Of a stretch of DNA of 64,000 nt, positions 1 to 64,000 are shown piece after piece (position 1 is the first letter of the stretch; each line of letters starts with the position of its first letter). The translations under genes were made by a program, and so were the position numbers. The stretch comes from Rhodobacter sp. SY28-1 (GTDB lineage: Bacteria > Pseudomonadota > Alphaproteobacteria > Rhodobacterales > Rhodobacteraceae), in NCBI RefSeq assembly GCF_005222785.1, contig NZ_STGH01000002.1, positions 558,001-622,000 of the forward strand, given 5' to 3'. The notes beneath the pieces are model-generated. The model made no database searches and was not told the origin of the DNA. It saw only the letters and a list, made by a program, of their open reading frames with translations.

Positions 1-450
1 CCATTCGCGACCAAGCCACTTCTTGGGCAAATTGAGACACCCGAGGTTAGGCAAGCAATAGTTGATCTTCGGGCGCGTGTACGCGAACTGAACAAACTAA
101 CCGTAGCATTCGGCGCCAAGGCAATTTTCGTCACACAACGAAGCGCTGCTTGGCGGCGATCCGCTGGTGACGTCGTCGGAGTTGAAAGCGTCAGTGGAGG
201 TTTTGAGTCCGAGCTTGTCGGACAGTTTGGTCCGATGAACGGCGTTGACATCTACCGGATTGAGCGTCTGGTCGCCGACGGGATAATGGCTGAGTGCACT
301 GCGGTTGGTGCGGTATGCTTTGACCTCATGGAAGACGTCGACTTCGACCCGACTCGCGATTTCTACGACTCCATCCACACAAACGCCTCTGGTTCGGCAG
401 TCATAGCCAAATACCTTTCGGAGAAATTGATTGCCGCGGGCATCTTTTAA
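1..450 (+). CDS. SGNH/GDSL-like hydrolase, C-terminal part (5' end outside window)
   Basis: An open frame enters from the left edge and runs without a stop to TAA at 448-450, giving 149 residues of a longer protein. Near the end it has the pattern DFYDSIHTNASGSAVIAKYL, which resembles SGNH-hydrolase block V, where Asp and His of a DxxH motif complete the catalytic triad. Upstream, AIFVTQ resembles the strand before block III. The N-terminal block with the catalytic serine is not in the window, so activity cannot be judged. SGNH enzymes cleave esters, often acyl groups on surface glycans. The gene lies outside the genomic island, just before an IS remnant. Confidence 0.55.
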   Translation, partial: PFATKPLLGQIETPEVRQAIVDLRARVRELNKLTVAFGAKAIFVTQRSAAWRRSAGDVVGVESVSGGFESELVGQFGPMNGVDIYRIERLVADGIMAECTAVGAVCFDLMEDVDFDPTRDFYDSIHTNASGSAVIAKYLSEKLIAAGIF

Positions 451-521
451 TCCTCCTGCAATAGCCGTTTGATCCCACGGCTTGATGGTTCGATTCTTTC
501 GAGGGAATCGAAGTAAGCAAC

Positions 522-992
522 ATGGGACAAGCTCGTCATGGGAGCGCCACGACCATGCACGCCGTCAGCAGCAGTACAGCAATCGCAGGCAGCGCTCTCG
601 CAGTTGTGCCGCGAGCTCGGCATCAATCCGAAGACTGTGCGAAGTGGCGGAAGCGGGCGACAGTCGAGGATATGAAATCGGGGCCGACAGAACCGGAGTT
701 AACCGTGCTAACCGAGGGTGAGAAGGCGATGGTTGTCGCGTTCCGGCGCCACGCAGATTCGAACGAATGACCCCGCAATGTCAAACACGCGACCGCAAAG
801 CGCTTCCTCTACGACTGCGATGTCCAGCTCCGCACCCATCTTGCGGACTTCCTGACACCCTACAACTTCGCGCGACGGCTCAAGACGCTGAGCGGCCTCA
901 TGCCCTATGAATAAACTCGCAAAATCTGGGCATCCGAGCCAATTCAATTCATCCTTGACCCGATCCACCACATGCCGCGCCTGAAAACCTAG
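522..992 (+). pseudogene. Decayed IS481-type transposase remnant
   Basis: Conserved pieces of an IS481-family transposase appear in order but in different frames. The N-terminus begins MGQARHGSATT. The helix-turn-helix (residues LCRELGINPKTV) is in a shifted frame, and WRKRATVEDM is back in the first frame. Then FRRH is followed directly by the extreme C-terminus (KRFLYD, YNFARRLKTL), which contains an in-frame TAA, and ends at TAG 990-992 after a segment like DPIHHMPRLKT. The DDE catalytic core is deleted, so the gene is dead. Full-length relatives have roughly 300 or more residues. No clear terminal inverted repeats were found. Confidence 0.75.
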
Positions 993-1115
993 GGCCCAAT
1001 ACAATTCCTTCCATGATCAAAAGTGTTCACGACCAAATGCTCGTTTTCGATGTGCCCGCGCGTACTGCATCACGACAATGGTCTGGCAATATCATGCATG
1101 AAAGACCATTGACTA

Positions 1116-1268
1116 CTATCCACCAAGCCTCTCCAGCCGCACGGCAAGTTCCGCCACAATTCGCGCCAAGTATTTAAGGTCGTCTTGATATTCTTGTTGC
1201 CGTGCAAAAATGCTAGCCGCTCGGGCCGCCAATGCTGCGGTTGCTTCACCTTCAAGGTCTGTTGGCAT
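1116..1268 (-). CDS. Small hypothetical protein (50 aa)
   Basis: On the minus strand an ATG at 1268 follows a strong Shine-Dalgarno (GGAGGG, 4 nt before the start). It opens a 50-residue frame rich in Ala, Arg, Glu and Leu, beginning MPTDLEGEATAALAARAA and ending VRLERLGG, then TAG. The composition suggests one long amphipathic helix, possibly a coiled coil. No family is recognised. It is the only plausible gene between the IS remnant and the island, and its main support is the ribosome-binding site. Confidence 0.4.
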   Translation of the reverse strand: MPTDLEGEATAALAARAASIFARQQEYQDDLKYLARIVAELAVRLERLGG

Positions 1269-1559
1269 CTATCCCTCCATTGTGTCTACTTTTCACTCGT
1301 ACCTTTGCCTTCGTAACCCTCTTCAGTTGGCCTCAAACTGGGCCGGGCCGTCATCGCACTCAATGGAGCGCGCGGGCTGGTTTTGTCAAAGAAATGCTCC
1401 ATTGGCGTCGTCCTGTGCCCGCCTCGCTTGGCAGTTTGGCGATACTCCAAGATTGCTTAATCTTTGCCAAGCACGCTGACACGATCGGCCCTGAAATTCC
1501 CGATAGTCAGGTTAGCAGATCAGCTTCTTCTGACAATACCAAATGGCAGGTTCAGCGTG

Positions 1560-1870
1560 ATCCCTGTTCTTCCGACTTCTTTCCCTGATCGGTCGAATTT
1601 TCTTCCCTGATACGCCGAATTAACTTCCCTGTTTCCAGCGAGCAGGGAATTTTCCCGTAACCCACGGAAATTGCCCCGCTATTCAGGAAGAACAATCTCT
1701 CAAAAGGCCCTGGAAATCCGATCTTCCCTGTTATTTCCCTGTTCTTGTGTCTCGGGCAAACGGAGCCGGGCCGTCCCGGCACGGAGACTGCGGTCGAAAA
1801 AACAGGGATGAGCAGGTGGTGCTGGCGTCTCCGCGGCGATCATGCCGCCGTAACCCCCGGAAACAGGGAA
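1560..1870. repeat. TTCCCTG repeat array, partly with 22-nt period
   Basis: TTCCCTG occurs at 1581, 1603 and 1625 with exact 22-nt spacing, and a variant ATCCCTG starts at 1560. The units at 1581 and 1603 also share GAT and CGAATT in register. More copies lie at 1724 and 1735, and inverted copies (CAGGGAA) at 1643 and 1864. The 22-nt spacing is two helical turns, which fits side-by-side protein binding. Similar runs are familiar next to integrated elements in alphaproteobacteria, but their function is not known to me. The array ends about 40 bp before the left attachment repeat. Confidence 0.7.
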
Positions 1871-1911
1871 GAATTCACCGCTAGAACGGAAAGAGCATAA
1901 ATATTAAGGGG

Positions 1912-1929
1912 TGGGTGGCGGAGACGAAG
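1912..1929. repeat. attL: left 18-bp direct repeat of genomic island
   Basis: TGGGTGGCGGAGACGAAG at this position is identical to 45921-45938, where it forms the 3' end (acceptor stem, CCA and trailing bases) of tRNA-Ser(GCU). An integrase gene begins 155 bp to the right. Identity to a tRNA 3' end next to a P4-type integrase is the usual signature of an integrated element. Confidence 0.9.
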
Positions 1930-2084
1930 TCCGCCGCAAACGTGTTGCAGCGGGTGTCATCCCCTCTGAGAGGGCACATCATGCTATTGATTTTGAATGT
2001 AGAATCGAAACCTGTCCTTGCAGGCAGTTGCAGCAGCCGGTATCCGATTGCTCGATTTATGTTGGTAGAGATGTTGGGACCGGC

Positions 2085-3329
2085 ATGCCGAAGCGAACCA
2101 AAGAGCTTTCCGCCGTAGAAGTGAAGAGGCTTGTCGTGCCTGGATTCCATGCCGTCGGTGGTGTGCCTGGTTTGCACCTGCGGGTCAACGAGGGCGACGG
2201 TCGATCCTGGTTCCTGCGCGCCGTCGTGAACGGTAAGCGACGCGATATCGGGCTTGGCGGCTTTCCCGATGTCTCACTCGCTGCCGCTCGTGAAGCGGCC
2301 AGAACGACGCGCGAGAAAATCAGGTCCGGGGTCGATCCGGTGCAAGAGCGAGCCGACGATCGCAGGCGCCTCGCCGCAGAGCGAAATCTGGGCCTAACGT
2401 TCGCTGAAGCGATAGAGATCTTCCTGACCAGCGGCAGACTCGACGCGCTTTCGAATGCCAAGCACAGGGCCCAGTGGCGCTCGACCCTTGAGACCTATGC
2501 GGTGCCGGTCATCGGGACAAGGCTCCTCGTCGACGTGGGTGCGGCCGAGGTCAAGGCCATCCTCGATCAGATCTGGACAACCAAACACGAAACGGCAACG
2601 CGCGTTCGCGCTCGTCTGGAGAGCGTGTTTTCCTGGGCGAAGGTCGCAGGCCTTCACACGGGCGACAATCCGGCCGTCTGGAAGGGCAACCTTAAGGAGC
2701 TGATGCCTTCGATCAAGAAGGACTTGATGAAGTCCCATCATGCAGCCGTCGAGGTGAATGAAGTCACCGGCTGGTTCTCCGTTCTCAGGTCACGGGAGGG
2801 TCTTGCAGCTCGGGCGATGGAGTTTCTGACCCTGACTGCAGCCAGATCTCAGGAAATTCGTCTCGCCACCTGGGAGGAGATCCATTTCGACAAGCACCTC
2901 TGGATCGTTCCGGCGGCACACATGAAGCTTAAGAAAGAGCACCGGGTGCCGCTGACGCCCGCTATGATCGGCCTGCTAAACTCGCTACCGCGAATGGCCG
3001 GAACGGATTTGATCTTTCCGGGATCCAAGTCAGGACCGATGTCGGACATGACCCTCGCGGCCGTCATGAAACGTATGCACGCCGATGAGCTGAAGGCAGG
3101 TCGAAAGGGGTGGCTCGACCAGGTCAAGAAGAAGCCCGCAGTTCCGCATGGAATTCGATCGACGTTCAGGGACTGGGTCGCGGAGAAGACCGCCTACCCT
3201 GGTGACCTTGCCGAAGTTGCGCTTGCGCACAAGGTCGGCAGTTCCGTCGAGCAGGCTTATCGCCGTGGTGACATGGTTGCCAGGAGACGACAGATGATGG
3301 AAGACTGGGGGAGGTTCCTAGGCTGCTGA
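2085..3329 (+). CDS. Tyrosine recombinase (P4-type integrase)
   Basis: A 414-residue site-specific recombinase. Residues about 1-85 form the arm-type DNA-binding domain (DUF4102-like, with GGVPGLHLRV and the RDIGLGGFPDVSLAAAR stretch). The middle is the SAM-like core-binding domain. The C-terminal catalytic domain shows Arg in LTAARSQEIRLATWEE, the HGIRSTFRDW box (HxxR), LAHKVG and the nucleophile Tyr in EQAYRRGD. A longer frame starts at 1911, but the ATG at 2085 opens the conserved N-terminus, so I chose it. It should integrate and excise the island at the tRNA-Ser 3' end. It reads away from attL, at the end of the island far from the tRNA. Confidence 0.92.
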   Translation: MPKRTKELSAVEVKRLVVPGFHAVGGVPGLHLRVNEGDGRSWFLRAVVNGKRRDIGLGGFPDVSLAAAREAARTTREKIRSGVDPVQERADDRRRLAAERNLGLTFAEAIEIFLTSGRLDALSNAKHRAQWRSTLETYAVPVIGTRLLVDVGAAEVKAILDQIWTTKHETATRVRARLESVFSWAKVAGLHTGDNPAVWKGNLKELMPSIKKDLMKSHHAAVEVNEVTGWFSVLRSREGLAARAMEFLTLTAARSQEIRLATWEEIHFDKHLWIVPAAHMKLKKEHRVPLTPAMIGLLNSLPRMAGTDLIFPGSKSGPMSDMTLAAVMKRMHADELKAGRKGWLDQVKKKPAVPHGIRSTFRDWVAEKTAYPGDLAEVALAHKVGSSVEQAYRRGDMVARRRQMMEDWGRFLGC

Positions 3330-3414
3330 TTAAGGTAGTTTCCTTTCGCAGCATGGATGGATTGGACCATGCACTTCCGGGCCGCAGTCATGGAAGAAGG
3401 GGAAGGAAGCCGGG

Positions 3415-3528
3415 ATGACATGGTTCGACATCGCAGTTCCTTGCCTCGCACTGGTCGGTGCATTCACGGCCCTCGCGTGGGCCCGCCGAGCCGGTCGCGA
3501 GTTCGACCGGCCGGACCACCACGAATAG
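3415..3528 (+). CDS. Small single-span membrane protein (37 aa)
   Basis: ATG at 3415 follows a purine-rich ribosome-binding region (GGGGAAGGAAGC). It encodes 37 residues starting MTWFDIAVPCLALVGAF, a hydrophobic segment of about 20 residues, followed by a basic tail (WARRAGREF) and a TAG stop. That layout fits a small inner-membrane protein. It lies 85 bp downstream of the integrase and converges on the GIY-YIG-like gene. No family is recognised, and the call rests on the start signal and the hydrophobic profile. Confidence 0.4.
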   Translation: MTWFDIAVPCLALVGAFTALAWARRAGREFDRPDHHE

Positions 3529-3535
3529 GTCTTGT

Positions 3536-3982
3536 CTAGCGACCGCCAGGCTTTCCGAGTCTAGGCTTCAATTGGCGCCATACGGTGTCCTCCAGATCTT
3601 GCCGGACTTCGCGTTCGCCGCCTTTCAGGATCGGCTGCACACTTACGAATAGTTCGCCCTCGACCTCCTTGCACCATCGACCGAGATGCAAGGCGTAGGT
3701 CAAGGGGTGGGCCTGCCAAAGGTGATATCGCAGTCGCTTCTTCACGTCCTCTGAGCTTCCCACATAGAGCGTTGCTGATCCCTCGGTGCCCTTGTTTTCC
3801 TTAGGCGCGGCGAAGGTTCGGTTGGCTCGCTCTGGGAACTTCTGCATCACCCGGCCTGCGGCTGCGGCATCAGGCAGCCTGATGACATACAGGGCCTGCT
3901 GCTCTTTGGGAAAAGGCCACGTCTCGTCCGACAGCCAATTATCTACGAGATGCTTAGCGGCGTCCTGACAAAGAGCGCCCAA
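3536..3982 (-). CDS. GIY-YIG-like nuclease domain protein
   Basis: A 148-residue protein with two features of the GIY-YIG fold: a hydrophobic strand ALYVIRLPDA and, about 45 residues later, TLYVGSSEDVKKRLRYHL, where LYVG stands for the YIG half-motif and the Lys/Arg residues fit the first helix. A late Glu in LEDTVWRQLKPRLGKPG matches the metal-binding glutamate and the downstream P and G of the family. The only start in frame is TTG at 3982. A better-supported ATG at 4094 opens another frame that overlaps it (next entry). It follows vsr on the same strand, so it may be a nicking partner in the restriction locus. Confidence 0.55.
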   Translation of the reverse strand: MGALCQDAAKHLVDNWLSDETWPFPKEQQALYVIRLPDAAAAGRVMQKFPERANRTFAAPKENKGTEGSATLYVGSSEDVKKRLRYHLWQAHPLTYALHLGRWCKEVEGELFVSVQPILKGGEREVRQDLEDTVWRQLKPRLGKPGGR

Positions 3983-4094
3983 CGAAAAGTTCGTTTCGAC
4001 TTGTCGGTCCCGGGGTCACTGCCCGGAGAGCTTCCGCACGGTCATATAGCCTTTGGCTAGCCAGTGCGATCAAGGCTTCGTCCACGATGGGCAT
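3954..4094 (-). CDS. Short ORF overlapping the GIY-YIG-like gene (46 aa)
   Basis: ATG at 4094 has a good Shine-Dalgarno (CTGGAGATATGAC before the start) and encodes MPIVDEALIALASQRLYDR, continuing to 46 residues and a TAA at 3954-3956. It overlaps the start of the GIY-YIG-like frame by 29 nt. It may be the true N-terminus of that protein, separated by one frameshift, or a small leader gene translationally coupled to it. The 150 bp above it (4095-4245) hold an open extension of the vsr frame with no start codon, and nothing else I recognise. Confidence 0.4.
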   Translation of the reverse strand: MPIVDEALIALASQRLYDRAEALRAVTPGPTSRNELFVGRSLSGRR

Positions 4095-4245
4095 GTCATA
4101 TCTCCAGTGGCGGCAGCGCTCTGACGATCTTTATAGTCTCTAGGCTGACGGTGATCACCCGGCACAGCAGGTCGAAGGGGTAGCACGGGTCGCCGACGGT
4201 TTCGATCGCGCCCGCAATACGCCAAGTCTCAAGTTTTCTGCCAAA

Positions 4246-4710
4246 TCAGAGTTGACTATCCTCCAGCCTCTCAACCTCGACAAAATCCTTCGCGGGCTCC
4301 GTGGTCAACCAGCCAATCAGCTCCGTTGCGGCTCTTTCAGCATCCACCTTCAACGCGCACTCCCAGACCACCGCGACGCGCCAGCCTTCCCGTCGAAGGG
4401 CCAACTGAGCTGCTCGATCCCGCGCCACGTTCGTCTCGAACTTAGAAAGCCAGAACTCAGGACGGGATTTCGGCGTCGCCGCATATCGACAGTCGGAGTG
4501 CCTGTGCCAAAAGCAACCATGCACGAAGATCACCGCGTTCCACTTCCTTAGAACGATGTCAGGCGACCCTGGGAGACCACTCTGGCACAGACGGAACCTG
4601 AATCCGCACGCATGGAGGGAGCGCCTTAGCAGCAACTCAGGCTTCGTGTCTCGACCACGTATGCGTGACATGACCTTCGAACGGGTCTGACTGTCCATTA
4701 TGTCCATCAT
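4246..4710 (-). CDS. vsr: Vsr very-short-patch / T:G mismatch endonuclease
   Basis: Vsr nicks 5' of T in T:G mismatches that arise when 5-methylcytosine deaminates, so it normally accompanies a Dcm-type methyltransferase. Here one lies immediately divergent at 4802. The family pattern is clear: SQTRSKVMSRIRGRDTKPE at the N-terminus, GLPGSPDIVL with the catalytic Asp, VIFVHGCFWHRH, FWLSKFETNVARD and GWRVAVVWECAL. Length from 4710 is 154 aa, normal for Vsr. ATGs at 4710, 4707 and 4698 are all possible. The longer frame to 4803 would add a non-family leader and run into the methyltransferase start, so I rejected it. Confidence 0.93.
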   Translation of the reverse strand: MMDIMDSQTRSKVMSRIRGRDTKPELLLRRSLHACGFRFRLCQSGLPGSPDIVLRKWNAVIFVHGCFWHRHSDCRYAATPKSRPEFWLSKFETNVARDRAAQLALRREGWRVAVVWECALKVDAERAATELIGWLTTEPAKDFVEVERLEDSQL

Positions 4711-4801
4711 ACGAAGACATATAGTGCATGACGCGGCGGTTTGGACCTGGTGAAAGGCGGGCGACATCCTGTATTCCCCTTTGAGACTTCTAGGAGAGGA
4801 C

Positions 4802-6292
4802 ATGGGCCGCAGTTACGCCATCATAGACCTGTTCGCGGGCCCGGGCGGGCTGGGCGAAGGCTTTTCCCGGGCCGGTCAGGAGCCAGCGACGCCGATGAGC
4901 GTCCGCGTTTCCGTCGAGATGGACGATCACGCCATCTCGACACTTCGCCTGCGCTCCTTTCTTCGTTCCTTCGACGGCGGCTTCCCCCAGGAGTATTACG
5001 ACGCGCTGAACACCGGACGCGACCTGCCGCGGTGGGACGAACTGCACCCCACTGCCTGGCGCAGGGCATGTGATGAGGCGCGACAGCTGGTTTTGGGGCA
5101 GGAGGGCGTCTTCGAGGAGCTGGCTCCGATCCTCGATCAAGCCCGAGAGGGGATGCACGGTGACACCATCCTGATCGGTGGCCCTCCTTGTCAGGCCTAC
5201 TCACTTGCCGGACGGTCACGAAACTTGGGCAAGGAAGGATACATTCTTGAGGAAGACGGGCGCCACTATCTCTACAAGGAATACGTCCGAATACTGACCC
5301 GTCTTCGCCCCGCGGCCTTCGTGATGGAGAACGTGAAGGGCATGCTGTCCAGCCGAGTTGATGGCGGCGGCATCTTTGATAGGGTTCTGGACGATCTGGA
5401 GGCGGCGGCGGATGGCTACAGGCTCCTGCCGCTTGCCGTTGCCGCAGATCCCGCTGCTGGTCGCAACTCGGCCCGAGACTTTATCGTGCGTGCGGAAGAT
5501 CATGGTATCCCTCAGGCGCGCCATCGGGTGATTGTCGTCGGACTCCGTGCGGACCTGGCACGAGGACTGCCAGAGGGGAGACCGATGCTGCTTCCCTCTG
5601 AGACTGTGACCGTCGCCGAGGCCCTGAGCGGCCTGCCGCCGCTGAGAAGCGCGCTTTCCACAGGCGACAGCGTCATGAACTGGCAAGCGGTGGTGAGAGA
5701 CCGTGCGGCGAGCATCGCCAATCTATCCTTTCTTCCTGATAGCGTTAGGTCAGTGGCCCGAGCGGTCGCCGAAACGGCTGGACTTCCTGAACATCGTTCC
5801 AGCTCCATTCCGACCAATGATCGCCCTCCATCGCCCCTATCAGACTGGCTCCTGGATCCAAGACTAGCGATCGTGCTACATCATGAGACCCGCGGTCATA
5901 TCGCGGACGACCTCGGACGCTACCTCTTTTCTTCGGCTTTTGCCCTCGCGGAGGATCGCGCGCCCAAGCTTTCGGAGTTCCCCTACTGGCTGCTGCCCGA
6001 TCATCGCAACCGCGACACCGGCGCGTTCGCGGATCGGTTCAGGACACAGGTAGGCGGTCGGGTTGCGACCACGGTGACAAGCCACATCTCAAAGGACGGT
6101 CACTACTTCATCCACCCGGACCCCTACCAGTGCCGGTCCCTGACCGTGCGGGAGGCGGCCCGACTTCAGACGTTCCCCGACAACTACTTTTTCTGCGGCC
6201 CGAGGACAAAGCAGTATCATCAGGTCGGAAACGCAGTGCCGCCCTTTCTTGCCTTACAGATAGCCAGAGCTGTCCGAACTCTGCTGCCCTAG
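4802..6292 (+). CDS. DNA (cytosine-5) methyltransferase, Dcm type
   Basis: The 496-aa enzyme transfers methyl from S-adenosylmethionine to C5 of cytosine. Motif I is DLFAGPGGLGEGF near residue 10. Motif IV with the catalytic Cys is GGPPCQAYS near residue 125. Motif VI is ENVKG near 178, motif VIII is QARHRVIVVG, and motifs IX-X are RSLTVREAARLQTFPDNY and QVGNAVPPFLA at the C-terminus. The variable region between VIII and IX is the target-recognition domain. The start at 4802 is preceded by GGAGAGGAC; the upstream ATG at 4781 lacks such a site. It is divergent from vsr and ends 3 bp from the convergent AIPR gene. Confidence 0.95.
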   Translation: MGRSYAIIDLFAGPGGLGEGFSRAGQEPATPMSVRVSVEMDDHAISTLRLRSFLRSFDGGFPQEYYDALNTGRDLPRWDELHPTAWRRACDEARQLVLGQEGVFEELAPILDQAREGMHGDTILIGGPPCQAYSLAGRSRNLGKEGYILEEDGRHYLYKEYVRILTRLRPAAFVMENVKGMLSSRVDGGGIFDRVLDDLEAAADGYRLLPLAVAADPAAGRNSARDFIVRAEDHGIPQARHRVIVVGLRADLARGLPEGRPMLLPSETVTVAEALSGLPPLRSALSTGDSVMNWQAVVRDRAASIANLSFLPDSVRSVARAVAETAGLPEHRSSSIPTNDRPPSPLSDWLLDPRLAIVLHHETRGHIADDLGRYLFSSAFALAEDRAPKLSEFPYWLLPDHRNRDTGAFADRFRTQVGGRVATTVTSHISKDGHYFIHPDPYQCRSLTVREAARLQTFPDNYFFCGPRTKQYHQVGNAVPPFLALQIARAVRTLLP

Positions 6293-6295
6293 GAG

Positions 6296-8380
6296 TCAGG
6301 CAGCTGTCTCTTCGTTGCCGAACCCCTCTGCCTCAAGCTTGGCAAGTGCGTCGATCGCCACCTTGATCTGCCCCTCGGTCGGAAGGCGCTTGGGCATCTG
6401 CGCGCAAATGCCCAGAACGCCGAACTCCGTCTGGTTCAGCAGCTTCTTTTCTCGGCCCCAAGCGCGCGCTTTGGCCCAGAAGGGACCACCCAGTTCAAAG
6501 ACCCGCACCTGATCGGTCAAATCGTCCGTTAGCTTCTGATCGTTCTTACCGTCCTTGGTCTCTTCCTGAACTTCTGCGGGATCGATCAGCAGATCCGAGT
6601 AGCCATCCGGATAGGTCAGCTTCCGCTTGCGGAAGCCCTCCCAGCACGCTTGGTTCTTTGCCCATTCGCTCATATTGCGCACGCCCGGCGGCGGCGAGGT
6701 GATGGCATCCTGCGCCTCGGCCGCAGCAATCAGCAGGGCTTCCTCGAGGACCGCAGGCACATCTTGGGCTCTCCAGACCTGGGAGAGGTCCACGACCTTC
6801 TCCAGTGCCTCGGCATCAGCCGCGACTTTCGCAATGGCATACGTCACGATGTTCGCGCGATACCCGCCCTCATACCATTCCTGCGCCGAGACCAGACGTT
6901 CCAACTTTCGGAAAATGATCGCCTTGGAGATCAGTCGGCGAAACCAGCCGTCGTCGATTCTGTCGCCGTTCTTGCCCCAGACCTTCTCAATCGACTTTGC
7001 AAACGCACCGAAGTTCTTCTGGGCGCCCTGACTGACCGTATCGGGACGGCCGCTCCAGGTGTTCTCGAACTTGGCAAGGTCGGTCTTTGTGAAGAACTGG
7101 GTCTTTGGATACTCCGCATCCCAAACCTTGCGCTTCGCGTCGGTCAACTTGCCACGCTCATCCGCAAACTGGCCGCGAGCGCGCTCATAGAACCATTTCG
7201 TCTCGCGATAGCCATGTTCACCGGCCGGTGCGAGTATCTTGCGCGACAGCTCCTGGATGCGGACGTGGAAGGGATGGTTGGCGAAAAAGTCGGCGGCGTT
7301 AACCTTGTTCTGGCTGTTCGCGAATTCGGAGATCAATGGGACGACGGACTCGGACAGGACCGCCGGCACGATGCTGAGCTTCATCTGGACGAAAATGTCA
7401 TCCATCCCCTTCCCAGCGGCTTTCGCTGCAGCGTGCAGCGAGGCGGTCGTCTGGCCGCCATTGACGATCTGGAGGTTGTCGGCGGACATGAGCAGCAAAC
7501 CTTCTTCCGTCCTCACGACCTCAACCTTTTCCGCCGTTGCGGCAAGCCCATTATTGTAACTGAGGAACATGTGAGGCTCCTCGAGAATCGTCTTTCGGAT
7601 GCCCTTGTTCACGCCGCCTTTGGCCTGCAGGAAGCTGCGAACGTTGGATTCAAGTAGCCTAGCGCCCCACACGTCGTAGATCGCGGCCAACTGTCGGCCT
7701 GGAATGACGGCGATGTAGCTCTCAAGAGAGGCATCTGAGCCGGAGGCCTTCAGGACAGGAACCCCCGCTCCGAAGTCCTCTGCGAAGCGGATCGTCAGGT
7801 CTGCGCGCGCCTTGCCCTGCTCGGCATAAGCCTTCAGCCGCTTAAGATCCCAGACGTTGTATGTGACCGGCTTGCCATCAATCGATCCGGCCGGCATGGC
7901 ATCGACTGTGGCGCGGTTGTCCGAGTTGGTGACGAAGATCAACTTGATCTTCGCGATGCGGGTCCAGCGGGTGGCAATCATGTCCGCCAGCCCTGCACCC
8001 AAGCTGGTCTCCTCCAACGCGTTGCGGAAGCTCTCCTTTCGGGCGTGTCGTAGAAATTCTACGAGTTTCTTGAACTGCGCCTTGAGGTCCGTGGCGTTCG
8101 TCGTCCGAACATTCTCGGTGAGTTGAAAATCGCACAGAATCAGCGACAGGATGTCGTCACCGTTTGCGGGATCTCCTCCCGAGCCGGTGACCTGTAGATT
8201 CACCCCTTTCTCACCGGTGCCGCGATAATGCGCATAGTCGGCTTGCTCAACCTCGCCCGCTTCGGTGAGGAATTCTCCCACTCGTTCGAAAAAGGCTTCT
8301 TGGACATAGGTGGCCAAGGCATCCGCGCTTCCCTGGATCTGTGCTATGAAGTCGCGGTGGAATTCCTCAAGATCGGACAT
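6296..8380 (-). CDS. AIPR family protein
   Basis: A 694-residue cytoplasmic protein of the AIPR (abortive-infection phage resistance) family. The recognisable central core includes ESNVRSFLQAKGGVNKGIR, then FLSYNNGLAATAEKVE, then LQIVNGGQTTASLH, the usual NNG and NGGQT signatures. The N-terminal part, with DDILSLILCDFQ, resembles the predicted nuclease region of the family. ATG at 8380 shares a base with the TGA of the PD-(D/E)XK gene, so the two are translationally coupled (GTG at 8383 is an alternative start). It is the last gene of the four-gene MORC, Z1, PD-(D/E)XK, AIPR operon. Confidence 0.9.
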   Translation of the reverse strand: MSDLEEFHRDFIAQIQGSADALATYVQEAFFERVGEFLTEAGEVEQADYAHYRGTGEKGVNLQVTGSGGDPANGDDILSLILCDFQLTENVRTTNATDLKAQFKKLVEFLRHARKESFRNALEETSLGAGLADMIATRWTRIAKIKLIFVTNSDNRATVDAMPAGSIDGKPVTYNVWDLKRLKAYAEQGKARADLTIRFAEDFGAGVPVLKASGSDASLESYIAVIPGRQLAAIYDVWGARLLESNVRSFLQAKGGVNKGIRKTILEEPHMFLSYNNGLAATAEKVEVVRTEEGLLLMSADNLQIVNGGQTTASLHAAAKAAGKGMDDIFVQMKLSIVPAVLSESVVPLISEFANSQNKVNAADFFANHPFHVRIQELSRKILAPAGEHGYRETKWFYERARGQFADERGKLTDAKRKVWDAEYPKTQFFTKTDLAKFENTWSGRPDTVSQGAQKNFGAFAKSIEKVWGKNGDRIDDGWFRRLISKAIIFRKLERLVSAQEWYEGGYRANIVTYAIAKVAADAEALEKVVDLSQVWRAQDVPAVLEEALLIAAAEAQDAITSPPPGVRNMSEWAKNQACWEGFRKRKLTYPDGYSDLLIDPAEVQEETKDGKNDQKLTDDLTDQVRVFELGGPFWAKARAWGREKKLLNQTEFGVLGICAQMPKRLPTEGQIKVAIDALAKLEAEGFGNEETAA

Positions 8381-9327
8381 CACGAACTCCTTACGGGCGA
8401 TAGAATCTCGTCCGAAATTTCGAACGGTGCGCAGGCGGCCAAACTGACGGAATACTTCAGGTCATCCACGCCCTCAGGCAGAGGGGGGATCAGGCGGGGA
8501 AACTCTTCGACGACCTCGTAGATGCGCGCATGACCGACTTTCCAAACCCGGTGGAGATCCACCTGTTCGAACAGATAGCCGGTTGCCGCCAAGCGTTGCT
8601 CCCAGAGGCTGGCTGCTGCAGGGTCTCCCGCGAAGCAGGCCGCTGTGGCGTCAACATGATCCGCTAGAGTCGTCCCCTCTTCCGCCAGCGCCGTGTCGAC
8701 ATCAATTACCCGCAGATAGAGTGCGAAGCCTTCTACCGCCGACAACTGAGCGGCAGAGGAGATCGTGATCTTCGGATGGGCGGCTCCACGACGCGCCTTC
8801 ACCTCGATATGGATGTCAGCGAGCTCGAAGTCCTTCGGACTGCCGGTCGGGCCCATCCATGCCCCTATGGCCGTCAGCGCGCCACGACGATCAACCAAGT
8901 CACGCAGCACCGCCAATTCGGCCACCAAGCCGCGCTGCTCTTCGATCGAAAGTCCTTCGGCCGAGCCCGCGCGGAGCAGATGGTGCCAGCGCATCGTCCG
9001 ATGGATGGCCCGAGACAGAACTGAGTCGGCAGTGTCCGCCTGCTCGCCCGCGGCGACCACGTCGCGACACAGCGTCTCAAAAATCTCGACCTGACTGCGA
9101 TCTTCGAGACTGATGCAGAAGATATCTCGACCATCGACCTTTCTGTAGGACAACGACAGGTTTCGCAGGACGGGAAGCGGATGCACTTTCGTCGTGCCTT
9201 CCGGCATCTTGAGCAATAGCCCAGGAAGACCGTTCGGCATCGCCGCCCAGAAGAAATCGTAGCGTCCGTGACTGTCGACACGACGTCCGATGTCGGGCGC
9301 GAGTCCGGCCCAAGGGGTGTCAGTCAT
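8380..9327 (-). CDS. PD-(D/E)XK motif protein (DUF4420-like restriction endonuclease)
   Basis: A 315-residue predicted endonuclease. The catalytic region is GSPKDFELADIHIEVKARR, in which Asp, Glu and Lys (D...EVK) follow the PD-(D/E)XK pattern, with upstream acidic residues in LVAELAVLRDLV. The start is ATG at 9327, 8 nt inside the end of the Z1 gene; the longer frame to 9411 overlaps Z1 further and was rejected. Proteins of this type occur next to Z1 and AIPR proteins and are thought to be the cutting subunit. It is probably co-translated with both neighbours. Confidence 0.85.
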   Translation of the reverse strand: MTDTPWAGLAPDIGRRVDSHGRYDFFWAAMPNGLPGLLLKMPEGTTKVHPLPVLRNLSLSYRKVDGRDIFCISLEDRSQVEIFETLCRDVVAAGEQADTADSVLSRAIHRTMRWHHLLRAGSAEGLSIEEQRGLVAELAVLRDLVDRRGALTAIGAWMGPTGSPKDFELADIHIEVKARRGAAHPKITISSAAQLSAVEGFALYLRVIDVDTALAEEGTTLADHVDATAACFAGDPAAASLWEQRLAATGYLFEQVDLHRVWKVGHARIYEVVEEFPRLIPPLPEGVDDLKYSVSLAACAPFEISDEILSPVRSS

Positions 9328-12049
9328 CGAGATTGGCTCCCTCATCCTGGTCCAGCTCGCCATAGAGTTCGCGGAACTTCTGGCTGTTGACCACATACTC
9401 GACACGCTCATCCGGCGTTGCCGAAACAGGCAGACTCATCCCCCATCCGACGACGACCGACTTCGGAAAGTTCTGTGGAAGCGGGCGAGGTGAGCCCTCA
9501 GCGTTCTTGTATTTGTCGCGGATGCTGACGATCTGAAGAATGAATAGGGGTTTGGTTCGCACCTTTCGATAGATGCTGTCCGGGTAGTTCACACTCCCAT
9601 CGGCGGGTTTGTTTTCCATCTTTCGGTATGCGGCTTCGGCAGCAGCTGCAGCGGCCGGCTCAACCCCGACCTTCTCCACTCCGCGCGAAGCGATCCTCGC
9701 TTTCTTGCCACTGATGGAAAGCAGATCTCGCGCCAGATCATCGAGGTCGATCCTGCGGACCTGGGGGCCGATCCGCCAAGAGCCGTGCTCGAACGCAGGA
9801 AGATCGTTGCGGACGCTGGCGATCAGCACGTCCCATTCGCGCAGCTCATCGTCCTTCCTCGCGTTGATATAGGCCCTAATCGGTCCTGGCTGGGTCAGGA
9901 ACGCAGCCTCGTGGTTCTTCCAGCCGATCAGGAACCGATCGATCAGATCAACGGATATGCCTGAAAGGAACATCCCACCGCTGACAGGTTGTGCAGTCGC
10001 TGCCCCATGACCAGACGCATCCAACTGGTCAAGAAAATCCTTCGCCAGCTGAATGTTTTTGTCGATATCCTTGAGGCCGAGCTTCGCAGTCTCCACCCAG
10101 GAGTTGGAAAGGCCTACCTGGACGACCGTCTGGCCTGATCCCATCTTGTTGCGCGCCGTCACCATGAGCGCGGTTGGGTGGCTTCGCACCGCCAGACCAA
10201 AGTCGGCGGGCGTCAGCTTCGCGTTCTCCATGTTCTTGAGTTCGCGGTGCAGTTCGGCCGTGGCCTCAGCGATGTGGGCATACCAATCGATCGCGTCGAG
10301 CGGCATCCAGATGCGGCAGAGATCTTCGTATCCGCCTCTGTAGCCAAACCACCTGCCCATCTGCATCAACGTGTCATACATCATGGTGTTGCGAAGGAAC
10401 CATGTGATGGTCAGGCCTTCCAGGGTAAGTCCACGCGACAGCGAGTAACCACCGACAGCGATCACCGTCTGGCCGACGTCGCCAGTCGCCGGATAGTCGA
10501 GACCGTTGCCCCGGCTGTTGACCTCGACCACCTTCGCCGCGGCGATTGCATCAAAAAGAGCCGCCTGGATCTGCGCCCAGTCGAAGCCGCAGCTCTGATA
10601 CTCCGCTTCAAAGACCTCGCGTAAAGCTGCAATTTCCGGATCAGCCAACCCTGCCTTGCCGAGAGAGGCATTCACTCGGACCGCGTTCTGCACGGCGACG
10701 AGACGCTCATGAATTCGATTGCGGAGTTTTCCTTGGACCTCCGTGAAACGGCTCGCGTTCACAAGCATCGAGCAATGCTTGGAGCCCTGTCCACGCAGAT
10801 TCCGGATCGCGCGTGCGACGAGGAAGGCGCGGAGGGCTCGGATCAGCGATGGGGGCAAATCGGCGATGTTCTGGGTGATCTGATGCTTCATGGGGAGAAG
10901 GTCCCCATTGTCGTCAATCTGTCGCAGCCAGGTAGGCGGGCCGTCTTCGGGTAGGCCGTCGATGAACACCTTGCTGGCGCCAAAGTAGTTCGTGGGAGCG
11001 TCCAGTCCGATTATGAAGTGGCGCGGGAAAAGATCTTCCTTCAGCGCATCGTCATACTGGTCGGGATCGACGAATATGTTCGCGAAGGGCGTTGCCGTGT
11101 AGCCGACATAGCAACTGCGGTGGAAGGTCGCGAGCAGATCGCGGATCATCGCATTGATCTTCGTAACCTCGTCCTTGGCGTATTTGGTGTTGATCGAGGC
11201 GTTGTCTGCTTCGTCGTCGATCAGCAGCATGGGCTGATCGATCATTAGGTCGTCCCCCTTGGCGCTGTTGTCGCGCAGCCAGTCTAGGAGGTTCTTTAAT
11301 GTGCTGGGGTTCTTCTTGATGACCAGGACGACGGGCACCTTGTAAGAGTCGATCTGACTGGTGTTGGTGGAGGCTGTTTCCTTGTGGAAGTCGCGCTTTG
11401 CGCTGGTCAGGCTGACTGGCACGTTGCGATCATCAAAAAGACCGACGCCGATTGCATGGTCGCCCTTCTTCTGACCAGCCTTCGCGGTATCGCGGCCGAT
11501 GAAACCTTCGTCGATCCGCGCCTGTGTCTGATTGCGAAGGTTGTTGTGGATCCCGGCGATGACGATGATCAGTCGATATCCGGCATCGGCCGCCTTGCAG
11601 ATCAGCCCGGAGTAGTTCGCCGTCTTGCCGCTCTGCACATGACCGACAACCATGCCTCGGCGGTCCCACTTCTCTTCGAGCTTGGGATTGCCCAGCCGAG
11701 AGAGAATCCGGTCCGTCACGATGTCAGTCGAGGTGACGACATCCTGCGGCAAGCCATTCTTCAGAAGCAGTTTCTTGTAGCGCTCCCAGTAGAAGGGTTC
11801 GATCGAAGCCTTGGCCTCGTCGAGCCAAGGGCGGAAGCTGGCGTCGTCCACCACGGCGCCAAGGCCCATCGACACCCCCAAGCGGGCCTCAATCTCCTTT
11901 GCAAGCCGCTCCAGCTCGTCGGGCGCTGCGTTCACGTTCAACGCGCCGTTCATCGTGGCGATTAAGGTTCTCAGCTCGGCGCCGGTCTTCCTCTGATGCG
12001 CAAGAGATTGCGATACCACCGAGTCGAGATGGGCGATCTGGGCCGTCAT
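9320..12049 (-). CDS. Z1 domain-containing P-loop ATPase
   Basis: At 909 residues this is the largest protein of the locus. Walker A is VVGHVQSGKTANYSGL near residue 133, Walker B is LLIDDEADNAS near residue 280, and a superfamily-II-like motif is GYTATPFANIF near 318. The Z1 domain covers the C-terminal half, with GGYSLSRGLTLEGLT and the TLMQMGRWFGYRGGY stretch that resembles helicase motif VI with an arginine finger. It probably couples ATP hydrolysis to movement on DNA for the coupled nuclease. It begins 4 bp after the GHKL ATPase gene ends. Confidence 0.92.
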   Translation of the reverse strand: MTAQIAHLDSVVSQSLAHQRKTGAELRTLIATMNGALNVNAAPDELERLAKEIEARLGVSMGLGAVVDDASFRPWLDEAKASIEPFYWERYKKLLLKNGLPQDVVTSTDIVTDRILSRLGNPKLEEKWDRRGMVVGHVQSGKTANYSGLICKAADAGYRLIIVIAGIHNNLRNQTQARIDEGFIGRDTAKAGQKKGDHAIGVGLFDDRNVPVSLTSAKRDFHKETASTNTSQIDSYKVPVVLVIKKNPSTLKNLLDWLRDNSAKGDDLMIDQPMLLIDDEADNASINTKYAKDEVTKINAMIRDLLATFHRSCYVGYTATPFANIFVDPDQYDDALKEDLFPRHFIIGLDAPTNYFGASKVFIDGLPEDGPPTWLRQIDDNGDLLPMKHQITQNIADLPPSLIRALRAFLVARAIRNLRGQGSKHCSMLVNASRFTEVQGKLRNRIHERLVAVQNAVRVNASLGKAGLADPEIAALREVFEAEYQSCGFDWAQIQAALFDAIAAAKVVEVNSRGNGLDYPATGDVGQTVIAVGGYSLSRGLTLEGLTITWFLRNTMMYDTLMQMGRWFGYRGGYEDLCRIWMPLDAIDWYAHIAEATAELHRELKNMENAKLTPADFGLAVRSHPTALMVTARNKMGSGQTVVQVGLSNSWVETAKLGLKDIDKNIQLAKDFLDQLDASGHGAATAQPVSGGMFLSGISVDLIDRFLIGWKNHEAAFLTQPGPIRAYINARKDDELREWDVLIASVRNDLPAFEHGSWRIGPQVRRIDLDDLARDLLSISGKKARIASRGVEKVGVEPAAAAAAEAAYRKMENKPADGSVNYPDSIYRKVRTKPLFILQIVSIRDKYKNAEGSPRPLPQNFPKSVVVGWGMSLPVSATPDERVEYVVNSQKFRELYGELDQDEGANLDD

Positions 12050-12053
12050 GTGT

Positions 12054-13529
12054 TCAACCTTCTACAATATCTTCAATCAGCTGCTGGACGCTGTCCCGAT
12101 GCCTGAGCAATGGCTCTACCGAGCATAGCGCGTTGACCACGTCATTTCCCGACATCCCAGTCGAGAGAAGGGTGCGGACGGCCTGCTCAACCGATTCAGC
12201 GATCTCCGCGAACTCCGCGGGATCTGCCTCCACGCTTTCGGCTGCACCGAGCATGTCAGCGTGCAGTGCCCCGACAGGCAACCCGGCACCAAGAAGTGTG
12301 ATGCACGTCCGGAATCCGTGTTGGAACTCCTCGGGTAGAGACGCCATGAACCCAGCGATCGCCGGGTGCTCCCCATTCGGTCGGTAGATGATGGCGCCGT
12401 CCTTCTGAAACCTGCTCCATAGAGGAAGGTTCGCCTGGTCGACCAACTTGCGGCCGCGTCGCTGATAGGTCCGTTTGGAAGTGCCCTGCATCCGCTCCAC
12501 GATCTTTCGCAGGCGCTCACGAACTATCGGTGGCATCTGCGCCGAGGCCTTGCGGACATCGATCTTCCAGTCGGCATCCATAGTGTTGGGGATGTCGACC
12601 CGGACGCGCGACAGCTTCGTCAGCTCGGTTGCTCGGGCAAGGCCGAGCCACCCGCCCGCGATGATCAACCGACGCTCGCGGTAGATATAGAACCCCTGCG
12701 ACCGAAGGTGCCCCTCCGGCCCCCCTACCTCATCCCATTCGGCCTTCGACATCCGGCTATGATGTGGAAGGGTGAAGGTTTGCGTGACCACCGTCCCATT
12801 CGCCAGTGGGAGCAACTCCTCGTCGTCGACCTGGGTCGCCTTGTTGGCGGAAGCGAAGGGATCGATCGGTGATAGCTTGCGATCATTTAGCGTAAGCCTA
12901 AGCTCGGGTCGCGTTCCCTCCATGTAGCGATGGAAGCAGAGCCGGAGGTGCTTTTCCGCCTCAGTCAGCGCCGCATTGATCTCGGCTGAGCGCTTCGCTC
13001 CATCATGACGGTAGCTCGAAGCGAGTCGATCAAGTTTGCGCCAGATGACCACAGTCCCCGTCTCTCCAAGACGGTCGATGCCGGGGATATCTGACGAATA
13101 CCCCTCCAACAGGACTTCCCACCGGTTTGTCCGTGAAACCTCATCCAAATCCCAAGTGGCCACGGAGGTCACACCATCTTTTCGCGTCGCCACTGTGAGC
13201 TGGCGGCACTGCGAAAAGCTCGCGCTCTTGAGGCCCAAGCCGAACCTGCCAAGGTCATGGCCCTCTCGGGCGTCGAGCGGGTTCCTTGAACCGGGGCGCA
13301 TCGCCTCGATCAAATCGATCTCTGACATGCCCGACCCATCATCGACGATGGCGATCCAGGGAGCATCCGAGATGGTGTCAGCGAGGATCTGGACCAGACC
13401 TGCTCCGGCAGTGATCGAATTGTCTATGACGTCCGCCATGGCTGTGGAAAGCGTATACCCAAAATCGCGCATGCCCTCGATCAGGGAGGCGGCATGCGGA
13501 GTGGCATCAGCGAGGCGGCGTTGGATCAT
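12054..13529 (-). CDS. MORC/MutL-like GHKL ATPase
   Basis: A 491-residue ATPase of the Hsp90/histidine-kinase/MutL fold. The N-box is STAMADVIDNSITAGA near residue 35, the DxGxG motif is VDDGSGMSEIDL near 62, and the G2 lid is GRFGLGLKSASFSQ near 95. The rest, with an S5-like domain and a helical tail, is less conserved. MORC-type GHKL ATPases were predicted computationally (Iyer, Abhiman and Aravind) to act with Z1, REase-fold and AIPR proteins beside cytosine methyltransferases, which is exactly the set here. It is the first gene of the minus-strand operon, so the promoter should lie in 13530-13650. Confidence 0.9.
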   Translation of the reverse strand: MIQRRLADATPHAASLIEGMRDFGYTLSTAMADVIDNSITAGAGLVQILADTISDAPWIAIVDDGSGMSEIDLIEAMRPGSRNPLDAREGHDLGRFGLGLKSASFSQCRQLTVATRKDGVTSVATWDLDEVSRTNRWEVLLEGYSSDIPGIDRLGETGTVVIWRKLDRLASSYRHDGAKRSAEINAALTEAEKHLRLCFHRYMEGTRPELRLTLNDRKLSPIDPFASANKATQVDDEELLPLANGTVVTQTFTLPHHSRMSKAEWDEVGGPEGHLRSQGFYIYRERRLIIAGGWLGLARATELTKLSRVRVDIPNTMDADWKIDVRKASAQMPPIVRERLRKIVERMQGTSKRTYQRRGRKLVDQANLPLWSRFQKDGAIIYRPNGEHPAIAGFMASLPEEFQHGFRTCITLLGAGLPVGALHADMLGAAESVEADPAEFAEIAESVEQAVRTLLSTGMSGNDVVNALCSVEPLLRHRDSVQQLIEDIVEG

Positions 13530-14134
13530 TGAGCTTCTCGTTACTTCAATATGTTAGGTCAGCCAATTCAACGTCCGGCGTCAAGCTCGGCTCGACTTCG
13601 TCACAAAGGTCTTGGACCGGACTGCGACAACCCTGAGGCGATTTTGGGGACGGATGTTGAGGTAAAGTTCGGCGACCGAAACCACAATTCCGTGGGCAAG
13701 CTCAACACGGGACTCGGGCCGGCGATGAACCACGGTGTCAGGTGCGAGACTTGGCTGTGATTCTTGGTCTTGGTAGCAGACCTCGTCATGAAGAAGCCGA
13801 CTTGCGCGATTAGGGCCTCAGACGCATTCCGACGATCGACCCCGCTCTGCTGCCGTTTCCCGCTTTTTGGGACAAGGCACGGAGCTGGCTGACGACCACG
13901 CCGGCATGAGATCAAGATGGCCTTCAGGTAGACTGTCGAGGGTCTTGCTCGAGGGGCCGACAATAGTAGGTGCTGGTGCCGAGCCTTCCACTTCTCAACA
14001 CAGGTCGACTTTGCGCCCCTCTCACTCAATGGTCTTTTTCCCCGCTCGAGAACGAAGACGTTGTTCGTGACGCTCGACTTGCTTTGGTTTTTGGCTGATG
14101 GCGTCTCAGTAACTCCACCACACGAACCGGACAG
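13530..14134. other. 605-bp gap with no convincing gene
   Basis: This region separates the defence operon from the next plus-strand gene. It must contain the promoter of the GHKL operon (minus) and of the gene at 14135 (plus). A minus-strand frame of 198 codons crosses it, but it has no domain, no ribosome-binding site and an atypical composition, so I treat it as spurious. No repeat or hairpin stands out. Confidence 0.5.
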
Positions 14135-14662
14135 ATGACCAAGAAGATCCAGCAGCGCGACAACAACTACTACCTCGACCGGCTGCGGTCGGACCACCCC
14201 GCCATCTACGCCGACCTGCGGACCGGGAAGTTCAAAAACTCATCCGAGGCATTCGTCGCAGCTGGCTTACGCAGACGGAAATCACCGCTCGATCAATTGA
14301 GATCCGCCTGGTCGAAGGCTTCGTCTGCCGAGCAGTCTGCGTTCAAGGGCGAGATAGGCTGCACGGCATCGAAAGCGACCACGACAGTGTCAGTGGCACC
14401 GTCTGGTCTCGCGGTCAGCCAAGCGTCAGCCCCTGGCAACGCCCGTCTGGCGACAGGCAAGGTGCATCTTCCGCCGGCGCTTGAGGCCGAGGTGCGTCGG
14501 ATCATTGCTCACCGTCGGCTGAAGAATGGCGATGTCATGCGGGAGATGGGGCTGAACGCACGCAACGCCTCGCTCGGCATGGCCCTGCAGCGAGGAACCT
14601 TGGTTCAGGATGAGCTGATTGTGGCGCTGGAGACTTGGGTGGCAGCACACGCGACGAAGTGA
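14135..14662 (+). CDS. Hypothetical protein of accessory elements (175 aa)
   Basis: A 175-residue protein starting MTKKIQQRDNNYYLDRLRSD, with HPAIYADLRTGKFKNSSEAF forming a helical N-terminal unit that resembles short DNA-binding or plasmid/phage accessory proteins. The centre is Ala/Ser-rich and probably disordered. The C-terminus (LPPALEAEVRRIIAHRRLKNGDVMREMGLN) could be a second helical domain. I know similar hypothetical proteins from mobile elements but no function. It sits alone between the defence operon and the convergent serine recombinase. Confidence 0.6.
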   Translation: MTKKIQQRDNNYYLDRLRSDHPAIYADLRTGKFKNSSEAFVAAGLRRRKSPLDQLRSAWSKASSAEQSAFKGEIGCTASKATTTVSVAPSGLAVSQASAPGNARLATGKVHLPPALEAEVRRIIAHRRLKNGDVMREMGLNARNASLGMALQRGTLVQDELIVALETWVAAHATK

Positions 14663-14799
14663 AGGCACCGTGCTGCAGTCCGTGTCTCGACGGTCGATCC
14701 CAGGATGCTGCCGTTCCCCGTGGCCCGGAACTACATCAGAGTTTCGGGAGGGGTAGAATTCTACTGGCCAGGCCGAGCGCCGAAATGATGACCGAGCGC

Positions 14800-15726
14800 C
14801 TAGAACGCCCCGTATCCCGGGATCGCCTGGAGTTCCGCCTGAATCCGCTCCTCGTCAGTCATGACAACCGGTGCGAGGTCGGCGAGCGTCGGCGTCTCCA
14901 CGCTAGAAGCTACCGGACCAAGTTGATCGGCCGCGATCGGTTCAGAGGGCGGTCGAGGCATATCCCCAGCTGAAGACAGGCCCAAGGAAGGATCACCCTC
15001 GTTGTCGATCTCCTCGATCATCTGAAGAACCCCTTCGGCCTTCTTGCGAACCTTCCTGACGCTGTTCTCAGTCCAGGCCAGCCCCCAGCCGGTCAGGACG
15101 CGATTTCTGTTGAGAAGATCGGCGAGCGCCCTGTGCGAGAGATCACGGTAGGCACGGTCACGCTGAAGGATGGCGACGACCTGCATCACGATGCTGTCGG
15201 CTTTGTCACCGCGAACTTTCCCAGACTTCAAGGCACCCTTCTGTCGGCCACCGGCATCCGAGAACACCATGCCTTGGGCTTGCTTCTTCTTGAGCGCCGC
15301 TGAGGTGCCTTTCCTGATCGCGCGAACAGCATCTTCACCCCGCTGGATGGCGCGGAGAAGAGCAGGTGACTTCAAGAACCGTCCGACGCGAGCCGAGAAG
15401 ACGGGGACATCAAGCGTCTTCAGAAACTCGCGCGCAGCGTCCACGTTCCTGAAGAGACGGGTCGGTTCAGGGATGACAAGAACAGCATCTTCGGCTTGCG
15501 CGTGCCTAACGGCGGTAGAGAGATCCCCACGGCGCGTGGCGCCATGTGGATCCGCCCCCGATGCCACGTCAGCATAGATGCTGATCAGGGTGAAGTCACG
15601 GCGTTCGCAGGCCTTCCTGATCCTCTCCGTCTGCTTCCGATGATCTACGTCATCAAGGGCTTGCTTCTCTGTCGAGAGGCGGACGTATCCCACCGCTTTG
15701 ATGGGCTTCTCTTTGCTAATGGTCAT
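14800..15726 (-). CDS. Serine recombinase (resolvase/invertase family)
   Basis: A 308-residue recombinase. The N-terminal resolvase domain shows VGYVRLSTEKQ, with the nucleophilic Ser near residue 18, then ADVASGAD and VIPEPTRLFRN, where Arg residues of the active site are expected. The middle carries helices of a small recombinase-like region (YRDLSHRALADLLNRN, then GWGLAWTENSVRKV), which reads like the DNA-binding part. It is longer than a classical 180-200 aa resolvase but shorter than a large phage integrase. It is the second recombinase in the island and lies next to non-coding element A, a possible recombination site. Confidence 0.85.
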   Translation of the reverse strand: MTISKEKPIKAVGYVRLSTEKQALDDVDHRKQTERIRKACERRDFTLISIYADVASGADPHGATRRGDLSTAVRHAQAEDAVLVIPEPTRLFRNVDAAREFLKTLDVPVFSARVGRFLKSPALLRAIQRGEDAVRAIRKGTSAALKKKQAQGMVFSDAGGRQKGALKSGKVRGDKADSIVMQVVAILQRDRAYRDLSHRALADLLNRNRVLTGWGLAWTENSVRKVRKKAEGVLQMIEEIDNEGDPSLGLSSAGDMPRPPSEPIAADQLGPVASSVETPTLADLAPVVMTDEERIQAELQAIPGYGAF

Positions 15727-16197
15727 GACTTCGTTGATGTGTTCCAGGGGTGGTCATTTGGTGCCGGTTTCGCCAGCGAGCGAGTCTCGGCCTTTTGCTA
15801 TCCGACGTATTTTCGGCCATTAGCATAATGCGCAATTCTCGACGCAGACGCAAGGGTATGCGGCCTTCGACTCCGGATCTCGTCCCCCCGTCGACCCGTG
15901 GATCGTGGAGCACCTTTGCGGCGCCCCGCCACCGTAGAGTGATTGCAGTCAGGCCTGCTTCGCTTCAAGCTGGCGGGTCCTCAGGTCTGGTCGCTCCCCG
16001 GGATCGTCGCCAAGCCCTGGACCGTGTTCACTTCCAGCGCTGGGGACGGTTCTGGCCAGCTCGTTGGTCGGGGGGTGGCGGACTGGGCCGAACCTCCACC
16101 CGACGGCAGAACCGCAGGCACCTGGCACTCTTCTACTCCGACGTTGCACTTCGAAAGCAAGGAGCATCGACACTGGCGAACAATGTCACCCTGCAAC
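15727..16197. other. Non-coding stretch upstream of element A
   Basis: About 470 bp between the serine recombinase start and element A. It should carry the recombinase promoter. Several overlapping frames cross it on both strands, but none has a ribosome-binding site, a domain or a consistent codon pattern. I see no repeat shared with the rest of the window. Confidence 0.4.
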
Positions 16198-16677
16198 CAC
16201 CACGCCATGCTCGATAGGGCGACCGCTGAGACGCATCCGCATCTCTTCAGGTGCCCGAGGTGCGCCGGAACAGAGGCGGCCTCCAGCGGTCGCCCTGGAC
16301 TCAGCATACGCGCCGGGTCCGCAGACCCATTTCGTCGTCGTTCGCAATTGTCCAGGCTGGCATGCTCGTGCTCCACGACTTTGGATCTAGCTAGATAGCT
16401 GCGTGGCTTCTTAGCTGACCGGCTGCTCGGTCAGCGGGTTGGTCGTGCTGAACGCCCCAGGAAAGACGGGCCGGTGCGTGCTGTTGGGTTCTTGGACGTC
16501 CAGCTAGCGGAGACGGTCTGGGACACCTGGGAGAGCTTGCTTGGCGGGCACATCTGGTTCCGAGCCGGAGACGCAACTTCGGTCTGGGATGACCTCATCC
16601 CGATCCGTCTCTCCTATATACTATATGCTACTTTTTGTCTGTTACTTGCTATTCTACTGGAGAGACGGATCGGGATG
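16198..16677. repeat. Element A: conserved three-module non-coding element
   Basis: This region shares three modules, in order and orientation, with element B at 35005-35543. Module 1 (16198-16240) is 43 nt with only about six differences from 35005-35047 and contains CTCGATAGGGCGAC. Module 2 (16383-16401) is GGATCTAGCTAGATAGCTG against GGGTCTAGCTGGATAGCTG in B. Module 3 is the palindromic core (next entry). The spacing from module 2 to module 3 is nearly equal (185 and 179 nt). The sequences between modules are diverged. No reading frame is conserved across both copies, so it is more likely a DNA site or structured RNA than a gene. Confidence 0.75.
16586..16677. other. Core of element A: 19-bp inverted repeat around an AT-rich loop
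   Basis: The left arm CATCCCGATCCGTCTCTCC (16596-16614) and the right arm at 16659-16677 are perfect reverse complements over 19 bp, separated by 44 nt of AT-rich sequence with runs such as TATATACTATATG. A second palindrome, GGGATGACCTCATCCC, overlaps the left arm at 16586-16601. Element B has the same architecture, with a matched A:T to G:C change in the arms and the same 44-nt loop length. The core could be a recombination site, a replication or transfer origin, or a long RNA hairpin. Confidence 0.8.
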
Positions 16678-16937
16678 GGTTTCCTCCGGCGCGGTCGTCT
16701 ACCTCATCCACGCTTGTAGAACTCCGGTCGTCTCCTCCTGCTGGAGCTGCTGTTCTGACCATGCGACGTGCGGACAACGAAGCATTCATTGCGGTCCGAG
16801 CTTGACACATCGATGCCGTCGGGTGGCGGTCACATCATCAAAGACCGCCATCATGAGACGTCCAGGGCGGGGATTAGCCTTTCAGGTATCTGGTCCCCAG
16901 ATCGAGCATCAATTCAAGGGACGTCAGTTACTCCGGG
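16678..16937. other. Gap after element A
   Basis: 260 bp between the core of element A and the stop codon of the DUF4386 gene. No gene, no repeat and no clear terminator are seen. Confidence 0.4.
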
Positions 16938-17708
16938 CTATGCCGGATTCTCGTTCAGGCTTTCGAGTGCCTTCCGGTCAAATCCCTTCACCAGCAACCA
17001 AAGCCCCAGCAACAGTTCCCAGAAGAACTCAGGCACAGTGGCGATGATCTGAGCGGTAGAGCCCGCCTCGATCCAGCCCATGACAACGCCAGCGCCTGCG
17101 ACAAGTAGGGCCGGTCCACCGATCAGGCCAAGTAAGGACAGCGCCCTTGGCACAAGCCGGTTCTTCCACATCAGATAGCCCAGCAACAGCCCGTTGCCGA
17201 CCCCGACAACAACACCCGGGCCAAGACGGAACGTCCAGTCGTGCAGTGCGACAAGGGTCTGCCCGCTGGCGACCAGGGCGGCCGGATCCGCATCACCGGC
17301 GTTTGTCCGCAGGGTATTGAGCGCCATCAGGGCTACGATCCCAATTGCAATGAACCCACTTTCAACGAGCCGGGCAGCCACATAGCCCAAGGACAGCATC
17401 TCACTCTGTTTGCGCAGCACGGGGTAAACGGTCAACGCTGTGCCGACATTTGCAGTGATCAGCATCAGTTCCAGCAGGGCGCCGACGGAAATGCCGGTAT
17501 CGAAACCTTCGCCAAGAATGAAAGCCGGGTCGGTCAGCGCCGGGACATAGAAGGTCAGCACTGGTGGGATGGATGTTGCATACGTGATCAGGAACAGCAG
17601 ACCGGTCAGTCGCGCAAGGCGCTGCTCCCCGGACGCTGCACTCGAAACAGGTTCGGAGATTGCGGAACTGCCCGGGGCGACCGCAGAAGCAGAATGCGTC
17701 ATAGTCAT
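16938..17708 (-). CDS. DUF4386-like integral membrane protein
   Basis: A 256-residue protein with about six hydrophobic segments, for example RLTGLLFLITYATSIPPVL near residue 35 and ALLELMLITANVGTALTVYP near 95, and a final FFWELLLGLWLLVKGF. The conserved EQRLARLTGLLFLI start of the membrane part, the GISVGALLELMLI stretch and the pattern of Trp and Gly residues match the DUF4386 family, whose function is unknown. The first 30 residues are Ser/Ala-rich and probably disordered. It is the first gene of block 2, transcribed towards element A. Confidence 0.8.
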   Translation of the reverse strand: MTMTHSASAVAPGSSAISEPVSSAASGEQRLARLTGLLFLITYATSIPPVLTFYVPALTDPAFILGEGFDTGISVGALLELMLITANVGTALTVYPVLRKQSEMLSLGYVAARLVESGFIAIGIVALMALNTLRTNAGDADPAALVASGQTLVALHDWTFRLGPGVVVGVGNGLLLGYLMWKNRLVPRALSLLGLIGGPALLVAGAGVVMGWIEAGSTAQIIATVPEFFWELLLGLWLLVKGFDRKALESLNENPA

Positions 17709-17823
17709 GGATACCTCGCATCGGTTGGGGAATGTCCGCCATCCTGCGCCTTGTTCGACTATTGCGGAACGCGCCGCGTCTGCACGTTATCCATGCATCA
17801 GACGCCATGCACGCTGGCTTGGT

Positions 17824-18726
17824 TCATGGCCTTCCGCCCGATCGCTCGGCACAGACACTGCGGATACATCCCCGCAACCACCGATGTGCGGCGTCGCCAT
17901 CCATCCTTGGATGCCACAGCATGGAAATCGTGAAGGGCACCACTTCAAACGGAAGGTCGAAACTGTGCAGGCCATCTCGCAGACCCTCGGTGTGGCGCTC
18001 CGGCACGGTAGCAACGAGATCGGTCTTGCGGGCCAGTGCCAGCGCCGTCGAGAAGCCGCTGACAACCGTGGCGACCCTTCGTTTCATGCCGGCGGAGAGC
18101 GCCGCCTCGTCAATCTCATCGCTGCGCAAGCCACGGCGCAGGACGAGGATATGGCCAAGGCCGCCATATTTGGCCGTGAAATCTGCGCCTTGGACCAGGG
18201 CGTGACCAGCACGGACCACCCCGATCCACCGGTCTCTAAACAATGGAACGACGCGCAGTTCCGGGGCGGTGCCTTCGTCGAGCACGCCGGTCTCCACGTC
18301 GACCTCGCCCGCACGCAACGGCGTGCTGTCCTTGTCCGGCTTTGTGAGGAACTGCAGGGTCACGCCCGGGGCTTGCGCGGCAATCTCGGACAACAGCCGT
18401 GGCCCGAATGTCTCGGCAAAGCCTTCGCTGCTGCGCAAGGTGAACCGACGGGGCAGCCGTGACAGGTCGAGCGCTTCGGCCGGACGCAACACCGTCTTCG
18501 CCCCCTCGACCAAAGGCCCGACCTGGCTGCGTAGCTCGATCGCCCGTGGAGTAGGAACAAGGTTGCGGCCCGCCCGCACGAGAAGTGGATCGCCCGTCAC
18601 CTCGCGCAGCCTCGCCAGGGCCCGGCTCATCGCCGAAGGGCTGAGCCGCAGTCGCCGCGCCGCCCCTGCCACGCTGCCTTCGGACAACAGCACGTCAAGA
18701 GTGACCAGCAGGTTCAAGTCGGGCAT
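17824..18726 (-). CDS. LysR family transcriptional regulator
   Basis: A 300-residue regulator. The N-terminal winged helix reads LDVLLSEGSVAGAARRLRLS, then PSAMSRALARLREVTGDPLL, the typical LysR HTH. The C-terminal part is the periplasmic-binding-like effector domain. The start at 18726 is supported by GAGG six nt upstream; ATGs further up (18744, 19053) lack a better site. The gene is divergent from the DUF2798/MFS pair, which it probably controls, in keeping with LysR practice. The effector is unknown. Confidence 0.9.
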   Translation of the reverse strand: MPDLNLLVTLDVLLSEGSVAGAARRLRLSPSAMSRALARLREVTGDPLLVRAGRNLVPTPRAIELRSQVGPLVEGAKTVLRPAEALDLSRLPRRFTLRSSEGFAETFGPRLLSEIAAQAPGVTLQFLTKPDKDSTPLRAGEVDVETGVLDEGTAPELRVVPLFRDRWIGVVRAGHALVQGADFTAKYGGLGHILVLRRGLRSDEIDEAALSAGMKRRVATVVSGFSTALALARKTDLVATVPERHTEGLRDGLHSFDLPFEVVPFTISMLWHPRMDGDAAHRWLRGCIRSVCAERSGGRP

Positions 18727-18838
18727 CCCGAGCCTCAAAAGCATGGCGTCAAACGCAAGTATAACATGAGAACGGTGCGCCTTATGCAGTGATTTGTTGG
18801 GGTCTATGTGTCCTTCCACAACAGAAAAGGAGATCACG

Positions 18839-19078
18839 ATGTCACCCCGCTTAGCCCCAGTCCTGTTTGGTTTCATCTTGTCGGCCCTCATGTCCCTCAT
18901 CGTGTCCGGTGTTGCGACAATGCGGAATGCCGGCCTTGTCGACGGCTTCCTCGGCCTCTGGATCAGTGCCTGGCTTCTGTCATGGCTCATCGCCTTCCCG
19001 ACTGTCCTGATCGTGGCGCCGGTGGCTCGTCGACTTGTCGGCAAGCTGGTCAAAACCCCATCCGCTCAGGTGCGGTGA
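18839..19078 (+). CDS. DUF2798-like small membrane protein
   Basis: A 79-residue protein with two membrane spans: VLFGFILSALMSLIVSGVAT near the start, then a second at WLLSWLIAFPTVLIVAPVAR, followed by RRLVGKLV. This two-helix pattern with FP and ARR after the second helix is typical of DUF2798 proteins. ATG at 18839 follows AAAAGGAGATC, a strong ribosome-binding site. Its TGA overlaps the ATG of the MFS gene, so the two are translationally coupled and may act together. LysR is divergent 112 bp upstream. Confidence 0.85.
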   Translation: MSPRLAPVLFGFILSALMSLIVSGVATMRNAGLVDGFLGLWISAWLLSWLIAFPTVLIVAPVARRLVGKLVKTPSAQVR

Positions 19079-20469
19079 TGACGGAAGCCGCACCTTTGAA
19101 AGAGGAGCGCTATTGGCCGCGCCTCGCGGCGCTGTCGCTGGCGATGCTGCTTCCCTCCCTTGGCATCAGCATCGTCAATGTCGCCTTGCCGACCTTGGCT
19201 ACGTCACTTGAGGCGACCATGGCCGAGGTGCAGTGGGTGGTGATCGGATATCTTCTGGCTGTCACCAGCCTGATCGTCAGCGCAGGACGACTGGGCGATA
19301 TCATCGGGCGCAGGCTTTTGTTGCTGATCGGGATCGGACTTTTCGCTGTGGCGTCAACTGCGGCTGCTATTGCGCCCAGCCTTTGGATGCTGGTGGTGTC
19401 CCGTGCGGTTCAGGGCGCCGGAGCTGCCATCATGATGTCACTGACGATCGCCATGGTCGGCGACCTCGTGCCAAAGCACCGCACCGGAAGTGCGATGGGC
19501 CTCCTCGGCACAGTTTCGGCAGTGGGAACGGCACTTGGCCCTTCGCTGGGTGGCGCAATGATCGCCTTGCTCGGGTGGCCTGCAGTCTTTGCCTTCCTCG
19601 CGATCATGGGAGTCCTGGCGTTGCTGGTCGGCCGTGCCCTGTTTCCAAGGGATCTGGCGCCTTCGCAGAAACCATCAGGATTCGATGGCACAGGCACAGT
19701 TCTGCTGGTGCTGGCGCTCCTTGCGGCAATGATCGCGCTGACCTTTGGGGCCCGACTGTCAACCCTCGGACTTTCAGCGGTTGCCGCCGTTGCGTGTATT
19801 GGGTTTGCCGCCTTGATTTGGCATATTGCGCGGACGCCAGTCCCACTTGTTCGGCTCGACCTTCTGCGCGATGGCGGGCTGAGGTCTGGTCTGGTTTCCC
19901 TTATGCTCGTATCATCCATCGTGATGGCAACCCTGGTCGTGGGCCCGTTCTATCTGTCCGGAAGCTTGGGTCTCGGGTCCTTCAAGACCGGCCTTGTAAT
20001 GTCAGTCGGACCAATCGTCGCCGCTCTCGCCGGGGCTCCGGCAGGTCGGCTGGTGGATCGCATCGGAACCTTTCCGGTAACGTCCGGAGGTCTTGTTGCC
20101 GTGATTGCCGGCTCGGTTCTGATGACCGCTCTGCCATCATCCTTGGGGGTTGGCGGCTACCTGAGCGGCCTTGTCGTCATCACCTTCGGATACGCCCTGT
20201 TCCAGGCTGCTAACACGACGGCTGTCATGCAACGAGCCACAAGTGACCGTCGGGGTGTAACATCGGCGTTGCTGGGCCTGTCCCGCAACCTGGGCCTCAT
20301 TTCAGGCGCTTCCGCAATGGGGACGGTCTATGCCTTCGGTCCTAACATCGCGCAGAATCTTGGCATCCCAATGGGCAATCAGGCAGGGCTGACAGCCACC
20401 TTCATCGTTGCCACAGTCCTTGCCGGGACCGCCATCGGCATCACCGTAAAGCATCGATACAAGCGCTGA
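19078..20469 (+). CDS. MFS efflux transporter (DHA2/EmrB-QacA-like)
   Basis: A 463-residue drug:H+ antiporter-type permease. It has about 14 hydrophobic segments. Signatures are LPSLGISIVNVALPTLATSL in the first helix, VQWVVIGYLLAVTSLIV (motif D1), GRLGDIIGRRLLLLIGI (motif A, loop 2-3) and VVSRAVQGAGAAIMMSLT, with GTALGPSLGGAMI as motif C in helix 5. A longer frame from 18808 only reads through the DUF2798 gene. The substrate cannot be told; the divergent LysR suggests induction by a small molecule. Confidence 0.92.
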   Translation: MTEAAPLKEERYWPRLAALSLAMLLPSLGISIVNVALPTLATSLEATMAEVQWVVIGYLLAVTSLIVSAGRLGDIIGRRLLLLIGIGLFAVASTAAAIAPSLWMLVVSRAVQGAGAAIMMSLTIAMVGDLVPKHRTGSAMGLLGTVSAVGTALGPSLGGAMIALLGWPAVFAFLAIMGVLALLVGRALFPRDLAPSQKPSGFDGTGTVLLVLALLAAMIALTFGARLSTLGLSAVAAVACIGFAALIWHIARTPVPLVRLDLLRDGGLRSGLVSLMLVSSIVMATLVVGPFYLSGSLGLGSFKTGLVMSVGPIVAALAGAPAGRLVDRIGTFPVTSGGLVAVIAGSVLMTALPSSLGVGGYLSGLVVITFGYALFQAANTTAVMQRATSDRRGVTSALLGLSRNLGLISGASAMGTVYAFGPNIAQNLGIPMGNQAGLTATFIVATVLAGTAIGITVKHRYKR

Positions 20470-20647
20470 ACTCCGTCGTTTGTCCAGGGCCCCGAAGCAA
20501 GAAGCAGCTTGTTGCCCGTCCCTCTACCCAGCAAAATCTGGACGGTTGGATGGGCGGCACTCTCTGCGGACTGCTTCATATCACGGGGACAACCTGCTCC
20601 ACATGAATCCTGTTTGAAGAAATTCTGGGTTGCCGTAGCATTTTCCG

Positions 20648-21436
20648 ATGGAAGCGGCAGGCATTGGCAGGGTCTTGTTCTGGGAAGGCGGCAGCCTTTG
20701 GCTGGCGCTGATCACCGGAACCATGGGCTGGCATGAGCATCATGCCATCCAGCTTTGCCTGCCGATCCAAGGGACGGCGCAGTTCAAGACGGATCCGGAA
20801 GGCGATTGGATCACCTGCGAAGGAGCGGTGATCGCGCCGGATGTGCCTCATGTGTTTCATGCCCCCGGCAGCGTGGCTGCAAACATCCTTTTCGAGCCGG
20901 AGTCCGCTGTGGGCCGGGGCGTTCTGGCGCGGTTTGGCCGGTCCGGTCTTCATCTCCTGCCAGCATCAGAGGCCCGGGCGCTCGCCCGGCCGATTGGCCG
21001 GGCCTATTTCGCTGGCACCGATGACGCGTCGATGATTGCGCTCGCCAAGCAGGCGGTGACAAGCTTCTCGGGTGTCGATGCGCAAAGGGACGTCGCCGAT
21101 GTTCGTGTCTTGCGAACCATTTCCGAGATCCGGGCGCATCTGGACGAGCCTGTGACTTTGCCCGCGCTGGCGCGCAAGATCGGTCTGTCACCGGGACGGC
21201 TGCGCCATCTGTTTGTGGCCGAGACCGGAGTGTCCTTCCGCCGCTACCTTCTGTGGGAACGGCTGAACCGGGCCCTGTCCATTGGTTTTGGCGGAACATC
21301 CTGGACCGAGGCGGCTTACGCGGCGAACTTCGCCGATTCCGCCCATCTGTCCCGCACCTGCCAGCGGATGTTCGGCCTTGCGCCGACACGGGCAAGGATC
21401 GAATCCCCCCAGTCCCACGCCGCTCTGACGGCCTGA
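20648..21436 (+). CDS. AraC family transcriptional regulator
   Basis: A 262-residue regulator with an N-terminal cupin-like sensing domain (MGWHEHHAIQLCLPIQG, ending in PDVPHVFHAPG) and a C-terminal AraC double helix-turn-helix from about residue 155. The HTH region shows VTLPALARKIGLSPGRLRHL and FRRYLLWERLNRALS, then FADSAHLSRTCQRMFGLAP, the classic second-HTH signature. It precedes the FixH-like/peroxidase genes in the same direction and may regulate them. About 180 bp upstream (20470-20647) hold no gene. Confidence 0.9.
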   Translation: MEAAGIGRVLFWEGGSLWLALITGTMGWHEHHAIQLCLPIQGTAQFKTDPEGDWITCEGAVIAPDVPHVFHAPGSVAANILFEPESAVGRGVLARFGRSGLHLLPASEARALARPIGRAYFAGTDDASMIALAKQAVTSFSGVDAQRDVADVRVLRTISEIRAHLDEPVTLPALARKIGLSPGRLRHLFVAETGVSFRRYLLWERLNRALSIGFGGTSWTEAAYAANFADSAHLSRTCQRMFGLAPTRARIESPQSHAALTA

Positions 21437-21518
21437 AAACAAGATTAGCCCCTTCGTTCAAGCGATGCCCGCGACACCGGCGTAAGTCTCTGGCTATCGC
21501 AAACGAATGGAGCCCTAC

Positions 21519-21965
21519 ATGTCAAACCTCATCACCCGTCGGCGCCTCTTCTGGTCGGTGCCGGTTGCCCTTCTTGCAGTTGGTGGCATTGCCGTCGCGA
21601 AAATGATGCAGCCCCCGCCGGCCGACCTTGACCTGTCGCTAGCGAAGTCCACCGACCAAGGGCTTTACACGGTATCGGTCGAACCGGGCCTGTCGCCCAT
21701 CTCTGTCGGAACCATGCATGGCTGGGTGGTCCAGATTAGCACCCGGGACAGCAAACCGGTCGATCACGCCAGGATCGCCGTTGATGGCGGGATGCCACAG
21801 CACGGTCATGGCTTGCCGACCGAACCGCAGGTCAGCGCCGATCTTGGCGAGGGTCGCTATCAGGTCGAGGGCATGAAGTTCAACATGCCCGGCTGGTGGG
21901 TGGTCAACCTGTCGGTCGATGGCCCCGACGGACCGGACACCGTCACCTTCAACCTTGTCCTGTAG
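21519..21965 (+). CDS. FixH/YtkA-like exported protein
   Basis: A 148-residue protein with an N-terminal membrane anchor (LFWSVPVALLAVGGIAVA after a TRRR motif) and an extracytoplasmic immunoglobulin-like domain. The C-terminal pattern GGMPQHGHGLPTEPQV then GMKFNMPGWWVVNLSV is that of YtkA/FixH-type proteins; the His and Met residues could bind metal. ATG at 21519 has GGAG six nt upstream and was preferred to 21507. It precedes a di-haem peroxidase by 11 bp, so a role in periplasmic redox or metal handling is plausible. Confidence 0.75.
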   Translation: MSNLITRRRLFWSVPVALLAVGGIAVAKMMQPPPADLDLSLAKSTDQGLYTVSVEPGLSPISVGTMHGWVVQISTRDSKPVDHARIAVDGGMPQHGHGLPTEPQVSADLGEGRYQVEGMKFNMPGWWVVNLSVDGPDGPDTVTFNLVL

Positions 21966-21976
21966 GGGGGCAGACA

Positions 21977-23206
21977 ATGCGCACCTCGACCGCCATCCTT
22001 TCGGCCCTAGCCATCGGATCGGCAGCGGCTGCCTACTGGACCCTGACCAAGCCGCAGACTTGGACCGAGGAAGAGACCAGGCTTGTCCTGTCGCTTGGGC
22101 TTGCAAGCCTGCCGCCGCTGCCCGCGGACCCGTCGAATGCCGTTGCCGATGGCCCGGATGCAGCGTCGCTTGGCAAGGCCCTGTTCTTCGACACCCGACT
22201 CAGCGCGAACGGCACGGTCTCCTGCGGAACCTGCCACCTGCCGGAGCGCCAGTTCCAGGACGATCTGCCGCGTGCAAAGGGTGTGGGTGAGACGGCGCGC
22301 CGGACGATGCCGATTGCAGGCACGGCCTACAGCCCCTGGCTGTTCTGGGACGGACGCAAGGACAGCCAATGGGCGCAGGCCCTTGGTCCGCTGGAAAGCG
22401 CGGTCGAGCATGGAACCGACAGGGCCTACATCGCGCATCTTATCGGGGTTCACTATGCCGATCAATACGCCGCGCTGTTCGGACCGTTGCCGACGCTTGA
22501 CGCGGTGCCGGATCATGCAGGCCCTAACGGCTTTGGCACGGTGCTAGATGACTGGCTTGCGTTAGACGACATCCAGAAGGACGCGATCAACCGCGTATTT
22601 GCCAATGTGGGAAAGGCAATCGCCGCCTACGAACGCACGATTACGCCGCAGCCCTCGCGCTTTGACGCCTATGTCGACCGCCTTGCCGCGGGCGAGGACA
22701 CCTCGGGGATTCTGAGTGGCCAAGAAGAAGACGGGCTGCGACTCTTTGTCGGGAAGGGCGAATGCACCAAGTGCCACAATGGTCCGCTCATGACCGACAA
22801 CTTCTTCCACAACACCGGCGTCGCCGCCGTTCCCGGTCTGCCTGATGATGTTGGGAGAAGCTTGGCGGTTGATCAGGTCCTGGCCGATCCTTTCAACTGC
22901 TTGGGACCTTACAGCGACGCTGAACCAGGCGACTGCGCCGAGCTGAAGTTTCTGGGCAAGGCCGGGCACGAGATGATCAGGGCCTACAAGCCGCCATCGC
23001 TGCGCGGGGTTGCCAGCCGTCCGCCCTACATGCACGCCGGTCAGATCGCGACCCTGGGCGAAGTTCTGTTCCACTACAACACCGCGCCCGCCGCCCCGGA
23101 CGGCCATAGCGAGCTTGCGCCGCTGAACCTGAACTCCGCCGAGCTTGCGGCCCTGGAGGCGTTCCTGGGTGCGCTTGATCCGATCGCAAAGGAAGTCCAG
23201 CGATGA
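21977..23206 (+). CDS. Di-haem cytochrome c peroxidase (MauG/Ccp family)
   Basis: A 409-residue exported protein. Two haem-binding sites are visible: CGTCH near residue 80 and CTKCH near 264. The first follows LGKALFFDTRLSANGTVSCG, the standard Ccp opening. PYMHAGQIATLGEVLFHYN near the end is the conserved C-terminal element with a Met that can ligate haem. A signal anchor (TAILSALAIGSAAAAYW) directs export. Such enzymes reduce hydrogen peroxide or, as in MauG, oxidise a partner protein. The start at 21977 follows a G-rich ribosome-binding site; the frame from 21896 lies inside the preceding gene. Confidence 0.92.
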   Translation: MRTSTAILSALAIGSAAAAYWTLTKPQTWTEEETRLVLSLGLASLPPLPADPSNAVADGPDAASLGKALFFDTRLSANGTVSCGTCHLPERQFQDDLPRAKGVGETARRTMPIAGTAYSPWLFWDGRKDSQWAQALGPLESAVEHGTDRAYIAHLIGVHYADQYAALFGPLPTLDAVPDHAGPNGFGTVLDDWLALDDIQKDAINRVFANVGKAIAAYERTITPQPSRFDAYVDRLAAGEDTSGILSGQEEDGLRLFVGKGECTKCHNGPLMTDNFFHNTGVAAVPGLPDDVGRSLAVDQVLADPFNCLGPYSDAEPGDCAELKFLGKAGHEMIRAYKPPSLRGVASRPPYMHAGQIATLGEVLFHYNTAPAAPDGHSELAPLNLNSAELAALEAFLGALDPIAKEVQR

Positions 23207-23958
23207 TCACCCGAACCGTCATCAAAGAGCACTTGGCGCTTGAGCGTCGGACCTTCACCGAATTGGCCGCAGGTTTCACCGCGATCGCCGTTGCCGGGGC
23301 CACGCTTTACAACCTCGGCTTCTTCGCCCCGATCGAATGGAGTCTGATTTCCCTGCTCACGGTCCAAGACCTGCTGATCGGGTCAGCCATTGGCGCGATC
23401 CCGATGGTGGTTTCGGCCGCCGTGGCTGTCGTCCTTGGCCGCCTGATCGTCCTTGCGCCGTCGAACAAGGCCACCGCCTTGGCTTTGGGTATCCCGGCTT
23501 TGGCGGTGACCAGTTTCGGCTTCTTCCACTTCTATTCTGGTCCCAGTCAGTCAACCCTTGGACACATGGCCTGCGGATACCTTGTGCTTGGATTGATCGC
23601 TGCAGGCGCAAATGCCTTGATCAACTGGCGACACACGGCGAACGTCTGGCTGGTGGTGTCGCTTCTCTATATCCCGACGGTCCTCGGGATGACCGACAGC
23701 GCCACCGCGACCGATCCGTCGCGCGCCATGTCGGAAATCGAAACCGACCGCGGCGTGATCCAGGGTCGGATTGTGCGGGTGACCTCCGCCTATGTGCTGA
23801 TCGCGCAAGACCGTGCCATCGTCACCATGCCGATGAACAAGGTGCGCGAGATCCGCTGGTTCTTCGTCGACTCCCCAGCGGCGGACTTCCTGGATGGAAC
23901 GCCGCTGTCTGCCGATCAAGCGTCAGAGGCGGACACGCCGGGTAAACCCCAGTCCTGA
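23203..23958 (+). CDS. Integral membrane protein, function unknown (251 aa)
   Basis: A 251-residue protein overlapping the peroxidase stop by 4 nt. It has about five hydrophobic segments between residues 20 and 165 (for example GFTAIAVAGATLYNLGFFA and ALALGIPALAVTSFGFFHFY). A soluble C-terminal domain (GVIQGRIVRVTSAYVLIAQD, then NKVREIRWFFV) looks like a small beta-barrel. I do not recognise the family. Translational coupling with the peroxidase suggests they work in the same process, perhaps as a sensor or anchor. Confidence 0.7.
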   Translation: MITRTVIKEHLALERRTFTELAAGFTAIAVAGATLYNLGFFAPIEWSLISLLTVQDLLIGSAIGAIPMVVSAAVAVVLGRLIVLAPSNKATALALGIPALAVTSFGFFHFYSGPSQSTLGHMACGYLVLGLIAAGANALINWRHTANVWLVVSLLYIPTVLGMTDSATATDPSRAMSEIETDRGVIQGRIVRVTSAYVLIAQDRAIVTMPMNKVREIRWFFVDSPAADFLDGTPLSADQASEADTPGKPQS

Positions 23959-24056
23959 TCGCTGCGCCCGTTGCACTCACACAAACGCGGGACTTAAATC
24001 CTGAGGTTTCCATATCGCCTTTCTGTCTGTCAGGTGCGGCTAGGTCTTTGCAACGC

Positions 24057-25064
24057 TCACTCAACCTTCCGAGCCGCGTCCAGCACCGAGAGGACTGCGT
24101 CGATCACGATCTCGGGCTGATCGATCTGCACCAGATGGGAACTGCCTTCCGCCACCACCAACCGCCCCTCGCGGCTCAACGCCGAAAGCTCCTCTTGCGC
24201 CTCGGCCCAGCCGGGGATGCTCGCCATGCTGTCTCCCGCCGCGATCACGACGAGCGGAATTTCTCCCAAGGAAACGCTGTTGAGCGCCGCGTCGTCCGTT
24301 GATCGCGCCAGCCCTTCGGCTGTGGTTGCCCGCAGCGATTGCGGCTGGGTCTGCAACAGCGCCATTTCCGTCGCAACGCCCGGCGGCAAGCTCGGCACGT
24401 CCGTCAAGATTGACCCAAGGAGCCGCACCAGCCCCAACTTGCGCGCTAGTGTGAGCAGGTTCGCTCGTCGTTTGAGGGCCACCGCGAAGGCCTCGGCCTC
24501 GTCCGGTGGCGTCGCTGCGTCGATCTTCTCGCTTCTCGTATCCACCAGAACCATGCCTGCCACAACGTCGGGATGGGCGGCGGCAAACAAGCGTGCGCTC
24601 TTGCCGGACAAAGAGTGCGCTACAAGGACGTAGGGGCCGGGGACACCGGCAGACTTCACAAGCCTCTGCAGTTCATCCGCTATCCGGGCGGGTGAGCGTA
24701 GCTCCGGCCCCGGATCGCTGTGACCCATGCCCGCGCGATCGTAGGCGCAGACCCGCGTGTCGGCCGCAAGCCTGGACTGGACCAGCACCCAGTCCCGCGA
24801 CGTGCCGCCCAGCCCAGCGTCCAGAATGACAGCGGGGCTCCCCTGGCCCAGGCAAAGGAGATGCAGGCTATAGCCGCCGATATCCACACGCTGTCCCGGC
24901 ACCGGATAGCGCACAGCATCACCGGATGCCGCGAGCATTTCATACCCCGCGCCAGCAGAGGATAGGGCCGCAACGGCAAGGGTTGTGCCCTTCAATATCC
25001 GAAGCATTCCGCACCACCGACGCTTGCGCCTGGGAAAGTCGACGGGGCTTCCGACCCTACTCAT
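24057..25064 (-). CDS. Alpha/beta hydrolase, exported
   Basis: A 335-residue alpha/beta-fold hydrolase. The nucleophile elbow is VLVAHSLSGKSARL (Ser in HSLSG near residue 156), the oxyanion strand is VILDAGLGGTSRDW, the early signature is CAYDRAGMGHSDPG, and the late His is in GSSHLVQIDQPE. A basic N-terminus (PRRKRRWCG) followed by a hydrophobic stretch suggests a signal anchor. ATG at 25064 overlaps the stop of the reductase gene; ATG at 25007 is a shorter alternative. The substrate is unknown; the pair may modify and reduce a common compound. Confidence 0.88.
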   Translation of the reverse strand: MSRVGSPVDFPRRKRRWCGMLRILKGTTLAVAALSSAGAGYEMLAASGDAVRYPVPGQRVDIGGYSLHLLCLGQGSPAVILDAGLGGTSRDWVLVQSRLAADTRVCAYDRAGMGHSDPGPELRSPARIADELQRLVKSAGVPGPYVLVAHSLSGKSARLFAAAHPDVVAGMVLVDTRSEKIDAATPPDEAEAFAVALKRRANLLTLARKLGLVRLLGSILTDVPSLPPGVATEMALLQTQPQSLRATTAEGLARSTDDAALNSVSLGEIPLVVIAAGDSMASIPGWAEAQEELSALSREGRLVVAEGSSHLVQIDQPEIVIDAVLSVLDAARKVE

Positions 25065-26041
25065 CAACCCACCACCCGGAGCACGACACTGCCGCGCTTG
25101 CGGCCGGTATCGACATAGGCATGGGCCTTGGCTGCATCCTCCAGAGGATAGACGCGGTCAATCACCGGCTTCAGCTCACCCTTCGCGGCGAGGTCAGCAA
25201 TGGTGCGAAGATCTTCGGGCGTGGGTGCGGCAACTCCGGTGATCACGCGCTTTCCGCTTTTCCGTGACGGTTTGCCCAACCCAAGCCACTGCCCCAACGA
25301 TCCTTGGACGGCGACCAGTCGCCCCCCGGGCTTGAGCGACATCTCGCACCTCTTGAACGGAACGGTTCCCGCTGTATCAAGGATGATGTCCCAGCTGTCT
25401 CCGGTCGTCGCGAAATCCACCTTGGTGTAGTCGATAGCCCGATCTGCCCCGATCGACTGGACCAGGGCGACATTCCCCGTGCTTGTGACCCCAGTCACGA
25501 CCGCGCCGAAATGCTTGGCGATCTGAATGGCCGCGGTCCCGACGGCACCCGAAGCGCCGACCACCAGCACATGATCCCCGCGCCTGATCCGCGCCTGGTC
25601 GCGCAGGAAGGGCAGCGCATTCATTGCACCGAACGACAGCGACGCGGCCTCTTCGAAGCTGAGATTTTCAGGCTTTAGCGCGGTCATTCCGTCTTCTGCG
25701 ATTGCACGGTATTCGGCATGGCAACCGAAACGACCGCCCGTAAATGCAATCACCTCGTCCCCCACCCGAAAGCGCGACACCGCGGGACCGATGGCGTCGA
25801 TGATCCCCGCCAGCTCGGTTCCGAGGATCGGCTGGCGCGGGCGAAGCAGTCCGAACACCAGGCGTCCAAACAGACTGAAGCCCCCTGGCATGCTCAGGCT
25901 CCGTGCCCGCCAGTCGGCAGAGGTCACGGTCGTGGCGAGAATGCGGATCAAGACCTCGTTTGGCTTGAGAGTTGGCTTCGGCACGTTGGCGAGTGTCACG
26001 ACATCGGGGCCGCCATACCTGCGATAGGTCATCGCCTTCAT
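25064..26041 (-). CDS. MDR-family NAD(P)H quinone oxidoreductase-like
   Basis: A 325-residue medium-chain dehydrogenase/reductase. The N-terminal GroES-like domain starts MKAMTYRRYGGPDVVTLANV. The nucleotide-binding Rossmann part carries GDHVLVVGASGAVGTAAIQI. The closing segment DAAKAHAYVDTGRKRGSVVL is typical of the quinone-reductase branch. No zinc-ligand cysteines are in the usual places, which fits the zinc-independent branch. The frame to 26287 lacks family sequence upstream of 26041. Its TGA overlaps the hydrolase ATG. Confidence 0.9.
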   Translation of the reverse strand: MKAMTYRRYGGPDVVTLANVPKPTLKPNEVLIRILATTVTSADWRARSLSMPGGFSLFGRLVFGLLRPRQPILGTELAGIIDAIGPAVSRFRVGDEVIAFTGGRFGCHAEYRAIAEDGMTALKPENLSFEEAASLSFGAMNALPFLRDQARIRRGDHVLVVGASGAVGTAAIQIAKHFGAVVTGVTSTGNVALVQSIGADRAIDYTKVDFATTGDSWDIILDTAGTVPFKRCEMSLKPGGRLVAVQGSLGQWLGLGKPSRKSGKRVITGVAAPTPEDLRTIADLAAKGELKPVIDRVYPLEDAAKAHAYVDTGRKRGSVVLRVVG

Positions 26042-26325
26042 TTCGCTCTCCGTGATCTGGGCCCGTCGCCCGTCTGGGGCATGGGATGTGAAACGAGGCG
26101 AATGAATAGTCACGAAACTCAGTCCGGGCTTGAACGAAGCGGCTATTATTTGCCCGCAGCGCCGCGGGTCGCTGGGGACTTCCCCGGCGGGCCGTGTGAG
26201 GTGATCAAGGAAGAGTTGGCGTTCGGACTGGGATGATACGACAGTGTTTGCGATTCTCTGGCAGTGACGTAGGTTCTGGCGATCCACTCGTCGCTGTCAT
26301 GAAGCCCCCCAAGACTGAGGAAGGC
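26042..26325. other. Divergent promoter region, 284 bp
   Basis: The gap between the MDR gene (minus) and the PNPOx-like gene (plus) must hold both promoters. No perfect palindrome of eight or more bases was noticed. Confidence 0.4.
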
Positions 26326-26829
26326 ATGAACCAAAGCATGGTATCGGCCGAGGCACCCGGCACCATCTTGCTGTCGGATGAGGTCGTGGACTTCATCGGA
26401 AGCGGCGTAAGCATCATTGTCGGTGTGGTTGGTGCGGATGGACGGGCTCGGGGCGGGCGGGCGCTGGCATCGCGGGTTTTGGCGGGCGGCGCGATCCGCC
26501 TGATCTATCCCGCCGAGGGCAATTCCGCGATCAGCGACACGGCACAGTCGGGCGGGCCGATCGCCGTGACATTCAGCGCGCCGATGTCGCACCGGACGAT
26601 CCAGCTGAAGGCAATGTCCACCAGGGCCGAGGAACCTGAAGCAGATGACTTGAAGAGCCTGACGCACCAGACCGATGCCTTCGCAGCTGTTCTTCGCACA
26701 ATCGGTTATGCGCCATCGTTCGTCAGGGCGTTCTGCGCGCGCAGATCTCAAAGCTTCTGCGTGCTGAGCTTCTTGCCGAATGCGGCTTTTGAACAGACGC
26801 CGGGACCGGGTGCGGGGCGCAAACTGTGA
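26326..26829 (+). CDS. PNPOx-like flavin-binding split-barrel protein
   Basis: A 167-residue protein with the pattern of the pyridoxamine-5'-phosphate-oxidase-like split barrel: LLSDEVVDFIGSGVSIIVGV, GRARGGRALASRV and IAVTFSAPMSHRTIQLKA. Such proteins bind FMN, F420 or haem. ATG at 26326 follows GAGGAAGG; the longer frame from 26233 has no better site. The TGA overlaps the ATG of the next gene, so both are made together. The specific reaction cannot be inferred. Confidence 0.75.
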   Translation: MNQSMVSAEAPGTILLSDEVVDFIGSGVSIIVGVVGADGRARGGRALASRVLAGGAIRLIYPAEGNSAISDTAQSGGPIAVTFSAPMSHRTIQLKAMSTRAEEPEADDLKSLTHQTDAFAAVLRTIGYAPSFVRAFCARRSQSFCVLSFLPNAAFEQTPGPGAGRKL

Positions 26830-28196
26830 TGGAAATGTCTGGCAGGTCCGAAGACGACGCAACGCCGGTCCTGACGCTGGATGCCCTGCGCGATTGCTTT
26901 GAGGGTGCAGTGCCCGCTGTTCTGGCAACCGTCGATCCCGACGGCACTCCGAACGTGTCCTACATCAGCCAGATCCAATACGTCGATCCGGGCCGCGTGG
27001 CACTAAGCTACCAGTTCTTCAACAAGACGCGGCGCAACATCCTGTCGACCCGCACCGCCGCGGTCGAAGTTGTCGACCCTCTGACCACGGCGTTCTACCA
27101 GCTCGATCTCGACTTCGAAACCACCGAAGCCCAGGGGCCTCTGTTCGAAACGATGAAGGCAAAGCTGGCCGGCATCGCCTCGCATACCGGAATGGAGGGG
27201 GTGTTTCGGCTGATGGGTGCCGACATCTTTCGGGTCCGGGCGATCCGTCAGATGCTGCCGCCGGTGGTTCCGCGTCCCGTGCCGCAGATTGCCATGCTTC
27301 CCGCGCTGTGCCGCGTCCTTGCCGACATGGCGCGGGCTGGCACATTGGGCGAGCTCTACGACACCGCACTTGATGCCATCGCGCGTCATCTCGGGATCAC
27401 CAATCTGATGATCCTCGTCCCCGACAATACCCGTGGGGCACTGGATGCGGTTGCAACATGGGGCTACGCGGCGTCGGGCATCGGGGCTGAGGTGCGGCTT
27501 GGTGATGGGGTCATCGGTGTGGCTGCGCGCGAAAGGGTGGCAATCCGGATTGACCACATGTCGACCGATTATCTTTACGGGACGGCGGTCCGCGACCGCG
27601 TTCGGGCCGAGGCGGGACCGGGCGCAGCCGAAAGCCGGGGTGTCGCCTTTCCGGGCCTGGTGCATCCGGAAAGCCAGATCGCGCTTCCGATCATATGGCA
27701 GGGCAGGTTGACCGGAGTGCTCTTCGCGGAAAGCCCACTGCCCTTGCGGTTTCGGCACGAAGAGGAAGACACTCTTTCCTGTATCGCTGCAGCGCTTGCT
27801 GCCCATGCAGCGGCGCTTGCGGCGGATGACGACCCTGCCGAAACACCCAAGACGCTCGGGGCTGGCAGCTTCGACACCACTCTGACGATGCGGCATTTCG
27901 CGGCCGATGACAGCGTCTTTGCGGACGGCGACTACGTGATCAAGGGCGTCGCAGGCGCGATCCTGTGGAAACTGGTGCGCGCCCATGTCGCGACCGGAAC
28001 CTTTGAGTTTTCCAATAGGGAGCTTCGACTTTCGCCGGAACTGCGCTTGCCGACCCATGCCGAGAATCTGGAGGCACGGCTTGTCTTGCTGGAGCGCCGA
28101 CTGCGGGAGAAGGCCCTGCCGATCCAGATGGAAAAGACCGGGCGCGGGCGCTTCCGGCTGGTGGTTCAGGCCAAGATCACCGTGCAGGAAGAGTGA
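26829..28196 (+). CDS. PNPOx-like plus GAF domain protein with C-terminal DNA-binding-like tail
   Basis: A 455-residue multidomain protein. Residues about 10-150 form a PNPOx-like barrel (VPAVLATVDPDGTPNVSYIS). Residues about 165-335 form a GAF sensor domain (YDTALDAIARHLGITNLMIL ... SQIALPIIWQGRLTGVLFAE). The C-terminal 110 residues include FADGDYVIKGVAGAILWKLV and FSNRELRLSPELRLP, a segment that may be a winged-helix or effector domain. The combination suggests a redox- or ligand-sensing regulator working with the flavin-binding partner encoded just upstream, with which it shares a start/stop overlap. Confidence 0.8.
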   Translation: MEMSGRSEDDATPVLTLDALRDCFEGAVPAVLATVDPDGTPNVSYISQIQYVDPGRVALSYQFFNKTRRNILSTRTAAVEVVDPLTTAFYQLDLDFETTEAQGPLFETMKAKLAGIASHTGMEGVFRLMGADIFRVRAIRQMLPPVVPRPVPQIAMLPALCRVLADMARAGTLGELYDTALDAIARHLGITNLMILVPDNTRGALDAVATWGYAASGIGAEVRLGDGVIGVAARERVAIRIDHMSTDYLYGTAVRDRVRAEAGPGAAESRGVAFPGLVHPESQIALPIIWQGRLTGVLFAESPLPLRFRHEEEDTLSCIAAALAAHAAALAADDDPAETPKTLGAGSFDTTLTMRHFAADDSVFADGDYVIKGVAGAILWKLVRAHVATGTFEFSNRELRLSPELRLPTHAENLEARLVLLERRLREKALPIQMEKTGRGRFRLVVQAKITVQEE

Positions 28197-28562
28197 GTCA
28201 CGGGTCTATGTCCGCCCGGGTTTCCCCCGTTTAAGAAGCTTTTAAGGTTTCGCGAGGGAACACTTAGCGAGCATCCAGCATCCGCGCACAGTAGATGTGC
28301 ACTCGTTCATCAGAACACCGTGATGCGGACGGCAAAGCGCCAGAGGGACTGACCCGGTTGGCGAGGAATGCTTCCGTTTCCAAAATCCAGAGCCGTTGAA
28401 AGGCGGACAAACACTGGCACGACCTGACACCCTTCGGGCTTCGGGCTGGCCCTGGATTTTGCGGTGATGGTGAGCCCGCATCCCGCTTTGGGCTGCGGCC
28501 GCAGGAAGCTGGCCGGCGCGGCATTGCCCGGCATGACGAATTGGAAAAGAAGGAACAGAACC
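28197..28562. other. 366-bp gap before the flavin oxidase
   Basis: No gene is seen. The last 15 bp carry the ribosome-binding site (AGAAGGAAC) of the oxidase. Minus-strand frames crossing the gap are shadows that run into the oxidase gene. A promoter for the oxidase/cytochrome pair is expected here but I could not fix one by eye. Confidence 0.4.
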
Positions 28563-29966
28563 ATGTATATCGAAGATCTCCGCATTCAGGTCAGCGGCCA
28601 TGTCATCGCTGAGGGAGAGGCGGGTTTCACCGCCGCGCGCGAGGGGTTTGTCTGGAACGGGCGCAAGCCTGAGGCGACCCCTCGCGTTATTGTCCAGGCG
28701 ACGACTGTTGCCGACGTCCAGGCCGCCGTGCGCTATGCCGCGGCGAACGGCTATCAGGCTTCGGCCCGGTCCAGCGGGCACAACTGGTCGGGCATCGCCC
28801 TGCAGGACGGGGTTGCGATCGACCTCAGCGCTCTGAACACTGTCACCATTGACCGCCTGAAGCGCATCGCGGAAGTCGGGCCTGCGGCGAAGAACCTTGC
28901 CCTTGCCATCGCGCTGACCGCCGAAGGGCTGGCTTTTCCTGTCGGTCATTGTGGTGACGTGGCGATGGGTGGCTATCTGCTGGGCGGCGGCTTTGGCTGG
29001 AACGAGGGCACCTGGGGCCCGGCCTGCCACCTGATCGAAAAGGCCGAGGTTGTGCTTGCCGATGGGAGCGTCGTGATGGTCAGCGCAAATGACCACTCCG
29101 ACATCTTCTGGGCGCTGCGTGGCGCAGGTCCGCTCTTCTTCGGGATCGTCACGCGCTATTGGCTGCGCCTGATGCCGCTGCCCCCGGCGATGGCAGTGAC
29201 AACCTGGACCTACCCTCTTGCACGGGTGGCCGAGGTGACGGCCAGCATGAAGCGGCTTGCAAATGTCCTGCCCAGCTTTGCCGAAGCCTCGCTGTCGTTT
29301 GCCGCGGCTCCGCCCGCAGCCGACATGGGTGACGCGAAATTCGCGACAGTGATCTTGACGGTCTATGGCGGCTCGATGACCGAAATCACCGGTCTGGCCC
29401 GGAATGTCGGCGATCTGGTGCCCGAGGGGGCGGTTGTCCACACGCCGACCACGCCCATCACCTTTGCGGCGCTTTACGGCATCGTCGACCAAAGCTTCCC
29501 CGATGGTGGACGCTACGGTGTGGACTGTGTGTGGAGCGAAGATGCCGATGCCACCTTTGCGGGCCTTGCCCGGATGGTCGCCGAGGCTCCATCGGTCCAG
29601 TCCAATGCCATCTGCGTGATCTACGGTCGCAACTCGGCCCTGCACCGCGGCCTGCCGGATGCGGCCTTGTCCGTCATCGGTTCGGTCTGCGGGATCATGC
29701 ACGGGACCTGGACCTTGCCCGAGGACGATGCGCAGAACCTGGTCTGGTTGCGCGCTGGAATGGACGCGCTCGATCCGGTGACCAAGGGTCGCTACGTCGG
29801 CCATGCCGATCTGGCACGCCCCGGGCGGATCGACGCCTGCTACAGCGCCGAAGCCCGCATCCGCATCGCGTCGCTTGCCGCGACCTATGATCCGCAGGGC
29901 GTGTTCGGCAATCACACCGTGCGTGACGCTGCCGCCCAGGGCTCTGTCGCACTAGCAGCCGAATAA
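28563..29966 (+). CDS. Berberine-bridge-type FAD oxidoreductase, probably bicovalent flavin
   Basis: A 467-residue PCMH-type flavoprotein. The FAD-binding domain shows ARSSGHNWSG, whose His is the expected 8-alpha-histidyl attachment residue. It also shows FPVGHCGDVAMGGYLLGGG, whose Cys sits where the 6-S-cysteinyl bond forms in berberine-bridge enzymes. The C-terminus PQGVFGNH is close to the usual BBE end motif. Such enzymes oxidise alcohols, sugars or amines with oxygen or another acceptor. No signal peptide is visible, although a cytochrome c gene follows by 22 bp. ATG at 28563 is preceded by AGAAGGAAC. Confidence 0.9.
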   Translation: MYIEDLRIQVSGHVIAEGEAGFTAAREGFVWNGRKPEATPRVIVQATTVADVQAAVRYAAANGYQASARSSGHNWSGIALQDGVAIDLSALNTVTIDRLKRIAEVGPAAKNLALAIALTAEGLAFPVGHCGDVAMGGYLLGGGFGWNEGTWGPACHLIEKAEVVLADGSVVMVSANDHSDIFWALRGAGPLFFGIVTRYWLRLMPLPPAMAVTTWTYPLARVAEVTASMKRLANVLPSFAEASLSFAAAPPAADMGDAKFATVILTVYGGSMTEITGLARNVGDLVPEGAVVHTPTTPITFAALYGIVDQSFPDGGRYGVDCVWSEDADATFAGLARMVAEAPSVQSNAICVIYGRNSALHRGLPDAALSVIGSVCGIMHGTWTLPEDDAQNLVWLRAGMDALDPVTKGRYVGHADLARPGRIDACYSAEARIRIASLAATYDPQGVFGNHTVRDAAAQGSVALAAE

Positions 29967-29988
29967 GCCAGAGAGGGAAGCCAAAGCC

Positions 29989-30534
29989 ATGAACAAAAGG
30001 TTGAAAAGATCCCTCCGGGGCGCAAAGGACATGCGCCCTGAACTGACCGCCACGCTGATCTCGGTGCTGCTTGCGACTCTGGTGCCTGGCAGCGCCCGGG
30101 CCGACGAGACGCAAATCGAGCGCGGTCGCTACCTTGTCCAGATCGCCGGGTGCAGCGATTGCCACACACCGGGCCACTTTCTGGGCAAGCCGGATCTGAG
30201 CCGATTTCTTGGCGGGTCGGAGGTCGGATTCGAGATTCCAGGTATCGGGATTGTCTACGGGCCGAACCTGACCCCGGACGACGCCACCGGCCTTGGGACC
30301 TGGAGCGAGGATCAGATCGTCGCCGCGATCCGCACTGGTGCTACACCCGACGGTCGCGGCCTGGTGCCGGTCATGCCCTGGCCGAACCTCTCGACGCTGA
30401 GTGACGACGACGCCTACGCCATCGCGGCCTACCTGAAGTCGCTCGATCCGGTGGCCAATGATGTGCCTGGGCCGGTTCCACCTGGCGAGCCAGCACCATC
30501 CTTCGTGATGCGCGTCGTCCCTCCGGGCGGATGA
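29989..30534 (+). CDS. Mono-haem cytochrome c
   Basis: A 181-residue exported cytochrome. The signal sequence covers about residues 15-40 (LISVLLATLVPGSARADE). The haem site is CSDCH near residue 55, and a likely axial Met lies in VPVMPWPNL. The C-terminus is a cytochrome helix (DDAYAIAAYLKSLDPVAND). It resembles the small cytochrome subunits that take electrons from flavin dehydrogenases. Spacing of 22 bp and a GAGGGAAG ribosome-binding site make an operon with the flavin oxidase likely, suggesting that it is the electron acceptor, though the oxidase lacks an obvious export signal. Confidence 0.85.
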   Translation: MNKRLKRSLRGAKDMRPELTATLISVLLATLVPGSARADETQIERGRYLVQIAGCSDCHTPGHFLGKPDLSRFLGGSEVGFEIPGIGIVYGPNLTPDDATGLGTWSEDQIVAAIRTGATPDGRGLVPVMPWPNLSTLSDDDAYAIAAYLKSLDPVANDVPGPVPPGEPAPSFVMRVVPPGG

Positions 30535-30577
30535 ACTGCTGGCGGCCCGCCTGACCATCGTCGGGCGGGCTGCACGC

Positions 30578-31966
30578 TCAAGACAACCGACTGCGGTTTG
30601 CAAGCCTTGCCAGCATCAAGCAACTTGTCACCAGCGTTCCGGCCATGAGGCCCGCCCAGACGCCTGCAATGCCTTCAAGCCATGTCGCGCTGAACCAAAG
30701 GCCCAGCGGCGCTCCGACGCACCAGTTACCGGCCAGCGTGTAAACCATCGGAACACGAGTGTCTTTGCGCCCGCGCAACAGGCCGGACGCGCCGAGGCCT
30801 GGGTTGGCGACGAGTTCCATCGCGCCCAGCAAGATCAGCAGCATGACCGCAGATTCGGTTGCTGCAACGCCGACAGCGGTCGGCTCGAAGAAGGCTTGGG
30901 TCAGTGGAACTGCCGCCGCGCACAAGCCAAGGAACAGCAACAAACCGGAAAGCCCCGATAGCCACAGCGCGGCGCCAATCACCCGGCGGCGATGGGCCAA
31001 GTCGCCGGTCGCTTCGACCCGCGCCATGCGCACCATCGCGGCCTGCAGCAAAGCGGCGGGCACCGCATAGGCAACCCCCGCTAAACGCAAGGTCAGCGTA
31101 TGGGCCGCCACGTCTGCAGGACTCAAAGTCGCGGCGTAAAGCGTGGCTCCTAAAAAGATGCCTAGTTCGGCAACCGTCGCGATGCCGATGGGCAGTCCCA
31201 CCTGCAGGACCGGGGCTAGATCGCTCCAGGCGATGCGACCAGACTCGGTTCGCGCCTGCGGTGCAGACCGGCGGGCAATCAGCGTCAGCGTGGCCAAACT
31301 GGCAATCGCCACGATCAGTGTCGACAGTCCTGCTCCGGTCGGACCTAAAGCAGGGATCGGGCCGAAGCCGTGCATCAAAAGGTGGTTGCCGACCGCGTTC
31401 AGCGGCAGCGTCGCCGCAGTGACATAGAGAAACACCCTAGGGCGCTCGGACGCCGTCAGCATCGTGCGGTAAAGCATCACGCCCAGCATCGGGACCAAAG
31501 TCAGCGCCATCGACCGGGTGTAGCCGCGCCCTGCTTCTAGCAATCCCGCGTCCAGACCGAGGAATACCAACCAGTCCGGTGCCGTCCAGACGATTGGGAC
31601 CAGCACGGCGGAGAGGAGAAGGACGATGGAGCGGCCCACCTGCTCCAGCCGCAACCGCCGGGCGTGGTCGGCCCGGGCGACGGCGGCCGTATAGAACGGG
31701 ACAAGCCCGCCAATCGTGCCTGCCCCCAGATAGAAGAGGATCGAATAGAAATCGCTGCCGACTGCCAAAGCCGCAAGTGCTTCGGCGCCAAAGCTGGAGG
31801 AGACCATGAGCGTGTCGGTGATGCTCATGCCCATGTTGATGAGGGCGATGAGCATGATTGGCACGGTCAGCCGCAACATCGCGAGCGGTTCGTCGAGGGC
31901 ACCTCGCAAACGAACGATCAGAGCTGGATTGCGCCCTTGCACGGGGGGAAGGGTTGTGTAGGTCAT
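30578..31966 (-). CDS. MATE family multidrug efflux transporter
   Basis: A 462-residue permease with 12 predicted membrane spans and MATE features: RLTVPIMLIALINMGMSITD in helix 1, DTLMVSSSFGAEALAALAVG, FYLGAGTIGGLVPFYTAAVA, and the second-half repeat LQVGLPIGIATVAELGIFLG. MATE proteins export cationic compounds by Na+ or H+ antiport. The start at 31966 was chosen because the extension to 32269 has no membrane-family sequence. It converges on the cytochrome gene. Confidence 0.92.
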   Translation of the reverse strand: MTYTTLPPVQGRNPALIVRLRGALDEPLAMLRLTVPIMLIALINMGMSITDTLMVSSSFGAEALAALAVGSDFYSILFYLGAGTIGGLVPFYTAAVARADHARRLRLEQVGRSIVLLLSAVLVPIVWTAPDWLVFLGLDAGLLEAGRGYTRSMALTLVPMLGVMLYRTMLTASERPRVFLYVTAATLPLNAVGNHLLMHGFGPIPALGPTGAGLSTLIVAIASLATLTLIARRSAPQARTESGRIAWSDLAPVLQVGLPIGIATVAELGIFLGATLYAATLSPADVAAHTLTLRLAGVAYAVPAALLQAAMVRMARVEATGDLAHRRRVIGAALWLSGLSGLLLFLGLCAAAVPLTQAFFEPTAVGVAATESAVMLLILLGAMELVANPGLGASGLLRGRKDTRVPMVYTLAGNWCVGAPLGLWFSATWLEGIAGVWAGLMAGTLVTSCLMLARLANRSRLS

Positions 31967-32072
31967 GGCTAAGGTCCTGAACGAGAATTCCTCCGGGTCC
32001 TGCCCCTTGGAGACAGACTGGATCAGGGGATGCGCCCGGCGCAGGCATGCCGCCCGCGCCGGTCTGGTGGGG

Positions 32073-33467
32073 TCAGCCCCAGTTCTGGTCGTGGTTTGCG
32101 TGGGTCCGCAGATAGGCACCCGGTCGGAAATGCGTGTCGTAGAACCCGGTATCCAACCGGTGCGCCTGCAGGTAGGTGTTGATGAACACCGCCGGAGCCG
32201 TGGCCGGGAAGCGCCCGAAGGTCGAGAACACATAGTCCGACATGATCGTGGCGATCTCGACTGCTTCATCGTCGATCTCGGCCCCGGAACCGCGCACCGC
32301 TGCAGTTTCGCGGTATTGTCCCCCCTGGCCCGGATCGAAAGGCCCTCCCTTGCCGAACTTGCGCGCGACGACGGCCCTCACTGCTGCGCCCATGTCGGCG
32401 TGGTGCGGCGGAACATGCGCCTCGAACACTCCCGGCAGACCGGTGATGTAGGGAAGAGGGTTGCTTTCCAGCATCTGGAACTGGAAGCCGAGGCCTGGAA
32501 CAGCCGGATCCCCACTAGCGCCAAGGACGACGAAGGGGTTGATCCCGGTATACATCCATCCGCCCAGACCCAGGGCCTGAAGCATCAGCGCCCCCGCGTA
32601 GCAGGCCGTCCCCGTCTCGGTCGCAACATCGGTCATCGCGACCTGCTCCAGGAAGGTCATCGGATAGGCGACAGACATGTTCAGCCGGTGCGAGAACTTT
32701 TCCAGCCCCGGGATCTGGCGTCCGTTTACATCGTCGTAGATTCCCGTCCCGTTCTGGATCAGGTAGAGCAGCAGCAGGATCACGTGCTGCGCCACGTCAG
32801 CCACCGGCCAGATCAGGGTCGAGCCGGGCACATTGGCGCACCAGGTGTTGTGTCCTTCCATATAGGGCATCGCCGCCGGGATGTTCAGCCGGCCGTCGGC
32901 CAGTTTCACGATCCGCTTCCGGTGCGCTTCGGTCCAATCCTTCAGATCCAGGCTGCCGTCGGTCGCCACCGGCACCATGTCCCGCGTTGGCAGGAAGTAG
33001 ACGCCGGTGTCGTCGGTGAAGAAGAACTCGGTGGTGTTGAAGCCGGCAGAGGACGGGAAGCTGCGTCCGCCCGCCGCCGCAGTGTAGTTCGGCAGCTTGC
33101 CCGCATAGTTGGGGTGATGCGCAAAGAGGTTCACCCAGCCAGTGTTCCCCGCGACGGTCGAGATCAGGAGCATCTGTTCGGTCGGGTCCAGCGCCTGGGG
33201 TGCTTCAGTCGAGGTATAGGCCAGCGGCCCGTTCGGGATGCTGGCCCCCTTGGCAAAGCGCCGCGACCTGCGGCCGTGGATCGCTTCTATCAAGGGGAAG
33301 GTCGCGGCCTCCACAAGACCGCGGGAAACGGGAGAATAGCCATCAAGCATCATTTTGCCTTTCGTGGTGAGGGTCTGGCCCTGGGCAAAGCCAAAGCCGG
33401 TCAGGACTGCGCCGGTGGCAGCCAGGGTGGTGCCGAAGAGTCGGCGTCGGGTGAAACGGAACGTCAT
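32073..33467 (-). CDS. Tat-exported protein of unknown function, possibly nitroreductase-like
   Basis: A 464-residue protein. The N-terminus TFRFTRRRLFGTTLAATGAV has a twin-arginine motif and a hydrophobic core, so it is probably exported folded with a cofactor. IEAIHGRRSRRFAKGA followed by ALDPTEQMLLIS resembles the opening of nitroreductase-like proteins (RRSxR), but the rest does not match closely enough for a firm call. His-rich stretches (AHHPNYAGK, AHVPPHHADM, HANHDQNWG) could bind metal. A small DUF1127-like gene lies 12 bp upstream on the same strand. Confidence 0.7.
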   Translation of the reverse strand: MTFRFTRRRLFGTTLAATGAVLTGFGFAQGQTLTTKGKMMLDGYSPVSRGLVEAATFPLIEAIHGRRSRRFAKGASIPNGPLAYTSTEAPQALDPTEQMLLISTVAGNTGWVNLFAHHPNYAGKLPNYTAAAGGRSFPSSAGFNTTEFFFTDDTGVYFLPTRDMVPVATDGSLDLKDWTEAHRKRIVKLADGRLNIPAAMPYMEGHNTWCANVPGSTLIWPVADVAQHVILLLLYLIQNGTGIYDDVNGRQIPGLEKFSHRLNMSVAYPMTFLEQVAMTDVATETGTACYAGALMLQALGLGGWMYTGINPFVVLGASGDPAVPGLGFQFQMLESNPLPYITGLPGVFEAHVPPHHADMGAAVRAVVARKFGKGGPFDPGQGGQYRETAAVRGSGAEIDDEAVEIATIMSDYVFSTFGRFPATAPAVFINTYLQAHRLDTGFYDTHFRPGAYLRTHANHDQNWG

Positions 33468-33479
33468 CGCTCTGCCTGT

Positions 33480-33689
33480 TCAGCCCGAAAAACGCATGGC
33501 GTCGTGGGCGGTCCGGATGGACATCTGGTCCAGCGGATCACGCTCCATCCCGATGTCGCGCCGCATGTGGTCGGACAGCGTGTCGAGGTCGGCCGGTCGC
33601 GCGAGCCGGCGACGGGGCGGGAAGAGGCAAAGCCAAAGCCGCCTTGCGAAGCGGTCCTTGGCAGGATGGGTCAGGGTGGTTTCGGTCAT
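33480..33689 (-). CDS. DUF1127-like small protein
   Basis: A 69-residue basic protein. The C-terminal DLDTLSDHMRRDIGMERDP matches the DUF1127 pattern (LxxLxDhxLxDIGLxR). The middle (RFARRLWLCLFPPRRR) is strongly basic. ATG at 33689 follows AAAGGACG; the longer frame to 33743 has no good start. Known DUF1127 proteins are short and linked to RNA binding and metabolism of phosphate, carbon or nitrogen. It reads into the Tat-exported gene 12 bp downstream. Confidence 0.65.
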   Translation of the reverse strand: MTETTLTHPAKDRFARRLWLCLFPPRRRLARPADLDTLSDHMRRDIGMERDPLDQMSIRTAHDAMRFSG

Positions 33690-33801
33690 TGGTCGTCCTT
33701 TCAACGTCTGGGCCCTATGGCCGCGATGAATGGCAGATCGCACGGCAGCTCAGAGGACGGTGAGGCACGGACTCGACAGAAACGGTCTAAATGTGCCATG
33801 C

Positions 33802-34833
33802 ATGGATATGCCAACACCTTTTGCGCCCAAGAAGATTTCTGTCTGCCTCGTCGCAATCCCCGAGACTGCAGCGGGCGTATTGCACGGGCTTTTCGAGGTC
33901 TTCTCGTTCGTCGGTTTCGGCTGGGAGATGTTGACGGGGTGGCCGCCGGGACCGAGCCGCTTTCTTCCCAAGGTCGTCGCGAGCAGCCATGAGCCGTTTC
34001 GAAACTTGGCCGGATTGCCAATTGCACCCGATTTGACCTTCGCCGAAGCAAAGCGGGCCGATATCGTGATCATCGCGGACTTGGCCGTTGGCCGAGACGA
34101 AGAAACGCACGGTCGATGGCCGGAGGTGGTGGATTGGCTGCGTCAACAGCACGCACAGGGTGCGTTGATCTGTTCGGTCTGCACCGGGTCCCTGTTGCTG
34201 GCTGAGGCCGGCCTGTTGGACGGAGAAGAGGCAACCTGCCATTGGGCCGCAAGCGACCAGATCCGCAGCCGCTATCCGGCAGTCCGCCTACGGCCCGAGC
34301 GCGTTCTTGTCTCCTCCGGGGTAGAGCACCGCCTCGTCACCTCCGGCGGAAACGCCTCATGGACCGACCTCGCGCTCTACCTGGTCGCGCGGTTTTGTGG
34401 CGAGGACGAAGCTCGTCGCACCGCCAAGCTCTTCCTCTTTGGGGACAGGAGCAACGGCCAGGCCCCCTTCGCGGCCCGGGTGCGTCCGGCCCAGCACGAC
34501 GACGCGGCCGTTGGCGCAGCGCAGGCCTGGATCGCGGACAACTACGCCGCCGCGAATCCGGTGGCGGGCATGACTCTGGCCTCAGGCCTGACCGCGCGCA
34601 CCTTCAAGCGGCGGTTCCAAGCGGCAACGGGCTACTCACCCCTGGACTACGTGCAGTCGCTGCGCGTCGAAGAAGCGAAGCAGATGCTCGAGTCTACCGA
34701 TGATCCTATCGACCATGTTGCTTTAGAGGCGGGCTACACCGAGCCCGCAGCGTTCCGGCGCATCTTCAAGCGGTTCACCGGGATCTCACCTCTACAATTC
34801 AGACAGCGATTTCGCCACGTCGCCGTGATGTAG
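33802..34833 (+). CDS. GlxA family (DJ-1/PfpI plus AraC) transcriptional regulator
   Basis: A 343-residue regulator. The N-terminal DJ-1/PfpI amidase-like domain includes ICSVCTGSLLLAEAGLLDGE, with the Cys of the family elbow, then GEEATCHWAA. The C-terminal AraC domain has TLASGLTARTFKRRFQAATG and SPLDYVQSLRVEEAKQML, then DHVALEAGYTEPAAFRRIFK. Start is ATG at 33802 or 33808. It is divergent from the DUF1127-like and Tat-exported genes and may control them. It is the last gene of block 2, before element B. Confidence 0.92.
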   Translation: MDMPTPFAPKKISVCLVAIPETAAGVLHGLFEVFSFVGFGWEMLTGWPPGPSRFLPKVVASSHEPFRNLAGLPIAPDLTFAEAKRADIVIIADLAVGRDEETHGRWPEVVDWLRQQHAQGALICSVCTGSLLLAEAGLLDGEEATCHWAASDQIRSRYPAVRLRPERVLVSSGVEHRLVTSGGNASWTDLALYLVARFCGEDEARRTAKLFLFGDRSNGQAPFAARVRPAQHDDAAVGAAQAWIADNYAAANPVAGMTLASGLTARTFKRRFQAATGYSPLDYVQSLRVEEAKQMLESTDDPIDHVALEAGYTEPAAFRRIFKRFTGISPLQFRQRFRHVAVM

Positions 34834-35004
34834 TCGTGATCGCCAAGGGGAGCTGCTAACGGATACTCTCCACCGGTGAGGCGGACCGGATGTTTCAGGT
34901 CCCCGCGACGGCGCGTCCAAGGTCGTCGGAGCTGCTCATCATTCCGCTCCCTTTTCGAGACGCGACCGCCACTCCACCACCATCCTTGTCGCACTACTTC
35001 TCTA
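34834..35004. other. Gap between the GlxA-type gene and element B
   Basis: 171 bp with no gene. No clear terminator follows the regulator stop codon at 34831-34833. Confidence 0.4.
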
Positions 35005-35543
35005 CACCACGCCAGGCTCGATAGGGCGACTGCTGACCTGCATCCGCGACCCGGGTGGTGGGTGCGGTGCGGTGGAGACAAGCAAGCGTCTGGCGGCCTT
35101 CCAGCGCGATGGACCAGGACACAATTAGGCCCACTGTCGTCGCTCATTAGCCAAAGTCCAAGTCTCGCCACGCAGGTTAAGGTCCGCCTCGCGAAACTGC
35201 TCATATCCGATTGCTTTGCTCACGATGAGGCGTATGTGGCCGAGGTCCTTTGTGGGTCTAGCTGGATAGCTGGTCTGCCTGTTAGCTTGGGAGCTAGGGT
35301 AGACCGGTGCGCCTGGCTTCGTGGGGAGCGTTTCTGGTGGGTGTCTCGGGCGCTCCGGTATCCAGGTGACCCGGCACGTGGTTGGATCGCTATAGGAGCG
35401 TCTTTCGTGGGTTGGACGAGGTTCTTGAACCGGAAACGTATCTCGTGTTTTGGGATGAGGTCATCCCGGTCCGTCTCTCCTAATAGTATATGTATTTGTT
35501 CTTAGGGAAGTTAACGTATTCTACGAGAGACGGACCGCGGGAT
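35005..35543. repeat. Element B: second copy of the three-module non-coding element
   Basis: Module 1 (35005-35047), module 2 (GGGTCTAGCTGGATAGCTGG, 35254-35273) and module 3 (35452-35543) correspond to those of element A in the same orientation. The module 1 to 2 distance differs (207 against 143 nt), while the module 2 to 3 distance is nearly the same (179 against 185 nt). A further copy of ATCCGTCTCTC lies downstream at 35621-35631. Elements A and B bracket block 2 as direct repeats about 18.8 kb apart. Confidence 0.75.
35452..35543. other. Core of element B: inverted repeat around a 44-nt AT-rich loop
   Basis: GGGATGAGGTCATCCC (35452-35467) is the counterpart of the 16-bp palindrome in A, with the centre changed from CC to GG. 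The left arm continues GGTCCGTCTCTCC to 35480. After 44 nt of AT-rich sequence (35481-35524) the right arm is GAGAGACGGACC, followed by CG and GGGAT, so it pairs with a 2-nt bulge. Relative to A, one pair changed from A:T to G:C on both arms. That compensatory change argues that pairing or symmetry is maintained. Confidence 0.8.
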
Positions 35544-35654
35544 AGGTCAGCATTGATTACCGTTCCGGCTCGAAATCCTGGTGGCTCGGGTTTCGTTTGC
35601 TTGTGCGAACTCATACCGAGATCCGTCTCTCGGAGAAAATTCGGTTTTGAGGTC

Positions 35655-35885
35655 AGATCTGTCAACCCTATGACAACCCTCTGCTCAGCGAAGCCCTTGT
35701 TTTGTTGGGTTTTGGGTTGACCTCGACAACCTGGGAGAGGGTTGCCGTCAACGCTAGGGTTGCCCATTTCGACCGTTTCGGAATCAAAAACACGGTCGAC
35801 GACAACCCTTTTGGGCCATTTTCGGGCCTCAGGGTTTACCTACGTCAACCCGAAAATGACCGGTGGTAAACCCTCGGCAGCCCTC
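35655..35885. repeat. AACCCT/AGGGTT repeat cluster next to element B
   Basis: Within about 230 bp the heptamer CAACCCT or its complement recurs: GTCAACCCTATGACAACCCTC, written here in two parts as GTCAACCCTATG and ACAACCCTC near 35660-35680, GGGTTGAC near 35712, AGGGTTGCC near 35738 and 35757, GACAACCCT near 35801, and AGGGTTTACC near 35831, then GTCAACCCG and GTAAACCCTC to 35876. Copies occur in both orientations with irregular spacing. The arrangement resembles iteron or regulator-binding clusters. AGGGTTTACC appears again at 36257, beside the next operon. Confidence 0.6.
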
Positions 35886-36166
35886 AAGCAGCCTCTTCAG
35901 CGGCTGCCTTTGCAGCTTCGAACGCCTCGTTCGCGGCCTCTGGCGTCTCGAAGTTGCCGAGGTAAACCAGCTTCATTGCTCCCATTATCGACGTCTTGAA
36001 CGTTGTCCGTGCGAGCATATCAACACCGGGGTAGGGTTCTGAGGGCCACCCGATAGCCAGGTTGTTTGCTCTGTGGCTTTCCGCCGATCAGCCACTTCGG
36101 CGACCCGACACGCTCAGATCTTGACGCACTCGTTTCGGTTTGGACGCCGATTACTGCGTTGGCCAT
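35884..36166 (-). pseudogene. AP2-like small protein, probably frameshifted
   Basis: Two adjacent minus-strand frames look like one split gene. The first starts at ATG 36166 (MANAVIGVQTET ... SPKWLIGGKPQSKQPGYRVAL) and stops at TGA 36020-36022. The second starts at ATG 36018 and includes KLVYLGNFETPEAANEAFEA to a TGA at 35884-35886. YLGNFETPEAANEAF matches the last strand and helix of AP2-like DNA-binding domains (xLGxFxTxExAxxAY), known in phage and homing-endonuclease proteins. One frameshift would join them into about 93 residues. Alternatively the 44-aa second frame is a gene of its own. It lies beside the repeat cluster of element B. Confidence 0.4.
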
Positions 36167-36227
36167 GGGCGGAAAGCGGCCCTTCGTTCTTTGTAGCATT
36201 CGCGCCGGTGCTACCCCGGCAGAGCTT

Positions 36228-36255
36228 GCCCGTCCCGGCTGACACCAGGACGGGC
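36228..36255 (-). terminator. Hairpin after the catabolic operon
   Basis: GCCCGTCC (36228-36235) and GGACGGGC (36248-36255) form an 8-bp stem with a 12-nt loop, just beyond the stop codon of the last operon gene at 36262. There is no T-run, so it may be a weak or factor-dependent terminator. Confidence 0.5.
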
Positions 36256-36261
36256 CAGGGT

Positions 36262-37263
36262 TTACCCCAAAACGCTCGCCAGCTTCATCGGCTGACCCGA
36301 CTTGGCCGACTGGGTTGCGGCCTCGGCCATTGCCAGAGCCGCCACACCATCGTCGAGTGTCACGGGCAGCGCCGACCCTGCGTTTACCGCGGTCACAAAG
36401 GCAGCCCACTCGGCCGCGTAGGCGGGCATGTAGCGTTCGAGGAAGAAGTAGGTGGGCTTCGCGCCAGTAACGCCCGCAGTCGTCGATTTCACCACGGTGT
36501 TCTCCAGCATGTTCTGCGCCTGAAGAAGCCCTTCGGAGCCCAATAGTTCGACCCTCTGGTCGTAGCCATAGACGGCCCGGCGAGAGTTCTTGATCACGGC
36601 GATGCGGCCGTCGGCGTAGGTGAGGGTCACTACAGCGGTGTCTACGTCTCCGGCTTGACCGATGCCGGGATCGACGATCGAGGTACCGACGGCGCTGACG
36701 GTTACTGGGGCCGCGCCCATCAGGAAGTTCGCCATGTCAAAGTCATGGATCATCATGTCGCGGAAAAGCCCGCCCGAGACCTTGATGTAGGCGACCGGCG
36801 GTGGCGCGGGGTCGAACGAGGTGATCGACAGAAGCTCGGCTTTTCCGATCTCGCCCTTGTCCAAAGCGGCTTTCAGCGCGGCGAAGTTCGGGTCAAAGCG
36901 GCGGTTGAAGCCGATCATCACCGGCTTGCCGTTCTTGGTGGCGACCTTTTGGCACGCTTGGGCGCGGGCCAGCGACAGATCAACCGGCTTTTCGCACAGC
37001 ACTGCCCTTCCTGCCCTCGTCGCGCGTTCGATCAGGTCGGAATGGGTGTCGGTCGAGGTCGCGATCAAAACCGCGTCGATGGCTGGGTCGTTCAGGATCG
37101 CGTCGGTCGTGCGCGCCTCGGCCCCGTATTGCGCGGCCAGCTTGGCGGCGGCCTCAGTGTTGATGTCAGATACGGCGACAAGGGTCGATCCGGGGTTCGT
37201 GGTGATGGCGGTAGCGTGGACGCCGGCGATACGCCCGGCGCCGAGAAGGCCGACTTTCAGCAT
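36262..37263 (-). CDS. Gfo/Idh/MocA family dehydrogenase (inositol 2-dehydrogenase-like)
   Basis: A 333-residue NAD(P)-dependent oxidoreductase. The Rossmann motif is VGLLGAGRIAGVHA at the N-terminus. CEKPVDLSL near residue 97 carries the conserved EKP with its catalytic Lys. MIHDFDMANFLMG near residue 170 carries the Asp and His-containing active-site segment typical of inositol dehydrogenases. The sequence resembles IolG/MocA enzymes that oxidise inositols and their derivatives. It is the last gene of the eight-gene operon, 30 bp after the PanB-like gene. Confidence 0.92.
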   Translation of the reverse strand: MLKVGLLGAGRIAGVHATAITTNPGSTLVAVSDINTEAAAKLAAQYGAEARTTDAILNDPAIDAVLIATSTDTHSDLIERATRAGRAVLCEKPVDLSLARAQACQKVATKNGKPVMIGFNRRFDPNFAALKAALDKGEIGKAELLSITSFDPAPPPVAYIKVSGGLFRDMMIHDFDMANFLMGAAPVTVSAVGTSIVDPGIGQAGDVDTAVVTLTYADGRIAVIKNSRRAVYGYDQRVELLGSEGLLQAQNMLENTVVKSTTAGVTGAKPTYFFLERYMPAYAAEWAAFVTAVNAGSALPVTLDDGVAALAMAEAATQSAKSGQPMKLASVLG

Positions 37264-37293
37264 GGTTGAGTTCCTTGAGGTTGGTGACCGAGA

Positions 37294-38103
37294 CTATTGA
37301 TTGAGACCGGCCATGAAGGTTTCGAATTCGGAATCTGCCATGGCGACGTTGTGCTGCGGCTGCGGGTAGCCACCGGAGTTAACGTCTGCAATGAACTCCT
37401 TGAACGCGTTGATGCGTTCCTGTTCCAGCCGAGCGTATTCGGCGGCGAAGTTGCGGTAGGTCTTGGCGTGGCGGGGCTTGTGGCCGTCGGTGCAGCCAAG
37501 GACGTCTTCGGCGAACAGATACTGAGCGTCGGCTCCCGGACCTGCGCCCATGCCCAGCATGATCATCGACGTGTTTGCGCTGATGAAGGCAGCAAGGCGG
37601 TCGGGCACGACCTCAAGCTCCGCCCCGAAGGCTCCGATGGCTTCCAGTTGCTTGACGTGGTCCCAGACGGTCCGCGCCTCGGTCGCGGTCTTGCCCACAG
37701 CGCGCCAGCCGGTCCAGGTGATGAAGCTGGGGATCAGGCCAACATGGGCAACGATGGGGATGTGGTTGTCACAAAGCGCCTTCTGGATGTCCAAGCTGGC
37801 GGCGCAGTAGAAGCAGTCGCCGCCCATCGCGGTGAAGTGGAAGGCGGCGCGGAGGTAATCCTCGGCTGTGGCGAGTTTGCCGTAGGGACCGAAGGGCAGG
37901 CCCACCTGGACGAAGCAGCGCCCGGCAGCTTCGCGCATTTCGGGGGTGAAAAAGCGGGACTCAATGGACAGCATGTCGATGCCTGCCCCGTCGGCTGCCG
38001 CCGCCTCTTCCAGAGTGGTGACGTAAAGCATGGAGATCTTCTGCCCCCGTGCTTTCATCGCGCGGATGTCGTGGACGGTGGGGCGGTTGGCTTTGTGGAC
38101 CAT
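37294..38103 (-). CDS. PanB-like ketopantoate hydroxymethyltransferase family protein
   Basis: A 269-residue (beta/alpha)8 enzyme of the PanB/PEP-mutase superfamily. Signatures include KISMLYVTTLEEAAAADGAG at the N-terminus, IPIVAHVGLIPSFITWTGWRAVGKT (split here as IPIVAHVGLIP and WRAVGKT), and FGAELEVVPDRLAAFI. These correspond to the HVGL and ExVP positions of PanB. In a sugar-catabolic operon a biosynthetic role in pantothenate is unlikely. An aldol cleavage or transfer of a one-carbon or acyl unit from a keto acid intermediate is more plausible, but this is inference. Confidence 0.8.
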   Translation of the reverse strand: MVHKANRPTVHDIRAMKARGQKISMLYVTTLEEAAAADGAGIDMLSIESRFFTPEMREAAGRCFVQVGLPFGPYGKLATAEDYLRAAFHFTAMGGDCFYCAASLDIQKALCDNHIPIVAHVGLIPSFITWTGWRAVGKTATEARTVWDHVKQLEAIGAFGAELEVVPDRLAAFISANTSMIMLGMGAGPGADAQYLFAEDVLGCTDGHKPRHAKTYRNFAAEYARLEQERINAFKEFIADVNSGGYPQPQHNVAMADSEFETFMAGLNQ

Positions 38104-38105
38104 GA

Positions 38106-38879
38106 TTACACTGTAAAGGCTGTGCGGAAGGCTTCCAGGGCAGCCTCCTCATCGCCCTTGGCGATGGCCTCCATGCCGACAGGGCCGGAATAACCCATGG
38201 CTTTCAGGGCCTGGGCGACGCCGTAGTAGTTGATCTCTCCCGTTCCCGGTTCGCAGCGGCCCGGGTTGTCGGCGACCTGCACTTCGCCGATCCACGGGAG
38301 GCAAGCCTCGCACCAGCGGATCAGATCGCCCTCGCCGATTTGCGTATGGTAGAGATCGAGGTTGATGCGCAGCTGTGGGCGGTTCACGGCGGAGACGAGG
38401 CCAAGGACGGCGGCGGTGGAGCCGAAGGGGCATCCCGGGTGGTCAATGGGGTTCAGGTTTTCCAGTGTGAAGACCTGGCCCTCGGCTTCGGCGAGATCGC
38501 AGATGCGGTGTAGCGTGTCGCGAGCGCGTTGTTCCATCCCGGGGGCGAAGGCCCCGATCTGCGGGATCGGGATGCCCATGTCGCCAAGGCCGGTGCCGTG
38601 CAGGTTGAGACGGTGGACGCCGAGGCGCTTGCCGACCTTTGCGGTTTCCTTCGCAGACGCTAGGAGCATCTCGCACCCTTCGGCATCCGTCAGGCGGCCC
38701 TGGAGGTAGCCGTTCATGATGGTGAAGGTCGCCCCGGTCTTCTCCAGCGCGGCCAGCTCCCAGTTCGGCCAATTCCAAAGGCCAACACCGAAGCCCATTT
38801 CCTTGAGCCGTGAAGTGCGCCAGGCGATGGGGCGGTCGCGCCACAGCATTTCGGCGCAGGCGGCGAGTTGGAATGTCAT
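38106..38879 (-). CDS. Hydroxypyruvate-isomerase-like TIM-barrel protein
   Basis: A 257-residue xylose-isomerase-like TIM barrel. Key elements are LNLHGTG, FTLENLNPIDHPGCPFGS with the metal-binding Glu, INLDLYHTQIGEGDL with Asp and His, VQVADNPGRCEPGTGEINY, and the C-terminal GPVGMEAIAKG with a final Glu. This is the pattern of hydroxypyruvate isomerases and related sugar isomerases or epimerases. It follows the Rieske gene by 1 bp and precedes PanB-like by 2 bp. It probably isomerises the keto sugar or inosose produced by the dehydrogenase. Confidence 0.88.
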   Translation of the reverse strand: MTFQLAACAEMLWRDRPIAWRTSRLKEMGFGVGLWNWPNWELAALEKTGATFTIMNGYLQGRLTDAEGCEMLLASAKETAKVGKRLGVHRLNLHGTGLGDMGIPIPQIGAFAPGMEQRARDTLHRICDLAEAEGQVFTLENLNPIDHPGCPFGSTAAVLGLVSAVNRPQLRINLDLYHTQIGEGDLIRWCEACLPWIGEVQVADNPGRCEPGTGEINYYGVAQALKAMGYSGPVGMEAIAKGDEEAALEAFRTAFTV

Positions 38880-38880
38880 G

Positions 38881-39192
38881 TCAGACCTCGATCCAGACTT
38901 CGCCGTCCTGCACGCGGACGGGGAAGGTTTTCAGGTTGATGCAGGCCGGCGCGCGTTTCGCCTCACCCGTGCGGTAGTCGAAGGTAGCGTTGTGCTTCGG
39001 GCACTCGACGGTGCCCTCCATGACAAGGCCATCGCAGAGATGGACCTTCTCGTGGCTGCAGATTCCGTCCATCGCGTGGAAGGTGTCATCCTCGGATCGG
39101 ACAAGGACAAAGGTCTGCGACCCGTGGTCGAAGCGGATCAGGTCATCAAGGTCGATGTCGTCGGTGGCGCAGGCGCGGATCCAGTTGGGCAT
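38881..39192 (-). CDS. Rieske [2Fe-2S] ferredoxin (MocE-like)
   Basis: A 103-residue soluble ferredoxin. The cluster ligands are C and H in DGICSHEKVHLCDG and in ECPKHNATFD, the CxH and CxxH halves of the Rieske motif. The start MPNWIRACATDDI at 39192 gives the usual length; the extension to 39225 is not family-like. In rhizopine catabolism MocE is a comparable ferredoxin feeding an oxygenase. Here the likely partner is the membrane di-iron oxygenase encoded at the head of the same operon. No ferredoxin reductase is present, so electrons must come from elsewhere. Confidence 0.92.
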   Translation of the reverse strand: MPNWIRACATDDIDLDDLIRFDHGSQTFVLVRSEDDTFHAMDGICSHEKVHLCDGLVMEGTVECPKHNATFDYRTGEAKRAPACINLKTFPVRVQDGEVWIEV

Positions 39193-39293
39193 GGCTTCTC
39201 TCGGGGTTGAAAATGCCCCGGCCAAAGGGAAGGGCTAGGCCGGGGCAGAAGTCGGCGCGCGGGCGGCAATCCGGGCAACCGACAGGGAGACTG

Positions 39294-40109
39294 TTACGCA
39301 GGCGGCGGCGGGTGGCCGTCGTGGGCAGCCATGTAGCCTTCGATCTCGGCTTCAAGGCTGGCCATGCTGGCACCACCGGCCATCAGGTCGGTGATCTCTT
39401 CGCGGGTTTTCTCGCCCTTCTTGAAGTCGGCGGCGACCGCCCCGCGGATCAGAACGGCGAAGTGGTCGCCGACGGCCATCGCATGCATCACCTGATGGGT
39501 GATGAAGATCACGGCAAGGCCCCGGCGTTTCGCCTCGTTCACGATGCGCAGGACGTGGGTCGCCTGTTTCACGCCAAGGGCGGCGGTGGGTTCGTCCAGA
39601 ATCAGGACACGCGCACCGAAATGGACGGCCCGCGCGATTGCCAACGACTGGCGCTCGCCGCCCGAGAGGCCACCGACAAGTCGGTCGCCATCGGTAATTC
39701 GGGTGATGCCCATGTCCTGCACGGCCTTGACCGCAACACCGTTGGCGGTCTTCCGGTCATAGACCTTGAAGGGACCGAAGCCCTTGGTCGGTTCGACGCC
39801 GACGAAGAACGACCGCCCGATGGACATCAGCGGGAAGGTGCCGCCGAACTGGTGGACGGTGGAAATCCCGGCCTCTTGCGCCGCGCGGGGGGTGGGCAGG
39901 CTGACCGGTGCCCCGTCCATCTCGATCACCCCGGACGAGGGCTGGTGCACACCCGACATGATCTTGATCAGCGTCGACTTGCCCGCGCCGTTGTCACCCA
40001 GAAGGCACAGGACCTCGCCCGGGCGGACCTCCAGCGTGATGTCATGCAGAACATCGATGGGGCCGAAGCTTTTGTTCACGCCCCGCAGGGCAAGGATCGG
40101 AGCGGCCAT
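39294..40109 (-). CDS. Sugar ABC transporter ATP-binding protein
   Basis: A 271-residue single-domain ATPase. Walker A is LLGDNGAGKSTLIKIMSG near residue 37, the Q-loop is STVHQFGG, the ABC signature is GGLSGGERQSLAIARA, Walker B is VLILDEPTAALG and the H-loop is VIFITHQV. It resembles the N-terminal half of RbsA/XylG-type ATPases; such single-domain forms (FrcA-like) are normal in alphaproteobacteria. ATG at 40109 shares a base with the permease stop. The frame to 40583 is only read-through into the permease. Confidence 0.95.
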   Translation of the reverse strand: MAAPILALRGVNKSFGPIDVLHDITLEVRPGEVLCLLGDNGAGKSTLIKIMSGVHQPSSGVIEMDGAPVSLPTPRAAQEAGISTVHQFGGTFPLMSIGRSFFVGVEPTKGFGPFKVYDRKTANGVAVKAVQDMGITRITDGDRLVGGLSGGERQSLAIARAVHFGARVLILDEPTAALGVKQATHVLRIVNEAKRRGLAVIFITHQVMHAMAVGDHFAVLIRGAVAADFKKGEKTREEITDLMAGGASMASLEAEIEGYMAAHDGHPPPPA

Positions 40110-41113
40110 CACTTGGCTCCTTTCTTCGGCGCATAGGACAGCGCCATCTTGCGGAAGGTGTTGTTCATCAGAACCGCGCCTAAGAGGAGGACGCCAATGA
40201 TGAGCGAGGACCAGTTCCGGTCGAAATCGGTATAGTAGATGCCCTGGGTGACCACCGCGAAGGTGATCGTGCCGAAGAAGATGCCCACCACCGAGCCGAA
40301 GCCGCCGGTCAAGAGCACCCCGCCCACGACGACCGCGATGATCGAGTTGAAGATGAAGCTCTGCCCGCCCGCGACCTGGGCCGAGTTGTAGAGGATCGCC
40401 TGGCACATGCCGACGAAGGCCGCCGAGGTGGACGACAGGACGAACAGGATCATCGTCAGCCGGTCGGTCGGGATCCCTGCGTTGCGGGCAGAAACCTTGT
40501 CGCCTCCCATGGCGAAGATCCAGTTTCCGAACGGGCTGAAGTGGACGAAGAAGATGTAAAGCGCCGTAAGGGCCAGCCACCAAAGCACCATCACCTGCAA
40601 TTGACCGCCCATGACGAAGTCACCAAAGATCGCCTTGGTCGGGCCTTCGGTGGTCAGCGCGACCGAGGTCGATTTGGTGATCAGCACCGTCAGTCCCAGC
40701 ACGATGCCCTGCACGGCGAAAAGGCTGCCAAGGGTGACGATCAGCGACGGCACTGCGGTCTTGATGACCAGAAATCCGTTCACCAGGCCGACCACGACGC
40801 CAAAGCTTAGCGCGACGAAGATGCCCAGCCAGATCGGCAGGCCATAGTGACCCGAGATGACGGCCACGGTCATCGCTCCGAACGGCACCATGGCACCGAC
40901 TGAGATATCAAGCTCTCCGGCGATCATCAGCAGGCCCAGCGGAATGGCGATGACGCCGAGGTTTGCGGCGACGTTCAGCCAGCTCGACATGCCGGCGGGT
41001 TTCAGGAACGTGAGACCGCCGAAGATGGCGAAGAAGATCAGGACGGCGACCAGGCCAAGCGCGGCCCCGGCCTCGGGGCGGCGCAAGAGCCCGCCAAGGG
41101 AAATGCTGGACAT
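40109..41113 (-). CDS. Sugar ABC transporter permease
   Basis: A 334-residue permease of the ribose/xylose (BPD_transp_2) type with about ten membrane spans. Signatures are AANLGVIAIPLGLLMIAGELDISVG, given here in parts as LLMIAGELDISVGAMV, then SLIVTLGSLFAVQGIVLGLT and the EAA-like region FIFNSIIAVVVGGVLLTGGF. The start at 41113 (MSSISLGG) is the family start; the extension to 41164 is not. It works with the ATPase and binding protein to import a pentose- or cyclitol-like sugar. Confidence 0.95.
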   Translation of the reverse strand: MSSISLGGLLRRPEAGAALGLVAVLIFFAIFGGLTFLKPAGMSSWLNVAANLGVIAIPLGLLMIAGELDISVGAMVPFGAMTVAVISGHYGLPIWLGIFVALSFGVVVGLVNGFLVIKTAVPSLIVTLGSLFAVQGIVLGLTVLITKSTSVALTTEGPTKAIFGDFVMGGQLQVMVLWWLALTALYIFFVHFSPFGNWIFAMGGDKVSARNAGIPTDRLTMILFVLSSTSAAFVGMCQAILYNSAQVAGGQSFIFNSIIAVVVGGVLLTGGFGSVVGIFFGTITFAVVTQGIYYTDFDRNWSSLIIGVLLLGAVLMNNTFRKMALSYAPKKGAK

Positions 41114-41190
41114 CGGCTGCCCCCTGTTTTGAGTTGGGAAAGTTCGGCGAAACCCGGCCCGCATCGATGAGCGGACCGGGTAGAGGCGCT

Positions 41191-42162
41191 TTAGCGCGCG
41201 CCCAGTTTCACGCCGGCCAGCGTGGCGTCGATGTTGGACGCATCGACGATGCCCGGGCCGGTCAGCACCGGGAACACCGGCAGATCGGTGCCGAAGTCGA
41301 TGGCCGATGCCAGAAGGCTTACCGCAAGGAAGGACTGCAGATAGGGCTGCTGGTCGATGGCAAAGCCCTGCGTGCCGCCCTTGATGCGGTCCAGACCGGC
41401 CTGGTTCATGTCGAACGACCCCAGCATGGCAGGGGTCGCCTGACCGGCCTGGGAAACCGCAATCGCTGCGCTGTCCGCATCGCCGGCCGAGATCGTGATG
41501 ACGCCATCAACCGTCGCGTCTTTGATAAGCTCTGCCTTGATGGCCTCGGCCACGGCCGTTGCATCGCCGAAGCTCGTGGTCGGCAGCGGCAGTTGGGTGC
41601 CCTTTCCGCCCGCAGCGACAACGCCTTCGATCACGCCCTTACAGCGCGCTTCGGTATTGGCCGCACCTGGCAGGGTGTTCACGCAGATCACGTTCTTCTT
41701 GCCGGCCTTGCCGAAATATTCGCCGCCCGCCAGACCGGCGACATATTCATCCGACCCGACATAGTTGATCGCGCCCAGTTCGGTGGCCTTGTCGGCGCCG
41801 CCTGCGTTCATCAGGATCACGGTGATCCCTGCCGCGATGGCTTCCTTGATCGCCGGATCTTCGGCTTCGGGCACCCAGTTCGGAATGACCAGGCCATCGA
41901 CTTCCATGGAAATCGCGGTGCGGATCAACTGAACCACGTCAGGCGCGAAGTTGTCGTAGTTCACGAGACGCAGGTAAGTCACCTTGCCGCCATTGGCTTC
42001 GACCGCCGGGGTGGCGTCGTCGATGCCTTTCTTGATGATGTTCCAGAAGGCGTCGTCGTTCGATCCGCCGATGACAGCAATTTCCGCCGACATCGCAGCC
42101 GATCCCGCCGACACCAGCGCCGTGGTCGCCAGAACCTTGGCGATGGTTTTCATGAAGCTCAT
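41191..42162 (-). CDS. Periplasmic sugar-binding protein of ABC transporter
   Basis: A 323-residue exported protein. The signal peptide (MKTIAKVLATTALVSAGSAA, cleavage after SAA or MSA) precedes a Peripla_BP_4-type ligand domain, IAVIGGSNDDAFWNIIKKGI at its start. Other family marks are GLVIPNWVPEA, ITVILMNAG, VDGVITISAGDADSAAIAV and FAIDQQPYLQSFLAVSLL. The last one is the usual ribose-type hinge segment. A GGAGGAG site lies 8 nt before the start at 42162. The ligand is probably a cyclic polyol or methylated sugar, given the operon. Confidence 0.94.
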   Translation of the reverse strand: MSFMKTIAKVLATTALVSAGSAAMSAEIAVIGGSNDDAFWNIIKKGIDDATPAVEANGGKVTYLRLVNYDNFAPDVVQLIRTAISMEVDGLVIPNWVPEAEDPAIKEAIAAGITVILMNAGGADKATELGAINYVGSDEYVAGLAGGEYFGKAGKKNVICVNTLPGAANTEARCKGVIEGVVAAGGKGTQLPLPTTSFGDATAVAEAIKAELIKDATVDGVITISAGDADSAAIAVSQAGQATPAMLGSFDMNQAGLDRIKGGTQGFAIDQQPYLQSFLAVSLLASAIDFGTDLPVFPVLTGPGIVDASNIDATLAGVKLGAR

Positions 42163-42265
42163 TGGTCTGTCTCCTCCCTTGGTCCGCCGCTTTGGCGGGT
42201 TGTTGATCCTGGGTGTTCACCACCTGGCCTGCCTCCTCGACCGGCCGGTGGAATGCTGTGATGGG

Positions 42266-43282
42266 TTAGGTGCGGGCCGCCTTGGCGTTCAACCGCTCTT
42301 TCTTCTTCTGGAAGCGCGCGTTCATCCGCGCCTCGCCCTCTTTCGAGCCGTCGTGCCAGTAGCCGAACCACTTATCCAATGGGATCAGTCCGTCGCCGCC
42401 GTAGTTCACCTCGAAATACTTGTGGTGCAGGTAATGGGCGTAGGCGTGGCTATCGAGCGGGGTGCTTTCGGTCACTTCCAGCTTGTCGAAACCGATATGG
42501 CCGTTCACCGCACCAAAACCCGCAAGGTGCAACTGATACATCGCAAGCAGCGGGTTCGACGGGATTATCAGGTGCCAGAAGGCGACCGCATGATAGAGGA
42601 ACCCTTCCACCGGGTGCATCGAAAGCGACGACCAAGGCGACGGGTTGACCGAGTTGTGGTGGACCGAGTGGATCCATTTATACAGGATCGGCACATGGAT
42701 CAGCCGGTGGATGCAGAAGAAATGCACCTCGTGGATCGCCGGGCTGATCAGCGCCAGCACCACCAGCCAAGGCCAATGCGTCTCCCACGGCAGCCAGACA
42801 GCCCAGCTGTTGGCAAAGACCCAGAGGAACAGCACCTCGACCAGAGTCCACAGCGGGATCGACACGAAGAACGACCGCAGGAAGTTGTCGATGTTCTGGC
42901 TTTTGAACCAGAAGACATCCGAGGGCTGATCCGACGGGAACTTGCCATTGTATTTGAACCGCGTGCCCTGCTTGCGGCGGACATACCAGAAGAGCTCAAC
43001 CGAACCGTAGAAGACAAAGATGGCGGTGGCGTTCACGGCGTAAAGCCAAAGCGCCCAACCCCAGGACAGGGTCTGCATCGTGGCCACATCCGGCACGACG
43101 AAGAACCACCAGACCAGTGCCGTCGCCATGTGGAAGGCGTTCCACGGGAACAGGTATTCGGGAATCCAGGCCAGAACTTTCGGCAGGCTGAATGGACGGC
43201 GCCAGAAGGGCGGCAACTCCAAATGGGCCGTGGGTGCCCAGTCGCCGCGCTTGTTGCGGGTGCCGAATTGCAGATCGTCCAT
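42266..43282 (-). CDS. Sterol desaturase / fatty acid hydroxylase superfamily membrane di-iron oxygenase
   Basis: A 338-residue membrane protein with about four spans and the superfamily's histidine clusters: HEVHFFCIHRLIH, then HSVHHNSVN, then HYLHHKYFE. These eight-plus histidines should bind a di-iron centre that activates oxygen for C-H hydroxylation or O-demethylation. The start at 43282 has GGGAGG before it; the extension to 43366 lacks a site. It heads the operon. The Rieske ferredoxin of the same operon could supply electrons. Placement with a sugar transporter and no lipid gene suggests a cyclitol or methylated sugar as substrate rather than a sterol. Confidence 0.9.
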   Translation of the reverse strand: MDDLQFGTRNKRGDWAPTAHLELPPFWRRPFSLPKVLAWIPEYLFPWNAFHMATALVWWFFVVPDVATMQTLSWGWALWLYAVNATAIFVFYGSVELFWYVRRKQGTRFKYNGKFPSDQPSDVFWFKSQNIDNFLRSFFVSIPLWTLVEVLFLWVFANSWAVWLPWETHWPWLVVLALISPAIHEVHFFCIHRLIHVPILYKWIHSVHHNSVNPSPWSSLSMHPVEGFLYHAVAFWHLIIPSNPLLAMYQLHLAGFGAVNGHIGFDKLEVTESTPLDSHAYAHYLHHKYFEVNYGGDGLIPLDKWFGYWHDGSKEGEARMNARFQKKKERLNAKAART

Positions 43283-43511
43283 CCTGGTCCTCCCTTCGCG
43301 TTCCGGTGCTGGATCAGGCGGCACAAGCGCTTCCACCCAGGGAAATGTCCCTTGGCTGCGGGCCACTTGGGACCGCGTTTTTCGCTCTTGTGCTGTCTTC
43401 CTCCGCAGGGCGAGAGACTCAGTTTCTCACCCGGTCTTGATGCGGGAAAATAAGCGCCTTGACGGAAATCAAATCAACCCGCCATGATAGCGGATACACT
43501 AAAATGTCGCA

Positions 43512-43543
43512 TTCGTATCAGGTCACCAGTTTTTTGATACGAA
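43512..43543. promoter_or_regulatory. Operator-like inverted repeat between LacI gene and operon
   Basis: TTCGTATCA (43512-43520) and TGATACGAA (43535-43543) are perfect 9-bp inverted half-sites separated by 14 nt, centred about 32 bp before the LacI-type start. The gap 43283-43559 is the only shared promoter region for the regulator and the operon. The half-sites are likely bound by the regulator, although the 14-nt spacer is wider than a compact LacI operator. Confidence 0.6.
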
Positions 43544-43559
43544 AGATATCAGGAACTCG

Positions 43560-44582
43560 ATGCGCCGCCCCACGATCCCAGACCTCGCCGAGGCGGCTGG
43601 AGTTTCGGTTGCAACGATCAACCGGGTGCTTTCCGGCGCTGCCAACGTGCGGCAGGCCACGCGAGAACGGGTCCAGATGGCCGCCGAACAGATCGGCTTC
43701 TACGGTCTTGGCAGCATCCAAGCCCGCGTTGCCGCCGCGCGCCCGCACTTGCGGTTCGGGGTTCTGCTGCTGCAACCGCACCGCCCCTTCTACAAGAACG
43801 TCGCCCGAGGTCTGGAGCAGGCCGCCGCGACAGCCACCGGGGCCGATGTCGAACTTCGGATCGAGTTTCTCGAGGACCTCTCCCCGCACAACGTCGCCTC
43901 CCGTGCCTTGGCCCTTGCGCAGGACTGCCATGCCATCTGCGTGACGACAGCCGTCCATCCGGTGGTCACCGAGGCGCTGGAACAGGTCCAGGCGAAGGGC
44001 ATCCCGGTCTTCGCGCTCATCTCGCAGATTTCGGTGACTGGACAAATGTCCTACGTCGGGCTCGACAACTGGAAGGTCGGGCGCACATCCGCCTGGGCCT
44101 TTGCCAACATCTGCAAGGCGCCCGGCAAGATCGGTATCCTAATGGGCAACCCGCGCTACCGGAACCAGGAGATGAACGAGACCGGCTTCCGGTCCTACTT
44201 CCGCGAATCTGCGCCCGATTTTGTTCTGCTGGAGCCCCTGTCCACCTTTGAGTCTGCGGCCGTGGCTCAGGAGATGACCGAAAAGCTCCTTGCCGATCAC
44301 TCCGACCTCGCTGGTCTATACATCTCCGGCGGCGGGATCAGCGGGGCGCTCACCGCCCTGCGAGCGAGCGGCAGGGCAGGCTCAATGGTCGTCGTCGGCT
44401 ACGACCTGATGGACGTCACCCGCGCCGCGCTTCTTGATGGAGCGATGACCCTCGTCATCTCGCACCCTCTGGAACGACTTGCCCGCGAGGCGATCGACGG
44501 CATGGTCCGTGCCTGTGCGCATCCAGGTAGCAATCAGACCAGTATCGTGCCTTTCGATATCTACACGCGGGAGAACATTTGA
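43560..44582 (+). CDS. LacI family transcriptional regulator
   Basis: A 340-residue repressor. The N-terminal HTH is TIPDLAEAAGVSVATINRVL, with the hinge helix ANVRQATRERVQMAAEQIGF. The rest is a periplasmic-binding-protein-like domain (VGLDNWKVGRTSAWAFANIC, ISGGGISGALTALRASG, VVVGYDLMDVTRAALLDG) for a sugar effector. It is divergent from the eight-gene operon and should repress it until the imported sugar or its product binds. It also lies next to the inverted repeat at 43512. Confidence 0.93.
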   Translation: MRRPTIPDLAEAAGVSVATINRVLSGAANVRQATRERVQMAAEQIGFYGLGSIQARVAAARPHLRFGVLLLQPHRPFYKNVARGLEQAAATATGADVELRIEFLEDLSPHNVASRALALAQDCHAICVTTAVHPVVTEALEQVQAKGIPVFALISQISVTGQMSYVGLDNWKVGRTSAWAFANICKAPGKIGILMGNPRYRNQEMNETGFRSYFRESAPDFVLLEPLSTFESAAVAQEMTEKLLADHSDLAGLYISGGGISGALTALRASGRAGSMVVVGYDLMDVTRAALLDGAMTLVISHPLERLAREAIDGMVRACAHPGSNQTSIVPFDIYTRENI

Positions 44583-44796
44583 TCAGGAGACGCTTCTGTT
44601 CTGCGTATGAACCACAGCTTTGGTTCGAGAACGGCGCCAGCGAAGCGGGAGTGGAAAGTTCAGTCATCCCCGACCGGCTGCGGCTAGAAGCATCCCCATC
44701 GAAGAAAGAACGCTTCTCTAGGACTTCGGTTTCGCAGAAGTCCCAAGGCTGACCACGCAGTCCCCACCCGATCGAGCTGATGCACGCAGGTAAGTA

Positions 44797-44820
44797 TCTC
44801 ATGTGACCAACCACATGAGA
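44797..44820. promoter_or_regulatory. Inverted repeat just before the XRE regulator start
   Basis: TCTCATGTG (44797-44805) and CACATGAGA (44812-44820) are perfect 9-bp arms with a 6-nt spacer. They end 6 nt before ATG 44827 and overlap the probable ribosome-binding site, a good position for autorepression by the XRE protein or for an RNA hairpin that hides the start. Confidence 0.6.
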
Positions 44821-44826
44821 GACAAC

Positions 44827-45294
44827 ATGACTAACCCATATCAGAATACCGCAACCGCGCGACTGATCGCTGACCGCATTCGCTACCTCGCGCACAAGAA
44901 GACCCAAGCAGAAATCGCCAGCGAGGCCGGCTTCCCGAACGCGAACATGATGACCTTCCTGAAGAACGGTCGGAACAAGGTTCCTCTGGATCGAGTGCCC
45001 TCGCTCGCGAAGGCACTCGAGGTCGACCCGGCGTATCTCATGCGACTTGCTCTCGACCAGGCTGTCGGCGCGACTGCTGCCAAGGCGATCACCGACATCT
45101 TCGGCACGCCCGCTACCGAGAACGAGCGGGGCTGGCTGAACGAGTTGCGCGACGCGTCGGACAATTCCGATCCGCGCATCACCGCACGGTCACGCGCAGC
45201 ACTTCGCGCGATGTTCGGTAAACGACCGGCTCAGAAGTCGATCCGATCTTCGCGCTGCCTACGGCCCCAGAAGCGGGACTGTGGGACCACCTGA
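44827..45294 (+). CDS. XRE-type helix-turn-helix regulator
   Basis: A 155-residue protein whose first 75 residues form an HTH_3-like domain: IADRIRYLAHKKTQAEIASE, then NANMMTFLKNGRNKVPLDRV, then SLAKALEVDPAYLM. The middle (ERGWLNELRDASDNSDPRIT) is helical and acidic. The last 20 residues are Arg/Cys-rich and unlike the rest. A second frame (45222-45407) continues with a related sequence, so the tail may result from a frameshift near 45219. It lies near the right end of the island and may control excision genes. Confidence 0.8.
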   Translation: MTNPYQNTATARLIADRIRYLAHKKTQAEIASEAGFPNANMMTFLKNGRNKVPLDRVPSLAKALEVDPAYLMRLALDQAVGATAAKAITDIFGTPATENERGWLNELRDASDNSDPRITARSRAALRAMFGKRPAQKSIRSSRCLRPQKRDCGTT

Positions 45295-45407
45295 CCCAGA
45301 ACGAGCTGACTTGGATCGAGTTCAACCGCGTTATCTCGAACGGTTCGGACCCAAGGGCAACACCTGCGCGCGTTCGGGCGCTGCGGCTGTTGCTCGACAC
45401 AACGTGA
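45222..45407 (+). pseudogene. Startless frame related to the C-terminus of the XRE gene
   Basis: Directly after a TAA at 45219-45221 a 61-codon frame encodes EVDPIFALPTAPEAGLWDHL and ELTWIEFNRVISNGSDPRAT, ending ALRLLLDTT. The segment NELTWIEF...SNGSDPRATPARVRALR parallels NERGWLNELRDASDNSDPRITARSRAALR of the preceding gene. It has no ATG or GTG start. It may be the original C-terminus displaced by a frameshift, or a partial duplication of that unit. Confidence 0.45.
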
Positions 45408-45472
45408 AACGGGAACGGAGGAACTGTCCGCCGTTCCCCAACCCCACGGGAGGGCAGCCGATCCTGGCAGCA

Positions 45473-45703
45473 TCAGGCTGCCCACCGCTCGTCGAGGCGC
45501 ATAACGAAGCATGCTTGAAGGTGGCTCTCATGCTCCAGGAGGTCAGCCATGCGCCAGCGCGTGCAGTTCGGCCCGACCCGGACCGGGGCGGGGAAATTCC
45601 CTTGCCGCTTCCAACGCCAGATACTGTCGGTGGAGACACCGTATCTCTCAGCGACTTGTTTGTCCGTGAGGAAGAGGTTTTCGAGCGGGACAACTTGGTT
45701 CAT
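45473..45703 (-). CDS. AlpA-like excisionase/regulator
   Basis: A 76-residue protein with a MerR-like winged helix: NLFLTDKQVAERYGVSTDSI, then WRWKRQGNFPAPVRVGPN, then TRWRMADLLEHE. This is the AlpA pattern (W..KxGxFP.PV.....WR..dl..). AlpA-type proteins activate or assist excision of P4-like integrated elements. The start at 45703 gives the family length; the frame to 45757 adds non-family sequence. It sits 220 bp inside attR and reads away from it, mirroring the integrase at the other end. Confidence 0.88.
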   Translation of the reverse strand: MNQVVPLENLFLTDKQVAERYGVSTDSIWRWKRQGNFPAPVRVGPNCTRWRMADLLEHESHLQACFVMRLDERWAA

Positions 45704-45920
45704 GCTTTCAGTGATTCCTGATGAAGAGCGCAAGAAATTAGCGCCGTATGAATTCACATACGCAGCAGGTCATAGTCCGTGGCATGGGATCGACGAGAAG
45801 TTCGAAAAGCTGAAGCATCGCGACAGACACTTCGCCCAGCGTTTTGCGATTGTTGGTATTTATGTTGGTGTTGTCGACACGCATCCGATAAGATGCCTTA
45901 AAATCAACAGCTTGAGAGGA

Positions 45921-45938
45921 TGGGTGGCGGAGACGAAG
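45921..45938. repeat. attR: right 18-bp direct repeat within tRNA-Ser 3' end
   Basis: Identical to attL at 1912-1929. Bases 45925-45938 belong to the tRNA-Ser acceptor and T-arm region including the CCA end, so integration restored an intact tRNA. The distance between the two repeats defines an island of about 44.0 kb. Confidence 0.9.
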
Positions 45939-46017
45939 GGATTCGAACCCTCGAGACCCTTTAGAGGTCTGCGCCCTTAGCAGGGGCGTGCCTTCGACCA
46001 CTCGGCCACGTCTCCGC
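45925..46017 (-). tRNA. tRNA-Ser(GCU)
   Basis: On the minus strand the gene starts GCGGAGACG and ends CGTCTCCGC followed by an encoded CCA, giving a matching acceptor stem. The D arm is TGGCCGAGTGGTCGAAGGCA. The anticodon loop CTGCTAA gives anticodon GCT, reading AGC/AGU serine codons. The long variable arm (about 20 nt) is typical of class II tRNA-Ser, and the T arm contains GGTTCGAATCC. Length with CCA is 93 nt. It is the integration site of the island. Confidence 0.96.
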
Positions 46018-46181
46018 TTGCCCGTTTATCGGGGCAAGGCAGCGGGGGCAAGCGGAAAGCTGCGGCCCTGTCCGCGACGGGACAAGAGGGCAGAGAATCC
46101 TTCCGGTCCCACGCAGCCCGCATTAGGTTTGGCGAAAGAACGGCCCGAACCCGGGCGCAGGAACAGCAGGAACCACTCGAA

Positions 46182-48614
46182 ATGACCGTGCCAACCCACG
46201 CCCAGATCATCGTCATCGGGGGCGGCATCATCGGCTGTTCGACGGCCTATCACCTGGCCCGCGACCACAAGGCCGACGTCTTGTTGCTGGAGCAGGGCAA
46301 GATCACCTCCGGTTCCACCTGGCACGCTGCGGGGCTGGTCGGGCAGCTGCGTTCTTCGGCCTCGATCACCAAGGTGCTCAAGTACTCGGTCGATCTTTAC
46401 AAGGGCATCGCCGCCGAGACCGGGCTCGACACCGGCTGGAAGATGACCGGCTGCCTGCGCCTGGCAACCACCCCCGACCGCTGGATTGAGTTCAAGCGCC
46501 TCGCCACCACCGCGCGCAGCTTCGGGATGGAGATGGAGTTGATCGGACCCGAGGAGGTCAAGCGGATGTGGCCGCTGATGGAGACCTCGGACCTGATCGG
46601 CGCCTCCTGGCTTCCGACGGATGGACAGGCGAGCCCTTCGGATATCACGCAAAGCCTTGCCAAAGGCGCGCGGATGCATGGGGCAAGGATCGTCGAGGGT
46701 GTCAAGGTCACCGGCTTCCGCATGGACGGCCGCCGGATCACCCATGTCGAGACCGACCAGGGCGTGATCGCTTGCGACAAGGTCGTGAACTGCGGCGGCA
46801 TGTGGGCGCGGCAGGTGGGGGCCATGGCGGGCGTCGCGGTGCCGCTGCACCCCGTGAAGCACCAGTATATCGTCACGGAAAGGATCCCCGGCCTCTCCCA
46901 CGACGCCGCCACCCTGCGCGACCCGGATCGGCGGACATACTTCAAGGAGGAAGTCGGCGGCCTGGTCATGGGCGGCTACGAGCCGAACCCGCAGGGCTGG
47001 GTCACCGGCGACATTCCCGAGAACTGGGAGTTCCGGCTGTTCGACGACGACTACGACCACTTCGGACAGCACCTTGAGCAGGCCATCGCCCGTGTCCCCG
47101 CTTTGGCCGAAGTCGGTGTCAAGCAGATGATCAACGGCGCGGAAAGCTTCACGCCGGACGGCAACTTCATCCTCGGCCCCGCCCCGGAATGCGCGAACAT
47201 GTACGTCGGCGCGGGCTTCAACGCCTTCGGCATCGCCTCCGGTGGCGGCGCGGGCTGGGTCCTGGCCGACTGGGTGATGCGGGGCGAGGCACCGCTTGAC
47301 CTCTGGGCTGTCGACATCCGGCGGTTTTCCGGGCTTCACCGCGACCGCGACTGGGTGGCTGAACGCACGCTGGAGGCTTACGGCAAGCATTACACCGTCG
47401 CCTTCCCGCATGAGGAATACACCTCCGGCCGCCCCCGCATCGTCTCGCCGCTCTATGACCGGCTCAAGGCCGCAGGCGCGGTCTTCGGGTCGAAACTCGG
47501 CTGGGAACGCCCGAACTGGTTCGCGCCCCCCGGAACCGAGGCCAAGGACGTCTACTCGATGGGCCGCCAGAACTGGTTCGACGCCGTGGGCCAGGAACAC
47601 CTCCACGTCCGCGCCGATGCCGGGGTCTTCGACCAGTCCTCCTTCGCCAAGTATGAACTCTCCGGCCCCAAGGCCGCCGAAGCATTGGAAGCGATCTGCG
47701 CGAACCGGGTCGCGCGCGACGTGGGCCGCCTGACCTACACCCAACTCCTCAACACCCGCGGGGGGATCGAATGCGACCTTACCGTCGCCCGGCTGGCTGA
47801 CGACCACTTCTACATCGTCACCGGCACCGGCTTTCGCACCCATGACTTCGGCTGGATCGCCGACCACTTGCCCGCCCAGGGCGTGACCTTCACCGACGTG
47901 ACCGAAGACTGGGGCACCCTGTCGCTGATGGGGCCGCGCGCGCGGGACATTCTGGCCAAGGTCACCGACGCGGATGTGTCGAACAGCGCCCTGCCCTTCG
48001 GATCGGCCGGCGAGATCACCGTGGCGGGCGTCCCGGTCCGGGCCCTGCGCGTCACCTATGTGGGCGAGCTGGGTTGGGAATTGCACATCCCCATCGCGGC
48101 GCTCGGGCTCGTCTACGATGCGCTGATGGCCGCCGACCCCCAGCTGAAACCAGTCGGCTACCGCGCACTTGAATCCCTGCGCCTGGAGAAAGGTTATCGC
48201 GCCTGGTCTTCGGACATCACGCCCAATGACACGCCCTTCGAGGCGGGCCTCGGCTGGGCGGTGAAGATGAAATCCGGCATGCCCTTCCTCGGCCGCGCGG
48301 CGCTGGAGGCGAAGGCCAGCCAACCGCTGACCAAGCGTCTGGTCAGTTTTGTCGTTTCCGCCCCGGATGCCGTTCTGGTCGGGCGCGAAACCATCCTGCG
48401 CGATGGCAAGTCCGTTGGCTATCTGACCTCGGGCGGCTATGGCTACACCGTCGGGGCAAGCATCGGCCTAGGCTATGTGCGCAACGAGGCAGGGGTCACC
48501 GACAACTGGCTTAGCCAAGGGCACTACGCCCTGGTTGTCGCCGGTGAGGAAACGCCAGCAGATCCGGCTCTTGCGCCGCTCTATGATGCCGAAGGCGCAA
48601 GGATCCGGGCGTAA
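46182..48614 (+). CDS. FAD-dependent dimethylglycine/sarcosine dehydrogenase-like, GcvT fusion
   Basis: An 810-residue cytoplasmic enzyme. The N-terminal half is a DAO-type FAD domain: IIVIGGGIIGCSTAYHLA (dinucleotide binding) and SGSTWHAAGLVGQLR, where the His near residue 52 is the usual covalent FAD site. The linker is an FAO-type cap. The C-terminal half is an aminomethyltransferase (GcvT) domain, with DQSSFAKYELSG, GYRALESLRLEKGYRAWSSD and GLGWAVKM, that binds folate. Such fusions oxidise N-methyl amines and pass the methyl group as one-carbon units to tetrahydrofolate. The gene is outside the island, next to the tRNA. Confidence 0.9.
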   Translation: MTVPTHAQIIVIGGGIIGCSTAYHLARDHKADVLLLEQGKITSGSTWHAAGLVGQLRSSASITKVLKYSVDLYKGIAAETGLDTGWKMTGCLRLATTPDRWIEFKRLATTARSFGMEMELIGPEEVKRMWPLMETSDLIGASWLPTDGQASPSDITQSLAKGARMHGARIVEGVKVTGFRMDGRRITHVETDQGVIACDKVVNCGGMWARQVGAMAGVAVPLHPVKHQYIVTERIPGLSHDAATLRDPDRRTYFKEEVGGLVMGGYEPNPQGWVTGDIPENWEFRLFDDDYDHFGQHLEQAIARVPALAEVGVKQMINGAESFTPDGNFILGPAPECANMYVGAGFNAFGIASGGGAGWVLADWVMRGEAPLDLWAVDIRRFSGLHRDRDWVAERTLEAYGKHYTVAFPHEEYTSGRPRIVSPLYDRLKAAGAVFGSKLGWERPNWFAPPGTEAKDVYSMGRQNWFDAVGQEHLHVRADAGVFDQSSFAKYELSGPKAAEALEAICANRVARDVGRLTYTQLLNTRGGIECDLTVARLADDHFYIVTGTGFRTHDFGWIADHLPAQGVTFTDVTEDWGTLSLMGPRARDILAKVTDADVSNSALPFGSAGEITVAGVPVRALRVTYVGELGWELHIPIAALGLVYDALMAADPQLKPVGYRALESLRLEKGYRAWSSDITPNDTPFEAGLGWAVKMKSGMPFLGRAALEAKASQPLTKRLVSFVVSAPDAVLVGRETILRDGKSVGYLTSGGYGYTVGASIGLGYVRNEAGVTDNWLSQGHYALVVAGEETPADPALAPLYDAEGARIRA

Positions 48615-48628
48615 GGTCTCCGCTCTCA

Positions 48629-48662
48629 CGCCCCCGATGCAGAACTTGCCTGCACGGGGGCG
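48629..48662. terminator. Hairpin between convergent genes
   Basis: CGCCCCCG and CGGGGGCG flank an inner TGCAG/CTGCA pair, giving a long interrupted stem between the stop codons of the GcvT-fusion gene (48614) and the convergent exported-protein gene (48678). There is no T-run; it could serve both strands. Confidence 0.55.
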
Positions 48663-48677
48663 CTCAGGCGAAACGCC

Positions 48678-49448
48678 TCAGGCCGACTCGCTCAGGTTTT
48701 CCAGCCGCGAGATCAGATCGTTGATCGGGGCGACGTCGTATTCGACCGGTCCGGCCAGATTGGGGTCGGGCATCGACAGGATCAGATCGTCGAAAGCCAG
48801 GGCCGCTTCGGCCGCCCACTTGGCGATGGCCGGGTCCTCGTTCCGCGCCAGCAGATCAAGCTCGCCGCGCGCCACCATCAGAATCGCCCAGGCATTCTGA
48901 TAGGCAAAGACTTCGGTCGGACCCGAGGGGTTGATCTCGTCGGCAGCGGATCGCGCCATGGCCAGCAGCGACATCACAGAATCTTCGGCGGTCGGGTTCA
49001 AGGCGACGCGGGTCTTGGCAAGTTCCGCCTCCACTGCCTTGAAGGCGGCGTTGATCTCATCGCCCGTCGACGCCTTTTCCAGCGTCTCAAGCAAGGGGGC
49101 GAGGTCCGCCCCACCCGCGGCGACAAACGCATCCTTGATCTCCGGCCACGCCTCCTTGCGGGGATGCGTGAAGTGCGACCCCTCCGGATGGCTCAGTCCA
49201 TCGGCGGCGAACAGAAGTCCAAGCTGCAGGTCGGCGCGGATCGCGGCGATCTTGGCAAGAACGCGCACAATATCGGGGTTCGTAGCCTCGATCTTGATCG
49301 CCGTTACCTGTGGCACGCGCAGGGCTTCAGTCCGGAACGCCTGGGCCTGCACCGACGGCGCAGCCATCATGGACAAGGTGGCGGACAGGGCAACGATGCC
49401 GGACAGACGGCTGATCCGGGTTGCGGGTCGGGTGGTGAAATGCATCAT
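48678..49448 (-). CDS. Exported protein of unknown function (256 aa)
   Basis: A 256-residue protein with a signal peptide (LSGIVALSATLSMMAAPSVQ, cleavage near VQAQA). The mature part is almost entirely helical and acidic: VLAKIAAIRADLQLGLLFAA, GSHFTHPRKEAWPEI and LLALARSA-type repeats. No cysteine motif or domain is recognised. It faces the GcvT-fusion gene and is divergent from the YeeE operon. A periplasmic helical binding protein is possible, but I cannot name the ligand. Confidence 0.7.
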   Translation of the reverse strand: MMHFTTRPATRISRLSGIVALSATLSMMAAPSVQAQAFRTEALRVPQVTAIKIEATNPDIVRVLAKIAAIRADLQLGLLFAADGLSHPEGSHFTHPRKEAWPEIKDAFVAAGGADLAPLLETLEKASTGDEINAAFKAVEAELAKTRVALNPTAEDSVMSLLAMARSAADEINPSGPTEVFAYQNAWAILMVARGELDLLARNEDPAIAKWAAEAALAFDDLILSMPDPNLAGPVEYDVAPINDLISRLENLSESA

Positions 49449-49685
49449 TTTGAACTCCGGTCGTCATTCGACCCCGCGGGATCGAACAGGATATGGGCGT
49501 GGCGCTGTACTGCAGCTGCGTAAGCTCTGCACCGGGCAATGTGGCCATTCTTTGAAAGGCTCGCGGCATTCTGTTGCCGGGTTCCCGCCGCAGGCAGAAG
49601 CCGGTTCCCTCAAGTGGGCCCGGCGGCCTCTGGGCAGCCGTGCCGGATGATGTCATGATGCGGGTGGAATGCTTTCTGGGATCAC

Positions 49686-50120
49686 ATGATGGAAACGGAC
49701 TTCACGCCCTGGGCCTCGCTTGGCGGGGGCGTCTTGATTGGACTTGCAGCGGTGCTGCTGATGGGCCTGCATGGGCGCATCCTAGGGGCGACCGGGATCC
49801 TGAGCGGCCTCTTGCGCCTTGACGATCCGGCTGACTGGAGTCTGCGCGCAGCCCTGGTTGCGGGCATGGCCGCGGGGCCGCTGGTCTTCCTTCTGGTAAC
49901 CGGCGCGATGCCTGCGATCGACCTGCCCGTCTCGCTGGCCGAAGTCATCCTTGGCGGCGTGATCGTCGGGATCGGTGTCAGCTACGGCGGCGGCTGCACC
50001 TCGGGCCACGGCGTCTGCGGCAATGCCCGCTTCGCGCGCCGGTCGATGGTGGCCACCGTGACCTTCATGGCCACGGCCTTCGCCACGGTCTTCGTCACCC
50101 GTCACCTGCTGGGGGCCTGA
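49686..50120 (+). CDS. YeeE/YedE family membrane protein, first half
   Basis: A 144-residue protein with four membrane spans. The signature [18 protein letters not shown] contains the Cys of the YeeE/YedE family implicated in sulfur-compound (thiosulfate) passage. It is half the length of a full YeeE; the other half is encoded by the next gene, which starts 2 bp after this stop. With the downstream metallo-hydrolase it forms a sulfide/thiosulfate-handling operon. ATGs at 49686 and 49689 are both possible starts. Confidence 0.9.
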
Positions 50121-50121
50121 G

Positions 50122-50553
50122 ATGCGCCTCTTGTCCGCCTTTGCCATCGGCCTGATCTTCGGCCTGGGGATTGCTGTCTCGGGCATGATCAATCCCGCCA
50201 AGGTGCTGAATTTCTTCGACCTTGCCGGAACCTGGGACCCCAGCCTCGCCTTTGTGATGGGGGGCGCGCTGGCCGTCGCCATCCCCGGCTACCGGCTCGT
50301 CCTGCGCCAGCCCGCCCCGGCCCTCGACACCCGCTTCCAGCTTCCCGACACCCGCATCATCGACGGCCGTCTGGTGCTCGGCTCGGCCACCTTCGGCGTG
50401 GGCTGGGGCATCGCGGGCTTCTGCCCGGGCGGCGCCCTGCCCGCCCTTGGTACCGGCAGCCTCGACGTCTTCGTCTTCATTCTTTCCCTGATCCTTGGCC
50501 TCCTGATCGCGCGTCACATGCAACGGCGAGGCCTTTCCCGCAAACCGGCCTGA
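50122..50553 (+). CDS. DUF6691/YeeE-type membrane protein, second half
   Basis: A 143-residue partner of the preceding gene. It starts MRLLSAFAIGLIFGLGIAVS and has four spans. SGMINPAKVLNFFD and GWGIAGFCPGGALPALGTG, with a Cys in the latter, are the family marks of the second YeeE half. Separation into two chains is usual in alphaproteobacterial sulfur operons. ATG at 50122 lies 1 nt after the previous TGA, so translation is coupled. Confidence 0.9.
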   Translation: MRLLSAFAIGLIFGLGIAVSGMINPAKVLNFFDLAGTWDPSLAFVMGGALAVAIPGYRLVLRQPAPALDTRFQLPDTRIIDGRLVLGSATFGVGWGIAGFCPGGALPALGTGSLDVFVFILSLILGLLIARHMQRRGLSRKPA

Positions 50554-50568
50554 GCGATGGAGGACACC

Positions 50569-51453
50569 ATGACCGTCACGCCCGATCTCTCCGTGAAACC
50601 CGAGGTAAAGGGCTTCTTCGACCCGGCGACCAACACCATCAGCTATGTGGTGAAAGACCCGGCCTCGACTGCCTGCGCCATCGTCGATTCGGTGATGGAC
50701 ATCGATTACGCCGCTGGTCGCATCACCTATGACCACGCGGACGAGATCATCTCCTATGTCCGCGAGAATGGCCTCAAGGTCGAATGGCTGATCGAGACGC
50801 ATGTCCATGCCGATCACCTTTCGGCCGCGCCCTATATCCAGCGGCAGCTTGGCGGCAAGGTCGGCATCGGGCGCAACATCACCGTTGTGCAGGACACCTT
50901 CGGCAAGGTCTTCAACGAAGGGACCGAATTCCAGCGCGATGGATCACAGTTCGACCGGCTGTTCGACGACGGCGATACCTATACGGTCGGCGCGATGGTC
51001 TGCACGGCCCTGCACACTCCGGGGCACACGCCGGCCTGCATGACCCATCTGATGGGCAATGCGGCCTTTGTCGGCGACACGCTCTTCATGCCCGACGGCG
51101 GCTCGGCGCGTGCGGATTTCCCGGGCGGGGACGCAGGCCAGCTGTATGACAGCATCCAGAAAGTGCTGTCCCTGCCGGGCGAGATGCGGCTTTTCATGTG
51201 CCACGACTACGGCCCGAACGGTCGCGACATTCGCTGGGAAACCACTGTGGCCGATGAGCGGGCCCACAACATCCACGTTGGCGCGGGCAAGACGCGCGAA
51301 GAGTTCGTCGCCATGCGCACCGCCCGGGACAAGACGCTTGCCATGCCCAAGCTTATCATCCCGTCGCTGCAAGTGAACATGCGCGGCGGCGATCTGCCTC
51401 CGGCCGACAAGGACGGAAACCGGTATCTGAAGGTGCCGATCAACGGGCTCTGA
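50569..51453 (+). CDS. Metallo-beta-lactamase-fold hydrolase, persulfide dioxygenase-like (Blh type)
   Basis: A 294-residue enzyme. Metal ligands are in THVHADHLSAA (HxHxDH), HTPGHTPACM, FVGDTLFMPD and FMCHDYGPN. KFxxPxTNTISYVVKDP-like opening sequence (FFDPATNTISYVVKDP) matches persulfide-dioxygenase/Blh proteins that oxidise glutathione persulfide in sulfide detoxification. ATG at 50569 follows GGAGG; the earlier ATG at 50557 lacks such a site. It forms an operon with the two YeeE-type transporters, which fits the BigR-type sulfide-response gene set, though no BigR regulator is in view. Confidence 0.88.
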   Translation: MTVTPDLSVKPEVKGFFDPATNTISYVVKDPASTACAIVDSVMDIDYAAGRITYDHADEIISYVRENGLKVEWLIETHVHADHLSAAPYIQRQLGGKVGIGRNITVVQDTFGKVFNEGTEFQRDGSQFDRLFDDGDTYTVGAMVCTALHTPGHTPACMTHLMGNAAFVGDTLFMPDGGSARADFPGGDAGQLYDSIQKVLSLPGEMRLFMCHDYGPNGRDIRWETTVADERAHNIHVGAGKTREEFVAMRTARDKTLAMPKLIIPSLQVNMRGGDLPPADKDGNRYLKVPINGL

Positions 51454-51476
51454 CAGCCCGCCGTCCGGACCCGGTT

Positions 51477-51506
51477 GGCGCGGCTGGCCCGTCAGGCTGC
51501 CGCGCC
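51477..51506. terminator. Hairpin between the hydrolase gene and paralog 1
   Basis: GGCGCGGC (51477-51484) and GCCGCGCC (51499-51506) form an 8-bp GC-rich stem with a 14-nt loop between convergent stop codons at 51453 and 51514. No T-run is present. Confidence 0.45.
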
Positions 51507-51513
51507 GCCGAGA

Positions 51514-51741
51514 TTACTGTTCGCTAACGGTCAAGAGATCGGGTTCGTCGTCATTGCCACAGGCGATTGCACAGACAATCACCAGGCCCACGACAACCGG
51601 GACGATCCAGCCCGAACGGGGCGACTCGGCCACGACTTCCGGCTGGCCTTCCTCTTCGATGACCATCGGCCCGCCGGCAAAGCTGGCCGTGGCTCCGAAC
51701 GCCATCGAGAACGCCAGAATGGCGGATGCAAGTTTCTTCAT
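51514..51741 (-). CDS. Small exported membrane protein, paralog 1 of 4
   Basis: 75 residues: a signal peptide (MKKLASAILAFSMAFGATA, cleaved near SFA), then GGPMVIEEEGQPEVVAESPR, an acidic exposed segment, then a single span GWIVPVVVGLVIVCAIA and an acidic tail CGNDDEPDLLTVSEQ. AGGAAG lies 6 nt before ATG 51741. It belongs to a set of four tandem homologs at 51514-53289, all on the minus strand. The topology predicted is periplasmic N-domain, one helix, short acidic tail. No known family or function is recognised. Confidence 0.8.
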   Translation of the reverse strand: MKKLASAILAFSMAFGATASFAGGPMVIEEEGQPEVVAESPRSGWIVPVVVGLVIVCAIACGNDDEPDLLTVSEQ

Positions 51742-51960
51742 TTGCTGCTTCCTCATGTCTTGTTTCGGCTCTTCTTCGGCCGATGTCGGACAGTTGTTCG
51801 ACGCATTCGGATATTCAAGCTTAACCAGCAAGGCTGCCTTTGACAGATCCTGGCTGTGCCAAACTTGCTTCACATCCAAGCTGATCAATGGCCAAGTCGT
51901 TGCCTGACCGAAGAGTATTGCAATCGATTCAGACCGGGCGCGTCGCTGAACAAGCAACGC

Positions 51961-51992
51961 AAAAAAACGGCAGCACCCAAGGCGCTGCCGTT
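51961..51992 (-). terminator. Rho-independent terminator after paralog 2
   Basis: On the minus strand AACGGCAGC and GCTGCCGTT (51984-51992 and 51966-51974) form a 9-bp stem with a 9-nt loop, followed by a T-run of seven (51961-51967). It ends the transcript of the gene at 52057-52266. Confidence 0.85.
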
Positions 51993-52056
51993 CAGAAGAT
52001 CGACGGTGGCAGGTTCAGTCGTCCTCAATGGTGAGACGACAGTCCTGCCCGAGTGA

Positions 52057-52266
52057 TTACTCGGCGGTGTCGTCGTCGCTGCCACAAGCGATCGCGCAGA
52101 TCAGGACCAGGCCGACAACGACCGGGACGATCCAGCCCGAACGGGGCGAATCAGCAACGACTTCCGGCTGGCCTTCTTCTTCGATGACAACCGGGCCACC
52201 AGCGAAGGCGGTCGAGGCGGTGAACGCGGTGGTCAGCGCCAGAACAGATGCAGCAATACGTTTCAT
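52057..52266 (-). CDS. Small exported membrane protein, paralog 2 of 4
   Basis: 69 residues with the same layout as paralogs 1 and 3: a signal peptide MKRIAASVLALTTAFTASTA, then GGPVVIEEEGQPEVVADSPR, the span GWIVPVVVGLVLICAIA, and a tail CGSDDDTAE. Between the signal peptide and the tail it differs from paralog 3 at one position. It has its own strong terminator downstream (51961-51992) and a 240-bp gap upstream, so it is likely a monocistronic unit. Confidence 0.82.
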   Translation of the reverse strand: MKRIAASVLALTTAFTASTAFAGGPVVIEEEGQPEVVADSPRSGWIVPVVVGLVLICAIACGSDDDTAE

Positions 52267-52505
52267 TTTCAGTTTCCCTTCTTTCACGCGACGGCATGGA
52301 CCCATCGGATGGAATCACATTGCATCGGGCTTTTGGAATTGCAAGCAAGATGCAGACCGTCGTGCGCATCAGGTCACACCTGTACCAATCTTGCCTCACA
52401 CCGCCAGGGCGGCGGATCACATCGTGTCTCAGGAACCTTCAGACGGCACCTTCGGGGCCACCCGTCCGACCTTGCCCCCAGGACTGCGCGGTCACCTCAG
52501 GGCCG

Positions 52506-52542
52506 AAAAAAAATGACGCGGCAGACAAGTCCGTCTGCCGCG
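52506..52542 (-). terminator. Rho-independent terminator after paralog 3
   Basis: On the minus strand a 10-bp stem (CGCGGCAGAC with GTCTGCCGCG) is followed by TCA and a T-run of eight. It lies just beyond the stop codon of paralog 3 and isolates it from paralog 2. Confidence 0.88.
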
Positions 52543-52567
52543 CCAAAGATGCGTAACTGATAGTGCC

Positions 52568-52813
52568 TCAGGCCGGCGGAGGCAGCGGCGGCGGAGGCGG
52601 AGGCGGAACCGGAGTGGTTTCTTCGTCGTCATTTCCGCAAGCAATTGCGCAAATCAGGACCAGGCCAACAACGACCGGAACGATCCACCCCGAACGGGGC
52701 GATTCAGCGACGACTTCCGGCTGGCCTTCCTCTTCGATCACGACCGGCCCGCCCGCGAAGGCAGAGGACGCAGTCATCGCAAGCGCCAGCAAGGGCGCAG
52801 CAGATTTCACCAT
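52568..52813 (-). CDS. Small exported membrane protein, paralog 3 of 4
   Basis: 81 residues. The signal peptide is MVKSAAPLLALAMTASSAFA. The conserved GGPVVIEEEGQPEVVAESPR and GWIVPVVVGLVLICAIA follow. The tail differs: CGNDDEETTPV and then a run of prolines (about ten) to the end. AAGGATAC precedes ATG 52813. A polyproline tail might contact a partner protein or keep the tail extended. Confidence 0.82.
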   Translation of the reverse strand: MVKSAAPLLALAMTASSAFAGGPVVIEEEGQPEVVAESPRSGWIVPVVVGLVLICAIACGNDDEETTPVPPPPPPPLPPPA

Positions 52814-53061
52814 GGAGTATCCTTTCTGTTGTCCGGAGACATCCGGCACCGGCGGTCGCCGATCCCGAAATCAGGCTAGGCAGCAGAAAATCCCCATACA
52901 ACGATTCGTCGGAAGTTGTGCCATTCATTGGCAAACTTTGGCTTTCTTGCAACAAAACCAGAAATGCCTGCCGATTGTACGGCAAGCACCATGTATTCCA
53001 GTCGTCTTGCCAGCGTGTATCAGCGCCACTGACTGAATTGCGCTCTTACTGCCGGAAACCT

Positions 53062-53289
53062 TTACTTCGGCGGTTCAACCGGCGCCGGATCGTCATCGCC
53101 GCCACCGCAAACCACCAGACACACCAGAACCAGCGCCCCCAGGACCGGCAGGATGCCGCCCGAACGCACGGTCGTCGCTTCGACCACTTCGTTGTTGCCT
53201 TCCTCGATCAGCACGGGGCCGCCGGCATGCGCGACCGTACTGCCAAGGACTGTCGCTGCAAGCACCGCCGATTTCAGGATAGTGCGCAT
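53062..53289 (-). CDS. Small exported membrane protein, paralog 4 of 4 (diverged)
   Basis: 75 residues, the most diverged copy. The signal peptide is MRTILKSAVLAATVLGSTVA, then HAGGPVLIEEGNNEVVEATT, the span GGILPVLGALVLVCLVVCGG and an acidic tail DDDPAPVEPPK. It keeps the AGGPVxIEE start of the mature part, the Gly-Pro-containing helix, the Cys-Gly at its end and the acidic tail. It is first in the transcription direction of the cluster. Confidence 0.8.
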   Translation of the reverse strand: MRTILKSAVLAATVLGSTVAHAGGPVLIEEGNNEVVEATTVRSGGILPVLGALVLVCLVVCGGGDDDPAPVEPPK

Positions 53290-53494
53290 TCGTTTCTCTC
53301 CATGTCCCCAGGGTGCGGCCTGACTGCCGCAATCTTGTCACAAACCCTTAGTGCGCGAAGATGCTCGCTGCAATCAATCCGGGCCGGTGGAAACAATTTC
53401 TCCACAGGAATCTCGGTCGATTCGCCGATAGGTTGTGGGCTGGACGAGAGGCAGGGCTATGCGTTGGGTCGGACCTTCGACGCCCGGGGCGCTG

Positions 53495-54481
53495 TCAGAA
53501 CATCCCGGGCACCACCTGGTCGGGCGGCCGATGCCCGTCGGCGAAGGTCTTGATGTTGATGATGACCTTTTCGCCCATCTCGACCCTGCCCTCGATCGTG
53601 GCCGATCCCATATGGGGCAGCAGGACGACATTCGGCAGCTCCAGAAGCCGCGGATTGATGTCGGTGCCGTGTTCATAGACGTCAAGACCCGCCCCGGCCA
53701 GTTCCCCGGCCCGCAGCGCCCGGGTCAGGGCATTCTGGTCGATCACCTCTCCCCGCGACGTGTTCACCACCACCGCCGAAGGCTTCATCAGCTTCAGCCG
53801 CCGCGCGTTCAGCAAGTGGAAGGTCGACGGCGTATGCGGGCAGTTGACGCTGACGATATCCATCCGCGCCAGCATCTGGTCCAGGCTTTCCCAGTAGGTC
53901 GCCTCATGTTCGGCCTCGATCTCGGGCCGCAGGCGTTTTCGGTTGTGATAGTGCACCTGCAGCCCGAAGGCCCGCGCCCGCCGCGCGACAGCCTGGCCGA
54001 TGCGTCCCATCCCCAGGATGCCCAGCCGACGCCCGCCCAGCCGTCCGCCCAGGTTCGCCATCGGCGACCAACCCGTCCAGCTGCCGGACTGCATGATCTG
54101 CAGGCCTTCCGGAATGCGCCGCGTCACCGAAAGCATCAGCGCCATCACCATGTCCGCCGTATCCTCGGTCGATACGCCGGGCGTGTTCGACACCAGAATC
54201 CCGCGCTGCCGGGCGGTCGAGACGTCGATGTGATCGAACCCGGCCCCGTAGTTGGCGATCAGCTTCAGCTTCTCCCCCGCCTGGGCCAGCAGCCCCGCAT
54301 CAATCGTATCGGTGATCGTCGGCACCAGCACATCCGCCCGTCGCATCGCCGCCGCCAGTTCCTCGCGCGTCATCGCCACATCCGGGTCGCGCAGTTCGAC
54401 GTCGAACAGCTCCTTCATCCGCGTCTCGACCGCCTCGGGCAACCGTCGCGTCACGACCACAGTCAGGTGGCTGGCAGGCAT
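53495..54481 (-). CDS. D-2-hydroxyacid dehydrogenase (glycerate/glyoxylate reductase-like)
   Basis: A 328-residue NAD(P)-dependent enzyme. The Rossmann motif is RLGILGMGRIGQAVARRA near residue 155. The catalytic set is visible as NTSRGEVIDQNAL (Arg), LDVYEHG (Glu) and VLLPHMGSAT (His). GAGFDHIDVSTARQRGI and NTPGVSTEDTADM are the substrate-domain marks. The pattern fits glyoxylate/hydroxypyruvate reductases. The start at 54481 is the family start; upstream codons to 55342 are shadows of the genes on the other strand. Confidence 0.93.
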   Translation of the reverse strand: MPASHLTVVVTRRLPEAVETRMKELFDVELRDPDVAMTREELAAAMRRADVLVPTITDTIDAGLLAQAGEKLKLIANYGAGFDHIDVSTARQRGILVSNTPGVSTEDTADMVMALMLSVTRRIPEGLQIMQSGSWTGWSPMANLGGRLGGRRLGILGMGRIGQAVARRARAFGLQVHYHNRKRLRPEIEAEHEATYWESLDQMLARMDIVSVNCPHTPSTFHLLNARRLKLMKPSAVVVNTSRGEVIDQNALTRALRAGELAGAGLDVYEHGTDINPRLLELPNVVLLPHMGSATIEGRVEMGEKVIINIKTFADGHRPPDQVVPGMF

Positions 54482-54613
54482 GCGTGATCTCCCCGACACT
54501 TCCAAATCCGGCGTCCTTGGGGCAAGGTGCAGCCAAGCGGGGCGATGCACAAGACCCAAGGCTGAGCGGTAACGGGGACGGTGCGCTGTGGCGACACCCG
54601 AAAAGGCGACAAG

Positions 54614-55162
54614 ATGATGCGGATAGCGGGCGTTCTGGCACTTGTGGGTGCGCTGTGCGGCACTTCCCTGTTGGCCCAGGAAACCGACGCGCCGGTCACC
54701 TCGGACAAGCCGCCGGAAAAGCAGTGCCAGCCGGATGTCGGCTGCGTGACGAACCTGCCCCTGCCGCGCTTCGTGTCCCTGAAGGGCAGCGAAGGCAACG
54801 CACGCCGCGGGCCTGGCCTCACGCACCGAATCGACTGGGTCTTCACCCGCGCAGGCATGCCCCTTCGCATCACTGCGGAATACGAGAACTGGCGCCGGGT
54901 CGAGGATTCCGAAGGCGCGGGCGGCTGGGTCCACTACTCGCTTCTGTCCGGGGTGCGCAGCGCGCTGGTGACGCTCGACATGGCCGAACTGCGCGAAGCC
55001 CCGGACGACAGCGCGACCGTTATCGCCCAGGCCGAGCTGGGCGTGATCGGGCGGCTTCTGGAATGCAATCCCGACTGGTGCCGCGTATCGCTGGACGGCA
55101 CGCGCGGCTGGATGCTGAAGACCGCGCTCTGGGGTGTGAAGTCCGATGAAATCATCGAATAG
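54614..55162 (+). CDS. Exported SH3-domain protein
   Basis: A 182-residue protein with a signal peptide (MRIAGVLALVGALCGTSLLA) and two bacterial SH3-like units. The first includes FVSLKGSEGNARRGPGL and WRRVEDSEGAGGWVHYSLLS. The second includes LREAPDDSATVIAQAELGVI and WCRVSLDGTRGWMLKTALWG. Such proteins bind cell-wall peptides. AAAAGG lies before ATG 54614. The end overlaps the next gene by 17 nt. Confidence 0.85.
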   Translation: MMRIAGVLALVGALCGTSLLAQETDAPVTSDKPPEKQCQPDVGCVTNLPLPRFVSLKGSEGNARRGPGLTHRIDWVFTRAGMPLRITAEYENWRRVEDSEGAGGWVHYSLLSGVRSALVTLDMAELREAPDDSATVIAQAELGVIGRLLECNPDWCRVSLDGTRGWMLKTALWGVKSDEIIE

Positions 55163-56069
55163 CCCGACCGAAGGGAAAGTCCGGCTGACGATCTCGGCCG
55201 GCATCGCCTCGGTCACTGTGGCGGGCATCCTTGTCGCGCTCAAGCTCTGGGCGCTGGCCGAAACCGGCGCCCTGTCGATTGCCGCCTCGCTGGCCGACAG
55301 CGCGATGGACCTGATCATGTCCCTTGGGGCCGCCGCCGCCATCGTCTACGCCGCACGCCCCGCCGATGAGGATCACGCCTTCGGCCACACCTCGGCCGAG
55401 GACCTTGCTGCCCTGGGGCAGTCGGCCTTCATCATGGTGTCTGCCGGTCTCATCAGTTGGACGGCCGTCGCCCGGCTGTCCGCGGCCACCTCACCCGAAT
55501 TGTCATCGGAAGGCCGTGGGTTGATCGTGATGGTGCTCTCCATCGCGCTGACCCTGGGCCTGGTCTGGTGGCAGGGCCGCGTGGCACGGAAGACCGGCAG
55601 CAAGGTCGTGGCGGCGGACCGGCTGCACTATCTGGGCGACCTTCTCCCCAGCCTCGGTGCGATCCTGGCCCTGTGGATCTCCAGCCAGTTCGGGATTGGC
55701 TCGGTCGACGCGGTGGTGGCGCTCATCGCGGCAGGGGTCATGGCCATCGGCGCGCTGCGGATCGGCAGGGATGCCTGGGACGCGCTGATGGACCGGGCGG
55801 CCGATCCGGCGATCCTGGAAGGTATCGCCCAAATCGCCCGCGACTGGCCCGGGGTTCGCGGGTTTCACGATCTGAAGACCCGTCGCGCCGGAAGCCGCGT
55901 CTTCGTCAACCTGCATATCGAACTGGACGGCGACCAGTCCCTGCGCGAGGCGCACGACATCGGCGCGGGCCTGCGCCGGGCCATCCTCGCGGCCTATCCG
56001 CAGGCCGATGTCATCATCCACAAGGATGTCTATCGGGATCAGGCGTCGGGCCCGTCGCCAACCGGTTGA
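55146..56069 (+). CDS. Cation diffusion facilitator (FieF-like) transporter
   Basis: A 307-residue CDF protein with six spans. The metal site shows in SLADSAMDLIMSLGAA (DxxxD) and in YLGDLLPSLGAILAL, where HYLGD supplies His and Asp. The loop PADEDHAFGHTSAEDLAALG has the HxxxH-type binding element. The C-terminal cytoplasmic domain (SRVFVNLHIELDGDQSLREAHDIG) is the metallochaperone-like part. It should export Zn2+, Fe2+ or a similar ion. It overlaps the SH3 gene and so is probably co-expressed. Confidence 0.92.
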   Translation: MKSSNSPTEGKVRLTISAGIASVTVAGILVALKLWALAETGALSIAASLADSAMDLIMSLGAAAAIVYAARPADEDHAFGHTSAEDLAALGQSAFIMVSAGLISWTAVARLSAATSPELSSEGRGLIVMVLSIALTLGLVWWQGRVARKTGSKVVAADRLHYLGDLLPSLGAILALWISSQFGIGSVDAVVALIAAGVMAIGALRIGRDAWDALMDRAADPAILEGIAQIARDWPGVRGFHDLKTRRAGSRVFVNLHIELDGDQSLREAHDIGAGLRRAILAAYPQADVIIHKDVYRDQASGPSPTG

Positions 56070-56090
56070 CGGCAGGCAGCAATCAGGCGA

Positions 56091-56106
56091 TTATACGCGC
56101 GTATAA
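56091..56106. promoter_or_regulatory. 16-bp perfect palindrome before the TetR gene
   Basis: TTATACGCGCGTATAA is a perfect palindrome 11 bp before the TetR start. TetR proteins often bind such sites and repress their own operon, so this is a strong operator candidate. Confidence 0.75.
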
Positions 56107-56117
56107 CAGGTGACCCG

Positions 56118-56777
56118 ATGCAACCCGCCCGCCGCCTTTACCGCCGCGAAAGCGAAGAGAACCGCCGTTCGGCGCTGATCGCCGCAACTCAGGAGCTGGT
56201 TGCCGAAGGCGGGCCCGAGGCCGCGACAGTCCGCGCCATCGCCGAGCGGGCCGGGGTCACGCCAGGGCTGATCCGGCACTATTTCCAGTCCAAGGACGAA
56301 TTGAACCGCGCCGCCTACCGGACCCTGATGGACGGGATGACCGCCAAGGGCTCGGACGCCATCGAAGGCGTGGGCGCGCAGCCCGCCGAACGTCTCGCAG
56401 CCTTCATCGCCGCCTCCCTGCGCCCGCCGGTGCTGGATGCCGGTGCCGTGGTGCTCTGGGCTGGCTACATGCACAAGGTGCGCAGCGATCCCGATCTTCT
56501 GGCCGTGCACGAGGCAGGCTATCTGGCCTATCGCGACACCTTGCAGAAACTGATCGAAGCCCTCCCGCGCGACACTGAACCGGGGCAGACCCGCCGCGAG
56601 GCCATCGCCTGCAATGCCCTGATCGACGGGCTCTGGGTCGAGGGCTCGCTTCTGTCCGCCTCCTTTGCGCCGGGCGAGATCGTCTCGATCGGCCTTGGCT
56701 CGGCCGGTGCGATCCTCGGCATTGACCTCTTGGCCCATACGGCCCTGCTGCCCGACTTTGGAAGGAAGACCGCATGA
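56118..56777 (+). CDS. TetR family regulator (BetI-like)
   Basis: A 219-residue repressor. The HTH is EAATVRAIAERAGVTPGLIR, followed by HYFQSKDEL. The ligand domain, with AFIAASLRPPVLDAGAVVLW and ACNALIDGLWVEGSLL, matches the BetI-type C-terminal domain. It is the first gene of an operon with an aminotransferase and a TPP enzyme (ATGA overlaps), so it probably senses an amino-acid-derived ligand. Its probable operator lies at 56091-56106. Confidence 0.92.
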   Translation: MQPARRLYRRESEENRRSALIAATQELVAEGGPEAATVRAIAERAGVTPGLIRHYFQSKDELNRAAYRTLMDGMTAKGSDAIEGVGAQPAERLAAFIAASLRPPVLDAGAVVLWAGYMHKVRSDPDLLAVHEAGYLAYRDTLQKLIEALPRDTEPGQTRREAIACNALIDGLWVEGSLLSASFAPGEIVSIGLGSAGAILGIDLLAHTALLPDFGRKTA

Positions 56778-57961
56778 GATACGCCTCCGTCACCGACCGG
56801 CTCGCCGGACTGGGCGGCGCGAAATGGGCGCTGCATGCCCGCGCCCGTGCGATGAAAGCCGCAGGCGAGGAGATCATCGAGCTCACCATCGGTGAGCCTG
56901 ACGTGCCCACGCCGCCCCGGTTCATCGAAGCGGCGGCCAAGTCGATGGCAGCAGGCCGCACCGGCTATTCCAACGGTCGGGGCGAACCCGGCGTCGTTGC
57001 CGCCTTGGCCGCGCGCTACTCGGCCCGCCGTGGGCGCGAGATCGGCCGCGACCAGATCATGTGCCTGCCCGGCACCCAGACCGTGCTTTACGGCGTCCTG
57101 CGCGCCCTGGTCGAAGCCGGGGACGAGGTGCTGATCGGCGACCCGATGTATGCGACCTACGAAGGCCTGATCACCCAGACCGGCGCCAGCGCGGTCCCGG
57201 TGCCCCTGAAGCCCGAACACGGCTTCCGGATTCAGGTCGCCGACGTTGCCGCCCGGATCACGCCCCGCTCGCGCGTCCTGTTCCTCAACACCCCGCACAA
57301 CCCCACCGGTGCCGTGCTGCGGGCCGAGGACATCCGTGCGCTTGGTGCGCTTGCCAAGGCCCATGACCTCTGGATTCTCTCGGACGAGGTCTACGAGGAT
57401 CTCGTCTTCCCGAACGTCCCCTTCGCCTCACCGCTGGACTTCCCCGAACTGGCGGAACGCACCATCATCGCCTCGTCGATCTCCAAGTCCCACGCAGCCC
57501 CGGGGTTCCGGTCCGGCTGGTGCGTCGGCCCGGCTGAATTCTGCGCGCGGATGCTGCCACTTTCAGAAACCATGCTTTTTGGTAGCCAACCCTTCATTGC
57601 GGACCTCACTGCTCTTGCAGTTTCCGAACCTTCGCCCGTGGCCGAGGGGATGGTCGACCGCTTCTCCCGCCGTGCCGCGATCCTTGCGAAGACGCTGGAT
57701 GGCGTCGGTGGCCTGCGCGTCCACCGTCCCGAGGCGGGGATGTTCACCCTAGTCGACGTCCGCGCCACCGGCCTGTCGGGCGAGGCCTTTGCCAGCGGAC
57801 TTCTGGATCACCAGAAGGTCGCCGTCATGCCCGGCGAAAGCTTTGGCGCCGGGCTTGCAGGCTGGTTGCGCCTGTCGCTGACCCAACCGGACGACCGCAC
57901 CACGCTCGCCGCCACCCGCATCGCCGCCCATGCGGCCAGCATCCTGGGGAACGCAGCATGA
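56774..57961 (+). CDS. PLP-dependent aminotransferase, class I/II (arginine:pyruvate transaminase-like)
   Basis: A 395-residue fold-type-I enzyme. The substrate-side marks are IIELTIGEPDVPTPP near the start, LNTPHNPTGAVLRAED, and WILSDEVYEDLVF with the Asp that contacts PLP. ASSISKSHAAPGFRSGWCVG has the catalytic Lys in SISKSHA, and LRLSLTQPDD contains the carboxylate-binding Arg. It overlaps both neighbours by 4 nt. Next to a 5-guanidino-2-oxopentanoate decarboxylase-like gene, an arginine transaminase (AruH) role is plausible but not proved by sequence. Confidence 0.85.
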   Translation: MRYASVTDRLAGLGGAKWALHARARAMKAAGEEIIELTIGEPDVPTPPRFIEAAAKSMAAGRTGYSNGRGEPGVVAALAARYSARRGREIGRDQIMCLPGTQTVLYGVLRALVEAGDEVLIGDPMYATYEGLITQTGASAVPVPLKPEHGFRIQVADVAARITPRSRVLFLNTPHNPTGAVLRAEDIRALGALAKAHDLWILSDEVYEDLVFPNVPFASPLDFPELAERTIIASSISKSHAAPGFRSGWCVGPAEFCARMLPLSETMLFGSQPFIADLTALAVSEPSPVAEGMVDRFSRRAAILAKTLDGVGGLRVHRPEAGMFTLVDVRATGLSGEAFASGLLDHQKVAVMPGESFGAGLAGWLRLSLTQPDDRTTLAATRIAAHAASILGNAA

Positions 57962-59541
57962 CCACTGTCGGCATCCGCCTTGTCGAAGGCCTGATCGCGC
58001 GCGGCATCGACACCGTCTTCGGCATCCCCGGCGTTCACACCATCGAGCTTTACCGCGGCCTCGCTGCCGCAGGCGACAAGATCCGCCACGTCACCCCCCG
58101 CCACGAACAGGGCGCGGGCTTCATGGCCGACGGCTACGCCCGTGTCGCGGGCAAACCCGCCGCAGCCTTCGTCATCACCGGGCCGGGCCTGACCAACACC
58201 CTGACCGCCATGGCGCAGGCAAAGGCCGACTCAGTGCCGATGCTGGTCGTCTCGGGCCTCGGGCGCAGCGACACGCTGGGCAAAGGCCTGGGCCGCCTGC
58301 ACGAACTGCCCGACCAAGGCGCGATGGTGGCCTCCCTTTGCCACACCGAAACCGTGACCGACCCCAAGAAACTGGGCGAGGTTCTGGACCGCGCCTTTGC
58401 CGCGATGACCGCCGGTCGTCCCGGCCCCGCACATATCCAGATTTCCACCAACATGATGGCCCAGCCCTGCCCCGAACTGCCGCCCCCGGTGGTCTCCGGC
58501 AGCGCTGTGCCCCTGCCGCTTGGCCGGTTGCGCGGCATTGCCACCACGCTGAACGAGGCCGAGAAGATCGTCATCCTCGCCGGGGGCGGCACCCGCGGGG
58601 CCGAGACAGCCCTGCAGAAGCTTGCCGAATCCATCGACGCCCCGGTGATCCAGACCGTCAACGCCCGCGGCGCGATGTTCGGCCACCGGCTGACGGTTCC
58701 GGCCTCGCCCAGCCTCGCCTCGGTCCGCAAGCTGATTGCCGAGGCCGACCAGATCCTTGCTATCGGCACCGAGCTTGGGCCGACCGACTATGACATGTAT
58801 GTCAACGGCAAGGTCCCCGACCTGTCCGGCATGATCCGCATCGACATCTGCGCCGACCAGCTGGCACGGCACCCGGCCAAGATGCCGATCAAGGCCGATG
58901 CAGGCGCCATGATGGCCGCGCTGATGCCGATGACCATCCGCGCCAACCGCGAGGGGGCCGAACGCGCCGAGGCCACCCGACAGGCCGCCCGCGCCGAACT
59001 GGCCAGCCTAAACGACTTGATGCCCGCACAGCTCGACATGGTCGAGGCGATCCGCAACGCGATGCCGCGGGCGATCATCGTCGGCGACAGCACCCAGCCG
59101 GTCTATGCCGCGAACCTCTACTACGACCACGACCGCCCCGGCGGCTGGTTCAACGCCGCCACCGGTTATGGTGCGCTCGGCTACGGCCCCGGCGCCGCCG
59201 TCGGTGCCGCCATCGCCGCCCCCGGCGTCCCCGTCGTCTGCCTGATCGGCGACGGCGGCCTGCAATTCTCACCCGGAGAGTTGCGCACAGCGCTGGACGA
59301 AAAGCTGCCGATCACCTTCATCGTCTGGAACAACTCCGGCTTCCGCGAAATCGCCGACGCGATGCGCCAGGCCAAGGTCAGCCCGATCCTCGGCTGCGAC
59401 CCCTCGCCTCTGGACATGGAACACTTCGCCATGGCTTGCGATCTGCCCTTTGCCCGCGTGGCGCAGGACCCGGCCGAACTGGCCGAAATCCTCGACACCC
59501 CGCAGGACGGCCCGCGTCTCCTGGAGGTTCAGGCCCGCTGA
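57958..59541 (+). CDS. aruI: Thiamine-diphosphate enzyme, 5-guanidino-2-oxopentanoate decarboxylase-like
   Basis: A 527-residue acetolactate-synthase-fold protein. The N-terminal domain has TVFGIPGVHTIELYRGL and the catalytic Glu in PRHEQGAGFMADGYAR. The C-terminal ThDP-binding motif is LIGDGGLQFSPGEL with GDG and a downstream NNSGF (GDGx23-27NN type). The sequence closely resembles proteins annotated as AruI in Rhodobacterales, which decarboxylate 2-oxo-arginine after transamination. The preceding aminotransferase would supply that substrate. Acetolactate synthase is less likely because no regulatory subunit is present. Confidence 0.8.
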   Translation: MTTVGIRLVEGLIARGIDTVFGIPGVHTIELYRGLAAAGDKIRHVTPRHEQGAGFMADGYARVAGKPAAAFVITGPGLTNTLTAMAQAKADSVPMLVVSGLGRSDTLGKGLGRLHELPDQGAMVASLCHTETVTDPKKLGEVLDRAFAAMTAGRPGPAHIQISTNMMAQPCPELPPPVVSGSAVPLPLGRLRGIATTLNEAEKIVILAGGGTRGAETALQKLAESIDAPVIQTVNARGAMFGHRLTVPASPSLASVRKLIAEADQILAIGTELGPTDYDMYVNGKVPDLSGMIRIDICADQLARHPAKMPIKADAGAMMAALMPMTIRANREGAERAEATRQAARAELASLNDLMPAQLDMVEAIRNAMPRAIIVGDSTQPVYAANLYYDHDRPGGWFNAATGYGALGYGPGAAVGAAIAAPGVPVVCLIGDGGLQFSPGELRTALDEKLPITFIVWNNSGFREIADAMRQAKVSPILGCDPSPLDMEHFAMACDLPFARVAQDPAELAEILDTPQDGPRLLEVQAR

Positions 59542-60674
59542 CGCGCCATCAAGGGCGCAAGGACAAAGACCATCCCGACCAGGCAGGCGGCAAAGACAAA
59601 GGCCATCCGTAGCCCGAAGGTCCCGGCGATCAGGCCCAGCAGCGGCGGGCCGACGAAATAGCCGAAGTAGCCCAGCAGCGTCGCCCGGGCGATGGCGCGG
59701 GCGCGGGCTTCGGGGGCGCTGTACTGCCCGACCAACGAAAACGCCGTCGGTGCAAGGACAGAAGCGCCGATCCCGGTGATGAAGAACCCGACGTAGGCGA
59801 CCAGGGGCGACCCCGCCTGCGCCACGATCAGCGCACCGATGGCCGCGATCACCGCCCCGCCGCGCAAAAGGGTGAAAGGGTCGATCCGCCCCGCCAGCGC
59901 CTGCCCCCCCAGTCGCGCAAAGCCCATCGTCAGGGCCAGCATCGCCGGACCCAGTGCGCCTTCCTCGGGGCTGCCGCCCAGCGTCTTCTCGATATGCAGC
60001 GCCGACCAGTTCTCCGACGCGTTCTCGGTCATGAAGGCGATCAACACGATCCCGCCCCCGATCACCGGCACCAGCCCCAGGGGCACCGCACTGCCGTCCT
60101 TGGGCTTGCGCAAGCCGTCGATCCGCCCGTCAGGCTCCAGCGTGGCCAGCGCGCACAACAGCCCGATCCCGCCCATCGTCGCCATCACCCATCCCGGCCC
60201 CCAACCCGCCCCGCGCAGCACGCCGGTCAGCACCGCGCCCCCAGCATAGCCGAAGGAATAGGCCGCATGGGTCAGGTTCATCAGGTGCAGGCCCCGGCTC
60301 GTCTCCATCGCTGCGACACGGGCGTTCATCAGGACATCGGTCAACCCGGTCGCCGCCCCGGCAAAGGCCATCGCCAGCGGAAACATCCAGATCACCGAGG
60401 CCTGTCCAGGCAGCATGAAGGCCAGCCCCATCATCGCAACCGACAGGGGCAGGGCGATCCGCCCCAGCGCCGCCCCGAAGGCCGGGGCCACCAGCATCGC
60501 CGAAATCGCCGCAATCGGCGTGCAGAAGATCAGAAGCCCCAGCTGCCGCTCGTCCACATCCAGCATCGCCTTCAGGTCCGGCAGCACCGCCGCAAACGTC
60601 CCCCACAGCACCCCCATCGCCGCAAAGGCCGCTATCGCGGGCCGGGCATGGACGACGGTGGACAGCGGGAACAT
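59529..60674 (-). CDS. MFS transporter (sugar/drug type, 381 aa)
   Basis: A 381-residue permease with 12 spans, overlapping the end of the TPP gene by 13 nt on the opposite strand. Signs of the family are AAFAAMGVLWGTFAAVLPDL, GLTDVLMNARVAAMETSRG, and NLTHAAYSFGYAGGAVLTGV. The short length and these Gly/Asn motifs are like the bypass-of-stop-codon (YbjJ-like) MFS group. The substrate is unknown; an amine or guanidino compound is possible given the neighbour. Confidence 0.88.
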   Translation of the reverse strand: MFPLSTVVHARPAIAAFAAMGVLWGTFAAVLPDLKAMLDVDERQLGLLIFCTPIAAISAMLVAPAFGAALGRIALPLSVAMMGLAFMLPGQASVIWMFPLAMAFAGAATGLTDVLMNARVAAMETSRGLHLMNLTHAAYSFGYAGGAVLTGVLRGAGWGPGWVMATMGGIGLLCALATLEPDGRIDGLRKPKDGSAVPLGLVPVIGGGIVLIAFMTENASENWSALHIEKTLGGSPEEGALGPAMLALTMGFARLGGQALAGRIDPFTLLRGGAVIAAIGALIVAQAGSPLVAYVGFFITGIGASVLAPTAFSLVGQYSAPEARARAIARATLLGYFGYFVGPPLLGLIAGTFGLRMAFVFAACLVGMVFVLAPLMARQRA

Positions 60675-60879
60675 GGAAGGGGACTCCTGAACGCAAGAGC
60701 ATGACTGCTAGCCTGTCCGCCGGGTTCCATCCTGCCTGCCCGCGACGCCGCACCCCCCCGAGAGCGACACCCGTTTCCGCCACAACTTCCCGCTTTCCTT
60801 CCCGACGATTCGTCGCTATAGCCCCCCGGTCGCGCCATGCACCCTTGGAGGATGGCGGACTTATTTATGGAGAAGACCT

Positions 60880-61485
60880 ATGGCACGCGAGATCGTCGAT
60901 CTTACCGCCGAGGTACGGACGGGGACAGGCAAGGGGGCCGCCCGTCAAGCCCGTCGTGAGGGCTACGTACCTGGCATCATCTATGGCGACGGGGCTGAGC
61001 CCACGCCGATCAAGGTGAAATACAACTACCTCCTGACCAAGCTGCGGCAGGGCCGGTTCCTGCAGACGCTTTTCAACCTCAAGGTCGAAGGCCAGCCCGA
61101 CGTGCACGTCGTGTGCCGGGGCGTCCAGCGCGACGTGGTCAAGGATCTGCCCACGCATGTCGATTTCATGCGCATCCACGATGACAGCCGGATCGAGCTG
61201 TTCATCCATGTCGAGTTCATCAATCAGGAAGCCAGCCCGGGCCTCAAGCGCGGCGGCACCCTGACGGTGGTCCGGCACGAAGTCGAACTGGAAGTCACCG
61301 CAGGCGACATCCCCGATCACATCACGGTCGACCTGACCGGCAAGAAGATCGGCGACGTCATCCACATCGACGACGTGGAACTGCCGGCTGGCGCCAAGCC
61401 GACCATCGCGCGGAACTTCGTGATCGCAAATATCGCGGCCCCGTCGGGCCTCGTGTCGGAAGAGAACGCCGAAGCTTCGGCCTAA
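60880..61485 (+). CDS. rplY: 50S ribosomal protein L25/general stress protein Ctc
   Basis: A 201-residue protein of the CTC type: residues 1-95 are the L25 5S-rRNA-binding domain ([20 protein letters not shown], then [11 protein letters not shown]), and the rest is the TL5/CTC beta domain ([20 protein letters not shown], ending in a variable acidic tail). It binds 5S rRNA in the large subunit. A ribosome-binding site GGAGAAG precedes ATG 60880. A rho-independent terminator follows at 61508. Confidence 0.96.
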
Positions 61486-61507
61486 GCGGTTCGAAACGCT
61501 CATGGCG

Positions 61508-61534
61508 CGGGGGGCCTTCGGGTCCCCCGTTTCC
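61508..61534 (+). terminator. Rho-independent terminator after rplY
   Basis: CGGGGGGCC, TTCG loop, GGTCCCCCG then TTTCC: a GC-rich stem with a stable tetraloop and a short T-run, 22 bp after the rplY stop codon. Confidence 0.85.
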
Positions 61535-61602
61535 TTGTCGGCGAAGCCTCCTCGTTCGCCTTCGGCTCCTCGTCGCGTGATCCGCAGCGACGAGACGCCG
61601 CC

Positions 61603-62268
61603 CTAAGGGCGCCGGAACACCAGCGTATCCTTCTTCGCCCCCTCGGCTTCCTCGAACCCCTGCGCCCGCAGCGCCGCCACGATCTGCGCCACCCCATCCG
61701 GCCCATAGACCTGTGGATGCGTCTCGACGACCACCAGCCGCACACCCGGCAAAGGCTCGGTCAGCACGCCCAGCTCGCCTCCCTCGATGTCACAGGAAAT
61801 CACCGTTGGCGCGAACTTCGCCAGCAGCTTGCCCAAGGGCCGTGCGGGCACCCGGATGACCTCGGCATTTTCCGGCCATCCGTCCGGCCCCGCCAGCGCG
61901 CTCGCCCAGAAGGCCGGTCGCTGCCCGAATTCCACCTGACCTTCCCCCTTGCCGACCACTGCGCCCTTCAACACCTTGACGCCGTCAAACCCGTTCGCCG
62001 CCAGGTTCCGCCGCGCCAGCTTGACCGTCTCCGGCCCCGCTTCGACACCCATCACCGCGCCTTCGCCCAGCACGCCCGCCGCAAGCGCGCAGATGAACCC
62101 CAGCCCCGCCCCCAGATCCAGCACCCGGTCTCCCGGCCGCAAATGCAGCAAAAGCGCATCCGCCTCATGGTTCTCGTACCGGCCACTGGACAAGGCGCGC
62201 TCCAGGTTCCCCTTCAGCGCCGCTTCCGGCAGGAAAAGTGTCAGGCCGCGAAGGGTGAAGCTGCGCAT
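61603..62268 (-). CDS. FkbM family SAM-dependent methyltransferase
   Basis: A 221-residue methyltransferase. The SAM site is [20 protein letters not shown] near residue 50, with [18 protein letters not shown] after it. [13 protein letters not shown] and [10 protein letters not shown] are FkbM marks. FkbM enzymes methylate hydroxyl groups of secondary metabolites or glycans. It converges on rplY (with the terminator between) and is divergent from pth. Confidence 0.88.
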
Positions 62269-62341
62269 CTCGTCCCGCTTGGTTGTCTCACTGCCCGACC
62301 CCCGCTATATCGCACCCGACGCGCAAAGCGGGAGAGCAAAG

Positions 62342-63016
62342 GTGAAACTCTGGGTCGGCCTCGGCAATCCCGGCGCGAAATATGCCGGCAACCGGCACAA
62401 CATCGGCTTCATGGCCGTTGACCGCATCGCTGCCGACCACGGTTTCACCCCCTGGCGCAAGGCCTTCCAGGGCCTCGTCGCCGAAGGCCGCCTCGGCACC
62501 GAAAAGGTCGCGCTTCTGAAGCCAGAAACCTTCATGAACCTGTCCGGCCAATCCGTCCAGGCCGCCGTCGCCTTCTGGAAACTCCCCCTCACCGACCTCA
62601 CCGTCTTCCATGACGAGCTTGACCTCGCCCCCGGCAAGCTTCGCCTCAAACAGGGCGGAGGACACGCCGGGCACAACGGCCTGCGCTCGATCCACGGCCA
62701 TCTCGGCGACGACTACGCCCGCGTCCGCCTTGGGATCGGCCACCCCGGCCACAAGGACGCTGTGGCTGCATACGTCCTCCACGACTTCGCCAAGGCGGAT
62801 GCCGAGTGGCTGGAGGACCTCCTCCGCGGCATTTCCGAAGGGGCCGAGGCGCTTGCTGCAGGTGACGGCCAGAAGTTCATGAATGCCGTCTCCTTGCGCA
62901 CCGCCCCGCCCCGGTCCTCGACGACGAAAGAGAAGCCCGAGGCCCCTGCCCCCGCGCCCCAGCCGCAAGAAGACACCCGCAGCAATATGCAGAAGCTGCT
63001 GGACAAGTTCCGGTGA
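62342..63016 (+). CDS. pth: Peptidyl-tRNA hydrolase
   Basis: A 224-residue enzyme that releases peptides from peptidyl-tRNA. Family marks are [20 protein letters not shown] with the catalytic His in [39 protein letters not shown] (the substrate-binding Asp and the [12 protein letters not shown] loop). The start is GTG at 62342 after GGAGAG; an ATG upstream at 61949 leads into the FkbM gene and is not family. The last 35 residues are Pro/Ala-rich, a common alphaproteobacterial extension. It overlaps the next gene by 4 nt. Confidence 0.96.
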
Positions 63017-64000
63017 CCCCCGTCCGCCAGGCCTTCCGCCAACAGGCAAAGGCTTGCGCCGCCCTCGGCTCACAGCTGATGGAACGCCTGATGACGGGCC
63101 TTGCGGACCGACTGGAACCCGGCGACCCCGTCGCCGACCGCGTCCTCGGCTGGCAGGGCGACCCCTCCTCCATGGCCGACTCCGTCCCTCTCCGCCTCGC
63201 CGGAGGCCTCCACGCCCTGGTCCTGACGGACAAGGCTCCGGCGCTGGCCACCGCCTACGCGTCGAGCATGGACCCAACCGACACCGCCCTCGCCACGATC
63301 CGGGCGCATCCCGCCTTCCTCCTCGACTGGCTCACCTCCCCGCCCCAGACGAACGAGGTCCGCCGCTCCGCCCCCCTGATCGCCGCTGCCCACTGGCTGA
63401 CCGCGCGCTTCGGCATGCCGCTGGTCCTCAGCGAACTCGGCGCCAGCGCGGGACTGAACCTCCTTTGGGACCGCTACGCCCTGCGCATCGGCGACCAGAC
63501 CCTCGGCCCTGCCAACCCTGCCCTCACCCTGACCCCGGACTGGACCGGAGCCCCGCCGCCCAACTCCGCACCAACCGTCCTCGACCGCCGCGGTACAGAC
63601 CTGAACCCGCTGGACCGCGTCGCTGACCGCCTGCGCCTCCTGGCCTACCTCTGGCCCGACCAGCCCGACCGCATCGCCCGAACCCGCACCGCGCTGGACC
63701 TTGCCGAACAGCTCCACCCTCAGGTCGACCGGGCCGACGCCGCGGACTGGCTGGAAACCCGCCTCGCCACCCCGATCCCCGGTGCCCTGCACCTCGTCTT
63801 CCACACGGTCGCGTGGCAATACTTCCCACCCGCCACGCAGGCCTGCGCCCTTGCCGCCTTCGACCGCTACGGCCAAACCGCCCCCCTCGCCCGCCTGTCA
63901 ATGGAAGCCGACGGCCAGACCCCGGGTGCTGCCCTCACCCTGACGCTCTGGCCCACAGGCGAAACCATCCTCCTCGGCCGCGCCGATTTCCACGGCCGTT
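63013..64000 (+). CDS. DUF2332-like protein, truncated by window end
   Basis: GTG at 63013 (overlapping the pth TGA) opens a frame that runs to the window end without a stop, 329 codons. It begins [20 protein letters not shown] and includes [38 protein letters not shown] and [20 protein letters not shown]. These match DUF2332 proteins, some of which resemble methyltransferases without proven function. ELGASAGLN is the SAM-motif-like element. The strongly pro-rich, GC-rich codon use is like pth. Other frames seen here are shadows. Confidence 0.85.

Follow-up and report, generated by a model that had tools for sequence, protein, structure and literature searches.

Two homologous elements border a segment of the island

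The window analysed here, a 64,000-nt stretch of Rhodobacter sp. SY28-1 DNA, carries two elements in a genomic island, A (16198-16677) and B (35005-35543), which by blastn of A versus B have three blocks in common, in one order. Block 1 (A 16198-16240, B 35005-35047, both +) is identical at 38 of 43 positions, close to the 37 or so of the original prediction. Block 2 (A 16382-16401, B 35253-35272, both +) agrees at 18 of 20 positions, and the core (A 16585-16627 versus B 35451-35492) aligns with 38/43 identities and one gap. The best ungapped 40-mers of the two elements match at 35/40 and 31/40 positions against a maximum of 28 in 300 dinucleotide-preserving shuffles, and none of 300 further shuffles reached the 18/20 of block 2 (maximum 17). 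The two homologous, modular, non-coding elements are borne out. The sequence between the modules, described before as diverged, is so only in part, as some homology is visible there by eye, for instance in the ~30 nt directly upstream of the core. When the two elements were compared in six frames, the best scores were 91 on the forward and 86 and 81 on the reverse strand, and a protein-coding origin was dropped because these are nearly equal on both strands; in line with the original claim, no convincing common reading frame emerged, and the small frames of A and B yielded nothing useful in Pfam with a lax limit.

The proposal that A and B are direct repeats bracketing the island's own block 2 is likewise borne out. 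DNA to the right of ~36.26-36.31 kb is common to congeners, which places B at the right edge of the island. The genes to the right of A (16938-17708) and of B (36262-37263) both point towards the elements, and to the left of A, from 15726 on, there is a gene that encodes a resolvase N-terminal domain. The island also carries an Mza-type defence locus.

A is flanked on its right by the remnant of the upstream end of an IS110/IS1111-type insertion sequence (16801-16843, -), and on its left by an inverted copy of the 12-nt motif of this end (16097-16108, +). Such bracketing would suit A and B as old, decayed copies of a mobile element, with the shared blocks as passenger remains inside IS110/IS1111-like remnant ends. 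The likeness to IS110/IS1111 elements is this end remnant right of A, but A gives no tblastn match to the transposase of a congener, the 12-nt motif occurs nowhere near B at up to one mismatch, and the likeness to phage sites described below would be left unaccounted for; a mobile-element origin is therefore quite improbable.

The core is an inverted repeat around an A+T-rich spacer

The core of A (16596-16677, +) consists of a 19-bp inverted repeat with arms at 16596-16614 and 16659-16677 and a 44-nt A+T-rich spacer, and that of B (35467-35537, +) of arms at 35467-35482 and 35522-35537 around an A+T-rich spacer of 39-45 nt. Ahead of each core, a short palindrome can be read from the sequence (A 16586-16601, resembling B 35452-35467; both +). 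The arm motif GRTCCGTCTCTC has five occurrences in the 4.28-Mb assembly, four of which make up the arms of the two elements, while the fifth and last (35620-35631, +) adjoins B. Nearby, at 35661-35850, lies the densest cluster of GTTGAC/GTCAAC and GACAACC words in the window (no strand assigned); GTTGAC repeats are present in RHEph10-type elements, too. Inspection of the core spacer by eye revealed no convincing IHF or CtrA sites.

A possesses an additional 13-bp inverted repeat starting from block 1 (arms 16216-16228 and 16284-16296, +), which by eye is not kept in B, so that the block-1 part shows no conserved folding. The fold z-score is -3.45 for A and -1.83 for B, for which 6 of 100 shuffles were as good. 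At gathering score, Rfam finds tRNA alone in the window; this speaks against the suggested structured RNA and agrees with the view that A and B fall outside named families. Lax Rfam searches returned 10 matches (A) and 3, all under the family cut-offs, and 7 of the 10 at A are microRNA models on the core hairpin. A retron, considered for a TTAGC before the stem, was dropped, since no reverse transcriptase is among the frames scanned.

A and B sequences are rare, and their core leads to phage-plasmids

No further copy of A or B is prominent in the assembly; after the two elements, the next match is the inverted repeat of A itself (E = 0.0019), and all others have E >= 0.04. The search for more copies in other genomes advised in the original prediction came out empty, with matches in 0 of 389 genomes of the same order. 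Blastn of A against plasmids and against phages found nothing, and that of B found one short match each, taken as chance. The block 1 pattern has no match in species-genome contigs; scans of viral contigs gave 14 loci for block 1, none for block 2 and one for the core, taken as chance, and no relative. The core pattern derived from A and B occurs at 7 places in ~85,000 species genomes, and two of these (L032, L036; Agrobacterium vitis plasmid, Ancylobacter) are followed by relatives of a single phage gene family.

This uncharacterised phage gene is a marker of the ~117-kb phage-plasmids pLM21S1, RHEph10, and p5, and its records come from Rhizobium, Sinorhizobium, Shinella, Pararhizobium, and Methylobacterium. 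Its product has a predicted C-terminal winged helix weakly like TubR among others, and nothing in PDB matched it at E <= 0.001. Alignment A3 omits the annotated RHEph10 frame (L046), as this is in a different frame. Across 385 genomes of this class, neither the marker protein (0 at 1e-6, in a run without positive control) nor the phage-type arm pattern (0/385) was found.

Sites in the phage-plasmids comprise inverted boxes of ~12-20 bp around an A+T-rich spacer of 27-45 nt, which often contains a TATATA-like word on its downstream side (by eye). By script, an A+T-rich inverted repeat is present in 17 of 23 upstream stretches (15/21 without two apparent repeat records) and absent from the other 6/23. 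Like inverted repeats precede the marker gene and also the terminase genes, and further ones lie at the PhoH/replication end or some kb ahead of it. There are three sites each in p5 and pLM21S1, the latter with a decayed 5′ box ahead of its marker gene, and two each in the examined parts of RHEph10 and AMS5; of a third RHEph10 site, the 5′ box alone is clear. In four of the five scanned phage-plasmid stretches, one inverted repeat of different sequence turned up as well. We found no description of this site in the literature searched, PMC4447125, PMC5537653, and PMC10783043 among it.

Phage profiles recognize the cores of A and B

A profile of seven phage elements, gathered via the marker gene and not via A and B, has its best window match at B (15.8 bits, E = 5e-5), compared with up to 6.3 bits in 40 shuffled windows. 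Restricted to the core, the same profile ranks B (16.2 bits) and A (12.6 bits) as the top two places of the window against a 40-shuffle maximum of 7.0; at A, the matches are 16692-16606 (-, 12.6 bits) and 16584-16620 (+, 8.7 bits), and at B the phage-element matches span 35459-35578. A longer profile of eight elements, one of which (L042) had itself been found with the A/B pattern, matched B at 14.5 bits (E = 1.2e-4) and did not report A; among its 40 shuffles, one scored 11.2 bits. Conversely, a profile of the A and B cores at E <= 5 matched 9 of the 14 related records, while the 7 control contigs gave no match. Matches include Ancylobacter (3e-6), all three p5 sites, A. vitis, L061, and L060, as well as two RHEph10 sites (0.15 and 0.36) and pLM21S1 (4); the five records missed are AMS5, L043, L055, L056, and L058.

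A and B resemble RHEph10/pLM21S1-type sites in the arm motif around GRTCCGTC (RHEph10 group), in the A+T-rich spacer, and in being multiple, as are those sites, of which each of the four replicons examined has two or three. They differ in having blocks 1 and 2, in their location on a chromosomal island, and in the missing downstream phage operon. Best matches of blocks 1 and 2 in the 23 phage stretches are no better than shuffles, which leaves half of A and B without explanation. A match to a known phage or plasmid element, raised before as a refuting outcome, hence applies to the core, which is a repeat of known phage-plasmids, and not to blocks 1 and 2.

Box sequences and placement of the phage-plasmid sites

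Arm pairing was tabulated for 20 sites including A and B, with spacers of 26-49 allowed by the script. It is 0.89 within a site and 0.35 between arms of different sites, the latter value being lowered by register and by the choice of each site for its own pairing. Box sequences are alike inside one phage and differ from one phage group to another, a pattern that immunity-type specificity would produce. Rigid bridging is not favoured because the box-to-box spacing varies among sites.

Retained pairing with a free stem sequence could also reflect a DNA cruciform or an RNA hairpin, e.g., an RNase III processing site, before phage operons. Stems that vary by phage group yet pair inside the site would agree with this, as would the one box position at which the cores of A and B differ in both arms (A-T versus G-C, by eye) and p5 site 3, whose self-pairing of 1.0 exceeds that with sites 1 and 2 (0.79, 0.86). 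However, cross-site pairing of p5 sites 1 and 2 is about the same as same-site pairing (0.86-0.93), the 5′ arm of AMS5 site 2 is closer to site 1 than to its own 3′ arm (by eye), and the third RHEph10 site has only one clear box. We consider a pairing structure unlikely.

A second alternative is that the phage-plasmid sites are dispersed centromere-like (partition) sites, of which A and B are stranded copies. Phage N15 has several inverted-repeat centromeres near phage control regions; its dispersed centromeres and the dispersed operators of P1 occur in several copies at phage-plasmid control regions, with specificity by box sequence. The sites here are like these in their multiple copies at control regions and would share the specificity by box sequence. 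Inverted boxes with an A+T-rich spacer at such copy numbers, ParA and ParB-like genes on pLM21S1, p5, and AMS5, and the TubR-like winged helix encoded behind one site are in line with partition, but the sites are placed at gene-block starts, their spacing is not fixed, and the fold matches are weak. We consider a centromere role rather unlikely.

Recombination or transfer sites, or a structured RNA, are barely plausible, even though direct repeats flank the island's block 2 and the resolvase-domain gene lies left of A. The copies are diverged homologues, no recombinase is annotated by the phage sites examined, and there is no Rfam match at threshold and no block-1 stem in B to speak for an RNA. 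Against the transfer origin once suggested, of 9 plasmid records that carry the marker gene, 6 are classed as non-mobilizable and the other 3, all A. vitis plasmids, as conjugative; against a RepC-type replication origin, pLM21S1, p5, and RHEph10 all have repC far away from the marker-gene element.

A and B as possible stranded control sites

From these sequence comparisons, we give about an even chance to A and B being stranded copies of a multi-copy control site of ~117-kb RHEph10/pLM21S1-type phage-plasmids; a novel RNA or a new kind of recombination system fits their appearance less well. On the phage-plasmids themselves, such a site would be a promoter flanked by operator boxes that a phage protein recognizes, and lytic blocks might be silenced or switched together through such sites. 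A and B may have arrived with a past visit of a phage-plasmid. No phage-plasmid structural genes were found in the window, the marker gene is not in the assembly (one 18-bit match, E = 0.0035), and A and B do not stand in front of a phage gene block, since the genes to their right point towards them. Given that no phage gene was detected and that no operon runs away from them, A and B are probably relics, or at most decoys. That they serve as chromosomal decoys, titrating a phage-plasmid regulator or centromere-binding protein and so blocking maintenance or the lytic switch, is highly improbable; they would then be retained copies of an invader's control or partition site, on an island that also has an Mza-type defence locus.

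The putative stranded control sites suggest that chromosomes can retain such sites without the phage. The comparison also exposes a repeated site in this phage-plasmid group and, behind one copy of it, an uncharacterised gene for a winged-helix protein, which opens lysis/lysogeny or partition in this group to direct testing. Elsewhere in the window, a regulator-like frame (44803-45294) resembles the pLM21S1 regulator near repC, such regulators being a large class.

A and B share three modules

As originally described, the non-coding elements A (16198-16677) and B (35005-35543) carry three modules in one order on one strand, which is borne out by blastn (identities 38/43 in block 1, 18/20 in block 2, and 38/43 in the core). 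The core is an inverted repeat with an A+T-rich spacer (arms 16596-16614 and 16659-16677 in A, 35467-35482 and 35522-35537 in B). The two top ungapped 40-mers between A and B contain 35 and 31 identities, compared with 28 for the best of 300 shuffles, while block 2 beats every one of another 300 shuffles (best 17). With A as query, its own assembly (4,281,633 bases, 11 contigs) yielded nothing below E = 0.04 beyond B and A's own inverted repeat, and all five occurrences of GRTCCGTCTCTC in the assembly lie in or beside A and B. Query B matched one of 295 family genomes and one of 390 order genomes, each time the window's own; since two candidates per genome were scored in these listings, distant copies may be missed.

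The claim that A and B have no common reading frame is upheld by a six-frame comparison, in which no shared protein-coding frame was favoured. Likewise, no named family emerged, as Rfam holds none at threshold for A or B: under lax settings, A drew ten matches, most of them to microRNA models in the core hairpin, and B drew three, none of which reaches its family's cut-off. The suggestion of a structured RNA found no backing in Rfam. A 13-bp stem in block 1 of A is missing from B by eye. The fold of A exceeds shuffled sequences in stability (z = -3.45), whereas that of B hardly does (z = -1.83; 6 of 100 shuffles equally good). A blastn comparison of A and B with phages and plasmids returned no match of note.

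The core pattern leads to a phage gene family

The block-1 pattern was absent from the species-genome contig collection, which possibly leaves out the window's own genome. The core pattern TCCGTCTCTC-N30-60-GAGAGACGGA occurs there at seven loci, five of which were taken as chance. Loci L032 (Agrobacterium vitis plasmid pAvCG78b) and L036 (Ancylobacter) possess A+T-rich spacers resembling those of A and B and, about 100-450 bases downstream, a frame with the motif G-D/S-R-F-N-I/V-Y. The family of this frame (P0001-P0005) was found in ten phage records, all Rhizobium phages, and nine plasmid records, three from A. vitis and six from other hosts (Shinella, Rhizobium, Sinorhizobium, Pararhizobium, and two from Methylobacterium); these six are 115-119 kb long and typed non-mobilizable. 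According to PMC4447125 and PMC5537653, pLM21S1 is a plasmid-like prophage that is related to RHEph10 and has a replication system of RepC-like type. An Acb2/Tad1 hairpin-domain protein is encoded near the A. vitis element (L032, 1945-2343, minus strand).

An inverted-repeat site recurs within phage-plasmids

A 0.5-1.5 kb stretch, mostly devoid of annotated genes, precedes the gene of the above frame family, an uncharacterised marker gene of the ~117-kb phage-plasmids pLM21S1, RHEph10, and p5; the exceptions L041, L046 (RHEph10), and L047 hold one small annotated frame each. In the RHEph10 group, this stretch combines GTTGAC repeats, a hairpin that looks terminator-like by eye, and an inverted repeat. 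By script, an inverted repeat with an A+T-rich spacer was detected in 17 of 23 such stretches (15 of 21 once L059 and L062, apparent repeats of the AMS5 and RHEph10 records, are dropped), three of them at the lowest accepted score. The script found none in L041, L043, L044, L049, L052, and L057; the stretch of L044 measures 559 bases and that of L057 about 250. The stems vary between phage groups.

The same site recurs within individual phage-plasmids. In p5, it lies at 39609 before the marker gene, at 53399 before a pair of genes, the second of which encodes the terminase large subunit, and at 84610 before PhoH. pLM21S1 carries it at about 63.5 kb with a decayed 5' box, at 78108 in the same terminase place as p5, and near 104.1 kb, where PhoH follows after some 6 kb. 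AMS5 has one site before the marker gene and one before the terminase pair, and RHEph10 one before the marker gene and one at 23.83 kb, a single gene before PhoH, where the 5' box alone is clear. The survey covered AMS5 at 30-80 kb, RHEph10 except 40-50 and 100-115 kb, and p5 except 95-116 kb; four of the five scanned phage-plasmid stretches also yielded one inverted repeat of different sequence.

p5 and RHEph10 also have another inverted repeat of a different kind (L067 near 5170, L068 near 10384), whose A+T-rich loop contains TAGTAAGTAAA and one of whose arms contains GCGCTT; a glutaredoxin gene is within about 1 kb. Further, several stretches before the marker gene, including L043, L049, and L050, are long and have many words resembling ATAGAGAG, and in several phage-plasmids they end in a terminator-like hairpin by eye; they may represent a candidate phage non-coding RNA.

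The core of A and B resembles the phage sites

As judged from sequence, the likeness between the A/B core and the phage elements goes both ways. The best window match of a first, eight-element profile was B (35461-35578, 14.5 bits, E = 1.2e-4), with 1 of 40 shuffled windows reaching 11.2 bits and A not among the reported matches. This profile included L042 (A. vitis), itself found with the A/B pattern. Without L042, the seven-element profile scored B at 15.8 bits with E = 5e-5, against 6.3 bits for the best shuffle. In its core-only version, the two highest-scoring places of the window are B, at 16.2 bits with E = 3e-4, and A, at 12.6 bits with E = 0.004 (a match to the palindrome's minus strand), whereas shuffles reach 7.0 at most.

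In the reverse direction, a profile of the A and B cores was run against 14 related and 7 control records at E <= 5, matching nine of the former and none of the latter. Matches comprised Ancylobacter (3e-6), A. vitis (9e-5), both p5 pieces at all three sites, the loci L061 and L060, two RHEph10 pieces (0.15 and 0.36), and pLM21S1 (4); AMS5, L043, L055, L056, and L058 gave none at this cut-off. The likeness is thus clear for the RHEph10 group; for the Methylobacterium and B1VFA groups, it is not demonstrated at sequence level. About 120-310 bases downstream of B lies the window's densest GTTGAC/GTCAAC cluster (4 of 29); RHEph10-type elements also repeat GTTGAC, but the cluster of B is on the opposite side of the inverted repeat. 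In the 23 phage stretches, nothing matches block 1 or block 2 better than shuffles do. The core of A and B is accounted for by homology, the remainder of both elements is not.

Possible function of the site

In p5, the boxes of sites 1 and 2 can be exchanged for one another, whereas the best pairing of site 3 is within the site. At the third RHEph10 site a single box is clear, and AMS5 site 2 has a 5' box that is, by eye, closer to site 1 than to its own partner. For these reasons, the boxes fit putative protein binding somewhat more than strict pairing. A TATATA-like word is frequent by eye in the spacer near the downstream box. That the sites stand in front of lytic blocks in a temperate phage-plasmid suggests a putative promoter under operator control. 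Phage-plasmid N15 has dispersed centromeres, and sites of that kind would be expected to look much the same. We read the model of the marker protein (mean pLDDT 80.7) as containing a C-terminal winged helix. Against the PDB, the model gave weak matches, none at E <= 0.001, the leading ones including ArsR-type repressors and TubR. The two matches to viral proteins that do reach E <= 0.001 have no function attached.

Dispersed control sites of phage-plasmids are a known class, within which this set of inverted-repeat sites is new. The literature searched, including excerpts of PMC4447125 and PMC5537653, contained no description of the inverted repeat.

Genomic setting and origin of A and B

DNA to the right of about 36.26-36.31 kb is common to congeners, which places B at the right edge of the island. 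To the right of A, 16801-16843 is an IS end, presumably of IS110/IS1111 type, matched in 8 of 32 genus genomes including its own. Inverted CACCCGACGGCA motifs at 16097-16108 and 16801-16843 flank A on both sides, the right-hand one belonging to the IS end, which is multi-copy in some congeners. The region to the left of A contains a resolvase-domain gene and a Mza-type defence locus (4246-13529) with matches to the MzaB, MzaC, MzaD, and MzaE models, accompanied by a cytosine methyltransferase and Vsr.

Frames of pLM21S1, p5 (1-95 kb), RHEph10 (50-100 kb), and AMS5 (30-80 kb) detected no structural gene in the window. Apart from one match of regulator-like kind at 44.8-45.2 kb, they gave just a few short and weak ones. 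A and B are thus probably remains of a past phage-plasmid. Going by their genomic company, they could possibly serve as decoys.

Two small frames were observed besides. A short one at 35884-36018 (minus strand), which separates the GTTGAC cluster from the edge of the island, has a weak AP2-domain match (E = 0.8). The regulator-like frame at 44803-45294, close to a tRNA-Ser, shares 42% identity over 106 residues with a pLM21S1 phage-plasmid regulator near repC.
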